A stretch of 51,809 nt of DNA from Flavobacteriales bacterium (lineage in GTDB: Bacteria; Bacteroidota; Bacteroidia; Flavobacteriales_C; GCA-002722245). Below are positions 1 to 51,809 of this stretch, piece by piece. Numbering within the stretch: position 1 is the stretch's first letter; each line of letters opens with the position of its first letter. The stretch spans positions 112,226 to 164,034 of the forward strand of contig JAHEZL010000004.1 in NCBI GenBank assembly GCA_023251095.1, written 5' to 3'. Under the pieces are notes generated by a model that saw only the letters and a program-made list of their open reading frames with translations, was not told where the DNA came from and ran no database searches. The position numbers and the translations under genes are program-made.

Positions 1-486
1 AAACCATATGATGAGGAGTCCGCTGCAAACGCCCGTCCAGAAGTTGCTATAGAGTCCGTAAAACGTAAGGACAAGATTAGCATCGGGAAAATCGCGCATA
101 TAAATTAAATGTACTTTTTCGTCCTTTCTGAAATCGTTGGTAAAATCCTGAAACATCACCGGCACTCTGCTGTTTTTTGGAAAAAATTCAATCACCGAAC
201 AAAATTCATTGTGACCTGCGCTGAAATAATGTTTAATGCATTTTCCTTCGGCATACTCTCCTTCAGAAAATTCAGAAAGTGTTGCTACGGCAGGAGCGAT
301 GAGTAAAATAATCAATCCGATGATAAATATTTTGGTGTTGAATAATTTAAAATCGTAGTCGGGACTGACATGCAAAAACTTTTCCCACCAGGTTCTTTTC
401 TTAGGAACCTCATATTTAAAATCCTTGTTTTCGGGAACTATTTCGTTGCCGTTTTCCCGGGATTTTTTTTTGAAAAACCAACTCAT
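1..486 (-). CDS. Hypothetical membrane protein, partial (C-terminus beyond window)
   Basis: The frame stays open from an ATG at 486 to the left edge of the window, 162 codons. The N-terminus is charged and cytoplasmic-looking (starts MSWFFKKKSRE). A hydrophobic segment follows at about residues 52-70 (IFIIGLIILLIAPAVA), then a soluble stretch of about 80 residues with two cysteines, and a second hydrophobic segment starts near residue 150. This TM-soluble-TM plan resembles DUF3592-type proteins, but I cannot confirm the family. Its ATG overlaps the stop codon of the upstream PAP2 gene by four bases (ATGA), so the two are translationally coupled in one operon. Function is unknown. Confidence 0.75.
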   Translation of the reverse strand, partial: MSWFFKKKSRENGNEIVPENKDFKYEVPKKRTWWEKFLHVSPDYDFKLFNTKIFIIGLIILLIAPAVATLSEFSEGEYAEGKCIKHYFSAGHNEFCSVIEFFPKNSRVPVMFQDFTNDFRKDEKVHLIYMRDFPDANLVLTFYGLYSNFWTGVCSGLLIIWF

Positions 487-1073
487 TTTGTTCTCTGTTT
501 TAGCCAGAGGTTTATTCTGTGGCAGGCATAAGCAGAGCCTGCGCCCACAAGCGCTCCAACCAATACATCAGTAGGATAATGAACTCCTAAGTGCATGCGT
601 GAATATCCCACTGCACCTGCCCACACAAAAGACGGAGCGATGACATACCATTTTGGAAAAGCCAATGACAGGGAAGTGGCTACAGAAAAGGCATCGCTGG
701 TGTGTCCTGAGGGAAATGACGGACTACCTCCGTCGGTCATTTTTTGAATGTCGGGGTAATCTATAAAAGGTCGCGTTCTCTTGATGCTGTATTTTAACAA
801 GGTGGAAAATCCTCCGGCTACTATTACAGAAGCTCCTATGTACAAACCTTTTCGGGTGAGTAAGGAATCTTTTTTAAGGAGTCCGATTCCTGTAATTAAA
901 ACAGGAGTACTAATGACAACAGGAGTGACCGAGTTGGTGAAAAGTAAAAAGGTGCCGTCGAGATTTTTGTTTCTGTTCACGTTGATTTCCCGGAGTAAAT
1001 CAATGTCCCAGTTTTGAGAAAAAGAACTGCTGCTCAACGAAAAACACAATAACAGGAGGACTAGTTTTTTCAA
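483..1073 (-). CDS. PAP2-family phosphatase (secreted or membrane-linked)
   Basis: A 196-residue protein with an N-terminal signal peptide ending around SFSQ (residue 20). All three PAP2 active-site motifs are visible: K94-x6-RP at 94-102, PSGH at 121-124, and SR-x5-H-x3-D at 158-169. Such enzymes remove phosphate from lipid phosphates such as undecaprenyl diphosphate, phosphatidylglycerol phosphate or lipid A. Hydrophobic segments around 50-65, 75-93 and 140-156 fit membrane placement of the active site on the periplasmic side. The start is a TTG at 1073: there is no in-frame ATG upstream before a stop, and any later ATG would remove the signal peptide. It is cotranscribed with the downstream membrane gene (4-base overlap). 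The exact substrate is not deducible. Confidence 0.9.
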   Translation of the reverse strand: MKKLVLLLLCFSLSSSSFSQNWDIDLLREINVNRNKNLDGTFLLFTNSVTPVVISTPVLITGIGLLKKDSLLTRKGLYIGASVIVAGGFSTLLKYSIKRTRPFIDYPDIQKMTDGGSPSFPSGHTSDAFSVATSLSLAFPKWYVIAPSFVWAGAVGYSRMHLGVHYPTDVLVGALVGAGSAYACHRINLWLKQRTK

Positions 1074-1202
1074 TGCAAATGATTATTTTTAAACCTCTAA
1101 GCTACAAAATCCCAATGTAAAGTAATTTCGTAGTTTACATAAACTTAATATGAATTCTTTCATTCACAGTTTTGTAGCGCTTAGATTTGCATTTTTAAAA
1201 TT

Positions 1203-3236
1203 ATGGCGAAAATACCTGTTATCAATAGAGAAGTAAGCTGGCTCTCCTTCAATGAAAGAGTGTTGCAAGAAGCTGTGGATATTAAGAACCCTGTAATTGA
1301 AAGATTGCGTTTTCTGGGGATTTTCTCCAATAATATGGATGAATTTTTCAGAGTGAGAGTAGGGTCTTTGTTCAGGAAAATTTCTGTGGATCACGACAAA
1401 AAAGATAAATTGCTCCTGGCGCAGATTCATAAAACCGTAGTGCGTTTACAGCATTCGGCTGAAAAAATCATGAGCGATTTAAAAAAAGAGCTGGAGAAAA
1501 ACAATGTTTTTTTAATTGACAATACCAAGCTGAATAAGGAGCAAGGCGAGTTTGTTAAAGATTATTTCACTCAGAAAGTACGACCGTTGCTTTTCCCCAT
1601 CATGATTAAATCGGCGCCAAAGTTTCCCGATTTGCATGACGATACCCTTTATCTGGCGGTACTTTTAAGAGATTCAAAAGAAGATGAGGAAGATGAATAT
1701 GCCATTATAGAAATTCCCGACTCCATTCCCCGTTTTGTGATTTTGCCCGATAGCAACGGAAAGAAATTTGTGATGTTTGTGGATGACATCATTCGTTATA
1801 ATCTGAAAGATATTTTTACGCTGTTTGAAGAGTATGATACTTTTAAAGCATACTCCATCAAAGTAACCCGTGATGCCGAATTGGATATTGCTGCCGATGT
1901 ATCTAAAAGCTTGTCGGAACTGCTTTCTTATAGCATTAAGCAAAGAGCTAAAGGAGCAGCGGTACGATTTGTTTATGATTTAAAAATTCCGGACAACTTA
2001 CTTAATTTCATTCTCAAAAAATCAAAAATTACTGAAACAGAAATTTTAATTCCGGGAGGAAAATATCACAATGCCCGTGATTACATGAAGTTTCCTTCTT
2101 TTGGTATTGCTACTCATGAATATGCGGTGCAAAAACCTTTGGAACATCCCGATTTAAAATCGGGAGTGAGCATGTTTAAAGTGCTCAAACAAAAAGATGT
2201 TTTGCTGCAATATCCTTATCATTCATTTACGCATGTTTTGGATTTTTTACGTGATGCGGCGATCGATCCGAAGGTACGTACCATTCGCATGACGATTTAC
2301 CGTTTGGCTAAAGAATCGGCAATTATTAATGCATTGGTAAATGCGGCGCACAACGGAAAAAAAGTGATGGTGCTCATGGAAATTCAGGCGCGTTTTGACG
2401 AAAGAGCGAATATTAAATATGCTAAAACTTTACAGGAAGCAGGAGTGAACGTGGTATTCGGACTCAAAAATTTAAAAGTACACAGTAAGCTGATATTAAT
2501 TTCCCGCAGGGAGCGCAACCGCACTGTACGATACGCTTGTGTTGGAACAGGTAATTTCAATAAAGACACTGCGAAAGTGTTTTCCGATGTTTCACTATTT
2601 ACCTTGGATAAACGAATTACAGTGGACCTTCAAAATCTGTTTAAGTTTTTTGAAGATTTATATAAGCCTTATAAATACAAGCACATTATTTTATCGCCTT
2701 TCAATACCCGAAAGAAAATCAATTCATTTATCAATAAAGAAATCGCCAATGCCAAGTTGGGAAAACGGGCAGAGATTTTTTTGAAGATGAATAGTTTGAA
2801 TGACGACGGAATGGTGAAGAAAATATATTCTGCTGCTGCAGCGGGAGTAAAAGTGCGTTTGCTGGTGCGTGGTATTTGCAGTGTGGCGCAGGGATTGGCC
2901 AATTTTAATGAAAATTTAGAAGTGAGAAGTTTGGTGGGTCGTTATCTGGAACATTCCCGTATTTTTATTTTCCATAATGCGGGACATCCTAAATATTTTA
3001 TTTCTTCTGCCGATTTTTTAACGCGTAATCTCGATAATAGAATAGAAGTAACTTGTCCGATTTACGACACCAAAATAAAAAATGAAATCAGGGAGTTTGT
3101 TGAAATGCAATGGACCGATAATGTTAAAATGCGCGTGCTCGATCACAAATTAAGCAACTCGTATTTTGTTGATGGAAAAAGTAAAAAAATTGAAGCACAT
3201 ATAGATTATTACAATTATCTTCGGAAACAAAAATAA
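1203..3236 (+). CDS. ppk1: Polyphosphate kinase 1
   Basis: A 677-residue protein of normal length for PPK1, which reversibly transfers the terminal phosphate of ATP to a growing polyphosphate chain. The N-terminal domain starts with the family signature NREVSWLSFNERVLQEA and continues with NNMDEFFRVRVG. The two phospholipase-D-like C-terminal domains carry the histidines of the active site: KVHSKL near residue 425 (the autophosphorylated His) and LEHSRIF near residue 583. The next gene starts six bases after the stop and encodes the opposing exopolyphosphatase, so synthesis and breakdown of polyphosphate are in one operon. It is divergent from the PAP2 operon, with a 129-base shared upstream region. 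Confidence 0.97.
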   Translation: MAKIPVINREVSWLSFNERVLQEAVDIKNPVIERLRFLGIFSNNMDEFFRVRVGSLFRKISVDHDKKDKLLLAQIHKTVVRLQHSAEKIMSDLKKELEKNNVFLIDNTKLNKEQGEFVKDYFTQKVRPLLFPIMIKSAPKFPDLHDDTLYLAVLLRDSKEDEEDEYAIIEIPDSIPRFVILPDSNGKKFVMFVDDIIRYNLKDIFTLFEEYDTFKAYSIKVTRDAELDIAADVSKSLSELLSYSIKQRAKGAAVRFVYDLKIPDNLLNFILKKSKITETEILIPGGKYHNARDYMKFPSFGIATHEYAVQKPLEHPDLKSGVSMFKVLKQKDVLLQYPYHSFTHVLDFLRDAAIDPKVRTIRMTIYRLAKESAIINALVNAAHNGKKVMVLMEIQARFDERANIKYAKTLQEAGVNVVFGLKNLKVHSKLILISRRERNRTVRYACVGTGNFNKDTAKVFSDVSLFTLDKRITVDLQNLFKFFEDLYKPYKYKHIILSPFNTRKKINSFINKEIANAKLGKRAEIFLKMNSLNDDGMVKKIYSAAAAGVKVRLLVRGICSVAQGLANFNENLEVRSLVGRYLEHSRIFIFHNAGHPKYFISSADFLTRNLDNRIEVTCPIYDTKIKNEIREFVEMQWTDNVKMRVLDHKLSNSYFVDGKSKKIEAHIDYYNYLRKQK

Positions 3237-3242
3237 TCCGGG

Positions 3243-4133
3243 ATGAACCTTCTTAAATTTGCTGCCATTGATATAGGATCCAACGCCATTCGTTTGATCA
3301 TTTATCATGTGGTGGAAGATTCCAGAGGAGTTGTTTTCAATAAGAATGAAGCGTACAGAGTGCCCATTCGTCTCGGAAATGAATCCTTTGATCATCAGCA
3401 TATTTCTCACGTTACCATTTTAAAATTGGTGGATGCCATGATCGCTTTTGAAAAGCTGATGAAAGTGCATGAAGTGATTGCTTACCGCGCCTGTGCTACA
3501 TCGGCGATGCGTGATGCCAAAAATAATCAGGAAATTGTAAAGGAAGTAAAAGAGAAATCGGGCATTAAAATAGAAGTGATCAGCGGACAGGAGGAAGCGG
3601 ATTATATTTATGAAACGCATCTTTTTCAATCGCTGGCCATTGACCGCCCCTTCTTATATATGGACGTTGGCGGAGGAAGTACCGAGCTCACTTTGTATCA
3701 CCGCAATGTTCCCGAAGCATCTACTTCTTTTAAAATAGGAACCATTCGTTTGTTGCAGGATAAAGTTTCGGAAGAAACCTGGGACGAGATGAAAAAGTGG
3801 GTGAAGGAAAAATGCAAAGACAAAAAGAAACTGGAGATCATCGGGTCGGGTGGAAACATCAATCAATTGAGTAAGCTGGCCGGATCACGTAAAAAATCAG
3901 AACTGACTTTTGAAGTCATGAAGGATTTATATCAGGATATTAAAAAACTCACCTACGAAGAGCGCATCAGTGAAATGGGAATGAAGCCCGACAGAGCGGA
4001 TGTTATTGTTCCGGCTGCTGAAATTTTCCTTAATGTAATGCGCTGGTCGGATGCAGAAGTGATCAATGCTCCCAAAACAGGAATGGGTGATGGCATCATT
4101 CGTAAGTTGTATCAGGAGTATAAGAAGAGGTAG
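3243..4133 (+). CDS. ppx: Ppx/GppA-family exopolyphosphatase
   Basis: A 296-residue member of the ASKHA-fold Ppx/GppA phosphatases. The phosphate-1 motif AAIDIGSNAIRLII is at residues 7-20 and the phosphate-2 motif DVGGGSTEL near residue 140; GSGGNINQL near residue 202 fits the adenosine/phosphate loop region. The protein has only the two N-terminal domains and lacks the HD-type C-terminal extension of the roughly 500-residue enterobacterial enzymes, as is common in Bacteroidota. It would remove terminal phosphate from polyphosphate, or act on pppGpp; these two activities cannot be told apart here. The six-base gap to ppk1 indicates one transcript. Confidence 0.93.
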   Translation: MNLLKFAAIDIGSNAIRLIIYHVVEDSRGVVFNKNEAYRVPIRLGNESFDHQHISHVTILKLVDAMIAFEKLMKVHEVIAYRACATSAMRDAKNNQEIVKEVKEKSGIKIEVISGQEEADYIYETHLFQSLAIDRPFLYMDVGGGSTELTLYHRNVPEASTSFKIGTIRLLQDKVSEETWDEMKKWVKEKCKDKKKLEIIGSGGNINQLSKLAGSRKKSELTFEVMKDLYQDIKKLTYEERISEMGMKPDRADVIVPAAEIFLNVMRWSDAEVINAPKTGMGDGIIRKLYQEYKKR

Positions 4134-4180
4134 TTAGCTGGTATTTCGTGAAAAGGATAGTTTAATAATTGATGATCCAC

Positions 4181-4215
4181 AAAAAAAGGAAGCTGGCCCC
4201 AAACCAACTTCCTTT
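4181..4215 (-). terminator. Intrinsic terminator after the GH2 gene
   Basis: On the minus strand a stem AAAGGAAG/CTTCCTTT, extended by TGG/CCA, is followed by a run of seven T (the A run at 4181-4187 on the plus strand). It lies just past the stop of the minus-strand GH2 gene and between two convergent genes, so it could also slow transcription from ppx. Confidence 0.75.
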
Positions 4216-4237
4216 CAAACTACGAAACCTAAACCTA

Positions 4238-7036
4238 TTATTGAACAACAACCTTTGTCACAAACCTGCTTGTATTTCCATTTACTTCTAAAAAATAAAT
4301 TCCTTCTCCGAGTTCTTCAGTAGAAATGGTGAACGTAGCGGATTGAATATTGGAAAACGCCTTAACTTCTTTTCCTGTTACATCTATCAATCGAATATTT
4401 ACTTGTTCTTTAATAGAATAAATATTCACTTCGGAAGTAGCGGGATTAGGGAAAATAATCAGGCTATTTTTTTCATGAGCATTGATCTCTATAACTTCAG
4501 TCATCGATACCGGATCAATATGAATAAAATCAATTTTTGCGTTGCTGGCTCCCGATACGGTTTCGGGTTTTATGGTGAGTTTGCCATCGCTTACATAAAC
4601 AGTGTCGCTGCCATAAACATGGCGTTTAGAAGAGTAAACAGCATCTTTTACAATTAATTTTCCTTCGGCACTTATGGCATTAAAACTATCAAAAGAAGTA
4701 GGGTCTCCCGCTGCGATGCTTACTTTGTAATAACCTTCGGGCAAAGCGATTTCCCAGAAATTATATCCGTTATTCAATTGCATGTGCATAAAAGTGTCGA
4801 AGGTTTTTGGCGACTCCACTTTTCGCTCGCGTGCATTTGCAGTAATGGCCTGGTTCCATCCGTAGGAATATCCGTTGTTCCTGTTGCCATAAATATTTCC
4901 GGCATCTTTCAAATAGCCCGATGGAGTGGTGGTAGCCGTCATTTCAAAATTTACTTGAATTGCGGCGGGAGCTATATTAATAGTGTAAGGTCCGTTGAAC
5001 TGCCAGTAGCAAGTATCGTAATGAGGCACTCCGTTTTTATAAGCAATGATAGAAACCATGTTGATACCTCTGGCCAATGTTACGTTGGTCCAGCTGTAAA
5101 TATGATCGTTGCTTGTTTTTGTAGCGAGTTGATTTTTTCCCACTTTCATTTTTACCGAATCGCAATTGGAATAAACTTTTGCAGTGAGTACTGAATCATA
5201 GCGAAGGGTAAATCTTCTGCTGGTGATGTAGCCGAAAGGAACTGTTGACCAGTTGGCTTTGTAATAATAAAAAGCATCTTTTTTTGTGAGGCGATCCCGG
5301 GTCACTAATCCTTTATCATTGATTCCCGGCTGCATTCCTTCTTTTCTTCCGTCGGAAGCAAAATCAAATCCTACCCAAACAGAAGTCGACCAAAGAAAAG
5401 GTCTCGCCAGAATTTGCTGCCAGTGTGCTTCATGAAAAAGGGCCTGGTATTCTTCGGGATGCCACGGACCATAATTTAATGGTTCAACAGGATTCAGCGG
5501 TTCGTGCTGATTGATATTTGCGCCTGCACCGTATTCGCTTACGCCCACACTATTGCCGGGGTGGGCGTTGTGTTGAGTGGTGGCCCAGGCTCCAAAGTCG
5601 TTGTAAGTATTGTAATACCAGCCGTTGTAAACGTTGCAGGAATAAATATCAGAGTAAAAATTTAAAGCAGCATTGCTGCTCATTGCTGCGCTGGCAGTTA
5701 AGCGGGTGCTGTCTATCTGATGTGCCAGCGTATTTAATTGTTGCACCAATGGCGCTGGATCGGGACCTGATTTGTAAGTAATTTCATTGCTCAATCCCCA
5801 AACAATTACGCTTGGGTGATTGTAGTTTTGATACATTAATTCTTTCAGTTGCAGTTTTGCATTATCACTAAAAGTTTGTGAAGCATCCACTCTGTCGATC
5901 AATGGAATTTCCGTCCACACTACAATACCGGTGGAGTCGCAATAGTTGTAAGTGTATTGTCCGTGTTGATAATGGGAGAGACGAATGTAATTGCAACCCA
6001 GTTCTTTCAAAATATCAAGATCCTGTTTTCTGTTGGCATCAGAAATCGCCCTGCCTTTATCCAAGCGGTCTTCATGATGAGCCACGCCGTGTAAACGACA
6101 GGAAGTGCCATTGAGGAAAAATCCGTTGTTGGCGTCCACGGAATAATAGCGAATTCCCAAAGGTTGAATTACTTCATCTATTACAATTCCGCCAACCTTT
6201 ACCTGTGTTTTTACGGAGTACAAATAAGGATTAGAGAGCCCGTTCCACAAAGTAGGATTGTTGATGGTGGTGGAAGAAGTATAGCTGGCTTGCGCGCCTG
6301 CAGGCAGAGAGGCTGAGGTAGTGAGCGTTTGAATAACATTTCCGGCAGCGTTACTGATTAAATAATTTACAGTAACGTTCGCAGCAGCGTTTTGATCATT
6401 TTTTACCTCCGCCTTTAAATAAATATCTGCTTTTGCAGAGCTCACATTTTTTTGTGTGATATAAACTCCGGGAGAGCCAAAATCCAAGGGTGTAATATGA
6501 ATGGGATCGGTAAATAAAAGCTCTACAGATTTAGTTATGCCGCCAAAAAAAGTAAAATCAGCTTCCAACGGAGCGGCTAAAATATTTTCTGCATTGCTCA
6601 CTTTTACTGCTACTACGTTGTCGGTTCCAATATTTGCAAAGCTGCTAATGTCAAATACAAAGGCAGAGTATCCGCCCACATGCTGACCTACAAAATTGCC
6701 ATTTACATAAACATCGCTTTGCAGGTTGACCGAGTTGAATTTTAAAAAAATCCTTTTTCCACTCATGCTGTTACTCACTGTAAAATGTTTTCGGTACCAG
6801 CCTATGCCCTGGTAATAATTGTTGCCGCCATCTTGCCCGTCCATGTTGTTCCAGGTATGAGGAGTAGTGACTGCATCCCATCCGGCGTCGTTAAAATTGC
6901 TGGCCTGCGTTCCGGCTGCATCGCATTTGCAAAATTTCCAGGAGCTGTTAAAATCCAAAAGGATCCGGTTTTGAGCCTGTATTGAAATAAATGCTGACAT
7001 TACACACATCAAAAAAAGTAATTTTATTTTTTTCAT
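4238..7036 (-). CDS. Secreted GH2 glycoside hydrolase (beta-galactosidase-like) with T9SS type A tag
   Basis: A 932-residue protein with a signal peptide ending at QAQ (about residue 22). A jelly-roll sugar-binding domain (about 25-175) is followed by an Ig-like GH2 domain (about 180-295) and the TIM barrel (about 300-600). The acid/base is Glu419 in WGLSNEI and the nucleophile Glu501 in VSEYGAG, the standard GH2 pair. Residues about 690-850 look like a malectin-type carbohydrate-binding domain (YGNRNNGYSYGWN). The last 75 residues (from about 858, IIFPNPATSEVNIYS) form a T9SS type A sorting domain, so the enzyme should reach the cell surface or medium. Family members act on beta-galactosides, beta-glucuronides or beta-mannosides; specificity is not clear. 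The divergent neighbour at 7176 may regulate or accompany it. Confidence 0.93.
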   Translation of the reverse strand: MKKIKLLFLMCVMSAFISIQAQNRILLDFNSSWKFCKCDAAGTQASNFNDAGWDAVTTPHTWNNMDGQDGGNNYYQGIGWYRKHFTVSNSMSGKRIFLKFNSVNLQSDVYVNGNFVGQHVGGYSAFVFDISSFANIGTDNVVAVKVSNAENILAAPLEADFTFFGGITKSVELLFTDPIHITPLDFGSPGVYITQKNVSSAKADIYLKAEVKNDQNAAANVTVNYLISNAAGNVIQTLTTSASLPAGAQASYTSSTTINNPTLWNGLSNPYLYSVKTQVKVGGIVIDEVIQPLGIRYYSVDANNGFFLNGTSCRLHGVAHHEDRLDKGRAISDANRKQDLDILKELGCNYIRLSHYQHGQYTYNYCDSTGIVVWTEIPLIDRVDASQTFSDNAKLQLKELMYQNYNHPSVIVWGLSNEITYKSGPDPAPLVQQLNTLAHQIDSTRLTASAAMSSNAALNFYSDIYSCNVYNGWYYNTYNDFGAWATTQHNAHPGNSVGVSEYGAGANINQHEPLNPVEPLNYGPWHPEEYQALFHEAHWQQILARPFLWSTSVWVGFDFASDGRKEGMQPGINDKGLVTRDRLTKKDAFYYYKANWSTVPFGYITSRRFTLRYDSVLTAKVYSNCDSVKMKVGKNQLATKTSNDHIYSWTNVTLARGINMVSIIAYKNGVPHYDTCYWQFNGPYTINIAPAAIQVNFEMTATTTPSGYLKDAGNIYGNRNNGYSYGWNQAITANARERKVESPKTFDTFMHMQLNNGYNFWEIALPEGYYKVSIAAGDPTSFDSFNAISAEGKLIVKDAVYSSKRHVYGSDTVYVSDGKLTIKPETVSGASNAKIDFIHIDPVSMTEVIEINAHEKNSLIIFPNPATSEVNIYSIKEQVNIRLIDVTGKEVKAFSNIQSATFTISTEELGEGIYFLEVNGNTSRFVTKVVVQ

Positions 7037-7175
7037 CTGACTGGGTTTAATTTTTATAATTTGCCTTTAAATTTTAACTTACAGCAAACTAATTGTTTTT
7101 GATGTGTCAATAGTGTTCAGCTCTTGTTCTTGTTTTATTCAAGTCTGAACAGGTTGATTTACTTAGCTTTTTAAA

Positions 7176-8432
7176 ATGACTAACCGGGAGTATATAGAGA
7201 TTTGTAAGGGTTTGATTGAGAAAAAATTCAATCAGGGGAGCTATTTAAAATGGACGAATGGGGATTATGAGAAGTTGAGTGAACTCATTTCACAAGATAT
7301 CAAGGAATATATCAGCTCCTCTTCCCTGAAAAGAATTTTCGGGAAAGTAAATTATTCTTCCGAGCCTGCTGTTTCCACATTGAGTGTTTTGGCAAAATAT
7401 GCAGGCTATAAAGATTGGTACGATTTGGTGAATCAATCTTCTTCCGATGCCCCAAAGGTTGTTGCGCCGGAAAATGAAAAAGGAAGCAAAGTATGGAAAA
7501 TCGTTGTGCCTGTTCTTGTCGCAGGAATAATACTATTCTTTTTTTTTCTACTGAAACCGGAGCATCTGGAACATACTTTAACTTTCCATGTTTCAAAATC
7601 GGTGGCTCCTTCTAATGTTGTTTTTGATTATGATATTTCTAAAATGTCGTCTAATGACATCAGCATAAATTTCAATGATCATTTTGCCCGGGATACAAGG
7701 GAAAACAAGAAACAACTTTCTAAGGATAAAAAAACCATTACACATACTTATATGGTGTCGGGGGTTTATCATCCGATTTTGCTGGCCGATGGTGAGCCTG
7801 TTGATACTCTTACAGTTTGTATATATTCAGACGGTTGGGAATATATTTTGGCACGCTATGAGGCCAATAGCAAAGATTTTTATCCTCTTGCTGCTGCTTC
7901 GGTTCTGAAAAAAAACGGAGTACTCAGTGTTCCGAATTCCGAGATTTATAAATATTTAAAAGACACGGTTTCCGATTACCGGCTTAAGTTTAGATACGTG
8001 AAAGATTTTAAGGTAAGTGCCGAGGACATGACTTTTAAACTCAGGGGCAGAAGTGTTTCGGCCATTAAAAATAACTGCAATGAATTTGATATCTGGATTT
8101 TAGGCAGCAACAATAATATTGTTTTTAAAATATTTGATCCGGGTTGCGGAGGAGAATTTTCAAAGGTTCAGTTGGGGACTAAAATAATAGATGGGAATTT
8201 CAACGACTTATCTGCTTTCGGCCATTCTTTATCGGTTTGGAGAGACATTAGTTTGAAGGTGCTGAATAAAAAAGTCATGATATTCATTGACGGAAAAGTA
8301 ATTTACGAAGGAAAGATAGAAGGGGAAGTTGGTTCGTTGAAAGGATTTGTGATACATACCAAAGGCTCGGCGGAATTTGATGAAGTGAGTTTGGAGGCTG
8401 GGGGGGAAGTGTTGTTGAAGGATGGGTTTTAA
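7176..8432 (+). CDS. Bitopic membrane protein: HTH-like cytoplasmic domain, one TM, lectin-like periplasmic domain
   Basis: A 418-residue protein I do not recognise by name. Residues 1-88 form a compact helical domain (EYIEICKGLIEKKF ... SSLKRIFGKV ... TLSVLAKYAGYKDWYDLV) of a type seen at the N-terminus of other Bacteroidota membrane proteins; the SSSSLKRIFG stretch reads like a helix-turn-helix recognition helix. A single hydrophobic segment lies at 107-126 with no signal peptide, so the N-terminus should be cytoplasmic. The outer part has a beta-rich PKD-like region (about 133-210) and a concanavalin/LamG-like region at the end (WRDISLKVLNKKVMIFIDGK ... FDEVSLEAG). This plan matches ToxR/CadC-style one-component sensors, which is inference. 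It is divergent from the GH2 gene with 139 bases between starts. Confidence 0.8.
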   Translation: MTNREYIEICKGLIEKKFNQGSYLKWTNGDYEKLSELISQDIKEYISSSSLKRIFGKVNYSSEPAVSTLSVLAKYAGYKDWYDLVNQSSSDAPKVVAPENEKGSKVWKIVVPVLVAGIILFFFFLLKPEHLEHTLTFHVSKSVAPSNVVFDYDISKMSSNDISINFNDHFARDTRENKKQLSKDKKTITHTYMVSGVYHPILLADGEPVDTLTVCIYSDGWEYILARYEANSKDFYPLAAASVLKKNGVLSVPNSEIYKYLKDTVSDYRLKFRYVKDFKVSAEDMTFKLRGRSVSAIKNNCNEFDIWILGSNNNIVFKIFDPGCGGEFSKVQLGTKIIDGNFNDLSAFGHSLSVWRDISLKVLNKKVMIFIDGKVIYEGKIEGEVGSLKGFVIHTKGSAEFDEVSLEAGGEVLLKDGF

Positions 8433-8458
8433 GATTTCAGAATATCATTCAGTGCGTT

Positions 8459-8591
8459 TTCACCCAGTACGTCATTGCGAAATTTTTGTACTCAAAAATG
8501 AAGCAACCTCATCATCATTTTTAATTAGTTAACCATTATAAGTTTGCTTCATTTTTGAGCACAAAAATTTCGCAATGACGTACTGGGTGAA
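8459..8591. repeat. Large imperfect palindrome (48-bp arms, 37-nt loop), REP/MITE-like
   Basis: The left arm 8459-8506 and right arm 8544-8591 are reverse complements at 47 of 48 positions; the one mismatch is GTACTC versus GAGCAC. The loop is 8507-8543. It sits between the converging ends of the 7176-8432 gene and the 8614-10407 gene, so it may act as a bidirectional terminator as RNA. A diverged relative of one arm is at 24346-24398. The core GTCATTGCGA...GAAGCAA resembles palindromic repeats scattered through many Bacteroidota genomes (from memory). Confidence 0.85.
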
Positions 8592-8613
8592 GGAAGAGAG
8601 GAGTGAATATACC

Positions 8614-10407
8614 CTATCTCACAACCTCAATTTTCTTCAATACACTAGAGTGAATAAAATTCACTCGCACAAAATAAGTGCCTTGCGCCATCTCTGATAA
8701 ATCAATAGTATTCTCAATATTTTTCGAATAAAATATTTTTTGTCCCGCAATATTAGTGATTTCCACTGATGATATTTTTTCTGATGATGTTATATTGAAT
8801 CTGCCATCCGATGGATTCGGGAAAACAGAAAGTTCCGCATTTCCATTTTTACAATTTTCAACTGCTATAACTTTTGAATATTCATATCTTCCGTCAAAAT
8901 CGCTTTGTTTTAAGCGGTAATATATGGTTCCCGCTAATTGATTTTTTTCTGTCCCTTCATAATGTAAAATAGAATTTGAGTTTCCGGCTCCCTGAATGGA
9001 AAAGGATGATGCCCAGTTTTTAAGATCAACAGATTTTTCAATAGTAAAAAAATCGTTGTTGAATTCGCTGCCGGTTGACCACATAAATTTTATTTCATTA
9101 TTGATGCAATCGCCATTAAAATTTAATAATTCAACAGGTAAGCTGACCAAAATTTCATAGGCTCCGATTTCAGGAGGAGTTCCTCGGAAAGATTCTACAA
9201 TGTCTACAGATACCAATCCGCTCACGCCTTTGTTTTCAGCAGGAGATCCGGCAGGTATGGCTAAATTCCCCGTTGCAGCACTAACATAATTTGGATTTCC
9301 TGTTACTGAGTTTACATCATGCGTATAAGTGTAATTTTTCCAGTTGTTGGTTCCACCACTTAATGCATCCATATTAATACCATTCCATTTTACATAGTAG
9401 GAACCAGCCTTGAAATACAAATTGTAATCACATACAATCTGATTGCTGTTGTTGGCCATATACAAAGGATAATCGGAAGCAGTACTTCCGTAGCAATGCA
9501 AAATATTATTTTTCACAGTAGTCCCTGCGCCAACGCCTCTTAAATCCAGACAATAGTTTTTGCAATAAAAAGAGTTGTTGTAAATCAAAGGATCGTACTG
9601 ACTTTGATCCTGGCGGTATCCGGTTAAAAAATTGGAGAAAAAATTATTCTGAACTTTTAATCCTGATAGGGAAGATGTGTTGTAAATAGCGATAGAAGCT
9701 TCGGAACCATTTACTCCGTCGAAATAATTTTCTTCAATGGTGAAGTTGCTGGCAGCCGTGGCCTGACTGAAAAACATGCCATACGAAGCCGATGAAGTAA
9801 CGTTGATGTTATTAAGTTTTATAGTAAGATCGGTGGTGGCGTTAAAAGTAAAAATGGCTGCAGCACCTGATCCTGTTGCTGTGATGATGTTGTTGGATAT
9901 GGTTATAAAATCAGGTGATCCCAGATAAAATACATTAGATGTTGAAGCTCCGGTTAATTTCATTTTGTCAAAAACGATGTAATCAAAAGTGTTGGAACTG
10001 AAGGGGAAATTGAATAAAACACCTGAACTACTTGTAATGTTAGTGATGTAAGTTCCTGAGGAACCTGCGCCTTGAATGGTTAAGGCATTGACTCCAGTTC
10101 CCGATCCGTAATCATTGGAGGCGCTGGCATTCCAGTCGATACCGTTCCACGAATAAGTCCCGTGATCTATGTATACAATGTCTCCTGCACCCAAATCATA
10201 ATTGGATAATATTTCAAGTAAAGTTAAAACAGGAGTGCTGATGCTGTTGCCCGGATTGGTGCTTGCGTTGTATGTTGCGCCTGCCTGTGAGCACCATTTG
10301 TCGCCACTGTGGTCATTGTCGTTGACATAATAGTTGGCGGCATTTGCCTGAAAACCTACCATCATAAAAAACATATTCAGTAATAATATGTTGTTGATGA
10401 TTTTCAT
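8614..10407 (-). CDS. Secreted parallel beta-helix protein with T9SS type A tag
   Basis: A 597-residue protein with a signal peptide ending near ANA (residue 24). It opens with the beta-helix pattern YYVNDNDHSGDKWC...GDIVYIDHGTY typical of right-handed parallel beta-helix (pectate-lyase-like) proteins. Short asparagine- and isoleucine-rich rungs continue to about residue 410. Residues about 425-515 (PVELLNFNGDCINNEIKFMW...YYRLKQSDFDGRYEYSKV) are the beta-sandwich linker common before T9SS tags. The final 75 residues (VFPNPSDGRFNITSS...GTYFVRV) are a type A sorting domain. No lyase or hydrolase catalytic motif can be named with confidence, so it may be an enzyme or a binding/structural protein. 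The ATG is two bases after the stop of the lectin gene upstream (12515-10410), so the two form an operon. Confidence 0.88.
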   Translation of the reverse strand: MKIINNILLLNMFFMMVGFQANAANYYVNDNDHSGDKWCSQAGATYNASTNPGNSISTPVLTLLEILSNYDLGAGDIVYIDHGTYSWNGIDWNASASNDYGSGTGVNALTIQGAGSSGTYITNITSSSGVLFNFPFSSNTFDYIVFDKMKLTGASTSNVFYLGSPDFITISNNIITATGSGAAAIFTFNATTDLTIKLNNINVTSSASYGMFFSQATAASNFTIEENYFDGVNGSEASIAIYNTSSLSGLKVQNNFFSNFLTGYRQDQSQYDPLIYNNSFYCKNYCLDLRGVGAGTTVKNNILHCYGSTASDYPLYMANNSNQIVCDYNLYFKAGSYYVKWNGINMDALSGGTNNWKNYTYTHDVNSVTGNPNYVSAATGNLAIPAGSPAENKGVSGLVSVDIVESFRGTPPEIGAYEILVSLPVELLNFNGDCINNEIKFMWSTGSEFNNDFFTIEKSVDLKNWASSFSIQGAGNSNSILHYEGTEKNQLAGTIYYRLKQSDFDGRYEYSKVIAVENCKNGNAELSVFPNPSDGRFNITSSEKISSVEITNIAGQKIFYSKNIENTIDLSEMAQGTYFVRVNFIHSSVLKKIEVVR

Positions 10408-10409
10408 TT

Positions 10410-12515
10410 TTAATCCTTTAACAAAGTAACATATCCTGATTGTTCGAAGCTTGCGCTTGTGAAATCAGTGTATTTAACGGTCCAGAAATAAGTTCCGGCT
10501 GAAGCAGGATTGCTTTTGAAATAGCCATCCCATATTGGAATTTCAGGATTAGAGTTTTCATACATTTTGATGCCCCATCTGTCGTAAACCACAAAGTGCA
10601 TGAAAGAAATATGGTCATTGTAATAGCCTTTGTTGCCATTGTCAATTTGTTCTTTATCAATTCCGCATGGTCTGAAATCATCATTGAATCCATCGCTGTT
10701 TGGCGTGAAAACATTTGGGAAGCATAATTTTATTTCAGCACAATCACTAATGTTAATAGTATCTGTTGCCGCACACGAGCCGTTGCTAACAGTAACCGAT
10801 ATTTTTTCAGCTTTTGAAACAGCTACCGTATTGCTCACATCACCGGTTGACCATGCTATGGAAGTGTAAGTGTTGGGAATAGTAAGGTTGTATGTTTCTT
10901 TACCGTTAAAGCAGATGGTTGTATCTGCTCCCAAATTTATGGTAGGAGCAGCGTTTACGGTTAAAACTCCGCTTGCTGAGCCCTTACATCCTTTCGATGT
11001 AGTTACGGTAACAGTATAATTTCCGGCAACATTTCCTGAAGTGGTTTGGGAAGTTCCTGTTCCGTTTGCAGTCCATTTATAGGAAGAATATCCTGCTCCG
11101 GCATCAAATGTTGCAGCGGCAGCTCCGGCACAAATAGAATGATTGGCTATAACAGGCACAGGCAGAGTATCAACTTTTAAAGTGGCAGTGGCTGATCCTG
11201 AACATCCTTTTGCATCTGTAACAGTTACAGTATAATTTCCGGCTGTTGATCCTGAAGTAGTTTGTGCTGATCCTGTTCCGTTGGCTGTCCATGAATAAGA
11301 AGTATATCCTGCTCCGGCATTAAAAGTAGCAGCAGGATCTCCAAAACATATAGATTGATTTACAATGGATGGAAGGGGTGCAGGATTTACTGTTAAAACT
11401 ACAGTGTCTTTCGCGCTGCATTGCTTATTGTTGGTAACCTTAACAATATAAGTTCCTGAGCTTGACTTTGCAATAGTTTGGGAAGTTTCTGCGGAAGACC
11501 AAAGATAGGTGCTGCCGGCATTTCCTGCATCAAAAGTAATGGCAGGTTCATTTGAACACATGGTTTTATCGGGTCCGAGTTTAACTACAGGCAAACTGTT
11601 TACAGTTACATTCACAGTGTCTTTCCACGACATGGTACATCTGGTAACATCGGAAATATATTGAGTAAACACAGTTGGGAAAAAAAGCGGGTGAGAGGGA
11701 GAGGTAGCATTAATTTTTGCTGCCGGTTTCCAGGTGCGGATATCCTTATCAGAAAAATCAAGTTTAAAAGTATCACCTTTACAAATAGCGACATCAAATT
11801 TTTGAGAAGGCGATACGAAAGAAAAACCACGAACCAATTGATCATTGTGTGATCCTCCGGTAGCTGCAGTAAAACCATAATATACATTTGGATTTCCTCC
11901 GAAAACATTATTAATAATATCACCGGTGTAGGTTAATCTTAAAATGCAATCAAAATAAACTTGAAATGTTTTGGATGGAGCATCCCATTTCACTCTTGAA
12001 TTGTGCCATTTGCCATCTTCAATGTTCAAGGAGTCGGGAGTAGCGTAAATTGGTCCGGCCAGATTATTAGCTGTGTTATGGTTTACATCCCCATTTTTTT
12101 CAATGGTGATATGATCGTGAATCGGATCATAAGCAGTGTTGTCAAAAGTATCATATTCAATAATTACAGAAGGCTTAACACCTCCGGCTCCAATTCCTTG
12201 TCCGGCGCTACCTGCATTGGTTCCTTGCTGCTGAAGGGTAAAAGTAATTCCATCGGCACCTTTGTCGGCATCTCCGAAATAGAGTTCAAAATAAACTTCA
12301 AACGATTTGTTGAGATCATATTTTGTATTGTTCCAAACACTTCCATTCTGCCAGAGAGAATCTTTTGTGAGTTGGAAAGTGGTTGTATTTACCTGTGTCG
12401 CATCTCCTACCAATGAATATTGTGCGCTTAATGAAACGGATGTAATTACAAAAAATACAGTAAGCACAACATATATTGAACTTTTTATTTTTTTTTGAAT
12501 ATCCATAATTGACAT
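10410..12515 (-). CDS. L-type lectin adhesin with five Ig-like domains and T9SS type B (CHU_C) tag
   Basis: A 701-residue protein with a signal peptide ending at LSAQ (about residue 31). Residues about 33-250 form a bacterial L-type (legume-like) lectin domain: GADGITFTLQQ, the metal-site motif IEYDTF, NGDVNH and KWHNSRVKWDA are all seen. Five cysteine-containing Ig/PKD-like domains of about 70 residues follow (each with an ICxG-type and a GC/QC-type cysteine). The C-terminus (LCFPNVFTPNSDGFNDDF...YDRWGIKMYE...GYVTLLKD) is the gliding motility-associated CHU_C domain, which sends proteins through T9SS and attaches them to the surface. A second in-frame ATG at 12506 is possible. It is closely related, also at the DNA level, to the adhesin at 34319-35995. 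It is the first gene of an operon with the beta-helix gene. Confidence 0.92.
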   Translation of the reverse strand: MSIMDIQKKIKSSIYVVLTVFFVITSVSLSAQYSLVGDATQVNTTTFQLTKDSLWQNGSVWNNTKYDLNKSFEVYFELYFGDADKGADGITFTLQQQGTNAGSAGQGIGAGGVKPSVIIEYDTFDNTAYDPIHDHITIEKNGDVNHNTANNLAGPIYATPDSLNIEDGKWHNSRVKWDAPSKTFQVYFDCILRLTYTGDIINNVFGGNPNVYYGFTAATGGSHNDQLVRGFSFVSPSQKFDVAICKGDTFKLDFSDKDIRTWKPAAKINATSPSHPLFFPTVFTQYISDVTRCTMSWKDTVNVTVNSLPVVKLGPDKTMCSNEPAITFDAGNAGSTYLWSSAETSQTIAKSSSGTYIVKVTNNKQCSAKDTVVLTVNPAPLPSIVNQSICFGDPAATFNAGAGYTSYSWTANGTGSAQTTSGSTAGNYTVTVTDAKGCSGSATATLKVDTLPVPVIANHSICAGAAAATFDAGAGYSSYKWTANGTGTSQTTSGNVAGNYTVTVTTSKGCKGSASGVLTVNAAPTINLGADTTICFNGKETYNLTIPNTYTSIAWSTGDVSNTVAVSKAEKISVTVSNGSCAATDTINISDCAEIKLCFPNVFTPNSDGFNDDFRPCGIDKEQIDNGNKGYYNDHISFMHFVVYDRWGIKMYENSNPEIPIWDGYFKSNPASAGTYFWTVKYTDFTSASFEQSGYVTLLKD

Positions 12516-12580
12516 TTTTTTTCGTTTAAGAAAAACTATATCTTCAAAGATAGGTTGGCGGTGTTTCGTCAGGAGAAATT

Positions 12581-12592
12581 ATCGTTCAGAAA
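12581..12592 (-). promoter_or_regulatory. Shared upstream motif ATCGTTCAGAAA, copy 1
   Basis: The 12-mer on the plus strand lies 66 bases upstream of the start of the 12515 lectin gene. The same 12-mer is 69 bases upstream of the 34007 lectin gene (34076-34087). A TTGTTCAAACGAACG stretch (minus strand, 12605-12619) lies just further upstream and shares TTGTTCAAAC with the palindrome at 40407. A common regulator is inferred; no binding data exist here. Confidence 0.4.
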
Positions 12593-12692
12593 GGGGGTGA
12601 AAATCGTTCGTTTGAACAATCTTTTATGAAATAGGAAGATTTGGGTAGAAGATAATACGCGAAATTACTTATGTTGGGGCGCTTTTGAAGAG

Positions 12693-15600
12693 CTAGCGGA
12701 CAATGATTTGTTTTCCGCTTATTTCATTGTTTGAATTTGTAATTCTTACAAAATAGTTTCCGTTGCTAAGGTTGTTCAAAGGGATAATAAATTTATTTTC
12801 TCCTTTTATACTTGCAAGCGGGGCAGAGTAAACGGTTCTTCCCAAAGCATCATAAATGAATAAGTTGACGGTGCCTTGTTGTTCGGTTTGAAAATTAATT
12901 GAAATAAAAGAGGACGCAGGATTGGGATAAAGAGCAGAGATTTTAAAATCAGATGAAGTATTATCAATAGCAACAATATTGAATTCTTCATGAGCCCCGT
13001 CAAAATCATACTGCACTAATTTGTAATAGTTTATACCATTAAGAGGAGCACTGTCAACAAAAACATAAGATAAAAAATCAACGCTGTTTCCTGTGGCGTT
13101 TACTTTGCCGATACTTTCAAAATTTACTCCGTCGGATGAGCGCAAAACTTCAAAATAGTCGCTATTGATTTCTGATGCGGTGATCCATTGCAATTGAACA
13201 GTAGTGCCAACTAATTTGCCATCAAAAAAAATGAGTTTTACAGGCAGTGTACCGGTTGGTACAATTTCGCCATCACTCAACTGACAAGCAGTATAAGGTA
13301 AAGCACTAATAGGATGAGAGAAAAATATTTGTGCCAGTTTTCCTGCAGAGAGTTCTGCACTTGATCCTGTGTAAATTTTGCCTGAGGTACCACTTGAGCA
13401 ATTATATGCACCTTGCCATCCGGTGATGCGCAAAAGAGTACCGCCTGTCCATGAGGTTCCATCACTTGCCGCAAAATTTAAATTATGAGCACCTGTTCCC
13501 AACGCAATTTTAGTATTGGCATTCAAGGTAAGTGTTCCTACGGTTTCAGAATATCCTGCGGCCGCTCCAGTAGAGAAAGTTCCTCCTGCCGCTAAAAAAT
13601 TACTTGAGTTGGAAATTACACCTGCAGCACCCAATTGCAATATACCAGCGCTTGTAGTAGTAGCTCCTGTATAGGTATTTGTTCCACTTAAGGTAAAAGT
13701 ACCGCTGCCGCTTTTTGTTAAAGCAATTACGCCACTGGTGTTTTGAATGACACCTGAAAAGGTGGTGGAAGTATTGTCGGCGCCGGTAGTAAGGGTAGGA
13801 GTACCACCGCCTGAAACGTTATCCACTGTGCCTGCTCCTGCTAAAGAGCCTATCGTTTCACTATAGGTATTCATATCTAAAATACCTGTTACAGTTACTG
13901 CACTGCTATTGGAAATAACTCCTGATGCACCCAATTTTAAAGTACCGGCACTTACAGTAGTTGCACCTGTGTAGGTATTGGCTCCGCTAATTATTAATGT
14001 TCCTGTGCCTGCTTTGGTGAGTGTTCCTGTAGTTGTTCCTATCACTCCGGCAATGGTAGTATTTCCTGAACCCTGAATAGTTAAATTCATTCCGGCTCCT
14101 GAAACATTTCCTGTTAAGGTTGTCAGAATATCAGGTGCTCCGGGATCCGTGACATCAATGGTGCTGTTTCCGTTGAGGGTGGTAGTGCCTCTTACAGTAA
14201 TATTATTGGTACCGCTGGTAACATTTGATCCAGCGCTTACATTCAAAGTATAGGCACCATCCATAACAAGATTGTTGATGCTGTGGGTATTTCCTGCTCC
14301 GCCCGTAAGTCGATCGGCAACAAGGTTTGCGCCTGTACCGTTTACGGTTAAGCTTCCAATAAAGCTTACGCCTGCATCACTTACCAGCCGCACTGTTGTA
14401 CCGGCAGATGGGTATAGCTGATCAGTAGCGGCATCACCCCACCCGTTGTTCACGCGAAATTCCATAGTTCCTGCCTGCACATAAACTCCTCCATCTACAA
14501 AACTTCCGTCTCCGCCTTGTATCCATGTGCCTGTACCGGTTTTGTAAACACCACCGCTTCCGGCCCAGGCACGCAGGGCTCCTGTTTGAGTAAATGTTTG
14601 GGCCGCTGCTACATTTACAGTGATACTGCGGGCGGCACCTTGCGCAATCACTTCTCTTGCTGTTGAAAAAGAGGAGGTTATATAAAGAGTGGTGTTGCCA
14701 GTGAATCTGATCAGTTCTGTTGCGTGTGCACCTAAATTATTTTCGGCACTTATACTGAAGGCCCCTGCAGCTAACTGTGTTTGTCCGGTATAGGAGCTGG
14801 CGCCGCTTAAAGTAAGTGTTCCTGTTCCGTACTTAATTAGTGTAATTGTTCCGGTGGTGTTTTGAATAACACCTGAAAAAGTAGTGCTGGTATTATCGCT
14901 CCCAACATTGAAATTAGGAGAACCTCCGGCACTAACAATATCAATGGTGCCTGATCCTGTGATGGAAGGAACAGTTTCTTCCCATCCGTTCAAATCTAAA
15001 GTGCCGTTAAGGGTTAATGCGCTGTTATCGGGAATGCGTTCATATAAATCCAATTTTACAGTACCGGCCGAAATAGTGGTAGCTCCTGAATAAGTATTGT
15101 CGCCACCTAACAATAAAGTTCCTGTACCTGCTTTGGTCAAAGTACCAGTTCCCGTACCAATAACTCCTGAAATGGTACTGTTTCCAGTTCCTTGAACAGT
15201 CAGGTTTGTATTTGTTCCTGACATGTTGCCGGTGAAGGTGGCTAATATATCGGGTGCTCCTGGATCGGTCACATCTATTATAGTGGCACCATTCAGAGTA
15301 GTGGTACCGCGAAAAGTACAACCTGCAGTTCCGCTGGTAACATTTGATCCAGCACTTATGCTTACAGTATATGCTCCGCTTACTGTAAGTGTATTCAAAC
15401 TATGCGTTACTCCTGCACCGCCGGAGACTCTGTCTACTACTATACTTGTTCCTGCTCCTGATAATGTTAGACTTGGAGCGAAGGCTACTCCAGCGTCGCT
15501 TACCAAACGGATAGTAACACCTGCTGAAAGATAAATCTGATCGTTGCCATTGTCGCCAAAGGAATTTGCTAGTCGGCCTTCCATAGTTCCCCCCTGAATA

Positions 15601-16460
15601 TTTATACCACCATCGGTCCAACCACCATCTCCACCTTGTATCCATGTTCCCGTTCCTGTTTTATAAACAGGAGGGTTCGTACCATTGTAAGCGCGCAAAG
15701 CACCTGTTTGAGTGAAGGTTTGCCCGCCTGTCACATTAATCGTAATGCTTCTGGAGGCGCCATTGGCAATCACTTCTTTGGTGGTAGAAAAAGATGCGCT
15801 AACAGCTAGTGTTCCGTCGCCTGTGAATTCTATGAAATTAGCGCCTGATGGAGCGCCCAGATTATTTTCCGCACTTGCACTGATTGTTCCTGCTGAAATT
15901 TTAGTGTCACCGGTATAAGTATTGGCACCCGAAAGGGTTAAAGTTCCTGCGCCCGATTTTGTGAGTCCGCCTGTTCCGCTGATTACTCCGCTAAAAGTAG
16001 AAGTTCCATCGCACGCCACTGTTACAAGAAATCCACCATTGGTAATAGTTCCTGAAATATTGAGGGTTCCGCCTGATGTGGAGGTAATGGTTGGAGCAGC
16101 AGTACCAAAAATAATATTAATACCAATAGTCATTGTTAAACTGGTGTTGCTTGCAGTAATGGCTGATGCTCCGCCACTAAGCGTAACTGAATTTCCTGAA
16201 AGGGTAAAGGCACTTGCGCCCGATGAAAAAGTGATGGAAACAAAACTGGTGGCCGCCGCGAAGTCATTGCTTGGTGAAGTTCTGGTGCTTCCTGCAAAAA
16301 CGAGTGCGTCTCCTGCAACAGGTGCAATATCGCTATCCCAGTTTGCTGCAGTGGTCCAATTATTATCGCCTCCGCCGCCATCCCATGTTTTTGTAGCTGC
16401 ATTAGCGTTGAACGCTAAAGAGCATAATAACAAGAGTGATATTGTGATTTTACATATCAT
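12693..16460 (-). CDS. Secreted PATR-repeat (autotransporter-associated beta-strand) protein with T9SS type A tag
   Basis: A 1255-residue protein with a signal peptide ending at NANA (residue 21). Most of it is Gly/Ser/Thr-rich beta-helical sequence with at least five copies of the passenger-associated repeat GTLTLSGANTYTGATTISAG. These normally belong to type V autotransporters, but there is no C-terminal beta-barrel. Instead the end has the PVKLIFFDGKLVGTTVQLQW...SEINSDYFEV linker and a type A T9SS domain (ALYPNPASSFISINF...GNYFVRITNSN). About 375 residues occur twice in tandem (see repeat at 13690-15950). A cell-surface fibre or matrix role is likely; no catalytic motif is seen. It lies downstream of HTCS-1 on the same strand with a 158-base gap holding its own candidate operator motifs. 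Confidence 0.88.
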   Translation of the reverse strand: MICKITISLLLLCSLAFNANAATKTWDGGGGDNNWTTAANWDSDIAPVAGDALVFAGSTRTSPSNDFAAATSFVSITFSSGASAFTLSGNSVTLSGGASAITASNTSLTMTIGINIIFGTAAPTITSTSGGTLNISGTITNGGFLVTVACDGTSTFSGVISGTGGLTKSGAGTLTLSGANTYTGDTKISAGTISASAENNLGAPSGANFIEFTGDGTLAVSASFSTTKEVIANGASRSITINVTGGQTFTQTGALRAYNGTNPPVYKTGTGTWIQGGDGGWTDGGINIQGGTMEGRLANSFGDNGNDQIYLSAGVTIRLVSDAGVAFAPSLTLSGAGTSIVVDRVSGGAGVTHSLNTLTVSGAYTVSISAGSNVTSGTAGCTFRGTTTLNGATIIDVTDPGAPDILATFTGNMSGTNTNLTVQGTGNSTISGVIGTGTGTLTKAGTGTLLLGGDNTYSGATTISAGTVKLDLYERIPDNSALTLNGTLDLNGWEETVPSITGSGTIDIVSAGGSPNFNVGSDNTSTTFSGVIQNTTGTITLIKYGTGTLTLSGASSYTGQTQLAAGAFSISAENNLGAHATELIRFTGNTTLYITSSFSTAREVIAQGAARSITVNVAAAQTFTQTGALRAWAGSGGVYKTGTGTWIQGGDGSFVDGGVYVQAGTMEFRVNNGWGDAATDQLYPSAGTTVRLVSDAGVSFIGSLTVNGTGANLVADRLTGGAGNTHSINNLVMDGAYTLNVSAGSNVTSGTNNITVRGTTTLNGNSTIDVTDPGAPDILTTLTGNVSGAGMNLTIQGSGNTTIAGVIGTTTGTLTKAGTGTLIISGANTYTGATTVSAGTLKLGASGVISNSSAVTVTGILDMNTYSETIGSLAGAGTVDNVSGGGTPTLTTGADNTSTTFSGVIQNTSGVIALTKSGSGTFTLSGTNTYTGATTTSAGILQLGAAGVISNSSNFLAAGGTFSTGAAAGYSETVGTLTLNANTKIALGTGAHNLNFAASDGTSWTGGTLLRITGWQGAYNCSSGTSGKIYTGSSAELSAGKLAQIFFSHPISALPYTACQLSDGEIVPTGTLPVKLIFFDGKLVGTTVQLQWITASEINSDYFEVLRSSDGVNFESIGKVNATGNSVDFLSYVFVDSAPLNGINYYKLVQYDFDGAHEEFNIVAIDNTSSDFKISALYPNPASSFISINFQTEQQGTVNLFIYDALGRTVYSAPLASIKGENKFIIPLNNLSNGNYFVRITNSNNEISGKQIIVR
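13690..15950 (-). repeat. Internal tandem duplication of about 1.12 kb in the PATR gene
   Basis: Two consecutive units, roughly 15950-14826 and 14825-13690, encode the same order of motifs: TLSG(A)xxYTGxT, SAENNLGA, FSTxxEVIA, TGTGTWIQGGDG, RLVSDAGV, GSNVTSGT, RGTTTLNG, IDVTDPGAPDIL, then a second PATR copy and FSGVIQNT. The match is clear at protein level and partial at DNA level. Confidence 0.85.
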
Positions 16461-16546
16461 GAACGTACAAAAATAATATTAAAAGATGTTTCTTCTAATA
16501 TTTAATAATCAAAGTTATGTTCTTGGCTTACCATAGTAGAGAAGTA

Positions 16547-16574
16547 TTGTACGGAAATAGGATAAAATTATCCT
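16547..16574 (-). promoter_or_regulatory. Candidate operator upstream of the PATR gene (TTGTACGG plus AGGATAA palindrome)
   Basis: TTGTACGGAA begins at 16547, 87 bases upstream of the PATR start. It is followed by the palindrome AGGATAA-AA-TTATCCT at 16559-16574. The same two elements, GGATAAAATT and TTGTACGGAA, occur in swapped order at 34090-34107, 91 bases upstream of the large lectin gene. Function is inferred from conservation only. Confidence 0.4.
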
Positions 16575-16618
16575 TGGATTTACCTCAGCGTTTCCATTTG
16601 AATCAACGTTCAGATAAG

Positions 16619-19600
16619 TTAAGCGGGCTTATTATCATCCCTATACTGTGAAGGATGAATACCAAAAGTATCTTTAAAGCATTTACTGAAATATTTTGGT
16701 GTGTTGAAACCAACTGAGTATGCAATTTCGGAGATGGTTAATTCGGATTTCACCAACATATTGGCAGCGTGTTTTAAACGAATGGTTTGGATAAAATCGT
16801 TAACGGTTTGGCCAGTGATATTTTTGATTTTAGCATAAAACAAGGTTCTTCCGATTCCAATTTCAGTAGCAAATTTGTTGACATTGAATTCGGTGTCGGC
16901 GATGTTTTTTTCAATAATCTGAATGGCTTTCAACATTAGTTTTTCATCCGTATTGGTAACCGTAATTTCTTTTACATTAATCATTGCATCTACAGAAATC
17001 TTTTTTCGCAGAGTTTCTCTGTAGCTTAAAATATTTCTGATTTGTAATTGCAGTACACTGAAGTTGTAAGGTTTGGTTACATAAGCATCGGCACCGGTTT
17101 CAAAACCTTTTACTTGATTTTCGGTAGATGATTTTGCGGTCAATAAAATCACAGGAATATGACTGGTGCGGATATCGGTTTTTAAGAGTTTGCAAACCTC
17201 GGTGCCATCCATTTCAGGCATCATCACATCGGAGATGATCATATCAGGAAGGGTCTGAAAAGCTTTTTCCAAACCTTCTTTTCCGTCGGCTGCCTCTTCA
17301 ATATTGTACTCTCCAATCAATTCGGTTTTGAGGAAAGTACGTACATCCTCATTGTCTTCGATGAGTAATATTTTTAATTTCCCGTTGCCTTCTTCCTGTT
17401 CAGCTAATTCCTCTTCATAATTCATTTCCTGAGCCACACTTATATTTTCATGGAGAGCAGGAATAGTTTTTTCAGGTTCTTTTGTTAAAGGTAAATAAAT
17501 ATGGAAGGTGGCACCTTTGCCTGGTTTGCTTTCCACTTCAATTTTTCCGTTGTGCAGTTCCACTAGTTCTTTGACAAAGGCGAGTCCGATGCCTGTTCCT
17601 TCGGCATTGGCTGTTTTGTTACCTGATTTATAAAAGCGTTTGAAAATATGAGGGAGGTCTTTTTCTTCTATACCAAATCCATTGTCTTTTACGCTGATCA
17701 CCACAAAGGTGCTTCCCGAAATTTCTTTGGTTCCTATGGCTATCTCAATGGTGCCGTGGGCTTTTGTGAATTTGAAGGAATTAGATAAAAGATTTACCAA
17801 AACTTTTTCCAGTTTTTCGGGGTCGAAGGCGAAGTGTAGTTGTTCCATATTTGAACGTATTACGAGTTGTATTTTTTTCTGTTCGGAAATATACTCAAAA
17901 GTTGTTGCGATATTTTTAATGAAGGGAATAACGTCGGCATTTTTTTTATAGATAGGCAGATCCGTTGCATCCATTTTATTGAGATCCAGCACTTCGTTGA
18001 TGAGTTTTAGCAAGCGCTGACTGTTTCTTTGTATGAGTTCATAATAATATTTTTTTTGAGCCGGATTGCTGTCGTCTTGTAGGAGCCGGTCGATAGGACC
18101 GATGATCAAGGTCAACGGAGTTTTAAATTCATGCGACACATTGGTAAAGAAATTGAGTTTCATGGTACTTATCTCCTTGGCCTTCTCGGCATTTATTTTT
18201 TCCATCTTCAAATCATTCTTTAGTTTTTCCCTGTTGATGATAAATTTTCGGGAGAAATAAAGTGATAAAGCGATAATTAAGAAGTAACATATATAAGCCC
18301 ATTCGGTGCGCCAGAAAGGAGGTAAAATAGTAACTTGTATATGAGCGGGATCACTGTTCCATATTCCATTTTCAATAGAATTACTTACGAAAAACATATA
18401 GTTTCCCGGCGCAATGTTGGTATAGGAAGCGATATTTACAGATCCATTGTAAATCCAATCCCGATCGAAACCGGCCAATTTATATCTGTATTGTGTTTTT
18501 TTAGGGTTGGCATAATTGGGGGCAGCGTATTCAAAGGCAAAAAGAGACTGGTCATAATTTAAAACAATTTCTTTTGTTGCGCTGATGTCTTTTTTCAGGA
18601 GAGAATCCAAATCCCCGATTTTAACCGGTTTATTAAACACGCGAAATTCAGTGAGAGTGATGGGAGAAATGAAATTAGAGATTTTTATTTTGTCGGGATT
18701 AAAAAAGAGCAAGCCATCAGTGCTTCCGAAATACAATTTACCATTGGCTCCTTTAAAAGCGGAATTTTCAATGAAGTTATTGTCGGGAAGCCCGTCCGTA
18801 ATATCAAAATTGACAAACTTATTGGTTTTGAAATTGTAAAATGATAATCCGTTGTTGGTACTGATCCATAAATTATTTTTGCTGTCTTTTAAAATTTCAA
18901 AAACAATATTGTCCGGTAATCCATTGGCTGTAGTGAAAGTTTGAAAAGTATGCGTTTGTGGATTGTATTTTTTGAGTCCTAGAGTAGTGCCAAACCACAT
19001 ATTGCCATCGTTGTCTTCGCAAAGAGAATAAGCAGTAAATTCTTCTTTGCCATCGGTATAAATATTTGTAAAAGATTTTTTTTCGATATTAAAAACACTG
19101 ATACCCGTTACCGTACCTATCCATAAATTATTTTTTTTGTCGAGATACAATGGTCGAATCCAATTGGTAATTAAAGTTTTATTTCTGTTTTGCCAGTCGG
19201 TTCTGTAGTTTTCTGTTCTTTTTCCATCAATGGTAAATTTGCTGATTCCATTGCCATTAGTGGCTACCCAGATGTTTCCGTATTTATCGCCAAGAATAGA
19301 TCGTATGTCATTGGCTCCACGAAATATAGCAGAATCGGGATCTTTAAAATAAATGAATTTTTTTGTTTTCGGATTTAAAATACTGATGCCTCCGGTAGAG
19401 GTGCCCATCCATATTTTTCCTTCTTTATCTTCATAAAGGCATTGTACGGTATTGTCCGACAAACTATTATTTCCACCTTGTTTGTAGTAGGTAAAGGTTC
19501 CGGTTTTTTTATCGTAAAAATTTACTCCTCCACCATCAGTCCCTATCCATATGTTTTTGTTTTGGTCTTCAATAACACTCAATACAATTTTATTGTTCAA

Positions 19601-20656
19601 GCTTTGACTTTCACCTTGTTTGCATTGAAAAAAAGAAAAAGATTTGCTGTTGGTGAGTAAATTCACTCCTCCGCGGTAGCAGCCTATCCATATGTTTTTT
19701 TCTTTATCAAGATATAAATTTCTGATTTGATCATTGGAAAGACTATTGCTGTTTGCAGCATTTGATTTGATGCCGGTGAAAGATTCTTTTTCGGTATTGA
19801 AGATAAAAATTCCGTTGTTCTGGGTTCCTATCCATAAATTATCATTCTTGTCGAGCATTAATGAATATAGCTGTTGCAGTTTATGATCTCCTGTATTAAA
19901 GGTATAATTTCTGAAAGTTTTTGTTGCGTCTAATTTGTCCAGTCCCTTTTTAGTGCCTATCCAAAGCACATTTGTTTTTTTATCAAAAAATAAACTTTGA
20001 ATATAATTGTCGGATAAGCCCTTTGTTTTATTGTCGCTTTTATAATAGCGAGTGAATTTTCTTTGGGCGATAGAAAAAACATTCAATCCTGTTCCTCCGC
20101 GTGCGATCAAAAGATTTCCATTATTATCTTCAGCAATAGAGTTAATAGCATTAGAGCTTAAATGCACATTGGGTTCATTATTTAAAAAGAGATTGGATTT
20201 AAAATTCACAGGATCTAAAAGGTGTAATTCACCATGGTCGGTCCCAAACCACACATTTTTTTTAGAATCTTCAAAGATTATATTGACAGGTGCTCTGAGA
20301 ACAATGTTTTTGAAACTGTTGGTAGTCCTGTCGTAAATGCTTAGGCCTTGATTGGTGCCGGCCAGAATAAAATGCCTACTGTCCTCAAACACGCAATTTA
20401 TTCTATCATTAACTATAGAGGCGGGGTTTTGATCATGTCGGTAAACCTGTAAGTTTTGTCCGTCGTATTTGTTCAAGCCATTTTCAGTTCCTATCCAAAT
20501 AAAACCCAAATGATCCTGACAAAAAGAATTAACTGAACTGTTTGAAAGTCCTTCATTGATATCAATGTGTACAAATCTGTAGTTGTCGGGTGAACCATAA
20601 AGGTTACCAAACAATGTAACAACAAGGCAAACTGAATACAGGATGTTTTTGATCAT
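16619..20656 (-). CDS. Hybrid two-component system sensor/regulator (HTCS-1)
   Basis: A 1345-residue one-protein two-component system. A signal peptide (about 1-21) leads to a periplasmic sensor of repeated propeller blades (GLSNSSVNSFCQDHLGFIWIG type, about 25-690) and a Y_Y_Y domain (about 695-775). One membrane span is at about 786-800. The cytoplasmic part has a HisKA domain with phospho-accepting His841 (NVSHEFKTPL), an HATPase domain (NLLSNSFKF, DNGFGIEEKDLPHIF, GTGIGLAFV), a receiver domain with Asp1143 (SDVMMPEMDG) and an AraC-type HTH at about 1240-1340. In Bacteroidota such proteins sense glycan fragments and switch on nearby degradation genes. It is divergent from the GH16 operon and paralogous to HTCS-2 at 36325, with colinear domains. 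The likely signal here is a beta-1,3-glucan oligosaccharide. Confidence 0.96.
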   Translation of the reverse strand: MIKNILYSVCLVVTLFGNLYGSPDNYRFVHIDINEGLSNSSVNSFCQDHLGFIWIGTENGLNKYDGQNLQVYRHDQNPASIVNDRINCVFEDSRHFILAGTNQGLSIYDRTTNSFKNIVLRAPVNIIFEDSKKNVWFGTDHGELHLLDPVNFKSNLFLNNEPNVHLSSNAINSIAEDNNGNLLIARGGTGLNVFSIAQRKFTRYYKSDNKTKGLSDNYIQSLFFDKKTNVLWIGTKKGLDKLDATKTFRNYTFNTGDHKLQQLYSLMLDKNDNLWIGTQNNGIFIFNTEKESFTGIKSNAANSNSLSNDQIRNLYLDKEKNIWIGCYRGGVNLLTNSKSFSFFQCKQGESQSLNNKIVLSVIEDQNKNIWIGTDGGGVNFYDKKTGTFTYYKQGGNNSLSDNTVQCLYEDKEGKIWMGTSTGGISILNPKTKKFIYFKDPDSAIFRGANDIRSILGDKYGNIWVATNGNGISKFTIDGKRTENYRTDWQNRNKTLITNWIRPLYLDKKNNLWIGTVTGISVFNIEKKSFTNIYTDGKEEFTAYSLCEDNDGNMWFGTTLGLKKYNPQTHTFQTFTTANGLPDNIVFEILKDSKNNLWISTNNGLSFYNFKTNKFVNFDITDGLPDNNFIENSAFKGANGKLYFGSTDGLLFFNPDKIKISNFISPITLTEFRVFNKPVKIGDLDSLLKKDISATKEIVLNYDQSLFAFEYAAPNYANPKKTQYRYKLAGFDRDWIYNGSVNIASYTNIAPGNYMFFVSNSIENGIWNSDPAHIQVTILPPFWRTEWAYICYFLIIALSLYFSRKFIINREKLKNDLKMEKINAEKAKEISTMKLNFFTNVSHEFKTPLTLIIGPIDRLLQDDSNPAQKKYYYELIQRNSQRLLKLINEVLDLNKMDATDLPIYKKNADVIPFIKNIATTFEYISEQKKIQLVIRSNMEQLHFAFDPEKLEKVLVNLLSNSFKFTKAHGTIEIAIGTKEISGSTFVVISVKDNGFGIEEKDLPHIFKRFYKSGNKTANAEGTGIGLAFVKELVELHNGKIEVESKPGKGATFHIYLPLTKEPEKTIPALHENISVAQEMNYEEELAEQEEGNGKLKILLIEDNEDVRTFLKTELIGEYNIEEAADGKEGLEKAFQTLPDMIISDVMMPEMDGTEVCKLLKTDIRTSHIPVILLTAKSSTENQVKGFETGADAYVTKPYNFSVLQLQIRNILSYRETLRKKISVDAMINVKEITVTNTDEKLMLKAIQIIEKNIADTEFNVNKFATEIGIGRTLFYAKIKNITGQTVNDFIQTIRLKHAANMLVKSELTISEIAYSVGFNTPKYFSKCFKDTFGIHPSQYRDDNKPA

Positions 20657-20760
20657 AACAATTCAGTACTTAATAAGAATGAAAATAACAATAAATTATT
20701 ACTGTACTCCCCTTGAATACAAATTCAATGTATAATATTTTTCATTGCCATATTAGGGCT

Positions 20761-20775
20761 TGTACAAAAGTGTAC
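20761..20775 (+). promoter_or_regulatory. Direct repeat TGTAC-N5-TGTAC between HTCS-1 and the GH16 operon
   Basis: TGTACAAAAGTGTAC lies in the 288-base divergent region between the HTCS-1 start (20656) and the GH16 operon. A similar GTACAAAAGT is upstream of the GH81 gene at 40433. AraC-family regulators often bind direct repeats, so this is a candidate HTCS site. Confidence 0.4.
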
Positions 20776-20851
20776 TCTTTTTGGATGATCCTCGCACACA
20801 AAAAACGAGATTGCTAATACCTTTAATTTCATAATCATTAACAAGAGATAT

Positions 20852-20935
20852 ATGAAACAAAACCTTTTAACCGCAATTCTCGTTTTTGGGATACTATCTG
20901 TTTATGTAACCATTGTTTATCACTTGAAAAAATAG
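20852..20935 (+). CDS. Small membrane protein, 27 residues (candidate)
   Basis: An ATG at 20852 opens a frame of 27 codons ending in TAG at 20935, nine bases before the GH16 start. The product is Lys/Gln at the start, a single hydrophobic helix (LLTAILVFGILSVYVTIVY) and a positively charged end HLKK. This composition is that of a small single-pass membrane protein rather than random sequence, and the position suggests cotranscription with the glucanase genes. A leader or translational-coupling role for GH16 is another option. No homologue is known to me. Confidence 0.45.
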   Translation: MKQNLLTAILVFGILSVYVTIVYHLKK

Positions 20936-20944
20936 AGATATTAT

Positions 20945-22375
20945 ATGAAGAATAATTTACTGAGTCTTGTTTTTTTATCCGCAATTATGGCGCCCTCTGT
21001 AAGCAGGGCCCAAAGCTATCAGCTTTTCTGGTCGGATGAGTTTAACGGTACTTCACTCGATGAGAATTACTGGAACTATGAAACAGGAAATGGAGATTGG
21101 GGTTGGGGAACCGGTCAGCTGGATTATGATACTAAGCGCGACACCAATGTAAAAGTAAGTGGCGGTAACTTAATCATTCAAACCTTAACAGAAAACTATT
21201 CGGGATTTAATTATACTTCAGGCCGATTGACTACAGCTAAAAAATTATCCTTCAAACATGGAAAAGTAGAGATCAGGGCCAAAGTTCCAACAGGCAGTGG
21301 AGAAGGAGTGGCTTTTTGGATGTTGCCCACCTGGGAAAAGTTTGGCGGTTGGCCGAGAAGCGGAGAAATCGATATTCTTGAAATATGTGGGAAATCTACC
21401 ACGCAATCGCAAGGCACGATGCACTTTGGCGAAAACGGAAATGATGTAAGCAGCTATGCTATTTATAAACCAACAGGCGTAGATCTTTCAGCTGATTTCC
21501 ATGTTTACGGTGTGGAGTGGGACTCAAAAACCATTAAATGGTATGTAGATACCACAGTATATAAAACAGCCAATGTGGACGTGCCATACGGAACGCAATA
21601 TTATTTCCCCTTTTCCGAAGAGTTTTATGTTATCATCAGCGCAGGAGTTGGAGCACAGATGTGTGGCGCTCCCGACGGATCCATCTTACAATCCAAATAT
21701 GTAGTAGATTATTTTCGTGTGTATAAAACAGCAGATGAAATTGTGACTATCCCTGCAAAAATTGAAGCCGAAGCGTATACCTCTCAAGGAGGAACACAGC
21801 TGGAAACCTGCACCGATTCGGGTGGAGGGAATGATGTTGGACAAATTGGAACAGGAGATTTTTTAAGTTATAATTTGGTAGCACAACAGGCCGGAGTATA
21901 TAAAGTTACTTTCAGGGTAGCGGCAGGAACAGGTTATTCGGGTTCTATTAAAATATTGAGTGGCGCTACTCAAGTTGGTACTATCAATGTGCCAACCACC
22001 GGCGGCTGGCAAACCTGGCAGGATGTTTCAACCAACATTACCTTAAAACAAGGTGTTCAAAACATCACTTTAAATTTTACAGGTGTATTCAATATTAATT
22101 ATGTGAATTATGAATGGATAAGTACATCTGTCAATGAAGTTGCTGTTAATTCGGTAAAACTATTTCCAAATCCTTTTTCTTCCAAAATCAACATTAGTTC
22201 TGATAGTGGTGAGGGACTTTTTAGTGTTTATGATTTATCGGGAAGAGAAGTGTTGAATGATAATTTCAAAAAAGGGAATTCAATATTTTCTACAGATTGC
22301 CTGTCTCCGGGCATATATCTCATTCAAATAAAAACAAATAGTGGAGTGACACAACAAAAATTAATCAAAGAATAA
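20945..22375 (+). CDS. Secreted GH16 endo-beta-1,3-glucanase (laminarinase-like) with CBM6 and T9SS type A tag
   Basis: A 476-residue protein with a signal peptide ending at SRAQ (about residue 23). The GH16 domain covers about 27-262. The catalytic motif of the bulged laminarinase group is present: SGEIDILE with Glu141 (nucleophile), Asp143 and Glu146 (acid/base). Trp-rich substrate-cleft sequence (GDWGWGTGQLDYDT, WMLPTWEKFGGWP) fits laminarinases. A CBM6 domain follows at about 272-395 (IEAEAYTSQGGTQLE...GGWQTWQDV...INYVNYEWI), which binds beta-glucan or xylan chains. Residues 400-476 (VKLFPNPFSSKINIS...GIYLIQIKT) are a type A sorting domain. It is in an operon with the TIM-barrel enzyme 19 bases downstream. 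Endo-cleavage of laminarin-like beta-1,3-glucan outside the cell is the probable role. Confidence 0.94.
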   Translation: MKNNLLSLVFLSAIMAPSVSRAQSYQLFWSDEFNGTSLDENYWNYETGNGDWGWGTGQLDYDTKRDTNVKVSGGNLIIQTLTENYSGFNYTSGRLTTAKKLSFKHGKVEIRAKVPTGSGEGVAFWMLPTWEKFGGWPRSGEIDILEICGKSTTQSQGTMHFGENGNDVSSYAIYKPTGVDLSADFHVYGVEWDSKTIKWYVDTTVYKTANVDVPYGTQYYFPFSEEFYVIISAGVGAQMCGAPDGSILQSKYVVDYFRVYKTADEIVTIPAKIEAEAYTSQGGTQLETCTDSGGGNDVGQIGTGDFLSYNLVAQQAGVYKVTFRVAAGTGYSGSIKILSGATQVGTINVPTTGGWQTWQDVSTNITLKQGVQNITLNFTGVFNINYVNYEWISTSVNEVAVNSVKLFPNPFSSKINISSDSGEGLFSVYDLSGREVLNDNFKKGNSIFSTDCLSPGIYLIQIKTNSGVTQQKLIKE

Positions 22376-22394
22376 TTTATAATAAATAGAAGAT

Positions 22395-24209
22395 ATGGTA
22401 ATTAAAGGATTTTTGGTGGCGGTATCAATCGTATTGATTCAGGGCCTTGCTCTTGCAAAAACAACGGTTAAGAAAGAAAACGGAGGCTGGAAGTTATATG
22501 TGAACGATAAACCCTTTGAAGTAAAGGGTGTCACTTTTGGCGGCGATGTGACAAAAGAAAATGTTGGGAAATATATGAAAGACTTTAAGTTCCTTGGTGT
22601 AAATACCATCAGAACATGGGGAACCAATGACAATACTCAAATTCTTTTAGATAGCGCTGAGGCTTATGGTGTCAAAGTAATGGTTGGGATTTGGATGCGT
22701 CATGGCCGACCGGGAATGGAAGGGGACGATAGCTTTGATTATTTGAAGGATGCCAAGGGAATGGACGCTATGTATGAAGGCGCTATTGCAACTGTGAATA
22801 AATATAAAAATCATCCGGCCGTACTTTATTTTGGAGTAGGTAATGAAGTGTACTTAAACATCGCTACCAATGAAGAGAAATTAGCCTATTCTTTATTTCT
22901 TGAAAAAGTTTGCAGCAACATAAAACAGATTGATGCTGATCATCCTATAGTATCTGTTGATGCCTGGAATTTCGGATTTAAATGGTGGAAAGAATATGTT
23001 CCTTCTGTGGATATATATGGTGTGAATTCATATGGTCCGGGAGTAAAACAGATTCCGGGAGAGCTTACTAAAGCGGGTGTTGATAAGCCTTATGTGATTA
23101 CAGAATTTGGTGTGAGTGGTGAATGGGATTCAAAACTCGACAGGAACGGATATAAAATAGAACCCGATGATAAAGCAAAATACAAAGCCATTGCGCCGGG
23201 AGTTAAAGAGTGGATAACACCTAATCCATCTTGTTTGGGATCTTATGTTTTCCATTATGGTAACGACGATACCTTTGGTTCTGTGTGGTTGTTGTTTCGT
23301 TATGCCGATTACACCCGTCCGCAATACTGGGCAACCAGGGAGGCCTACACAGGAGAAAAACCTATTAATAATGTGCCTGATATTTCTGCTTTCAGCATTC
23401 CTGATACCAACGCTGTTCAAACGGGAAGCTGGGTAAAAGTTAAGCTGGATGCGTCGGATATAGAAAATGATCAGTTGGATATCAGCTTTCATTACAACCA
23501 GCGCTCAGGAAGTAGGGCACGAAAAGATCAAATCAATCCTCTTGTGTTTAAAGGTAATTTAAAAGAGGGCTATCAAATCAAAGTTCCGGAAGAAAATGGT
23601 GCCATAAAAATTTACGCTTTCGTTAAGGATACCTACAAGAATATTGGCATTGCCCAAACTTCTATCATGATAAAAAACAAAGGCTTTCACAGTGATTTCC
23701 TTCCGGGGGCGCGCACAGCTCTTCCTTTTTATGTGTACAACGATTCTTATAAAATGCCATATTCTCCAACAGCCTACATGGGTAATTTTGCAGAAATGAA
23801 AGTGGATGCGGCAAATAAAGAACAGGTTCATGGAGGCAAGGAATCATTGAAAATTACTTATGAAGGATCCGACAATTGGTTTGGCTTAGGATTGGTTGAT
23901 CCTCCGAACGATTGGGGTACACGTCCCGGTGGCTATAGCGTAAAAGGCGCAAAGACATTTACTTTTTGGGCAAAAGCAAGTTTAGATAATGTGGATGCAA
24001 CTTTTGGATTCGGAATGATAGGCGATGACAAAACGTATTACGATACCGATAAGCAATCTATTAAAATATCTTTGACTTCCACCTGGACAAAATATGAAAT
24101 TGAACTGGAGGATGCCGACTTGCGTTGCATTCGCTCAGGATTTACCATTTATTCGGGTGGTATTGGTCAGCCGTTTTCAATTTGGGTGGATGATGTTCAG
24201 TTTAAATAA
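22395..24209 (+). CDS. Periplasmic TIM-barrel glycoside hydrolase (GH2 barrel-like) with C-terminal jelly-roll domain
   Basis: A 604-residue protein with a signal peptide ending at LALA (residue 21). The barrel (about 30-330) starts with the GH2/GH5-clan pattern LYVNDKPFEVKGVTFGG...LGVNTIRTWG. The acid/base is Glu151 in FGVGNEVYL and the nucleophile Glu237 in VITEFGVSG; spacing fits clan GH-A. The middle (about 340-430) is an Ig-like domain (PDTNAVQTGSWVKVKLDASD). The end (about 440-604) is a CBM4/11-like beta-sandwich (NWFGLGLVDPPNDWG...FSIWVDDVQF). Unlike its neighbours it has no T9SS tag, so it probably stays in the periplasm and trims oligosaccharides made by GH16. The exact GH family cannot be settled without a profile search. 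Confidence 0.87.
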   Translation: MVIKGFLVAVSIVLIQGLALAKTTVKKENGGWKLYVNDKPFEVKGVTFGGDVTKENVGKYMKDFKFLGVNTIRTWGTNDNTQILLDSAEAYGVKVMVGIWMRHGRPGMEGDDSFDYLKDAKGMDAMYEGAIATVNKYKNHPAVLYFGVGNEVYLNIATNEEKLAYSLFLEKVCSNIKQIDADHPIVSVDAWNFGFKWWKEYVPSVDIYGVNSYGPGVKQIPGELTKAGVDKPYVITEFGVSGEWDSKLDRNGYKIEPDDKAKYKAIAPGVKEWITPNPSCLGSYVFHYGNDDTFGSVWLLFRYADYTRPQYWATREAYTGEKPINNVPDISAFSIPDTNAVQTGSWVKVKLDASDIENDQLDISFHYNQRSGSRARKDQINPLVFKGNLKEGYQIKVPEENGAIKIYAFVKDTYKNIGIAQTSIMIKNKGFHSDFLPGARTALPFYVYNDSYKMPYSPTAYMGNFAEMKVDAANKEQVHGGKESLKITYEGSDNWFGLGLVDPPNDWGTRPGGYSVKGAKTFTFWAKASLDNVDATFGFGMIGDDKTYYDTDKQSIKISLTSTWTKYEIELEDADLRCIRSGFTIYSGGIGQPFSIWVDDVQFK

Positions 24210-24224
24210 TAGAGACGAGTGTAA

Positions 24225-24294
24225 TTTCAGATTTTCAATCTGAAATCCATTTAAATGCATTTTTAATGCCTATTTAATTGCGATTGAAAATCGC
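24225..24294 (+). terminator. Tandem hairpins after the GH16 operon
   Basis: TTTCAGATT-TTC-AATCTGAAA (24225-24245) and GCGATT-GAA-AATCGC (24280-24294, followed by TTTAAGTTTTG) lie just past the stop of the last gene in the operon. The second has the better terminator form. Confidence 0.5.
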
Positions 24295-24304
24295 TTTAAG
24301 TTTT

Positions 24305-24633
24305 GTTTCAGATTGAAAATCATTACTGTTCGGAACATATTGAACTTCACACCCAGTAAGTCCTTGCGAAAATTTTGTACTCAAAATTGAAGTAATTTCT
24401 TTTTTTTAGTTTAGGTGTTGTCGTCACATTCGCTCCGCGCTCACGGCTTCGCCGGCGCGGAATTTATTTGTGTAGAGGCTTCGCCTCGTATTTCATTATT
24501 AATTAACGAAGCAAAGCTTCTTTGAAAAAAGATTCCGCGCCGGCGTAGCCGTGAGCGCGGAGCAAGCCCCTTGCTGAGTGGGCGTTTCAAGTCTTTATAA
24601 GGTTCCGAACAGTAATGATTAAAAATCTGAAAC
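24305..24633. repeat. Nested palindromic element (mobile-element-like) in a 516-bp gap
   Basis: This fills most of the gene-free stretch 24210-24725. Outer arms 24305-24336 and 24602-24633 are inverted repeats matching at 29 of 32 positions. Inside, GC-rich arms 24432-24463 and 24532-24563 match at 31 of 32. The central loop holds two small hairpins, GAGGC-TTC-GCCTC (24475-24487) and GAAGC-AAA-GCTTC (24508-24520). Between outer and inner left arms, 24346-24398 is a diverged copy of the 8459 palindrome arm. The GC-rich arms contrast with the A+T-rich surroundings. No protein is encoded, so it is a MITE, a REP/BIME-type cluster or a stack of insertions. Confidence 0.8.
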
Positions 24634-24643
24634 TACATATAGT

Positions 24644-24671
24644 GTAGAGACGCAAAATTTTGCGTCTCTAC
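24644..24671. repeat. Perfect 28-bp palindrome
   Basis: GTAGAGACGCAAAA and its exact reverse complement abut at 24644-24671. It directly adjoins the terminator of the minus-strand gene at 24726. GTAGAGACGCAAAATTTTGCGTCTCTAC-like sequences recur in other bacterial genomes (from memory). Confidence 0.85.
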
Positions 24672-24701
24672 AAAAAAAAGGCGCACTTTAAAAAGCGCGC
24701 C
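24672..24701 (-). terminator. Intrinsic terminator of the 24726-26306 gene
   Basis: On the minus strand GGCGCGC-N8-GTGCGCC is followed by eight T (the A run at 24672-24679). It starts about 25 bases after the stop codon. Confidence 0.85.
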
Positions 24702-24725
24702 TTCATTCACTATTGATTTTATAAA

Positions 24726-26306
24726 TTATCTCTTCAATATTTTTTCACAGCTTATGCCATCCATTGTTTGTATTTGTACAACATACAAACCTGAGGTTAA
24801 TGTTTCTGTTGAAATAGAATTATTTCCACGATTTAATTGTCCGTTAATGACTTCTTTACCTGCTAAATCATAAATTTTAAAAGTGCTTCTGTCTGCTTCG
24901 GATTGAAGGTTGATGAATTCATTAAACGGATTTGGAAAAATATTTACTCTTGCCAAATTCTCTTCATTTACAGCTGTGAGCGCATCAGGCACTAATTCAA
25001 TGTCATCAAAATAATAAGTGCTCATATCATTTGTTCCTGCATTTATGGTGATGAGTAATTTGTCGTATTTACTAGATAGTGCTTTGCTGAAATCAAAAGT
25101 AAGTATGGTCCATTTTCCGGTATCTGCAGCTGCAATTGTGGCTGTAACCTGATAAAATATGGTGTTGTTGTTGAAGTCTTCTAAACGAATAACCACAGGC
25201 GCAATTTTATGAGAATAAACTTTCATGCGGAAAACCTTGTTCACTGAAAAATCGACTTTAGAACTTAACTGAGTAGAAGAAATCCCTTCCCATGTGTTGA
25301 ATCCTTTTGTTAATTGTCCTACTTTCAAACTGGTATTGAGTCCGCCATTTTTAGGATTGGTTATTTCATAAAACTGACTTTCATAAAATCCTTTGAAGGT
25401 TAAATCCACTACATCATAATCAGCAAATAAAACTCCTTCTTTATCCGATACCAATAAATTATTAGTGATGGAGGTAGTAGTATTTGAATTGCCGTCTGTA
25501 GCAACTATTTTATAGTAAATAGCTGTTCCGTTGCTTTGTCCGGGAATAGTAGCCGAATAAATATTACCACTGGCCGACATGCTAAGCGTGTTGTTTAAAC
25601 TGGTAGGTGAAGTCCCCCATTTTAATGTAGCGCCTGTTACTGCAAGATCATCGGTAATGGTAGCCAAAATAGTGATGGCTTCATTTGTTTTTGGACTCAA
25701 AGTGCTTGAAGTAATTTCTTTGATGGAAGGGGCAGAAACCCCAACATAATAAGGAACCATGGTAAAATCATCAAAGTAAAAAACATGTACCGCAGTAGCT
25801 CCGTCATCAAAATAAAGAATGATTTTATTGTAGGTATTGTTGGCGGTACCCGTGAAATCAAACACCAGATTTTGCCAGGTGTTGATCTGACTCACGGGAA
25901 CCGTTACTTTTTTAGTGATGCTGCTGTTTTTCCAATCTTGTAATTCTACCGATACATTGCAGGCAATGGGAGAATATACTTTAAGGTTCAATACAGAATA
26001 GAGAGAGAAATTTAATTTTTGCGGTACTGAATCCTTGATCACAATTCCCGACCAGGTTTCTTGGCCCCTCACGCACATTCCAACTTTATTGCTCACATCA
26101 ATTCCTGTTTTGTAGGGATTGTTCATTACATAAAATTCATCGTTTCCAAATCCGTTGAAATTTAAAACGGTATTGTCATAGTCGGCTAAAACAACCGAAC
26201 TTTGTGCGTGTGCATTTGCAGAAAAAAGGCTGATGCAAAAAACACCAAATGCTTTGATTAATAAATTTTGATTGGCTTTCATAGTTGTATTTATTTTATA
26301 CAACAA
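24726..26306 (-). CDS. Secreted two-module CBM-like protein with T9SS type A tag
   Basis: A 526-residue protein. The signal peptide (MLYKINTTMKANQNLLIKAFGVF...AHAQ) ends near residue 35; an internal ATG (MKANQNLL, residue 9) could be the real start. Two homologous beta-sandwich modules lie at about 36-190 (VVLADYDNTVLNFNGF...FYFDDFTMVP) and about 290-442 (VLFADYDVVDLTFKGF...YYFDDIELVP). An Ig-like domain sits between them (PSIKEITSSTLSPKTNEAITILATITDD). The last 75 residues are a type A sorting domain (VNIFPNPFNEFINLQS...GLYVVQIQT). There is no catalytic domain, so a surface glycan-binding role is inferred. It could be a functional stand-in for a SusE/F-type binding protein. A GTAC repeat lies 29 bases upstream. 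Confidence 0.85.
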   Translation of the reverse strand: MLYKINTTMKANQNLLIKAFGVFCISLFSANAHAQSSVVLADYDNTVLNFNGFGNDEFYVMNNPYKTGIDVSNKVGMCVRGQETWSGIVIKDSVPQKLNFSLYSVLNLKVYSPIACNVSVELQDWKNSSITKKVTVPVSQINTWQNLVFDFTGTANNTYNKIILYFDDGATAVHVFYFDDFTMVPYYVGVSAPSIKEITSSTLSPKTNEAITILATITDDLAVTGATLKWGTSPTSLNNTLSMSASGNIYSATIPGQSNGTAIYYKIVATDGNSNTTTSITNNLLVSDKEGVLFADYDVVDLTFKGFYESQFYEITNPKNGGLNTSLKVGQLTKGFNTWEGISSTQLSSKVDFSVNKVFRMKVYSHKIAPVVIRLEDFNNNTIFYQVTATIAAADTGKWTILTFDFSKALSSKYDKLLITINAGTNDMSTYYFDDIELVPDALTAVNEENLARVNIFPNPFNEFINLQSEADRSTFKIYDLAGKEVINGQLNRGNNSISTETLTSGLYVVQIQTMDGISCEKILKR

Positions 26307-26334
26307 ATCTACTTTCTCAGCTATTGGAAGTGGG

Positions 26335-26347
26335 GTACGTTTGTACA
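26335..26347 (-). promoter_or_regulatory. GTAC repeat upstream of the CBM-like gene
   Basis: GTACGTTTGTACA lies 29-41 bases upstream of the gene at 26306, reading TGTAC-AAA-CGTAC on the coding strand. It belongs to the GTACAA motif set seen at 20761, 36182 and 40432. Confidence 0.35.
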
Positions 26348-26376
26348 GAAATGCCGCAATATTATTCAGTTAATTG

Positions 26377-28833
26377 TTATTTGATTACAGTAATGTGTCC
26401 GTAATTTTTGTAGTTCAGAATAGTCACACTTGATTTTATTGGGTTTACAGCGAGTTTCCAAACATAAATATCAATCTGTACGGGATTTCCCCTATAAGTG
26501 CCATCCCATCCTTTTTCCATATCATAACTTTCAAAAAGTAATTCGCCCCAGCGGTTAAAAATCATGAGATGATAATCTGTGAGATACAATCCTTTCACAT
26601 AAAATAAATCGTTCACTCCATCTTCATTCGGGGTAAAAGCGGTTGGTACATAAATGCTGGTGATGCATTTTTCTTCTACCTTCATTTTGTCGCTAATGGA
26701 ACAGCTTTTACCATTGGTGAGTGTCAGTGAATAATTTCCTTCTGCGCTGATAACACGTGATGAGGTACTGTCGCCATTTTCCCATAAATAATGCTGAGCT
26801 CCGTTTCCTGTATTGATGGTGAAGGAAGGCGCTTCAATAAAGCAAACTGTAGTATCGGCAAGCGGAGCAGAAGAAGGCATAGGAATTACAGTGGTTAGCA
26901 CAGTGTCATAAGCTTTACATTGTGAGTCATAAAAAGCTTCAAGGGTGATGGTGTCACTGGTACTTATATCAATCGCCGTTTTTATGTTTTCTCCGGTCGA
27001 CCATAGTAATTTCACTCCGCTTAGTTTGGAATCAATTGTAATGGGGGCTCCTCCGCAAATTTCAATATCGGGCCCTAAATCGAAAAAAGGAGTAGGGTTG
27101 CTGTTGATATTAACCTCATCATAACCCGGACAGTTATTGGTATCAGTAATATTGACAAAATATTTTCCTGAGATGCTTACAGCGATAGAAGCACTTGTTG
27201 CTCCAGTGTTCCAGAGGTAAGAGGCTGCTATTTTATTTGAAATTACTTTCAGTAAACTTCCTTCGCACATTGTTGTGTCGGGACCTAAATTCACAAGCGG
27301 CAAGGCATTTACAGTAAGCATTGCAGTATCTCTTTTTTTACACCCCTTGGCATTACTTACTTCTACCCAGTAATTCCCTGTGGAGGAAGCAGTAAGGGTT
27401 TGTAAAATACTGTTGTCGTTCCAGAGGTAAGAGTTGAAAATTCCTGCATCAAACGTTAGGGTTTGTCCCTGACAAATATTTGTGTCGGCAAGAGAGATGA
27501 GTGGCAAGGAATTTACAGAAAGTACAACGGTATCTTTTCCAACACAGCCACCTGGCATGGTTACTTCCACAATATAAGTACCGGCCGCATCTTTAGAAAT
27601 ACTTTGTGTTTGTTCTCCCGAATTCCAAAGGTAGTTTGCCGCTCCGCTGATATTGGAATCGAAGGTAAGTGCTGCATCACCGGCACAAATTTCTTTATCG
27701 GGCCCGAGTGAAACCGTAAAGCTGTTACTTATATTAATGATTACAGTGTCTTTTGCATTGCAGTTATTGCTCGTTACGGTAACGATGTAGGTTCCTGAAT
27801 CAGATTTTGTAATGGTTTGTGAAGTTTCGGAAGAGGACCACAGATAAGTACTGCCTGGATTTTCGGCATCAAAAGTAATGGCCGGACCATTTGCGCAAAT
27901 AGTTTTATCCGGGCCTAAATTCACGATAGGTTTAGGATTTACATTGATCATCACTGTGTCTTTCCATTTGTCCTGACATTTATTGGTAATGTTTACAATA
28001 TACTGAGTGGATACGGTAGGTGTGAAGGTTGGAGTAGCAGAAGTAGAGTCGCTAATGTTTGTTGTTGGTGACCATTCATAAACAACATCTCCGCTTAGAT
28101 CCACCTGAAAATTATCTCCATCGCAAATCGTTGTAGTGATTTTTTTAGTGTTGATGAAATGGAAGTCGCGTACACTTTGTTCGTTTATTGACCCGCCTGT
28201 TGCGGCTGTAAATCCATAATACACGTTTGGATTTCCTCCAAAAATAGTAGCAATGATATCGCCGGAATAAGAGAGGCGTAAATTGCAATCGAAATATACC
28301 TCAATTGTTTTTGTTGTCGCATTCCATATTACCCGGGAACTATGCCATTGTCCGTCTTCAATATCTGTAGCAGCGGCAGTAGCGGAGATGGGGCCTGCCA
28401 GTTTGTTGGCAGTATTGTGATCCACATCCCCGTTTTTTTCAATGGCAATATGGTCAAATGCAGGATCAAAACCATTTTGGTAAGTATCATATTCCACAAT
28501 TACAGAAGGACTAATACCGCCCGATCCGAGTCCGAGTCCGGGTGCGCCTGCATTGGTGCTTACCGGTTGAAGCGTAAACGCAATTCCATCGGCACCATCG
28601 TCATGATTCCCTAAATACACTTCGAAAAAAATATCAAATGAAGAGGTGAGATCAATTTTAGTGGTATTCCAAACACTACCGTTTTGCCAATTTGCATTTT
28701 GAGTGAGCTGATAGGTTCTTACACCTGTTTGCACGGCATTCCCTACTAACGTGTATTGTGCATACAAGGAAGAGCTTGTCAGCGCAAGAAATAAAATCAA
28801 CATTGTTATGCTGATTCTCTTTGTATTAACCAT
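26377..28833 (-). CDS. L-type lectin adhesin with seven Ig-like domains and T9SS type B (CHU_C) tag
   Basis: The start is set at the ATG at 28833 (MVNTKRISITMLILF, 818 residues), because the upstream in-frame ATG at 28875 would put 14 residues before a proper signal peptide that ends at LYAQ. The lectin domain shows GADGIAFTLQP, IVEYDTYQN, NGDVDHNTAN and YFDCNLRL (residues about 27-240). About seven Ig/PKD-like domains with paired cysteines follow. The end (TSIYVPTAFTPNEDGVNDLFYVKG...NRWGELLFES...GHITVIK) is a CHU_C domain. It is on the same strand as the two other adhesins in this segment, but 146 bases separate it from the next gene upstream, with a hairpin between. Surface attachment to glucan is inferred. 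Confidence 0.92.
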   Translation of the reverse strand: MVNTKRISITMLILFLALTSSSLYAQYTLVGNAVQTGVRTYQLTQNANWQNGSVWNTTKIDLTSSFDIFFEVYLGNHDDGADGIAFTLQPVSTNAGAPGLGLGSGGISPSVIVEYDTYQNGFDPAFDHIAIEKNGDVDHNTANKLAGPISATAAATDIEDGQWHSSRVIWNATTKTIEVYFDCNLRLSYSGDIIATIFGGNPNVYYGFTAATGGSINEQSVRDFHFINTKKITTTICDGDNFQVDLSGDVVYEWSPTTNISDSTSATPTFTPTVSTQYIVNITNKCQDKWKDTVMINVNPKPIVNLGPDKTICANGPAITFDAENPGSTYLWSSSETSQTITKSDSGTYIVTVTSNNCNAKDTVIINISNSFTVSLGPDKEICAGDAALTFDSNISGAANYLWNSGEQTQSISKDAAGTYIVEVTMPGGCVGKDTVVLSVNSLPLISLADTNICQGQTLTFDAGIFNSYLWNDNSILQTLTASSTGNYWVEVSNAKGCKKRDTAMLTVNALPLVNLGPDTTMCEGSLLKVISNKIAASYLWNTGATSASIAVSISGKYFVNITDTNNCPGYDEVNINSNPTPFFDLGPDIEICGGAPITIDSKLSGVKLLWSTGENIKTAIDISTSDTITLEAFYDSQCKAYDTVLTTVIPMPSSAPLADTTVCFIEAPSFTINTGNGAQHYLWENGDSTSSRVISAEGNYSLTLTNGKSCSISDKMKVEEKCITSIYVPTAFTPNEDGVNDLFYVKGLYLTDYHLMIFNRWGELLFESYDMEKGWDGTYRGNPVQIDIYVWKLAVNPIKSSVTILNYKNYGHITVIK

Positions 28834-28953
28834 GAATCGAAAAAAATGTACCCTGATTTGAATATTGAAATTCAAATAGTAGATTGTAGTTATCTACGCA
28901 TTAACGCATGAATAGTTTTAGAAAATGTGGAGGGCTTTAATTCCTAAGGAAAT

Positions 28954-28977
28954 TGTCTGAATCAAGGTTCAGACAAA
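28954..28977 (-). terminator. Hairpin after the large lectin gene
   Basis: TTGTCTGAA-TCAAGG-TTCAGACAA forms a perfect 9-bp stem three bases past the stop of the 28980-34007 gene. The core ATCAAGGTTCAGAC is repeated at 40367-40380 downstream of HTCS-2, and GGTTCAGACAA is at 34308-34318 beside another lectin gene stop. Confidence 0.6.
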
Positions 28978-28979
28978 TT

Positions 28980-31900
28980 TTATTTTATCACTGAAACACT
29001 ACCAAATCTTTGGTTGTTGAATTTCTCATTGCCTTGTGCGTTTCCTTTCCAGTGGAGTTTCCAAACATATACATCCATTTGCACAGCATTACCTTTGTAG
29101 GTACCGTCCCAACCCTCATCCATATTGTAACTTTCATAAATCAATTCTCCCCAGCGGTCGAAAATCATTAAGTGAAAATCAAAAACATTAGTGCCTTTCA
29201 CATAAAATATATCATTGATTCCGTCTTTATTAAAAGGGGTGAAGGCATCGGGAACGTAAAGCTCGGTACTGCACAATTCTTTTATTTTAACGGTATCGTT
29301 GACAGTGCAGTTTCCCCCGTTGGTTAATGACACGGTATATTTTCCTTCTTTGCTGATTGAAATAGAGGAAGATGTATTTCCATCGTCCCACAAATAGTGT
29401 TCTGCGTCATTTCCTGCATCAAGTGTTAATGTTTGTATTTCATTAAAACAAACTACAGTGTCAGTGAATAGTTTTGAAACAGGATAGGAAATTACCGTAA
29501 CGGAAAGTGAATCGTAAACCGGACATTGAGAATCGTAAAACGCTTTAAGTTTAATGTTGGAGCTTTTATTTGCCTGAATTGATTTAGTGAATTCTCCGGT
29601 TGACCATAGTAGTTTTCCGCTGTTCAAATTAGAATTGATGGTAGTTGATTGTCCTTCACAAATTTCAATGTCGTCTCCTAATTCAATTACAGGTACAGGT
29701 ATGATGGTAGCTTCCATTTCATCATAGCCTTTGCAGCCTTTGGCGTCGGTAACGGTAATCGAATATTTCCCGGAAGCATTAATATTAATGCTTTGATTTT
29801 TTGCGCCGGTGCTCCATAAATAATCTGCTGCGTTGATGTCAGATGAAATACTAAAAGGATTTCCTTCACATACAGTTTTATCGGCGCCGAGATTTACAAC
29901 AGGTAAGGGATTTACGTTAAGTGTAGCGGTATCCTTATTGGTACATCCGTTGGCATCGGTCACAGTAACAAAATAAGTTCCTGCAGTGCTTGCAGAAATT
30001 TGTTGAGTATTGGCAGAGCCATTGTTCCAGTTGTATTTTACGAAATCGGCACCTGCGTCAAAAAAAGTTGTTTCTCCTGCGCAAATGGTTTTGTCATTCA
30101 TACTTACTAAAGGAAGTCCGTTAACCGGAATCGCGGCCTGAGCAGAATTTTCACAACCATAAATGTCGGTATAAACATAAATAACAGGATGACTTCCCAT
30201 GCCCATTATTTTAGTGTTGAAAGTATCTGTTTCAACAGCTAGAGAATTGTACAAGGTTTTATATTTTCCACCAGTAGGAATTCCTCCGTTTAATTTAAAG
30301 TTGGGAGTGTTGGCGCAAACAGGAGTGAAGGAGCTGAGGTTTACAATTGGTTTAGGATGAATGGTAATTGTTGCTGAAGCACTGTTCTGACAAGAGTTGC
30401 TGTCGCTTACAGTTACAGTGAATGTTCCGCTAAGGGCTGAAGATAGAGTACGTGTGTTTTCTCCTGATGTCCATTGATAAGAAGTAAATCCTGCTCCGGC
30501 ATCCAGAGTTGCTATTTGTCCTTCGCAGGTTGATTTATTGTTTAAAGTGATTACAGGCAGTTGATTTATTTTTAGTGATACGGTGTCGGTATTTTTACAT
30601 CCGTTGGTATCCGTTACTTCTACCCAGTATTTTCCGGCTGAGGCAACAGAAAGTGTTTTTGATGTACTATCGTTGTTCCATTTATAAGTCTTAAAATTTC
30701 CTGCGTTAAAAATAGCGGAACTTCCTGCGCAAATTGTTTGATCATCGATATTGATCAGGGGTAAAGAATTTGTAGAAAGTACAACACTATCTTTTCCGGT
30801 ACAGCCGTCGGGAGTTGTTACAACAACACTAAAAGTTCCTGCAATATTTTTAGAAATGTTTTGCGTGTTTTCTCCCGAATTCCATACATAAGTGGCAGGA
30901 GAGATGCCCGCATCAAAAGTAACAGGATCTGCGTTGGCACATATTACTTTATCAGGACCGAGAGAAACCGTTAAATTGTTGCTGATGGAAATGTTGATGG
31001 TGTCACTGCCTTCGCAGCCATTGGTATCTTTAATGCTTACGAATACAGATCCTGAATCGGAAGTACTGTAAGTTGCAGCAGTGGAAGAGTTGTTCCATAA
31101 ATAAGAAGTCCAATTTCCGGCATCAATGGTAGTGCTCATTCCCGGACAAATATTTCTGTCGGCACCCAGATTGGGTTTAGGGGATGTATAAAATGATAAA
31201 GTAGCATCGTCGGAATTTTTACATCCATTTCCATCGGTAACGCTTACTGAATAAATACCGGCAGTGGAGGCCGTAATGCTTTGTGAAGTTCCGTTGCCTG
31301 ATCCGCTCCAAACAAAAGTTGAACCGGTGTTTTCTGCATCAAAAGTGGTTGAGGTTCCGGAGCAAATAATTTTGTCGCTAATAGTAACAACAGGCAAAGG
31401 ATTAACAGTAAGGGTTGCGCTGTCGCTGGCCTTACAGCCGTTTGCATCCGTAACGGTGACTATGTAAACTCCCGAATCGGAAGCAGAATTGGTTTGTACT
31501 GTTCCGCTACCTAATCCACTCCAAACAAAGGAAGACCCTGCATTGCCTGCATCAAAAATAGTGCTTAAACCTTTACATACCGATTGATCAGTAAGGTTAA
31601 CAATAGGTAAGTTGTTTACCGTTAAAGTAGCATTGTCGCTGGCTTTACATCCATTTGCATTGGTAACGGTAACCGAATAAATTCCCGCTACAGAAGCAGC
31701 AGTTGTTTGCGAAGTTCCATTTCCTACTCCGCTCCAAACAAAGGAAGAACCTGTATTGCCTGCATCAAAAGTAGTGCTTGATCCTGCACAAACAGATTTG
31801 TCGCTTACGTTAACAACAGGTAAAGAATTTAAAGTTAAAGTGGCATTGTCGCTGGCTTTACAGCCATTGCCGTTGGTAACGGTAACAGTGTAAGTCCCTT

Positions 31901-34007
31901 CTTTTGAAGCCGGAGTAGTTTGTGAAGTTCCGCTTCCCAATGCGCTCCATACAAAAGTTGAACCTGCATTACCTGCGTCAAATGTAGTAGCATTACCATC
32001 GCAAATTGTTTTGTCAGCTATGTCAACAACAGGTAAAGTATTTACAATTAAATTCACGCTTCCTGATCCTGTACATCCATTGATATCGGTTACATTTACA
32101 GAGTAAGTTCCTGCTGTGTTAGCAGCTAATGTTTGATTGCTGCTTCCATTGTTCCATAAATAAGTTGATCCTGTATTTCCTGCATCAAAAGTTATTGCGG
32201 CATCGCCTTGGCAAATAGCTTTATCCGCACCTAAATCAACAATCAAATTACTGTTCATGGTCACTGTTAAATTATCGCTGGATTGGCATCCGTTTGCATC
32301 TGTGATAGTAACACTGTAGTTTCCTGCCGCAGAAGCAAGCAATGTTTGAGCGCTTGAACCATTGTTCCATAAATAAGAAAAACCACTCCCCGCATCCAGG
32401 GTAGTGGAGTTGCCCGGACAGATATTTTTATCGGGTCCAAGATTCACAACAGGTAAGGTGTTTACAGTTAAAGTAGCGTTATCAGAGGCCTGACAGCCAT
32501 TTCCGTTGGTAACTATTACGGTATAGGTTCCTGCAGCAGAAGCAAGTGTGGTTTGTGAAGTTCCGCTACCCAATCCACTCCATACAAAAGAAGAACCTGC
32601 ATTGCCTGCATCAAAAGTAGTAGAGCTTCCTGTACAAATGGCTTTATCGGCAATATTTACAACAGGTAAAGCATTTAGGGTTAATGTTGCACTTCCTGTA
32701 GCAGAACAATTAGCGGCATTGGTCACCGTCACTGTATAAGTTCCCGCAGTTGAAGCAGGAGTAGTTTGTGAAGTTCCAGTTCCATTGCCACTCCAAACGA
32801 AAGTAGAGCCAACATTTCCGGCATCAAAAGTAGTGCTTGTTCCTGAGCAAATTGCTTTGTTGGCTATGCTCACAACAGGTAAAGCATTCACGGTTAAAGT
32901 AGCATTGTCGGAGGCTTTACATCCGTTTACATCCGTAACATTTACTGTATACGTTCCTGCAGCAGAAGCAGAAGTTGTTTGAGCACTACCGCTACCTAAT
33001 CCGCTCCATACAAAAGTAGATCCTGCATTGCCTGCATCAAAGGTGGTGCTTGTTCCGGCACAAATTGTTTTATCCGCAACGTCAACAACAGGTGGATTAA
33101 CTACAGTAATATCTACGGTGTCTTTCCATGTTTGAATACAATTGTTAACGGTAGCAATGTATCGAGTAGTTGTAGTTGGATTAAATATTGGGTCGGCAGC
33201 TGTACTTGAGCTTATTCCTATTGCGGGTGTCCAGCTATAAGTATCTCCGTCGGGAAGATCAATTTGGTAAGAGCTTCCAAGGCAAATGGTGCTGCTTAGT
33301 TTTTTTGCTTCGGTGGTAAAATAAAAATCACGAACACTTTGTTCGTTGGTAGAGCCACCTGTAGCTGCGGTAAAACCATAATATACATTTGGATTTCCTC
33401 CAAAAACATTAGCAACAATATCTCCTGTGTAAGATAATCTCAGAGTACAATCAAAATATACTTCCAGTGTTTTAGTGGATGCATTCCATTTCACACGCGA
33501 GCGGTGCCATTGTCCGTTTTCAATATCGGTACCGGCAGCATTTGCAGAAACAGGACCTGCCAGATTATTGGTTGTGCTGTGGTTCACATCTCCGTTTTTT
33601 TCAATGGCGATATGATCGGCTACTAAATCATAAGGAGTATTGTTCCAGGTATCATATTCAACAATTACAGAAGGTTTAACCCCTCCGATTCCCATGCCTC
33701 CTCCTGCAGAGCCTGCATTGGTTCCTTTTTGTTGCAGGGTAAAGCTGATGCCATCGGCACCATTGTCGTGGTTACCCAGATAGAGTTCAAAAAATAAATC
33801 GAAGGAAGAAGTTAAGTCAATTTTAGTGGTATTCCACAAACTACCATTTTGCCATGCAACGTCTTGAGTGAGTCGGTAAGTGGTTGGAGCAGTTTGTGTT
33901 GTATTGCCCACCAAAGAAAATTGGCTATAACCTGAACTATAAAAAAGTTCAAGAAATAAAATCAGCGAAAAATAAATTGAGCTGCCAATTTTTTTCGGTT
34001 TATTCAT
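28980..34007 (-). CDS. Giant L-type lectin adhesin with about 19 Ig-like domains and T9SS type B (CHU_C) tag
   Basis: A 1675-residue protein, the longest in the window. The signal peptide ends near SGYSQ (about residue 29). The lectin head (about 31-245) has GADGISFTLQQ, VEYDTWNN, NGDVNHSTTN and YFDCTLRL. A stalk of about 18-19 domains of about 70 residues follows, each with an ICxG-type cysteine, FDAGNAGSTFVWSG core, and an NGCK-type second cysteine, so a disulfide per domain is likely. One domain (about 1280-1360, VCANTPNFKLNGGIPTGGKY) is of a different Ig subtype. The C-terminus (LYVPDAFTPFNKDGINDIFYVKG...FDRWGELIYES...FGSVSVIK) is CHU_C. The protein should extend far from the outer membrane and bind polysaccharide at its tip. 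Confidence 0.93.
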   Translation of the reverse strand: MNKPKKIGSSIYFSLILFLELFYSSGYSQFSLVGNTTQTAPTTYRLTQDVAWQNGSLWNTTKIDLTSSFDLFFELYLGNHDNGADGISFTLQQKGTNAGSAGGGMGIGGVKPSVIVEYDTWNNTPYDLVADHIAIEKNGDVNHSTTNNLAGPVSANAAGTDIENGQWHRSRVKWNASTKTLEVYFDCTLRLSYTGDIVANVFGGNPNVYYGFTAATGGSTNEQSVRDFYFTTEAKKLSSTICLGSSYQIDLPDGDTYSWTPAIGISSSTAADPIFNPTTTTRYIATVNNCIQTWKDTVDITVVNPPVVDVADKTICAGTSTTFDAGNAGSTFVWSGLGSGSAQTTSASAAGTYTVNVTDVNGCKASDNATLTVNALPVVSIANKAICSGTSTTFDAGNVGSTFVWSGNGTGTSQTTPASTAGTYTVTVTNAANCSATGSATLTLNALPVVNIADKAICTGSSTTFDAGNAGSSFVWSGLGSGTSQTTLASAAGTYTVIVTNGNGCQASDNATLTVNTLPVVNLGPDKNICPGNSTTLDAGSGFSYLWNNGSSAQTLLASAAGNYSVTITDANGCQSSDNLTVTMNSNLIVDLGADKAICQGDAAITFDAGNTGSTYLWNNGSSNQTLAANTAGTYSVNVTDINGCTGSGSVNLIVNTLPVVDIADKTICDGNATTFDAGNAGSTFVWSALGSGTSQTTPASKEGTYTVTVTNGNGCKASDNATLTLNSLPVVNVSDKSVCAGSSTTFDAGNTGSSFVWSGVGNGTSQTTAASVAGIYSVTVTNANGCKASDNATLTVNNLPIVNLTDQSVCKGLSTIFDAGNAGSSFVWSGLGSGTVQTNSASDSGVYIVTVTDANGCKASDSATLTVNPLPVVTISDKIICSGTSTTFDAENTGSTFVWSGSGNGTSQSITASTAGIYSVSVTDGNGCKNSDDATLSFYTSPKPNLGADRNICPGMSTTIDAGNWTSYLWNNSSTAATYSTSDSGSVFVSIKDTNGCEGSDTINISISNNLTVSLGPDKVICANADPVTFDAGISPATYVWNSGENTQNISKNIAGTFSVVVTTPDGCTGKDSVVLSTNSLPLINIDDQTICAGSSAIFNAGNFKTYKWNNDSTSKTLSVASAGKYWVEVTDTNGCKNTDTVSLKINQLPVITLNNKSTCEGQIATLDAGAGFTSYQWTSGENTRTLSSALSGTFTVTVSDSNSCQNSASATITIHPKPIVNLSSFTPVCANTPNFKLNGGIPTGGKYKTLYNSLAVETDTFNTKIMGMGSHPVIYVYTDIYGCENSAQAAIPVNGLPLVSMNDKTICAGETTFFDAGADFVKYNWNNGSANTQQISASTAGTYFVTVTDANGCTNKDTATLNVNPLPVVNLGADKTVCEGNPFSISSDINAADYLWSTGAKNQSININASGKYSITVTDAKGCKGYDEMEATIIPVPVIELGDDIEICEGQSTTINSNLNSGKLLWSTGEFTKSIQANKSSNIKLKAFYDSQCPVYDSLSVTVISYPVSKLFTDTVVCFNEIQTLTLDAGNDAEHYLWDDGNTSSSISISKEGKYTVSLTNGGNCTVNDTVKIKELCSTELYVPDAFTPFNKDGINDIFYVKGTNVFDFHLMIFDRWGELIYESYNMDEGWDGTYKGNAVQMDVYVWKLHWKGNAQGNEKFNNQRFGSVSVIK
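29280..33115 (-). repeat. Tandem repeat array of about 210-bp units coding Ig-like domains
   Basis: About 18 units of 205-230 bp inside the giant lectin gene. Units near 31200-33100 are closest to each other (shared FVWSGLGSGTSQTT and GCKASDNATLTVN codings), while those at both ends are more diverged. The array pattern suggests recent expansion in the middle. Confidence 0.85.
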
Positions 34008-34075
34008 AAATTACAAAAGTTTGTTCCCTTTATTGTTAGTAATAATACGCTGATGGGAAAATTTTGGCTGAAAAA

Positions 34076-34107
34076 ATCGTTCAGAAATCGGATAAAATTG
34101 TACGGAA
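34076..34107 (-). promoter_or_regulatory. Candidate operator upstream of the giant lectin gene
   Basis: ATCGTTCAGAAA (34076-34087), GGATAAAATT (34090-34099) and TTGTACGGAA (34098-34107) are packed together 69-100 bases upstream of the start at 34007. Each element is also found upstream of another gene of the island: 12581 for the first, 16547-16574 for the other two. The remainder of the 311-base gap 34008-34318 shows no gene. Confidence 0.45.
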
Positions 34108-34318
34108 GATTTGTTGTATTGAATAAAAGTGTCGGTTAAATTGATTTTAAGTCCGATTAATAAGGGAATTGGGGGATGTAGTAAAGAAAGTTTTTATTGC
34201 CGACTCGTATAAAAAACGGCGTAAAAACGCTTCAGTCGCAATTCTAAAACGGGTGTAATTAAATGAATTAGGTGTTTGGTAGTATTGAAATACGATGAAG
34301 TACTTATGGTTCAGACAA

Positions 34319-35995
34319 TTATTTCAACAAAGTAACATATCCTGTTTTTTCGTATTGTGAATTGGAGGAATCAGTGTAATGAGCTATCCAAAAATAAGTT
34401 CCGGAAGAGGCAGGAACATTTTTAAAATAGCCGTTCCACACCGGAATTCCTTTGTCGGTATATTCAAACATTTTAATACCCCATCTGTCATAAACCATAA
34501 AGTTCATGGCTAAAATATTATCGCTGTAGAAAGTATAATTACCCGTATTGATTTCTGTTTTTTTCTCCCCTTCTTCTCCGCAAGGGCGGAAATCATCATT
34601 AAAGCCGTCGTTGTTGGGAGTGAAAACATCAGGGAAGCACAAAGTAATTGAGGGATTACACTTTTCGCCAATATATTTCACAGCTGTGGCCGAACACAAA
34701 AATTGATTAGTTACAGTTACTTTCAAACTATCGGAGTGGTTAAGCGATGCGGTGTTGGTAATTGCTCCTGTTGACCAAAGAATAGAAGTGAAAGTGTTGG
34801 CAATGGAATCTTTCCATGCAGTATTTTTAAAGCAGTTGGTGGTGTCATTTCCCAGATTTATTACCGGTGCGGGATTTACGGTTAAAACCACAGTGTCTTT
34901 CGCGCTGCATTGCTTATTGTCGGAAACCTTAACAATATAAGTTCCTGAGCTTGATTTTGAAATGGTTTGAGAAGTTTCGGTGGAAGACCAAAGATAGGTG
35001 CTGCCAGCATTTCCTGCGTCAAAAGTAAGGGCAGGTTCATTGGAACACATGGTTTTATCAGGGCCGAGATTAACTACAGGCAAATTGTTCACGGTTATAT
35101 TTACAGTGTCTTCCCACGACATGGTACATCTGGTAACATCGGAAATATATTGAGTAAATACCGTTGGGAAAAAAAGCGGGTGAGAGGGAGAGGTAGCATT
35201 AATTTTTGCAGCCGGTTTCCAGGTGCGGATATCTTTATCGGAAAAATCAAGTTTAAAGGTATCTCCTATGCAAATAGCAACATCAAATTTTTGAGAAGGC
35301 GACACAAATGAAAAACCACGAACCAATTGATCATTGTGTGATCCTCCGGTAGCTGCGGTAAAACCATAATATACATTAGGATTTCCTCCAAAGATATTGT
35401 TGATGATATCTCCGGTGTAGGTTAATCGGAGTATGCAATCAAAATATACTTCAAATGTTTTGGAAGGAGCATCCCATTTCACTCTTGAGTTGTGCCATTT
35501 GCCATCTTCAATATTCAAGGAGTCGGTAGTAGCGTAAATTGGTCCGGCCAGTTTGTTGGCGGTGTTGTGGTTGACATCACCATTTTGTTCAATGGCAATA
35601 TGGTCCTGAGTTGGATCATAAGGACTGTTTTCAAAAGTGTCATATTCAATAATAACAGAAGGTTTAACGCCTCCTGCACCAAGCCCTTGTCCAGCACTAC
35701 CTGCATTGGTTCCCTGTTGCTGAAGAGTAAAGGTTATGCCATCGGCACCTTTTTCTACGTCTCCGAAATAGAGTTCAAAATAAACTTCAAATGATTGGTT
35801 GAGATCGTATTTGGTATTGTTCCAAACACTTCCGTTTTGCCAGAGAGAATCTTTTGTGAGTTGGTAAGTTGTTGTATTTACCTGTGTCGCATCTCCTACC
35901 AATGAATATTGAGCATAAGTAGCAGAGAAAGATAGTTCAAGAATTAAAATCAGTACAATATATATTGTGTTGGTTGTTTTTTTACGTGTATTCAT
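34319..35995 (-). CDS. L-type lectin adhesin with three Ig-like domains and T9SS type B (CHU_C) tag
   Basis: The start is set at the ATG at 35995 (MNTRKKTTNTIYIVLILILEL, 558 residues), since the upstream ATG at 36154 would add 53 residues in front of the signal peptide that ends at TYAQ. The lectin head and first two Ig-like domains are almost the same as in the 10410-12515 protein (GADGITFTLQQ, IEYDTFEN, KWHNSRVKWDA, LGPDKTMCSNEPA). The third Ig domain (NLGNDTTNCFKNTAW) and the CHU_C end (LCFPDVFTPNNDGFNDDF...YDRWGIKMFE...GYVTLLK) follow. It is divergent from HTCS-2, with 329 bases between the starts. It is the shortest of the four adhesins and the likely product of a duplication with the 10410 gene. 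Confidence 0.92.
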   Translation of the reverse strand: MNTRKKTTNTIYIVLILILELSFSATYAQYSLVGDATQVNTTTYQLTKDSLWQNGSVWNNTKYDLNQSFEVYFELYFGDVEKGADGITFTLQQQGTNAGSAGQGLGAGGVKPSVIIEYDTFENSPYDPTQDHIAIEQNGDVNHNTANKLAGPIYATTDSLNIEDGKWHNSRVKWDAPSKTFEVYFDCILRLTYTGDIINNIFGGNPNVYYGFTAATGGSHNDQLVRGFSFVSPSQKFDVAICIGDTFKLDFSDKDIRTWKPAAKINATSPSHPLFFPTVFTQYISDVTRCTMSWEDTVNITVNNLPVVNLGPDKTMCSNEPALTFDAGNAGSTYLWSSTETSQTISKSSSGTYIVKVSDNKQCSAKDTVVLTVNPAPVINLGNDTTNCFKNTAWKDSIANTFTSILWSTGAITNTASLNHSDSLKVTVTNQFLCSATAVKYIGEKCNPSITLCFPDVFTPNNDGFNDDFRPCGEEGEKKTEINTGNYTFYSDNILAMNFMVYDRWGIKMFEYTDKGIPVWNGYFKNVPASSGTYFWIAHYTDSSNSQYEKTGYVTLLK

Positions 35996-36181
35996 AGTTA
36001 CAAAAGTGTTACCCGAAACGAAATTAAGCTTCTCTTCAATGGCCGGTAATATAATATCATACGTAAAGCATATAATATCATTCTTAAAAAGAGCACCTAA
36101 CTTATTTGTTTTTAGTACTATAACTTTATTTATGGAAATTGGTTTCAAAACCAATTTTTACGATCGCTATCAAATACATTA

Positions 36182-36200
36182 TTGTACAGCACTTGTACAA
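36182..36200. promoter_or_regulatory. Palindrome TTGTACA-N5-TGTACAA between lectin and HTCS-2
   Basis: Perfect 7-bp inverted arms with a 5-base spacer, in the 329-base divergent gap (35996-36324). Another TTGTACA is at 36238-36244. No gene is seen in the rest of the gap, which is A+T-rich. It is the most symmetrical member of the GTACAA motif set. Confidence 0.45.
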
Positions 36201-36324
36201 TTCTATAAAGATTATAAAAGCCCATTGTGTGTATCAATTGTACATATTGATTCCACTATTGTGCAGTGCTGTTTCGCGCATGTAAAAATGCGATATATTG
36301 AACCTGAATCATTTTTGAGTTTCT

Positions 36325-39300
36325 ATGATCCAGCGAGTTTTGTGCATATTTTACCTTCTGCTTATTGCCTTTGCCAAGGCATATGCTTTGCCCGATAATT
36401 TTAGATTCGTACATATTAATATTAATAACGGCTTGTCAAACAGTTCGGTGAATTGCTTTTATCAGGATCATTTGGGATTTATATGGATAGGTACCGAGAA
36501 CGGATTGAACAAATACGATGGCAGGAATTTTCAGGTTTTCAGGCACGACAGAAATCCAAGTTCCATCAGCAACGATAAAATAAATTGTGTTTTTGAGGAT
36601 AGTCGGCATTTCATTCTGGCAGGTACCAATCAGGGGATCAGTATTCTCGACAGAAGTACCAATAGTTTTAAAAATCTTATATTGAATGCGCCCGTTAATG
36701 TAATTTTTGAAGATGCTCAAAAAAATATCTGGTTTGGAACCGATCATGGTGAGCTGCATCTTTTGGACCCGGTGAGTTTTAAATCCACTCTCTTTTTAAA
36801 CAATGAAGCCAATGTACATTTAAGCTCTAATGCCATTAACTCAATAGCCGAAGACAATAATGGCAATTTGTTGATTGCCCGCGGAGGAACAGGGCTCAAT
36901 ATTTTTTCTGTTGCCCAAAGAAAATTTACGCAGTATTATAAAAAAGAGACCAATGATTTATCCGACAATTATATTCAAAGTCTTTTCTTCGATAAGAAGA
37001 AAAATGTACTTTGGATAGGCACTAAAAGAGGTCTGGATAAATTTGACGTGTCAAAAAAAATATTCAAAAATTATAAAAACACGGAATATGATCTTCAGCA
37101 TTTGTATTCCATTGCGATGAATAAAGATGGTAATTTATGGATAGGTACAGAAAGCAATGGGGTGTTTGTATTTGATCCTGCTAAAGAATCTTTTAAAAGT
37201 ATAAAGTCCAATTCTTTGAATGTGAACAGCCTTTCTAACAATCAAATCAGGAATTTATACATCGATAATGAAGGAAATATCTGGATAGGTTGCTATCGTG
37301 TGGGAATTAATTTGCTGACCAACACCAAGAATTTTTCTTTTTATCAATACACGCAAGGTGAAAAACAAACACTGAATAATAAAACGGTGCTAAGTGTTAT
37401 CGAAGACCGAAATAAAAATTTATGGATAGGAACAGAAGGTGGCGGATTGAATTTTCTGAATCGTAAAACAGGTGCTTTCACTTATTACAAACAAGGAGGA
37501 AATAATAGCTTGTCGGATAATACCGTTCAATCTCTGTATGAAGATAAAGAAGGAAAAATATGGATAGGGACTTACTCCGGTGGTATCAGCATTTTAAATC
37601 CGCACACCAATAAATTCACCTATTTTAAAGATCCCGATTCTGTTATGTTTCGCGGATCAAATGACATAAGAGCCATCACCGGTGATGAAAACGGAAATGT
37701 ATGGATTGCTTCCAATGGCAATGGAATCAGTAAATTCACCATCAATGGAAAAAGAATAGCGAATTACAGAACCGACTGGCAAAACAGAAATCGAACGCTG
37801 GTGACCAACTGGATACGATCCATTTACATTGATAAAAAAAATATGGTGTGGGTGGGAACGGTAACCGGAATCACCATTTTTGATCCCTCCAAAGAAGATT
37901 ACAAAAACATTAATAAAGATGGTGAGGAGGATCTTACCGTTTATTCTTTTTGTGAGGATGGAGATGGAAATATGTGGGTGGGCACAACGCTCGGACTCAA
38001 AAAATACAATCCTGAATCGCATTCTTTTAAAACCTTTACCATCGCTGACGGATTGCCCGACAATATCATCAACGGTATTTTAAAAGACGACAACAATAAT
38101 TTATGGATCAGTACCAATAACGGATTGTGTGCTTTTAATTATAAAACTGAAAAAGCAGTAAATTTTGATTTGGCCGATGGACTTCCTGATAACAATTTCA
38201 TCATTAGTTCTTTTTTCAAAGGGGCCAAGGGACAAATGTATTTCGGTAGCAATGACGGATTGCTTTATTTCTCTCCCAATAAAATAAAAACGTCGACTTT
38301 TATTCCTCCTATCACTTTAACCGATTTTAGGGTATACAACAAATCTGTTAAGATCGGGGATATGGATTCTCTTCTAAAAAGAGACATCAGTGCAACCAAA
38401 GAAATTATTTTGAATTACGACCAGTCGTTTTTTGCCTTTGAATATGCTGCACCCAATTATGCCAATCCCAAGAAAAATCAGTACAGATACAAACTGATTG
38501 ATTTTGATAAAGAATGGGTGTACAATGGTTCTTCCAATATTGCCTCCTATACTGATATTGCTCCGGGGACCTATACTTTTGTGGTCAATAATTCTGTTGA
38601 AAACGGAATATGGAATCCTTATCCTGTATCTATCCGGGTGATTGTACTTCCTCCGTTCTGGCTAACTGGCTGGGCGTATTTCTGTTATTTTTTAATCATT
38701 GTATTGTCGCTTTATTTTTCCCGACAATTTATCATCAATAGGGAAAAATTAAAAAACGATTTGAAATTGGAAAAAATGAAATCGGAAAAGGCGGAAGAAA
38801 TGAATAGCATGAAATTAAATTTCTTTACCAATGTATCGCATGAATTTAAAACTCCGTTGACCTTGATTATGGGGCCTATTGAGCAATTGCGGAAAAAAGG
38901 AAACACGGAAGAGGAAAAGGAAGCATATTATGAGCTAATACACAATAACAGTCAGAGATTGCTCAATTTGATCAACGAAGTTTTGGATCTCAATAAAATG
39001 GATTCAGGGAAATTGCAGATCCACAAAGAGAAATCTGATGTTGTTCATTTCATTAGAAATATCGCGACTTCTTTTCATTATGTTTCTGAGCAGAAAAAAA
39101 TACACTTGAAAATAAGTGCTCAGCAGGAACCTCTTTATTTTGTTTTTGATCCCGAAAAGCTGGAGAAAATTTTAGTGAATCTTTTGTCTAATGCTTTTAA
39201 GTTTACAAAAGAATACGGACTGATAGAGGTGAGCATAAAAAAGGAAAATGATTGTGTCGTAATCAGTGTAAAGGATAATGGATCTGGAATAGAAGAAAAA

Positions 39301-40311
39301 GATCTTCCCCATATTTTCGAGCGTTTTTATAAAGCCGAAAATCAGGAAGCCAACGCTGAAGGAACAGGCATCGGTCTTGCCTTTGTAAAAGAACTGGTGG
39401 AACTACACAACGGAAAAATTGAAGTGGAAAGTAAAGTGGGGGAGGGTGCTTCTTTCCATATTTATTTACCAATTACAGGAGAAAATGTTGTTGAAAACAG
39501 TGTGCTGCCAGCAAATAAGCTTGTTGCTCCTGAACAGGAAAGTGGTAAAATAAAAATCCTGATCATTGAAGACAATCCCGAAGTACGCTCGTTTTTAAAA
39601 AATGAGTTAGAGAAACTGGATTATCTTATTGAAGAAGCTCAAAACGGAAAAGTTGGCTTGGAAAAAGCTTTTCAAATTCTTCCCGACATGATCATCTCCG
39701 ATGTGATGATGCCTGAAATGGATGGTACGGAAGTTTGCAAACAGTTGAAAACCGATATCCGTACCAGTCATATTCCGGTGATTTTACTCACCGCAAAATC
39801 ATCCACCGAAAACCAGTTGAAAGGTTTTGAAACCGGTGCCGATGCTTATGTTACCAAACCTTACAACTTAAGTGTTCTTCAGTTGCAAATCAAAAATATT
39901 TTAAGCTTTAGGGAAAAACTCCGCAAGAAAGTGTCTGTTGATACTATGATTGACGCTAAGGAAATTACTGTAACCAATGCCGATGAAGCGCTGATGGAAA
40001 AAGCCATGCAGATTATTGAAAAAAATATTGCCGATACCGAATTCAGTGTCAATAAATTTGCCGCTGAAATCGGAATCGGACGAACCTTGTTTTATGCTAA
40101 AATCAAAAACATTACCGGACAAACAGTGAATGAATTCATTCAAACCATCCGATTAAAACATGCCGCCCGTATGCTGCTTAAAAGTGATGATACCATTGCT
40201 GAAATTGCTTATTCGGTTGGGTTCAATACTCCTAATTACTTTAGTAAATGTTTTAAAGATGCTTATGGTGTGCATCCTTCGCAGTATAGGGAGGAGAATA
40301 AGAAAGTCTGA
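36325..40311 (+). CDS. Hybrid two-component system sensor/regulator (HTCS-2)
   Basis: A 1328-residue paralogue of HTCS-1 with the same order of parts: signal peptide (MIQRVLCIFYLLLIAFAKAYA), propeller sensor (about 22-690), Y_Y_Y domain, one membrane span at about 784-798, HisKA with His839 (NVSHEFKTPL), HATPase (NLLSNAFKF, DNGSGIEEKDLPHIF, GTGIGLAFV), receiver with Asp1126 (SDVMMPEMDG) and AraC-type HTH (ADTEFSVNKFAAEIGIGRTLFY...AEIAYSVGFNTPNYFSKCF). The AraC domain is almost the same as in HTCS-1, so both may bind similar DNA sites, while sensor blades differ more. It precedes the GH81-GH128 operon on the same strand and diverges from a lectin gene. Sensing of a beta-1,3-glucan product is inferred from context. 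Confidence 0.96.
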   Translation: MIQRVLCIFYLLLIAFAKAYALPDNFRFVHININNGLSNSSVNCFYQDHLGFIWIGTENGLNKYDGRNFQVFRHDRNPSSISNDKINCVFEDSRHFILAGTNQGISILDRSTNSFKNLILNAPVNVIFEDAQKNIWFGTDHGELHLLDPVSFKSTLFLNNEANVHLSSNAINSIAEDNNGNLLIARGGTGLNIFSVAQRKFTQYYKKETNDLSDNYIQSLFFDKKKNVLWIGTKRGLDKFDVSKKIFKNYKNTEYDLQHLYSIAMNKDGNLWIGTESNGVFVFDPAKESFKSIKSNSLNVNSLSNNQIRNLYIDNEGNIWIGCYRVGINLLTNTKNFSFYQYTQGEKQTLNNKTVLSVIEDRNKNLWIGTEGGGLNFLNRKTGAFTYYKQGGNNSLSDNTVQSLYEDKEGKIWIGTYSGGISILNPHTNKFTYFKDPDSVMFRGSNDIRAITGDENGNVWIASNGNGISKFTINGKRIANYRTDWQNRNRTLVTNWIRSIYIDKKNMVWVGTVTGITIFDPSKEDYKNINKDGEEDLTVYSFCEDGDGNMWVGTTLGLKKYNPESHSFKTFTIADGLPDNIINGILKDDNNNLWISTNNGLCAFNYKTEKAVNFDLADGLPDNNFIISSFFKGAKGQMYFGSNDGLLYFSPNKIKTSTFIPPITLTDFRVYNKSVKIGDMDSLLKRDISATKEIILNYDQSFFAFEYAAPNYANPKKNQYRYKLIDFDKEWVYNGSSNIASYTDIAPGTYTFVVNNSVENGIWNPYPVSIRVIVLPPFWLTGWAYFCYFLIIVLSLYFSRQFIINREKLKNDLKLEKMKSEKAEEMNSMKLNFFTNVSHEFKTPLTLIMGPIEQLRKKGNTEEEKEAYYELIHNNSQRLLNLINEVLDLNKMDSGKLQIHKEKSDVVHFIRNIATSFHYVSEQKKIHLKISAQQEPLYFVFDPEKLEKILVNLLSNAFKFTKEYGLIEVSIKKENDCVVISVKDNGSGIEEKDLPHIFERFYKAENQEANAEGTGIGLAFVKELVELHNGKIEVESKVGEGASFHIYLPITGENVVENSVLPANKLVAPEQESGKIKILIIEDNPEVRSFLKNELEKLDYLIEEAQNGKVGLEKAFQILPDMIISDVMMPEMDGTEVCKQLKTDIRTSHIPVILLTAKSSTENQLKGFETGADAYVTKPYNLSVLQLQIKNILSFREKLRKKVSVDTMIDAKEITVTNADEALMEKAMQIIEKNIADTEFSVNKFAAEIGIGRTLFYAKIKNITGQTVNEFIQTIRLKHAARMLLKSDDTIAEIAYSVGFNTPNYFSKCFKDAYGVHPSQYREENKKV

Positions 40312-40380
40312 ACCTTGATTAAAGGATGAAAGTATGGGTAGTCAAGATAATCTTTTAATCAAGTGAATCAAGGTTCAGAC
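40306..40380 (+). terminator. Long nested stem after HTCS-2
   Basis: GTCTGAACCTTGATT (40306-40320, including the stop codon) pairs perfectly with 40366-40380, and GATTAAAGGAT (40317-40327) pairs with ATCTTTTAATC (40350-40360) with one mismatch. No clear T run follows, so it may protect or attenuate the transcript rather than end it. Its right arm repeats the hairpin core found at 28954-28977. Confidence 0.5.
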
Positions 40381-40406
40381 AACTTTACAGTCGTGTGCGC
40401 AAATAC

Positions 40407-40424
40407 TTGTTCAAACTTGAACAA
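40407..40424. promoter_or_regulatory. Palindrome TTGTTCAA-AC-TTGAACAA upstream of GH81
   Basis: Perfect 8-bp arms with a 2-base spacer, 120 bases before the GH81 start. The half site TTGTTCAAAC recurs upstream of the 12515 lectin gene (12610-12619, minus strand). A regulator-binding site is likely by form. Confidence 0.45.
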
Positions 40425-40431
40425 CACTGTT

Positions 40432-40460
40432 CGTACAAAAGTATATGGATTATGTACAAT
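40432..40460 (+). promoter_or_regulatory. Paired GTACAA sites upstream of GH81
   Basis: CGTACAAAAGTAT (40432-40444) and GTACAATAC (40454-40462) are about two helical turns apart. The first matches GTACAAAAGTGTAC upstream of the GH16 operon. A small inverted repeat GCATAC-N7-GTATGC at 40505-40523 lies in the likely leader. Confidence 0.4.
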
Positions 40461-40543
40461 ACAATATCACATTAGCGCGGTATTCAAATAGCTTAGAAGG
40501 AACAGCATACTTAAAATGTATGCAAACCTCTAAAACTTGAAAT

Positions 40544-43500
40544 ATGAAAAAACACTTTCTCAAAACATTTTTATTTGCAGCATTTATAATGTTATATGCA
40601 ATACAGGGTATTGTTGCACAAACCAATGTTCCTATAGTTCCTGTAGGAAAAGGTTCCTACGGAAATGGAACTCCCTTTGATCTTGTGAAAAACACCTGGG
40701 GCTCCAATGGCAACTGGGCAGTGTGGGATCAGCTGATGGCCATACACGGCAAGTGGCCGGCGAAATGGAAAGTGGGTGTGGCTGATACCAATACGCGTAT
40801 GATACCAACCAATGATGAATGGACGAGTATGATCTTCCAGCAAAATGGTAATTGGGGTGGAATGATATGGAACTCTCCAACCAATCTTGAATTGAAGCCC
40901 AGCGGATCTACCGTGTGGTTTCCCAATTCATGGACGGCCAATGGTTCTTCAATGAACACCGGTTATGGTGTTGAAGTGGAACCAACAGGAAGCACCATGG
41001 TGGCCAATAAATGTACGGTGAAGGATTGGTCGGATTGGCTAACACAATCGGAAATCACCGATGGTGCCAATAAAATGCAGGTGACCTTTGGACATGGATT
41101 CCCTTTTGTTTGGTTTGAACCTAATTTTGATCCCACCCTTCATATATGGGATGCGCCTTTTACAACGGATGGTGTGACGCCAATTACTACCTGGCCATTT
41201 ACCGGGGATCATTTTGTGGGAATGGCTTCAGGAAAAATGTTTGCCATTTTCATGCCGCCCAATACTACGGTGACAAAAGCAGCGGGTAATAAATTCAAAT
41301 TATCTTTTTCGGGACCCGATAAATATTTTGTTATTGGTTTATTAAATAAAGCTTCGGATCTGGATACCTTATATAAGTATGCTTATGTAAAACCTTTAAA
41401 CACTCAAGTGAAATGGGATTACAATCAATCACAAGCAAAAGTAAATACCACTTGGACGGTTAAAACCGTGAATTTAAAAGGTGCTGCCGAAACAAATGTT
41501 TTGCAGGGATTTATTCCTCACCATTATCAACGTGCCTTATCTACTCCGGTGTTTAACGGGATGACTTATTTAACGCCAAAAGGTACTTTGAAACTGGTAG
41601 CAGGAAAATCGTTTATTTTCTCTCATCGCTTCTCCGGAATTTTGCCCAATGTGCCGGTTCCTAAATACAATAAAAATGATAAGTATCCTTATGATTCTAC
41701 TTACATGGCGAGTACCATCACTGCGGCTAATGCGCGTACCGCTATGGGTACCGATATTTACTGGGGATTAAAACCTTTGCTGCAACAAGCGAAATATGCG
41801 GCCATCGCTGCCGAAACAAAACATCCTTTAGCCGGTGCACTAAAAGATAAAGTTAGAGCTGCATTTAAAGATTGGCTCACTTACACGCCGGGTGAAACTG
41901 CACATTGTTTTTACAGATATGATGAAAGCAGTCATTTGGGCGCCTTGGTAGGTTTTGATCCGGGAGGATATTCGGCAACTTTTACCGATCATGATATGTG
42001 TTACGGTTACATGATGTATGCTGCTGCAACGTATGCGATGAAAGATTCTACTTTCTTAAAAGATTTCGGAGGCATGTTGAAGTTAATGGCGAAGCACATC
42101 GACAACTGGGACCGTAGCGACAATAGTTTTCCTTTTTTGCGTTTGCTCGATCCATGGAACGGTCACAGCTGGGCGGGTGGTAACAGCGGAGCGGATGTGG
42201 AGTCGGTTTCCGAGTGTATGCAATTTGCATCGGGAATGTTTTTACTCGGTGAAATGATGGGCGACAATGCCATGCGTGATGCTGGTGCTTTTATTTATTC
42301 TACCATGTCGCGCGCTTATGATCAATACATCAGAGACGTCGACAACATCAATTTTTCTCCGAATTTTTCTTTAGGTGTTGCCGCTAAAATAAACAACAGC
42401 GGACCCTCTTTAGGAAATTATGTTGGCGGCGAAGGTTTGTACTGGATCAACTGGATTCCTTATGCTCCGGGAATGGACTTTTTGTATTCGGATACCACTG
42501 CCGCAAAAAATAAATTCAATCGCTTCATGACGGATTATGGTGCCAACATCAATGGTTGGGGAAGTGATTTTTTTAATAATCTAACACAATACGTTCAGGG
42601 TTTTGATAGAAATAAAGCTTTGCAAATGTGGCAGGATTACAACGTGCATTATCAGGGAAGTGATTTGAATGGGATCACTTATTATTACCTGCATTCGGCA
42701 GCTACACTGGGAAGTATTGATTGGAGTCGCTGGACTTCTTCTCCTACCAGTCAGGTTTATTACAATGATGTAACAAAGGTTTATACTTATGTTGCTTACA
42801 ATCCAACAGGGGTTGAACAAACCATAACAGCATATAATCAAGGTACACCCATCGGAGCTTTTAAAGTTCCACCATACACCACTATTGCAACTCATCTTGA
42901 TGCAATTTTGACTTCCATTAAAATTAACGGACCGGCAGATGTTGTGAAGCCTTCTGATCAAATGCAATTGAGTGTTGCAGGATTGGATCAGTATGGTGCT
43001 ACTATGAATTTAGTGTCTGCTGTTTCATGGAAAGTATTGTATGGAACAGGTACAATTGATAACAGTGGTTTGTACAGCGCACCTAATACAAATACTGATA
43101 GTGTTGTGATTCAGGCCAGCAGCGGAAATTTGAAAGCCACTTATAAATTGCGTGTTAATGATTTACGAAGATCGGTGAAACTAATCATCTTGCCTGATTA
43201 TCAGAAAGTGGTTCAGGGTTCGGTGATTTATTATGATGTAAAAGTGTATGATCAGTACGGAGGATTGTTGTCAACAAAAGGTACTACCTGGAAAACCACC
43301 GGTGGCGGTACAATGACAAGCGATGGTACTTTTATTTCTGATAATACCGTTGGTACATTTACCATTACTGCAACTTTAGGAGATTTATCATACAATGCAA
43401 TTGCTGTTGTTTATGCTCCGCTAAATCTTACGGATAATATTGCGCTCAACCGACCGTCTTTTACGGATAATTATGTCACTACCAACACTGCTCCGAAAGC

Positions 43501-44368
43501 CAATGATGGCAACACCACTACGCGTTGGGAAACCAAACAAAAAGCACAGGATGGAGATGCGCAACACTGGTGGTATGTGAAATTGGATACGGTGTATGAT
43601 TTGTCGCAAGTGGTGATTGTATGGGATGGAGCAGCAGCAGCGGTTTATGCTATTCAAACTTCTGCTGATGGTGTGAAATGGAAAACAGTGGATTCTACTT
43701 CAACCGGTGTGTGGGGTGCTACAGATAAATTTGATTTGTTTACAAAAAATGTAAGCACTCAGTATTTGCGCGTGTGGTGTTATGTGCGTGCTACCGATTA
43801 TGGATATTCTATAAAAGAATTTCAGGCTTATGGAACAAAATCGGTAACGCCTAAACCTTTGTCGAAAATCATTGTTAATCCGGGAGTGATCGATGTGAAA
43901 ATCGGACAAACATTTTCCTTCACTGCACTGGGATATAATCCCGATGGTAAATCGGTGGCCGCTCCCGGTACCTGGTCGGTAACAGGTGGTGGAACAATAA
44001 ATTTGTCAGGAGTTTTTACTGCGCAATCAGCAGGAACTTATACTGTGAAATTTCAAAGCGGATCGGTAATAGGAACGGCTACGGTAAATGTAGTGGCGGA
44101 TTATATGACTTTAGTAAACAGTCCGATAGTTAATTCCGAAGCTTTTGTTTTTTATCCTAATCCGGCCAATGATTATATCACCATCAATTCTAATTCAGCT
44201 ACAGCAACTGATTTATCAATACTGGATGTTTCAGGAAAAGTGATTTTGAGAGAAGTGATTCAACCCGGCGTAAATACAGTAAATGTAGAGCTTTTGTCTT
44301 CGGGCTTTTATTTTCTGCATCTTCAAATTAACAATACTATACTGTGCAATAAACTAATCAAACAATAA
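40544..44368 (+). CDS. Secreted GH81 endo-beta-1,3-glucanase with discoidin-like module and T9SS type A tag
   Basis: A 1274-residue protein with a signal peptide ending at IVAQ (residue 26). The GH81 domain covers about 28-770. The family's key acids are in place: Asp482 in FTDHDMCYGYM (general acid) and Glu553/Glu557 in DPWNGHSWAGGNSG...ESVSE (general base region). This family inverts and cuts beta-1,3-glucan internally, including insoluble curdlan and fungal wall glucan. Beyond it are two or three bacterial Ig-like domains (about 800-960 and 1110-1190) and an F5/8 type C (discoidin) module at about 965-1105 (ALNRPSFTDNY...WWYVKLDTVYDLSQVVIVWDG). The last 75 residues (VFYPNPANDYITINS...GFYFLHLQI) are the T9SS type A domain. 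An operon with GH128 is likely (26-base gap). Confidence 0.94.
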   Translation: MKKHFLKTFLFAAFIMLYAIQGIVAQTNVPIVPVGKGSYGNGTPFDLVKNTWGSNGNWAVWDQLMAIHGKWPAKWKVGVADTNTRMIPTNDEWTSMIFQQNGNWGGMIWNSPTNLELKPSGSTVWFPNSWTANGSSMNTGYGVEVEPTGSTMVANKCTVKDWSDWLTQSEITDGANKMQVTFGHGFPFVWFEPNFDPTLHIWDAPFTTDGVTPITTWPFTGDHFVGMASGKMFAIFMPPNTTVTKAAGNKFKLSFSGPDKYFVIGLLNKASDLDTLYKYAYVKPLNTQVKWDYNQSQAKVNTTWTVKTVNLKGAAETNVLQGFIPHHYQRALSTPVFNGMTYLTPKGTLKLVAGKSFIFSHRFSGILPNVPVPKYNKNDKYPYDSTYMASTITAANARTAMGTDIYWGLKPLLQQAKYAAIAAETKHPLAGALKDKVRAAFKDWLTYTPGETAHCFYRYDESSHLGALVGFDPGGYSATFTDHDMCYGYMMYAAATYAMKDSTFLKDFGGMLKLMAKHIDNWDRSDNSFPFLRLLDPWNGHSWAGGNSGADVESVSECMQFASGMFLLGEMMGDNAMRDAGAFIYSTMSRAYDQYIRDVDNINFSPNFSLGVAAKINNSGPSLGNYVGGEGLYWINWIPYAPGMDFLYSDTTAAKNKFNRFMTDYGANINGWGSDFFNNLTQYVQGFDRNKALQMWQDYNVHYQGSDLNGITYYYLHSAATLGSIDWSRWTSSPTSQVYYNDVTKVYTYVAYNPTGVEQTITAYNQGTPIGAFKVPPYTTIATHLDAILTSIKINGPADVVKPSDQMQLSVAGLDQYGATMNLVSAVSWKVLYGTGTIDNSGLYSAPNTNTDSVVIQASSGNLKATYKLRVNDLRRSVKLIILPDYQKVVQGSVIYYDVKVYDQYGGLLSTKGTTWKTTGGGTMTSDGTFISDNTVGTFTITATLGDLSYNAIAVVYAPLNLTDNIALNRPSFTDNYVTTNTAPKANDGNTTTRWETKQKAQDGDAQHWWYVKLDTVYDLSQVVIVWDGAAAAVYAIQTSADGVKWKTVDSTSTGVWGATDKFDLFTKNVSTQYLRVWCYVRATDYGYSIKEFQAYGTKSVTPKPLSKIIVNPGVIDVKIGQTFSFTALGYNPDGKSVAAPGTWSVTGGGTINLSGVFTAQSAGTYTVKFQSGSVIGTATVNVVADYMTLVNSPIVNSEAFVFYPNPANDYITINSNSATATDLSILDVSGKVILREVIQPGVNTVNVELLSSGFYFLHLQINNTILCNKLIKQ

Positions 44369-44394
44369 AAACTGTCATTAAAAAAACATACACT

Positions 44395-46698
44395 ATGAAA
44401 AAAGTATTGAAGCATATTCACCTGTTATTTTTATGTTTTTATGCCTTAAGCAGCCAGGCTCAGGTAAGTCCCAAAAGAGGACTTGCATATGGCAATAACT
44501 CACAGGCGGATATTAATGTCCTTAAGCCCGGGATCTCCTGGTGGTACAATTGGTCGGATACTCCCGATCCTCTTGTAAAAGATGTTTATGCAAATTTAGG
44601 TGTAGAGTTTGTTCCAATGGCCTGGAATGGAAACATTACGGCCGCCGATTTTATCGCTAAAGTCAAGCCCGGTGCAAAGTATTTATTGGCTTTTAATGAG
44701 CCTAACCTGACTGTTGAAGCTAATATGACCCCGGAACAAGCTGTTGCCGCCTGGCCTAAAATAGAACAGATTGCCGCAGCGAAAAATCTCGAAATCGTTA
44801 GTGCTGCAGCTATTTATGCTGGTGGCGGAGCTGTAGGTGGTTATACCGATCCGGTAAAATGGCACCAACAGTTTTTTAAACTTTGCCCAACATGTAAAGT
44901 AGATTACATCGCTTTTCACACCTACGAAGGGACTGCTGGTGGGGCCATTGCGCTTACCCAGAATTTAACTCAGTTTAATCGCCCGGTATGGATTACCGAA
45001 TTTGCTGATTATAATGCAAGCAGCGATGCAGAAGAAAAGGCCTACCTTCAGGATGTGGTTACTTCTTTCGAAAACAATCCTGATGTCTTCAGGTATGCAT
45101 GGTTTACAGGAAGACGGACTGACGCCCCAAGAATTAATATTTTAGGTACCAGCGGTGTTTTAACAGATTTGGGCAAAACCTATATCGGAGCTTCTTATAC
45201 CAGCAAAAAAATCAACATGCCTGGTAGAATTGTTGCCAATAAACATTATCGTAGAAAAGGTACGGGACTTGAAAATACTACCGATGGTGGTACTGTTCAA
45301 AATGTATGTTATATTGATGCCGGTGACTGGGCGGAATATATGTTGAATGTGAGTACTGCCGGTGCCCATACCTTGAAATTCAGGGTTGCTGCTGCGACTA
45401 CTGCCGGTAAATTTGATATTCAGGTGAATGGTGTTACTGTGAAAACCGATGTTGCATTTGCGGCTACAGGTGGTTGGCAAACATGGGTGGATGTGCCTAT
45501 AACAGGAGTCAATCTTCCTCAAGGTGAGGTATATCTTAAGATCATTTATAAAACGAAAGAGTTTAACTTCAATTATATTGATGTTAGCTATGAATCTGGA
45601 TTAAAAGCTAACCCTGATTTCTCTGCAAGCAAAATTTCAACCTGTGCGGGTAACAGCATTGTGTTTACCGATCTTACAACCTACAAAGTGGGAGGCGAAA
45701 CATATGCCTGGGACTTTGGTTCAGGAGCTAGTCCTGTAACAGCTATTGGTGCCGGACCACATACTGTAAGTTATTCAACCGGTGGAACAAAGTCGCCTCA
45801 ACTTACGGTAACCAATACCAATGGAACTAATTCTATTGTTAAAACAAACTACATTACCATTTCTGCTCTATCAACAGGTTGTTTATTCTCCGACGATTTT
45901 AATGATAACACTGTAAAATGGCTCAGTCAGGGCCCGTTCAGTTATACTGAAGGTGGATCTGCTACTACTGTTTCAAATGCCGGGTATGGCGAATGGGAAA
46001 ACTTTACCTACAAATTAAACAATGGAACACAGGAGTCTCCTCTTAATTTTGCCTGTTCATCAAATTTACCATTGCTTAAGGTTAAAGCCAGAGCTTCGCT
46101 GGCCGGAAAATGTGTGCTTGCTGCTACTCTTGTTGATGCCAATGGAAGAGCGATAGATAACGTTGGTGCTGTTAACTTTGAATTGACAACTGCATACCAG
46201 GTATTCCAGGTGAATTTTGCCGGCAAGTTCAAAAATATTTATAGTCCTACGAACTCAGGCAATGTAGATAGTACTAATGTTGCAGGGATTCAATTTTCAA
46301 TAAACCCCGGTTATGCTTCTGCTTATCCTGTGGTAGGTACTTCCGGCACTAAATACAATGCGATGTATACAGGTACTCTGGATATTGATTGGGTAAGCGT
46401 TGGAAATAATTGTAACCCAATTCTTACAGGTATAGATAATCTTAACGCTGATGCTGTATTGTATGAGTTATATCCGAATCCGTTCAACAACACTGCAGTA
46501 TTTAAAGTAAATGCTGAAAAAAACGAAAAGGTTTCGATTAAAATTATCGACTCTAAAGGCTTAACTGCATATTCGTCTGATAGCTTTTACACGAATAGCG
46601 ATATTGTAATTGGTGAGGAACTTCAAAATGGTATGTATACTGTATTAATGAATTATGGAGATGTGGTAAAAACCTTTAAAGTGGTTAAAATAAAATAG
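44395..46698 (+). CDS. Secreted GH128 beta-1,3-glucanase with CBM6, PKD and novel module, T9SS type A tag
   Basis: A 767-residue protein with a signal peptide ending at SQAQ (about residue 23). The catalytic domain (about 26-250) matches GH128/Asl1-like glucanases: KRGLAYGN, SWWYNWSD, acid/base Glu102 in LLAFNEPN, AFHTYEG, nucleophile Glu202 in VWITEFADY. A CBM6 (about 270-400, GDWAEYMLNVSTAGAHTLKFRVAA...GGWQTWVDV) and a PKD domain (about 402-490, TYAWDFGSGASPV) follow. Residues about 495-680 are an unnamed module also found in the 46778-47659 protein. The end (YELYPNPFNNTAVFKVN...GMYTVLMNYGD) is a type A sorting domain. It should act with GH81 on the surface, cutting the same beta-1,3-linked chains. 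Confidence 0.92.
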   Translation: MKKVLKHIHLLFLCFYALSSQAQVSPKRGLAYGNNSQADINVLKPGISWWYNWSDTPDPLVKDVYANLGVEFVPMAWNGNITAADFIAKVKPGAKYLLAFNEPNLTVEANMTPEQAVAAWPKIEQIAAAKNLEIVSAAAIYAGGGAVGGYTDPVKWHQQFFKLCPTCKVDYIAFHTYEGTAGGAIALTQNLTQFNRPVWITEFADYNASSDAEEKAYLQDVVTSFENNPDVFRYAWFTGRRTDAPRINILGTSGVLTDLGKTYIGASYTSKKINMPGRIVANKHYRRKGTGLENTTDGGTVQNVCYIDAGDWAEYMLNVSTAGAHTLKFRVAAATTAGKFDIQVNGVTVKTDVAFAATGGWQTWVDVPITGVNLPQGEVYLKIIYKTKEFNFNYIDVSYESGLKANPDFSASKISTCAGNSIVFTDLTTYKVGGETYAWDFGSGASPVTAIGAGPHTVSYSTGGTKSPQLTVTNTNGTNSIVKTNYITISALSTGCLFSDDFNDNTVKWLSQGPFSYTEGGSATTVSNAGYGEWENFTYKLNNGTQESPLNFACSSNLPLLKVKARASLAGKCVLAATLVDANGRAIDNVGAVNFELTTAYQVFQVNFAGKFKNIYSPTNSGNVDSTNVAGIQFSINPGYASAYPVVGTSGTKYNAMYTGTLDIDWVSVGNNCNPILTGIDNLNADAVLYELYPNPFNNTAVFKVNAEKNEKVSIKIIDSKGLTAYSSDSFYTNSDIVIGEELQNGMYTVLMNYGDVVKTFKVVKIK

Positions 46699-46720
46699 TT
46701 TATTGGGCTAGCCATTATAA

Positions 46721-46761
46721 AAAAAAAAGAGTCCCGCAGAAAACTGCGGGACTCTTTTTTT
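46721..46761. terminator. Bidirectional terminator between convergent genes
   Basis: GAGTCCCGCAG-AAAA-CTGCGGGACTC (46729-46754) is flanked by A run before and T run after, so it ends transcription from both sides: the GH81-GH128 operon and the minus-strand gene at 46778. Confidence 0.93.
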
Positions 46762-46777
46762 ATTTGTGTTTTTACTT

Positions 46778-47659
46778 TTAATTCAGAAACAATCTTTGTG
46801 TTGTAATTCTTTGATTGTTTTGTGTGCTGATGTAATAAATACCTTTCGCTTTGCCTGATAAATCAATAGAGAAAGTTGATTCGTTGGTTTTGCCGGAATA
46901 AATTTCCTGTCCCAAAACATTGGCAACCGAAATAGAAATCATATCAGAGTTAGAATTGTTTAAGTTTAAAGTAACTAAACCGGTAGAAGGATTTGGATAC
47001 ACGCTTATCTTGCTATTGACTTCCATGGTTTTAGTTCCCAAAGTCAATGCTTTTCCAATTTGAATCTCATCTAATTTAACTGATCCTGTCAGTGAAACTT
47101 TGTAAAGATTAGAGTCGGCCTGATTATAATGGAATCTCCATTTGTTGGTAGCCCATCCCGGGTTTATGCTGATACGGAGTTTTACAATGTTGGTGGAGTC
47201 AACAGCGCCTTGTGGCAGTCCGCCATTTCCCCAGTTGTCGGTAAACTGCCCGGTGAAATCACATTTGAAATTTTTAGCAGCGTCACCATTTTTGATATTG
47301 AAGGTATTGTTTGAACCTTCTGGTAATTTGCTTGCATTATCGGTAATGTGTCCGTTGCCATCTACTAAAACCATGCTGAAGGCAATGGTTTGATCGCTAA
47401 TGGCATTAATAGAAACAATCGGCTTGCCCATTGTTGCAAAGTTGAGAGGAGAGGAAAATACAAAGTCGGTATAAGCCCATTCATCGGTACCTCCGCCTGA
47501 GCTGATAATCCAGTGGCTTCCGTCAGAAGTGCTTGTAAAACCGCCTGAAGGGGTCAGTGTGTTGGTAGAGTTGCAATTTTCGTTTAATACAATGTTTTGA
47601 GCATTAGCGCCCATTCCTAAGCAAATTAAGCTTAATGAGAAAAGTAGATTTTTTTTCAT
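46778..47659 (-). CDS. Small secreted T9SS type A protein with the module shared with the GH128 protein
   Basis: A 293-residue protein with a signal peptide ending at ANAQ (residue 21). Residues about 22-215 form one beta-rich module. It aligns with residues 495-680 of the GH128 protein at SPLNFA, LVDGNG...DN, FTGQF, VDSTNIVKLRISINPGWA, and LTGSVKLDEIQIG. The remaining part is a type A T9SS sorting domain (ISVYPNPSTGLVTLNL...GIYYISTQNNQ). No enzyme motif is visible, so the module probably binds something, perhaps glucan. It is convergent with the glucanase operon and may be an accessory part of the same system. Confidence 0.85.
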   Translation of the reverse strand: MKKNLLFSLSLICLGMGANAQNIVLNENCNSTNTLTPSGGFTSTSDGSHWIISSGGGTDEWAYTDFVFSSPLNFATMGKPIVSINAISDQTIAFSMVLVDGNGHITDNASKLPEGSNNTFNIKNGDAAKNFKCDFTGQFTDNWGNGGLPQGAVDSTNIVKLRISINPGWATNKWRFHYNQADSNLYKVSLTGSVKLDEIQIGKALTLGTKTMEVNSKISVYPNPSTGLVTLNLNNSNSDMISISVANVLGQEIYSGKTNESTFSIDLSGKAKGIYYISTQNNQRITTQRLFLN

Positions 47660-47749
47660 TTTTAAAAGATTAGTTTTTATAGTGATTAGTAATAATTATG
47701 GTGCTTGAATATATCTTACGAAAGAGCGTGCAATTGGTTTTTATTTTTT

Positions 47750-48601
47750 TTATTTGTTTCGTAAAACAGCAAAATCAGTAATTTCTTCCAAAATACCGAT
47801 GTTGTTTTTGGAGAAGTATGATAATTCTGTTTTGGCCTTTCTGGCTAATTCTTTTGCTGCATTTAGAGCGGCTGCAGGATCTTCAAAAAAATGAGTAAAA
47901 GAAGTTTTGTTTTCCATGGATGATTTCCCTGTTTCTTCAATTTTTGAAACCCTGCTTAAAATATCGTCTTTGGCCTGAAATGCTAAACCTAAATAATATC
48001 CATAACGCAGTAGTTTTTCGGTATGCTCATCATTTAAACCAGAAGCAACGCAGCCTCCTAAAATACTCATCTGAATAAGAGAGCTTGTTTTACCTGCGTG
48101 AATGAATTGTAAATCTTGTAATGTTAATTGGTCTTTCGACCAATCTTTTGTATTTAAATCTGCTGCCTGTCCCTGATGCAACTGATCGTTCAATATTTGA
48201 AATTTATAGGGACAATAATTATGGAATGGAGCTGCACCTCTTTCAAATAATCTTGTGGCTGCTAAAATTGCGGTGTTGGTGTCGTATTTAATATGGCAGG
48301 TTGCTTCGCCTCTTCTTGTTTTTCCGTCGTCCTGAATGTCGTCTATAATAAGGGTGTAGGAGTGAATCAGCTCCACCGCTTCAGCAAATATCTGACCTGT
48401 TTTTTTGTCGCCGTTAAAAACATCCACTATCGTCATCACAATAGCCGGACGAATCCTTTTTCCTCCGTCTCCAAGATTGATGATGTAATTCATCGCTTCG
48501 GAAGTTTTTTCTAAAGAATTGTTGTTGGGTAAAAAGGAATGTTTGAACACATTATCAATGTCCTGTTTTGTTTTTATTAATAGTTCTTTAAAGTTTGTCA
48601 T
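47750..48601 (-). CDS. Polyprenyl (farnesyl/geranylgeranyl) diphosphate synthase
   Basis: A 283-residue trans-isoprenyl diphosphate synthase, which joins IPP units to allylic diphosphates. The first Asp-rich motif is IDDIQDDGKTRRG with Asp87, Asp88 and Asp91; the second is QAKDDIL near residue 205. GGKRIRP at 47-53 binds the IPP diphosphate. The IDDIxDxxxxRRG form and LNDQLHQGQAADL resemble eukaryote-type GGPP synthases more than the usual bacterial IspA. Chain length is not deducible. The C-terminus is somewhat short. It is divergent from the isomerase that supplies its substrate, with 176 bases between starts. Confidence 0.92.
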   Translation of the reverse strand: MTNFKELLIKTKQDIDNVFKHSFLPNNNSLEKTSEAMNYIINLGDGGKRIRPAIVMTIVDVFNGDKKTGQIFAEAVELIHSYTLIIDDIQDDGKTRRGEATCHIKYDTNTAILAATRLFERGAAPFHNYCPYKFQILNDQLHQGQAADLNTKDWSKDQLTLQDLQFIHAGKTSSLIQMSILGGCVASGLNDEHTEKLLRYGYYLGLAFQAKDDILSRVSKIEETGKSSMENKTSFTHFFEDPAAALNAAKELARKAKTELSYFSKNNIGILEEITDFAVLRNK

Positions 48602-48777
48602 GGCAACGATTCATGATCAAGCTACAAAGTTATTTTTGCATTGTAAATGAATGAGAAATCAAAATGAGTCGAATGAACAATAGTGGATGGTTTTCGTACA
48701 ATATTTTCCTGCAAAGCTGCATCTGTCGGGTAATTTTATAAAAATTGTTGCTATATAAATTTTAAAAACAGTGCGTG

Positions 48778-49299
48778 ATGTTTGATAAAAATCAAGTGAT
48801 GCTGGTGGATGAGCAAGATGGTGATTTAGGATTGTATCCTAAATTATTGGCTCATCAGGAAGGATTATTGCATCGTGCTTTTTCTGTTTTTATTTTCAAT
48901 TCAAAGCGACAATTATTATTGCAAAAAAGAGCCGATAATAAATACCATTCCGCAAAACTCTGGTCGAATACCTGCTGCAGTCATCCTTTATTAAAACAGG
49001 AAATTGAAAAAGAGGCACAAAAAAGATTGGAAGAAGAAATGGGGTTCACTTGTCCCATCACTTTTTGTTTCAGTTTTATTTATAAGGTGCCCATTGATGA
49101 ACTGATTGAATACGAGTTGGATTATGTATATGCAGGAGTTTATGACGGACTCGTTTTTCCGAATAGGGAAGAGGTTTCCGATTACAGATATGTTTCGTTT
49201 GATGTATTGGATAAAGAGTTAAAGGAAAATCCGGAATTGTACACCACATGGTTTAAGATCTGCTTTTCGCAACTTAAGAATCATTTAGTGGTAAGGTAA
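48778..49299 (+). CDS. idi: Isopentenyl-diphosphate delta-isomerase, type I
   Basis: A 173-residue Nudix-fold enzyme that interconverts IPP and DMAPP. Catalytic Cys is in the motif NTCCSHPL (about residues 65-72) and the catalytic Glu in IEYELDYVY (about 111-119); His residues for the metal lie at HQEGLLHRAF. Length is typical. A GTG directly before could also start the gene, but the ATG at 48778 is preferred. It pairs by divergence with the polyprenyl synthase, so both may feed carotenoid, quinone or bactoprenol synthesis. Confidence 0.95.
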   Translation: MFDKNQVMLVDEQDGDLGLYPKLLAHQEGLLHRAFSVFIFNSKRQLLLQKRADNKYHSAKLWSNTCCSHPLLKQEIEKEAQKRLEEEMGFTCPITFCFSFIYKVPIDELIEYELDYVYAGVYDGLVFPNREEVSDYRYVSFDVLDKELKENPELYTTWFKICFSQLKNHLVVR

Positions 49300-49304
49300 A
49301 AAAG

Positions 49305-49333
49305 GAAAGCACCTCAAAAATTGAAGTGCTTTC
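49305..49333 (+). terminator. Hairpin after idi
   Basis: GAAAGCAC and GTGCTTTC form a stem with a short loop six bases past the stop, followed by TTGTAAA. It is weak in T run but well placed. Confidence 0.6.
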
Positions 49334-49678
49334 TTGTAAAGTGGAGTCCGCCGACGCTTGTTCGAACACCTTGTATCTATCAATTGATATTCTTGTAAAC
49401 TTAAGTAAAGCCCTATTACCATAGGATGTAGAGAATACTTCAATGAACAGTTGTTCTTGTATTCAAAGGTAATGTCATTCGTGTTGGGCTGGGTCAATAA
49501 ACTTCACGAAACTTCAAGCAAATAGAAAAAAACTTTACTTTCCTTCGTTTTTCTACACTTTTGTATTTGAACACATTCATTGCTAATGTTCAAGTAATTT
49601 AAATAAAATGAACATGAAAAGTGTTAAATGCCAAATATTGAACATATATTTGTGTTATGTACAACTTTGTTAAATTAA
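49334..49678. promoter_or_regulatory. Intergenic region upstream of Fic with several GAACA/TGTTC sites
   Basis: No gene is seen over these 345 bases. GAACA-GT-TGTTC at 49445-49456 and TTGAACA-N13-TGTTCAA at 49567-49593 are inverted repeats; ATGAACATGA occurs at 49608 and again at the Fic start (49679). The Fic protein ends in a wHTH-like domain, so these could be autoregulatory operators; this is inference. The tract CGTTTTTCTACACTTTTGT near 49549-49567 resembles the tail of the terminator after Fic. Confidence 0.35.
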
Positions 49679-50806
49679 ATGAACATGACTAAAGTGACTC
49701 AATACGACAGAAACAAACCCTTCAATGAATTACCATTATTACCTCCTTCATCGGAAATAATAGATAAGGATGTTTTGTTGAGATGGGGGCATGCAAGCAG
49801 AGCACTCGCCGAATTAAATAAAAATATTTTGAGGTTACCTAACCCTAGTATGCTAATCAATACGCTATCTCTGCAAGAAGCAAAAAGTTCATCAGAAATA
49901 GAAAACATCTTTACTACAGAAGATGAGTTGTATAAAGCGGTGTCGGATTCGGTAAAGGAAAGTAATATGAAACCTGCTACCAAAGAAGTATTGCGATACA
50001 GGGAAGCTTTATGGACAGGGTATCACACTATTATGAAAAATGAAAAAATAGATCAAAAATCTATTGTCACTATTTATCAGCAGATAAAAAACACCAAAGC
50101 TGGTATTCGTCCACCACAATCGGAAGTAGTGATTAAACGAGGAAATAGTGAATTAAAAGCAGGGGAAGTTATATACACTCCGCCAAGAGGGAAAGGCATT
50201 GTGGAAGAAAAATTAAAAAATCTGCTTCAATATTTGAATGAACAGGATGCCGATAAAACAGATCCGTTAATTAAAATGGCAATTGCCCATTATCAGTTTG
50301 AGGCTATTCACCCTTTTACGGATGGCAATGGAAGAACAGGACGAATATTAAACCTGCTCTATCTCGTAAATCAAGGATTAATAACCCATCCCGTTTTATA
50401 TTTAAGTAAGTATATTATTGAAAATAAAGATGATTATTATTTCAATATGGCAGCTGTTACACAAAGGAAATCATGGAAGAATTGGATTATATACATGCTA
50501 ATGGCAGTAGAGCAAACAGCAAAACACACCAATCAAGTGATAGATAGTATTGTAAGCCAAATGAAATCAACATTGGAATACGGCAAGCAAGAAATAAAGT
50601 GGTACAGCAAAGAACTTAATGAAGTTCTGTTTACTCAGCCATATATCAAACCTAAAGTAATTGGAGAGCTTTTCGGTAGAACAAGCAGAACCACTTTAAC
50701 TAAGTATATGACGGAATTAACTAAAGCAGGAATACTTACTCCAAAAGAAGATGGTAAAGAAGTTTACTATATCAATAATGACTTAATAAGAATTTTAGAA
50801 GGGTGA
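49679..50806 (+). CDS. Fic family protein, class II (self-inhibited AMP transferase type)
   Basis: A 375-residue protein. The complete Fic active-site motif HPFTDGNGRTGR starts at His211, so the protein should be able to transfer AMP (or another nucleotide group) to a target. The N-terminal inhibitory helix SSEIEN (Ser71, Glu75, Asn76) matches the (S/T)xxxE(G/N) motif of class II Fic proteins, in which the Glu blocks ATP placement. The flap YTPPRGKGIVEEKLKNLL is also typical. The last 60 residues (KVIGELFGRTSRTTLTKYMTELTKAGILTPKEDG) form a winged-helix-like domain. It stands alone in its transcript, with a strong terminator after it. Targets are unknown. Neighbouring RhuM and IS traces place it in an accessory region. 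Confidence 0.93.
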   Translation: MNMTKVTQYDRNKPFNELPLLPPSSEIIDKDVLLRWGHASRALAELNKNILRLPNPSMLINTLSLQEAKSSSEIENIFTTEDELYKAVSDSVKESNMKPATKEVLRYREALWTGYHTIMKNEKIDQKSIVTIYQQIKNTKAGIRPPQSEVVIKRGNSELKAGEVIYTPPRGKGIVEEKLKNLLQYLNEQDADKTDPLIKMAIAHYQFEAIHPFTDGNGRTGRILNLLYLVNQGLITHPVLYLSKYIIENKDDYYFNMAAVTQRKSWKNWIIYMLMAVEQTAKHTNQVIDSIVSQMKSTLEYGKQEIKWYSKELNEVLFTQPYIKPKVIGELFGRTSRTTLTKYMTELTKAGILTPKEDGKEVYYINNDLIRILEG

Positions 50807-50820
50807 GTAAAAACATAAAA

Positions 50821-50856
50821 AAAGTGTAGAAAACTTCACTTTTCTACACTTTTCTT
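50821..50856 (+). terminator. Strong hairpin terminator after Fic
   Basis: AAAGTGTAGAAAA (50821-50833) pairs perfectly with TTTTCTACACTTT (50840-50852) over a 6-base loop, followed by TCTTCATTTTTG. Confidence 0.8.
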
Positions 50857-50980
50857 CATTTTTGTGGACTTCACCGACCATTTTTCAAACTCGTTGATTC
50901 AGGAATTGCAAATATTGGCAAGTTTAAAGTCATATTTAACAGAGGGTTAAAATTGTTTTATCATTGCTAATTTTAATATC

Positions 50981-51695
50981 TTATTTTTTCTTTTTTTTTA
51001 ATTTCTCAATGTCTGATTCGAGTTCTTTAATACTTTGTTCCTTTTCCAATTGTCGTTGAGTAATTTTAAACTTTTCATATTCTTCTTCGGATTTTTGTAA
51101 TGCCATTTCGTGACTTATTTTTCCGGCATGGGTAAGCAATTCCCTTCCATTGAGTTGAAGAATAGCGTCTAATCGCTGCGTCCAATCTTTCATATACATA
51201 GGAGTTCTTTGCTGTGCCATAGTTTCGGCAAAGGCAAGATATTGTTCCACTAATAATCCGAGTAGTTTTATTTCATCTGCGTTTAAGTAATTTTTTGCGA
51301 TGCTAACGTCCGATTTTTTAATGGGAGCAGTGTTTTTTTTGTCAAACGATTGCATTCCCAGTAAAGGTAAAGTAGCATCTACCCTTCGATATACCAGTTC
51401 AGCAGCAGTTTGCTCACTGATTGCCCAAAGTAATTTGTTTTGTACCACTTTGAAAAAAGCAATGGTTTTTTCGTCTTTCGGGTCGTAGTCAATGCTGATG
51501 GCATATATGTCTTTAATTTTTTGATAAAAGAAGCGCTCAGATAATCGTATTTCTCGAATGCGTTCCTGCAATTCGTTAAAGTAATTCATGGAACTACCCG
51601 ATTTAAAACGCTCATCATTTAAGGCGAACCCTTTGATGATATATTCTTTCAAGCGTTGGGTTGCCCAAATTCGAAATTGCGTTCCTTGTGTGGAA
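50981..51695 (-). pseudogene. RhuM-family protein, 5'-truncated
   Basis: The frame reads into the family at GTQFRIWATQRLKEYIIKGF, which in full-length RhuM proteins lies about 100 residues in, after a HTH-like N-terminal region that is missing here. What remains is the middle and C-terminal part (SERFFYQKIKDIYAISIDYDP, LLWAISEQTAAELV, ADEIKLLGLLVEQYLAFAE) and a lysine-rich coiled tail (LEKEQSIKELESDIEKLKKKKK). An ATG at 51715 could open the frame, but those first residues (MLCLVG) appear to come from the abutting element end. RhuM genes are often linked to type I restriction loci and Fic genes; their role is unclear. It is probably inactive. Confidence 0.75.
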
Positions 51696-51809
51696 AATCC
51701 TACTAAGCAGAGCAATAGAATCTACACAAAAGTGGGTAATGGAATCCCAAGTAAAGTGAGCAGTAAATCCTGAGCAAAGTGAGCAGTAGTTTTAAGGGAT
51801 AAAAAACGT
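51696..51809. mobile_element. End of a probable IS21-type insertion element (four subterminal repeats), continues past window
   Basis: Four imperfect direct repeats of about 22 bases, of the form AATCC(N)6AAGTGAGCAGT, start at 51696, 51719, 51743 and 51766 (spacing 23, 24, 23). The last two share AAAGTGAGCAGT exactly. Multiple repeats at the ends are typical of IS21-family elements. The array directly abuts the broken RhuM frame. The transposase and far end lie outside the window. Confidence 0.6.

Follow-up and report, generated by a model that had tools for sequence, protein, structure and literature searches.

A T9SS-based beta-1,3-glucan degradation island without SusC/SusD in a Flavobacteriales bacterium, and a candidate OMPA-OMPB-lipoprotein importer encoded elsewhere in the genome

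The analysed window, a stretch of 51,809 nucleotides from a Flavobacteriales bacterium of lake origin, carries an island of T9SS-tagged enzymes for beta-1,3-glucan, a wall and storage sugar of fungi or algae, and no SusC/SusD pair, as a sequence-only reading of this DNA had proposed. The best match to the organism's PPK, at 91% identity, comes from a Lake Pavin MAG, and the next best come from Flavobacteriales MAGs. We consider it probable that the window represents the secreted (T9SS) arm of beta-1,3-glucan utilisation, and that a module encoded on other contigs, comprising two predicted outer-membrane beta-barrels (OMPA and OMPB) and the lipoprotein LIPO1, is the beta-1,3-glucan form of a chu_1276-1280-type importer. 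In this picture, we infer the transport function, the joint regulation and the substrate.

Enzymes, lectins and regulators of the island

The relevant features of the window are as follows.

4238..7036, minus strand: GH2 enzyme with a T9SS type A tail; the best curated model is beta-glucuronidase LacZ4, under its cut-off
10410..12515, minus strand: L-type lectin with a CHU_C tail; the fourth lectin, a paralogue of the other three
16619..20656, minus strand: HTCS1, with Reg_prop sensor, Y_Y_Y, HisKA, HATPase, response regulator and AraC-type HTH
20945..22375, plus strand: laminarinase-type GH16 with CBM6 and a T9SS type A tail; predicted surface or secreted, with the EIDILE catalytic motif in the alignment
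22395..24209, plus strand: GH158 endo-beta-1,3-glucanase-family enzyme with a signal peptide but lacking a T9SS tail, which predicts a periplasmic location
24726..26306, minus strand: T9SS type A protein without a known or catalytic family; on visual inspection, its halves look alike and beta-rich
26377..28875, minus strand: L-type lectin, adhesin-like, with a CHU_C (type B) tail
28980..34007, minus strand: L-type lectin, adhesin-like, with Ig-like repeats of 213 nt and a CHU_C (type B) tail
34319..36154, minus strand: L-type lectin, adhesin-like, with a CHU_C (type B) tail
36325..40311, plus strand: HTCS2, a paralogue of HTCS1 upstream of GH81-GH128
40544..44368, plus strand: GH81 endo-beta-1,3-glucanase family with an F5/8 (CBM32-like) domain and a T9SS type A tail (PDB 6fop, E=1e-50)
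44395..46698, plus strand: GH128 (Glyco_hydro_cc) with CBM6, PKD and a T9SS type A tail (PDB 8j3x, E=2.7e-65; 6uax, 9.5e-62)
46778..47659, minus strand: small T9SS-tagged protein with a 50% identical paralogue on contig C2

Pfam and PDB comparisons place GH16, GH81, GH128, a clan GH-A enzyme, both HTCS regulators and the T9SS lectins where the sequence-only reading had put them, with family matches for all three of the GH16, GH81 and GH128 catalytic domains. Residues 964-1097 of the GH81 protein additionally match solved discoidin domains of glucanase/chitosanase. There are only 19 bases between GH16 and GH158, and 26 bases between GH81 and GH128. The GH2 enzyme probably belongs to the same degradation set; a GH2 is also found in the matching locus of a relative (G004).

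The clan GH-A enzyme is a member of GH158, with predicted endo-beta-1,3-glucanase activity: it matches the solved members 9oro (E=1.2e-36) and 6pal (E=8.5e-20), and both catalytic glutamates align with theirs (GNE and TEFG stretches) in a clan GH-A barrel. A scan of a genome-contig collection with GH158 as the query gave no match. At its C-terminus the protein possesses an additional domain (residues 426-604). Small proteins whose genes adjoin OMPA/OMPB modules are homologous to it (hhalign 98%), and a fainter resemblance links it to the N-terminal half of the lipoprotein lipo2 (87%), encoded in such modules; single-sequence structure prediction of this domain was unusable (pLDDT 36).

Window proteins carry TIGR04183 or TIGR04131/CHU_C tails, and SprA is encoded in the genome; the tail at 34319-36154 scores just below the TIGR04131 cut-off and above that of Pfam CHU_C. 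Among the glucanases of the set, GH158 alone lacks a T9SS tail, and its relatives in other genomes likewise have signal peptides only, which bears out the earlier contrast between T9SS-tagged extracellular enzymes and the signal peptide at 22395-24209. The C2 paralogue of the small protein at 46778..47659 adjoins an OMPA/OMPB module and a GH81-CHU_C gene.

Each regulator combines a propeller sensor, Y_Y_Y, HisKA, HATPase, a receiver and an AraC HTH in one protein, and HTCS2 is identical to HTCS1 at 74.5% (sensor), 85.5% (receiver) and 83% (HTH) of positions. HTCS1 lies just outside the originally outlined start of the island (20852), divergent from GH16-GH158. The placement of HTCS genes beside the enzymes, on which the idea of joint action had been based, holds, and the HTCS/GH16/GH158 arrangement is kept in one relative, G004. 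A candidate shared promoter motif, TCTGAAC[ACG][AT]T[AGT]A, precedes several island genes and the module on contig C3 (score 56, with shuffles reaching 37 at most). As this motif is a palindromic repeat located mainly just behind stop codons, it was not counted as an HTCS operator. Another palindrome, GTTCAAACTTGAACA, located before GH81, is no more frequent than expected by chance.

The lectin adhesins are present with CHU_C tails as described before, but a role in gripping glucan is not specifically supported, because L-type lectin domains number 11 across the genome, spread over at least six contigs, and the window accounts for just four of them.

SusC and SusD in the genome and its family

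The window's own genome (G000; 3.59 Mb in 43 contigs, estimated completeness 100%) contains no match to the SusD Pfam families PF07980, PF14322 and PF12771, while the same search found SusD in Bacteroides as a positive control. The SusC model TIGR04056 has no match in the window and only weak partial ones in G000 (best E=3e-13, below the cut-off). Neither a SusC-type TonB-dependent transporter nor a SusD homologue, the hallmarks of a canonical PUL, was found, and the window is devoid of transporter genes. The absence reported for the 52 kb extends to the whole genome, and the nearby SusC/SusD pair that the sequence-only reading had named as counter-evidence did not turn up in the genome-wide search. 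None of the family's ten genomes (G000 and nine relatives) has SusD-like_3, and 44 of 60 relatives lack it. Being SusCD-free thus characterises the genome as a whole and the family, neither of which has SusD, and is not the special mark of the locus that it had been taken for.

One might suppose that a divergent or unassembled canonical SusC/SusD-type pair was missed, and that OMPA is a plug-less relative of TonB receptors. The assembly is fragmented and the window's right edge coincides with a contig end, and the model of CHU_1276 from Cytophaga hutchinsonii is reported to resemble TonB-dependent receptors (PMC12016534). However, the genome-wide searches cover everything assembled, three SusD families lack a match in a genome rated complete, and the nine relatives from the same family lack SusD-like_3 as well, which makes this explanation quite improbable.

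OMPA-OMPB-lipoprotein modules

Genome G000 possesses OMPA/OMPB copies on contigs C2, C3 and C30, where OMPA occupies C2:28534-30477, C3:19107-21050 and C30:6184-8382. Those on C2 and C3 belong to two paralogous operons, each encoding a lipoprotein GH16 laminarinase, adjacent OMPA and OMPB, a lipoprotein and a GH3 enzyme. OMPA-OMPB-lipoprotein operons are present in about 30 genera. Across 60 loci, OMPA and OMPB are adjacent and co-directional wherever this could be assessed (57/57; median gap 1 base), the outer-membrane gene pair characteristic of the chu_1276-1280 type, and LIPO1 follows them in 52. A GH158 gene lies at most six genes away in 36 of the 60, a count that could be biased upward by the seeding of the first OMPB profile from GH158-linked loci. 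Outside the window's family, a relative of the window GH158 is present at 32 of 39 loci, and most exceptions are cut by contig ends. Genomes G006-G009 and G010 encode it in or beside an OMPA-OMPB-LIPO1-lipo2 operon, accompanied in G006-G009 by GH3 and GH16; in the window's genus, GH158 is no longer inside the module operon. Paralogous modules carry other enzymes: GH9, GH18 with a NagB-like protein, or GH13 with GH97. No OMPB relatives were found in viral contigs or plasmids.

The strand density of OMPA and OMPB resembles that of SusC barrels, and most of them end in a C-terminal Phe. The one PDB match of this pair, to a mammalian domain (E=0.0014), covers 59 residues and was dismissed. Searches of Pfam and NCBIfam with OMPA, OMPB and LIPO1 gave nothing informative, and the PDB offered no credible counterpart, so we infer their transport role from operon conservation; on this ground, the module is the likely importer for the island's glucan. 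The earlier suggestion of a route other than the usual PUL stands as regards the missing SusCD, but this route is probably not the island alone.

We hypothesize the following order of events. HTCS1 and HTCS2 would respond to glucan fragments by activating GH16-GH158 and GH81-GH128. The T9SS-exported GH16-CBM6, GH81-CBM32-like and GH128-CBM6 proteins, judged by their families and tails, would cut the polymer outside the cell. Surface lipoproteins (the GH16 laminarinase and binding proteins) together with OMPA/OMPB from C2 and C3 may then take over the part of SusC/SusD, binding oligosaccharides and letting them in, and GH158 and GH3, both predicted to be periplasmic, would finish the breakdown.

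Alternatively, the window could be a stand-alone scavenger whose T9SS enzymes release glucose or very short sugars taken up through ordinary porins, with OMPA/OMPB serving an unrelated task. Such a role would fit a window with T9SS tails on its enzymes and without a transporter gene, and no shared operator was identified that would tie the window to C2/C3. Nevertheless, a periplasmic GH158, as predicted here, depends on oligosaccharide import, a relative of it accompanies OMPA/OMPB at the large majority of loci outside the family, and the C2 and C3 operons themselves hold laminarinase-type GH16 and GH3. We regard the stand-alone role as unlikely.

A glucuronate operon (uxaC/uxuA/KDPG-aldolase) flanks the C3 module and, in G004, HTCS-GH16-GH158. 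This raises the rather unlikely possibility that the substrate is a glucuronic-acid-bearing beta-glucan instead of plain beta-1,3-glucan, with GH2 and the glucuronate operon as integral parts; the GH2 enzymes of the window and of G004 do score best on beta-glucuronidase models. However, these scores fall under the curated cut-offs, GH2 specificity is not readable from sequence alone, and in other genera the GH158 modules showed no neighbouring uronate operon.

Relation to known polysaccharide utilisation systems

The proposed beta-1,3-glucan system follows the same steps as a canonical Sus-type PUL, from cleavage at the surface and capture to passage across the outer membrane and completion in the periplasm, yet it has no SusC and no SusD. 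Bacteroides beta-1,3-glucan PULs combine SusCD, GH16, GH3, GH158 and surface glycan-binding lipoproteins. The enzyme families and lipoproteins recur here, whereas the genome lacks SusC/SusD, OMPA/OMPB occupy their place in the operon, and the surface enzymes bear T9SS tails. In Maribacter, laminarin genes are dispersed, with an extracellular GH16-type laminarinase, a periplasmic GH3 and induced SusC/D transporters (PMC11345257); the scattering and both enzymes have counterparts in the window lineage, but the SusC/D transporters do not.

The closest likeness is to chu_1276-chu_1280, described in 2025 as an 'atypical PUL' for cellulose in Cytophaga hutchinsonii. That cluster has no SusC/SusD; a side-by-side pair of genes for outer-membrane proteins is joined by genes for a hypothetical protein, a glycan-binding protein with two domains and an endoglucanase. 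It is reported to be regulated by an ECF sigma factor and to occur in three Cytophagales species (PMC12016534). The GH9 module on contig C30 matches this gene order. Its 380-aa binding protein is SGBP-B-like and has Y89/F92/F180 and Y255/F258/F349, against W89/F92/F180 and Y253/F256/F343 in CHU_1279 (375 aa) (PMC12016534); lipo2 of the beta-1,3 modules is a profile-level relative only (90%). Judging by gene order and the published aromatics, the OMPA-OMPB-lipoprotein module most likely represents an importer of this kind. Unlike the C. hutchinsonii cluster with its endoglucanase, the window-linked modules carry GH16, GH158 and GH3; HTCS regulators in the window take the place of the ECF sigma factor, the system is dispersed over several contigs, and the module is far wider in taxonomy. 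Our literature search, with most subscription papers outside its reach, found no paper on a beta-1,3-glucan version.

We read the system as a new beta-1,3-glucan variant of a PUL type that was known before but has hardly been explored, and it points to a second, widespread route by which Bacteroidota eat polysaccharides. We lean, with some reserve, towards OMPA-OMPB-LIPO1 being a general SusCD-independent glycan importer of Bacteroidota that serves lineages without SusCD, with substrate-specific subfamilies for beta-1,3-glucan (GH158/GH16/GH3), cellulose (GH9), chitin (GH18 with NagB-like) and starch (GH13 with GH97), and the C. hutchinsonii cellulose cluster as one branch. SusCD, which most of this phylum possesses, is the accepted marker of polysaccharide use in it, and PUL prediction usually searches for the SusC/SusD pair. 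If a SusCD-free module with beta-1,3-glucan enzymes indeed serves these genera, many genomes scored as lacking PULs would have them, the puzzling C. hutchinsonii cellulose cluster would find its place in a broad family, and an alternative uptake route would be open to testing with laminarin and other soluble substrates in many organisms.

Enzymes, regulators and lectins of the window

Pfam, NCBIfam and PDB sequence searches on the window proteins gave the following family calls.

20945-22375: GH16-CBM6 enzyme with a type A tail for type IX secretion (T9SS)
22395-24209: GH158 enzyme (nearest solved structures: 9oro, E=1.2e-36; 6pal, 8.5e-20)
40544-44368: GH81 enzyme with a CBM32-like domain (PDB 6fop, 1e-50)
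44395-46698: GH128-CBM6-PKD enzyme (PDB 8j3x, 2.7e-65)
10410-12515: fourth L-type lectin

The sequence-only reading had proposed a SusCD-free, T9SS-based beta-1,3-glucan island at 20852-46698. The searches confirmed its GH16, GH81 and GH128 enzymes, its GH-A-type enzyme (the GH158), both hybrid two-component regulators (HTCS) and its lectins, three of which lie inside that interval and the fourth outside it. The GH158 had been credited with a signal peptide only; it does have one, and lacks both a T9SS tail and a lipobox. Gaps of 19 bases between GH16 and GH158 and of 26 bases between GH81 and GH128 fit two operons, each pair adjoining one HTCS; the two regulators are paralogues (identity 74.5% in the sensor, 85.5% in the receiver and 83% in the HTH). 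T9SS SprA is encoded in the genome (G000). The same reading had suggested a system that grips solid glucan; the lectins belong to a genome-wide expansion (11 in G000) and cannot be tied to glucan.

G000 has ten GH16 genes, one of them, with a T9SS-like end, immediately left of the window (G000:C27:111669-112097). In a T9SS-tagged protein at 12693-16460, PATR repeats (autotransporter passenger-associated) occur five times; it is unusual to find an autotransporter-type repeat together with a type IX tail. The window's end coincides with the contig end, where a SoFic-like protein of the Fic/DOC family and a RhuM-family gene are found (49679-51715).

SusC/SusD absence and the OMPA-OMPB-LIPO1 module

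The G000 assembly, 3.59 Mb in 43 contigs and estimated to be 100% complete, contains no match to the SusD families PF07980, PF14322 and PF12771, and only partial, below-cut-off matches to the SusC model TIGR04056 (best E=3e-13). SusD-like_3 is also absent from the nine other genomes of the family and from 44/60 relatives overall; PPK-based placement puts G000 among Flavobacteriales MAGs, closest to a Lake Pavin MAG. The proposed absence of this usual Bacteroidota importer pair thus stands, but not as a peculiarity of the locus: being genome-wide, it says nothing special about the window and makes the question of uptake acute.

Among relatives, G004 encodes a GH158 orthologue (75% identity) whose HTCS and GH16 neighbours are arranged as in the window; more divergent GH158 relatives occur in G006-G010. 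In G006-G009 the operon reads OMPA-OMPB-LIPO1-lipo2-GH3-T9SS protein-GH16 lipoprotein-GH158, comprising two predicted outer-membrane barrels (approximately 650 and 575 aa) and two lipoproteins (approximately 335 and 387 aa); in G010 the GH158 relative adjoins OMPA-OMPB-LIPO1-lipo2. Pfam and NCBIfam gave no informative match for OMPA, OMPB or the lipoproteins, nor did PDB sequence searches give a credible one for OMPA and OMPB. By a home-made measure, alternating-strand density per 100 aa is 2.30 in OMPA and 2.86 in OMPB, versus 2.32 in SusC barrels, 1.86 in GH16 and 1.1 in GH3 and GH158; together with a C-terminal Phe (47/51 OMPA, 50/59 OMPB), this is consistent with both being beta-barrels.

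The OMPB profile matches 48/395 genomes of the class (30/197 genera), and OMPA also occurs in four genomes from other classes of the phylum. With relatives' genes called as simple open reading frames, all 57 assessable cases among 60 loci have OMPA next to OMPB on the same strand (median gap 1 base), and LIPO1 follows in 52. Within six genes lie GH158 (36 loci), lipo2 (34), GH3 (33) and GH16 (24); GH158 accompanies 32/39 loci outside the window's family, most exceptions being cut at contig ends, and these GH158 figures are to be read knowing that the first profile was built from GH158-linked loci.

Module versions and a likely Cytophaga counterpart

G000:C3 (L124) and G000:C2 (L125): 195-aa protein, laminarinase-type GH16 lipoprotein, OMPA, OMPB, LIPO1, GH3
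L166 5635-15732 (G002:C44) and L168-L171: GH18-type modules, by Pfam on L166 and by similar layout on the others
L163 2144-8635 (G003:C107): starch-type module

A third G000 module, on contig C30, is of a GH9 type also found elsewhere, in one instance with GH3 and GH5-CBM6-T9A (T9SS type A tail). At L166 and L168-L171, OMPA/OMPB adjoin GH18 and glucosamine-6-phosphate-isomerase-like genes, probably representing a chitin version. At L163 they adjoin GH97 and a T9SS-tagged GH13 alpha-amylase, the same enzyme families as in Sus, and occupy the SusC/SusD position in that stretch. In the OMPA+OMPB tree, GH9-type and GH18-type modules each form a coherent group with support 1.0, and the starch-type one is placed next to the GH9 types.

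The GH9-type gene order equals that of chu_1276-1280 of Cytophaga hutchinsonii, described as an 'atypical PUL' (polysaccharide utilisation locus) without SusCD that is required in cellulose use, and reported from three cellulolytic Cytophagales species (PMC12016534). Compared by residue positions in the published text rather than by alignment, the aromatics W89, F92, F180, Y253, F256 and F343 of the 375-aa CHU_1279 (PMC12016534) are mirrored by Y89, F92, F180, Y255, F258 and F349 in a 380-aa C30 protein. The literature open to searching yielded no description of beta-1,3-glucan, chitin-type or starch-type versions.

Links to the window and proposed working

The window GH158 has an extra C-terminal domain (single-sequence structure prediction unusable, pLDDT 36) homologous to the 195-205 aa proteins adjoining the C2/C3 modules (phmmer; hhalign 98%); through them it is weakly related to lipo2, in the latter's N-terminal half (87%). 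Beside the C2 module lie a 50% paralogue of the window's small T9SS protein at 46778-47659 and a GH81 gene with a T9SS type B tail (CHU_C). A glucuronate operon (uxaC, uxuA, mannonate oxidoreductase, KDPG aldolase, KDG kinase, MFS, LacI) recurs at 58-77% identity.

L124 803-6067 (G000:C3): glucuronate operon flanking the C3 module
L116 666-7091 (G004:C23): glucuronate operon flanking HTCS-GH16-GH158

These ties are indirect, and no operator common to window and module was found. The closest models of GH2 enzymes at window 4238-7036 and L115 17177-18979 are beta-glucuronidases (scores below cut-off); with the glucuronate operons, they hint at a glucuronic-acid-bearing beta-glucan as substrate in the genus.

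A palindromic repeat around TGTCTGAACCTTGATTCAGACA, which looks like a REP-type element, has 7 copies in 181 kb of G000 sequence, all intergenic and mostly directly after stop codons.

Window: 12579-12590, 16603-16614, 28962-28973, 34304-34315, 40307-40318, 40368-40379
L124: 10482-10493

Nested inverted repeats (arms 58 and 32 nt) separate GH158 from the T9SS gene that follows it (24230-24633), and a MITE-like one (57-nt arms, 93%) lies at 8459-8591.

The gene content, enzyme families, sorting signals and synteny are direct observations, as is the lack of SusCD; from them we infer beta-1,3-glucan as the substrate, transport by OMPA/OMPB, and regulation within this glucan system. The window's T9SS enzymes would cleave the glucan at the surface; the GH16 lipoprotein, LIPO1 and lipo2-like proteins would hold the chains at the outer membrane, oligosaccharides would enter through OMPA/OMPB, and GH158 and GH3 (a lipoprotein in some genera) would act in the periplasm. 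The importer serving the window's glucan system may be the OMPA-OMPB module encoded on other contigs.
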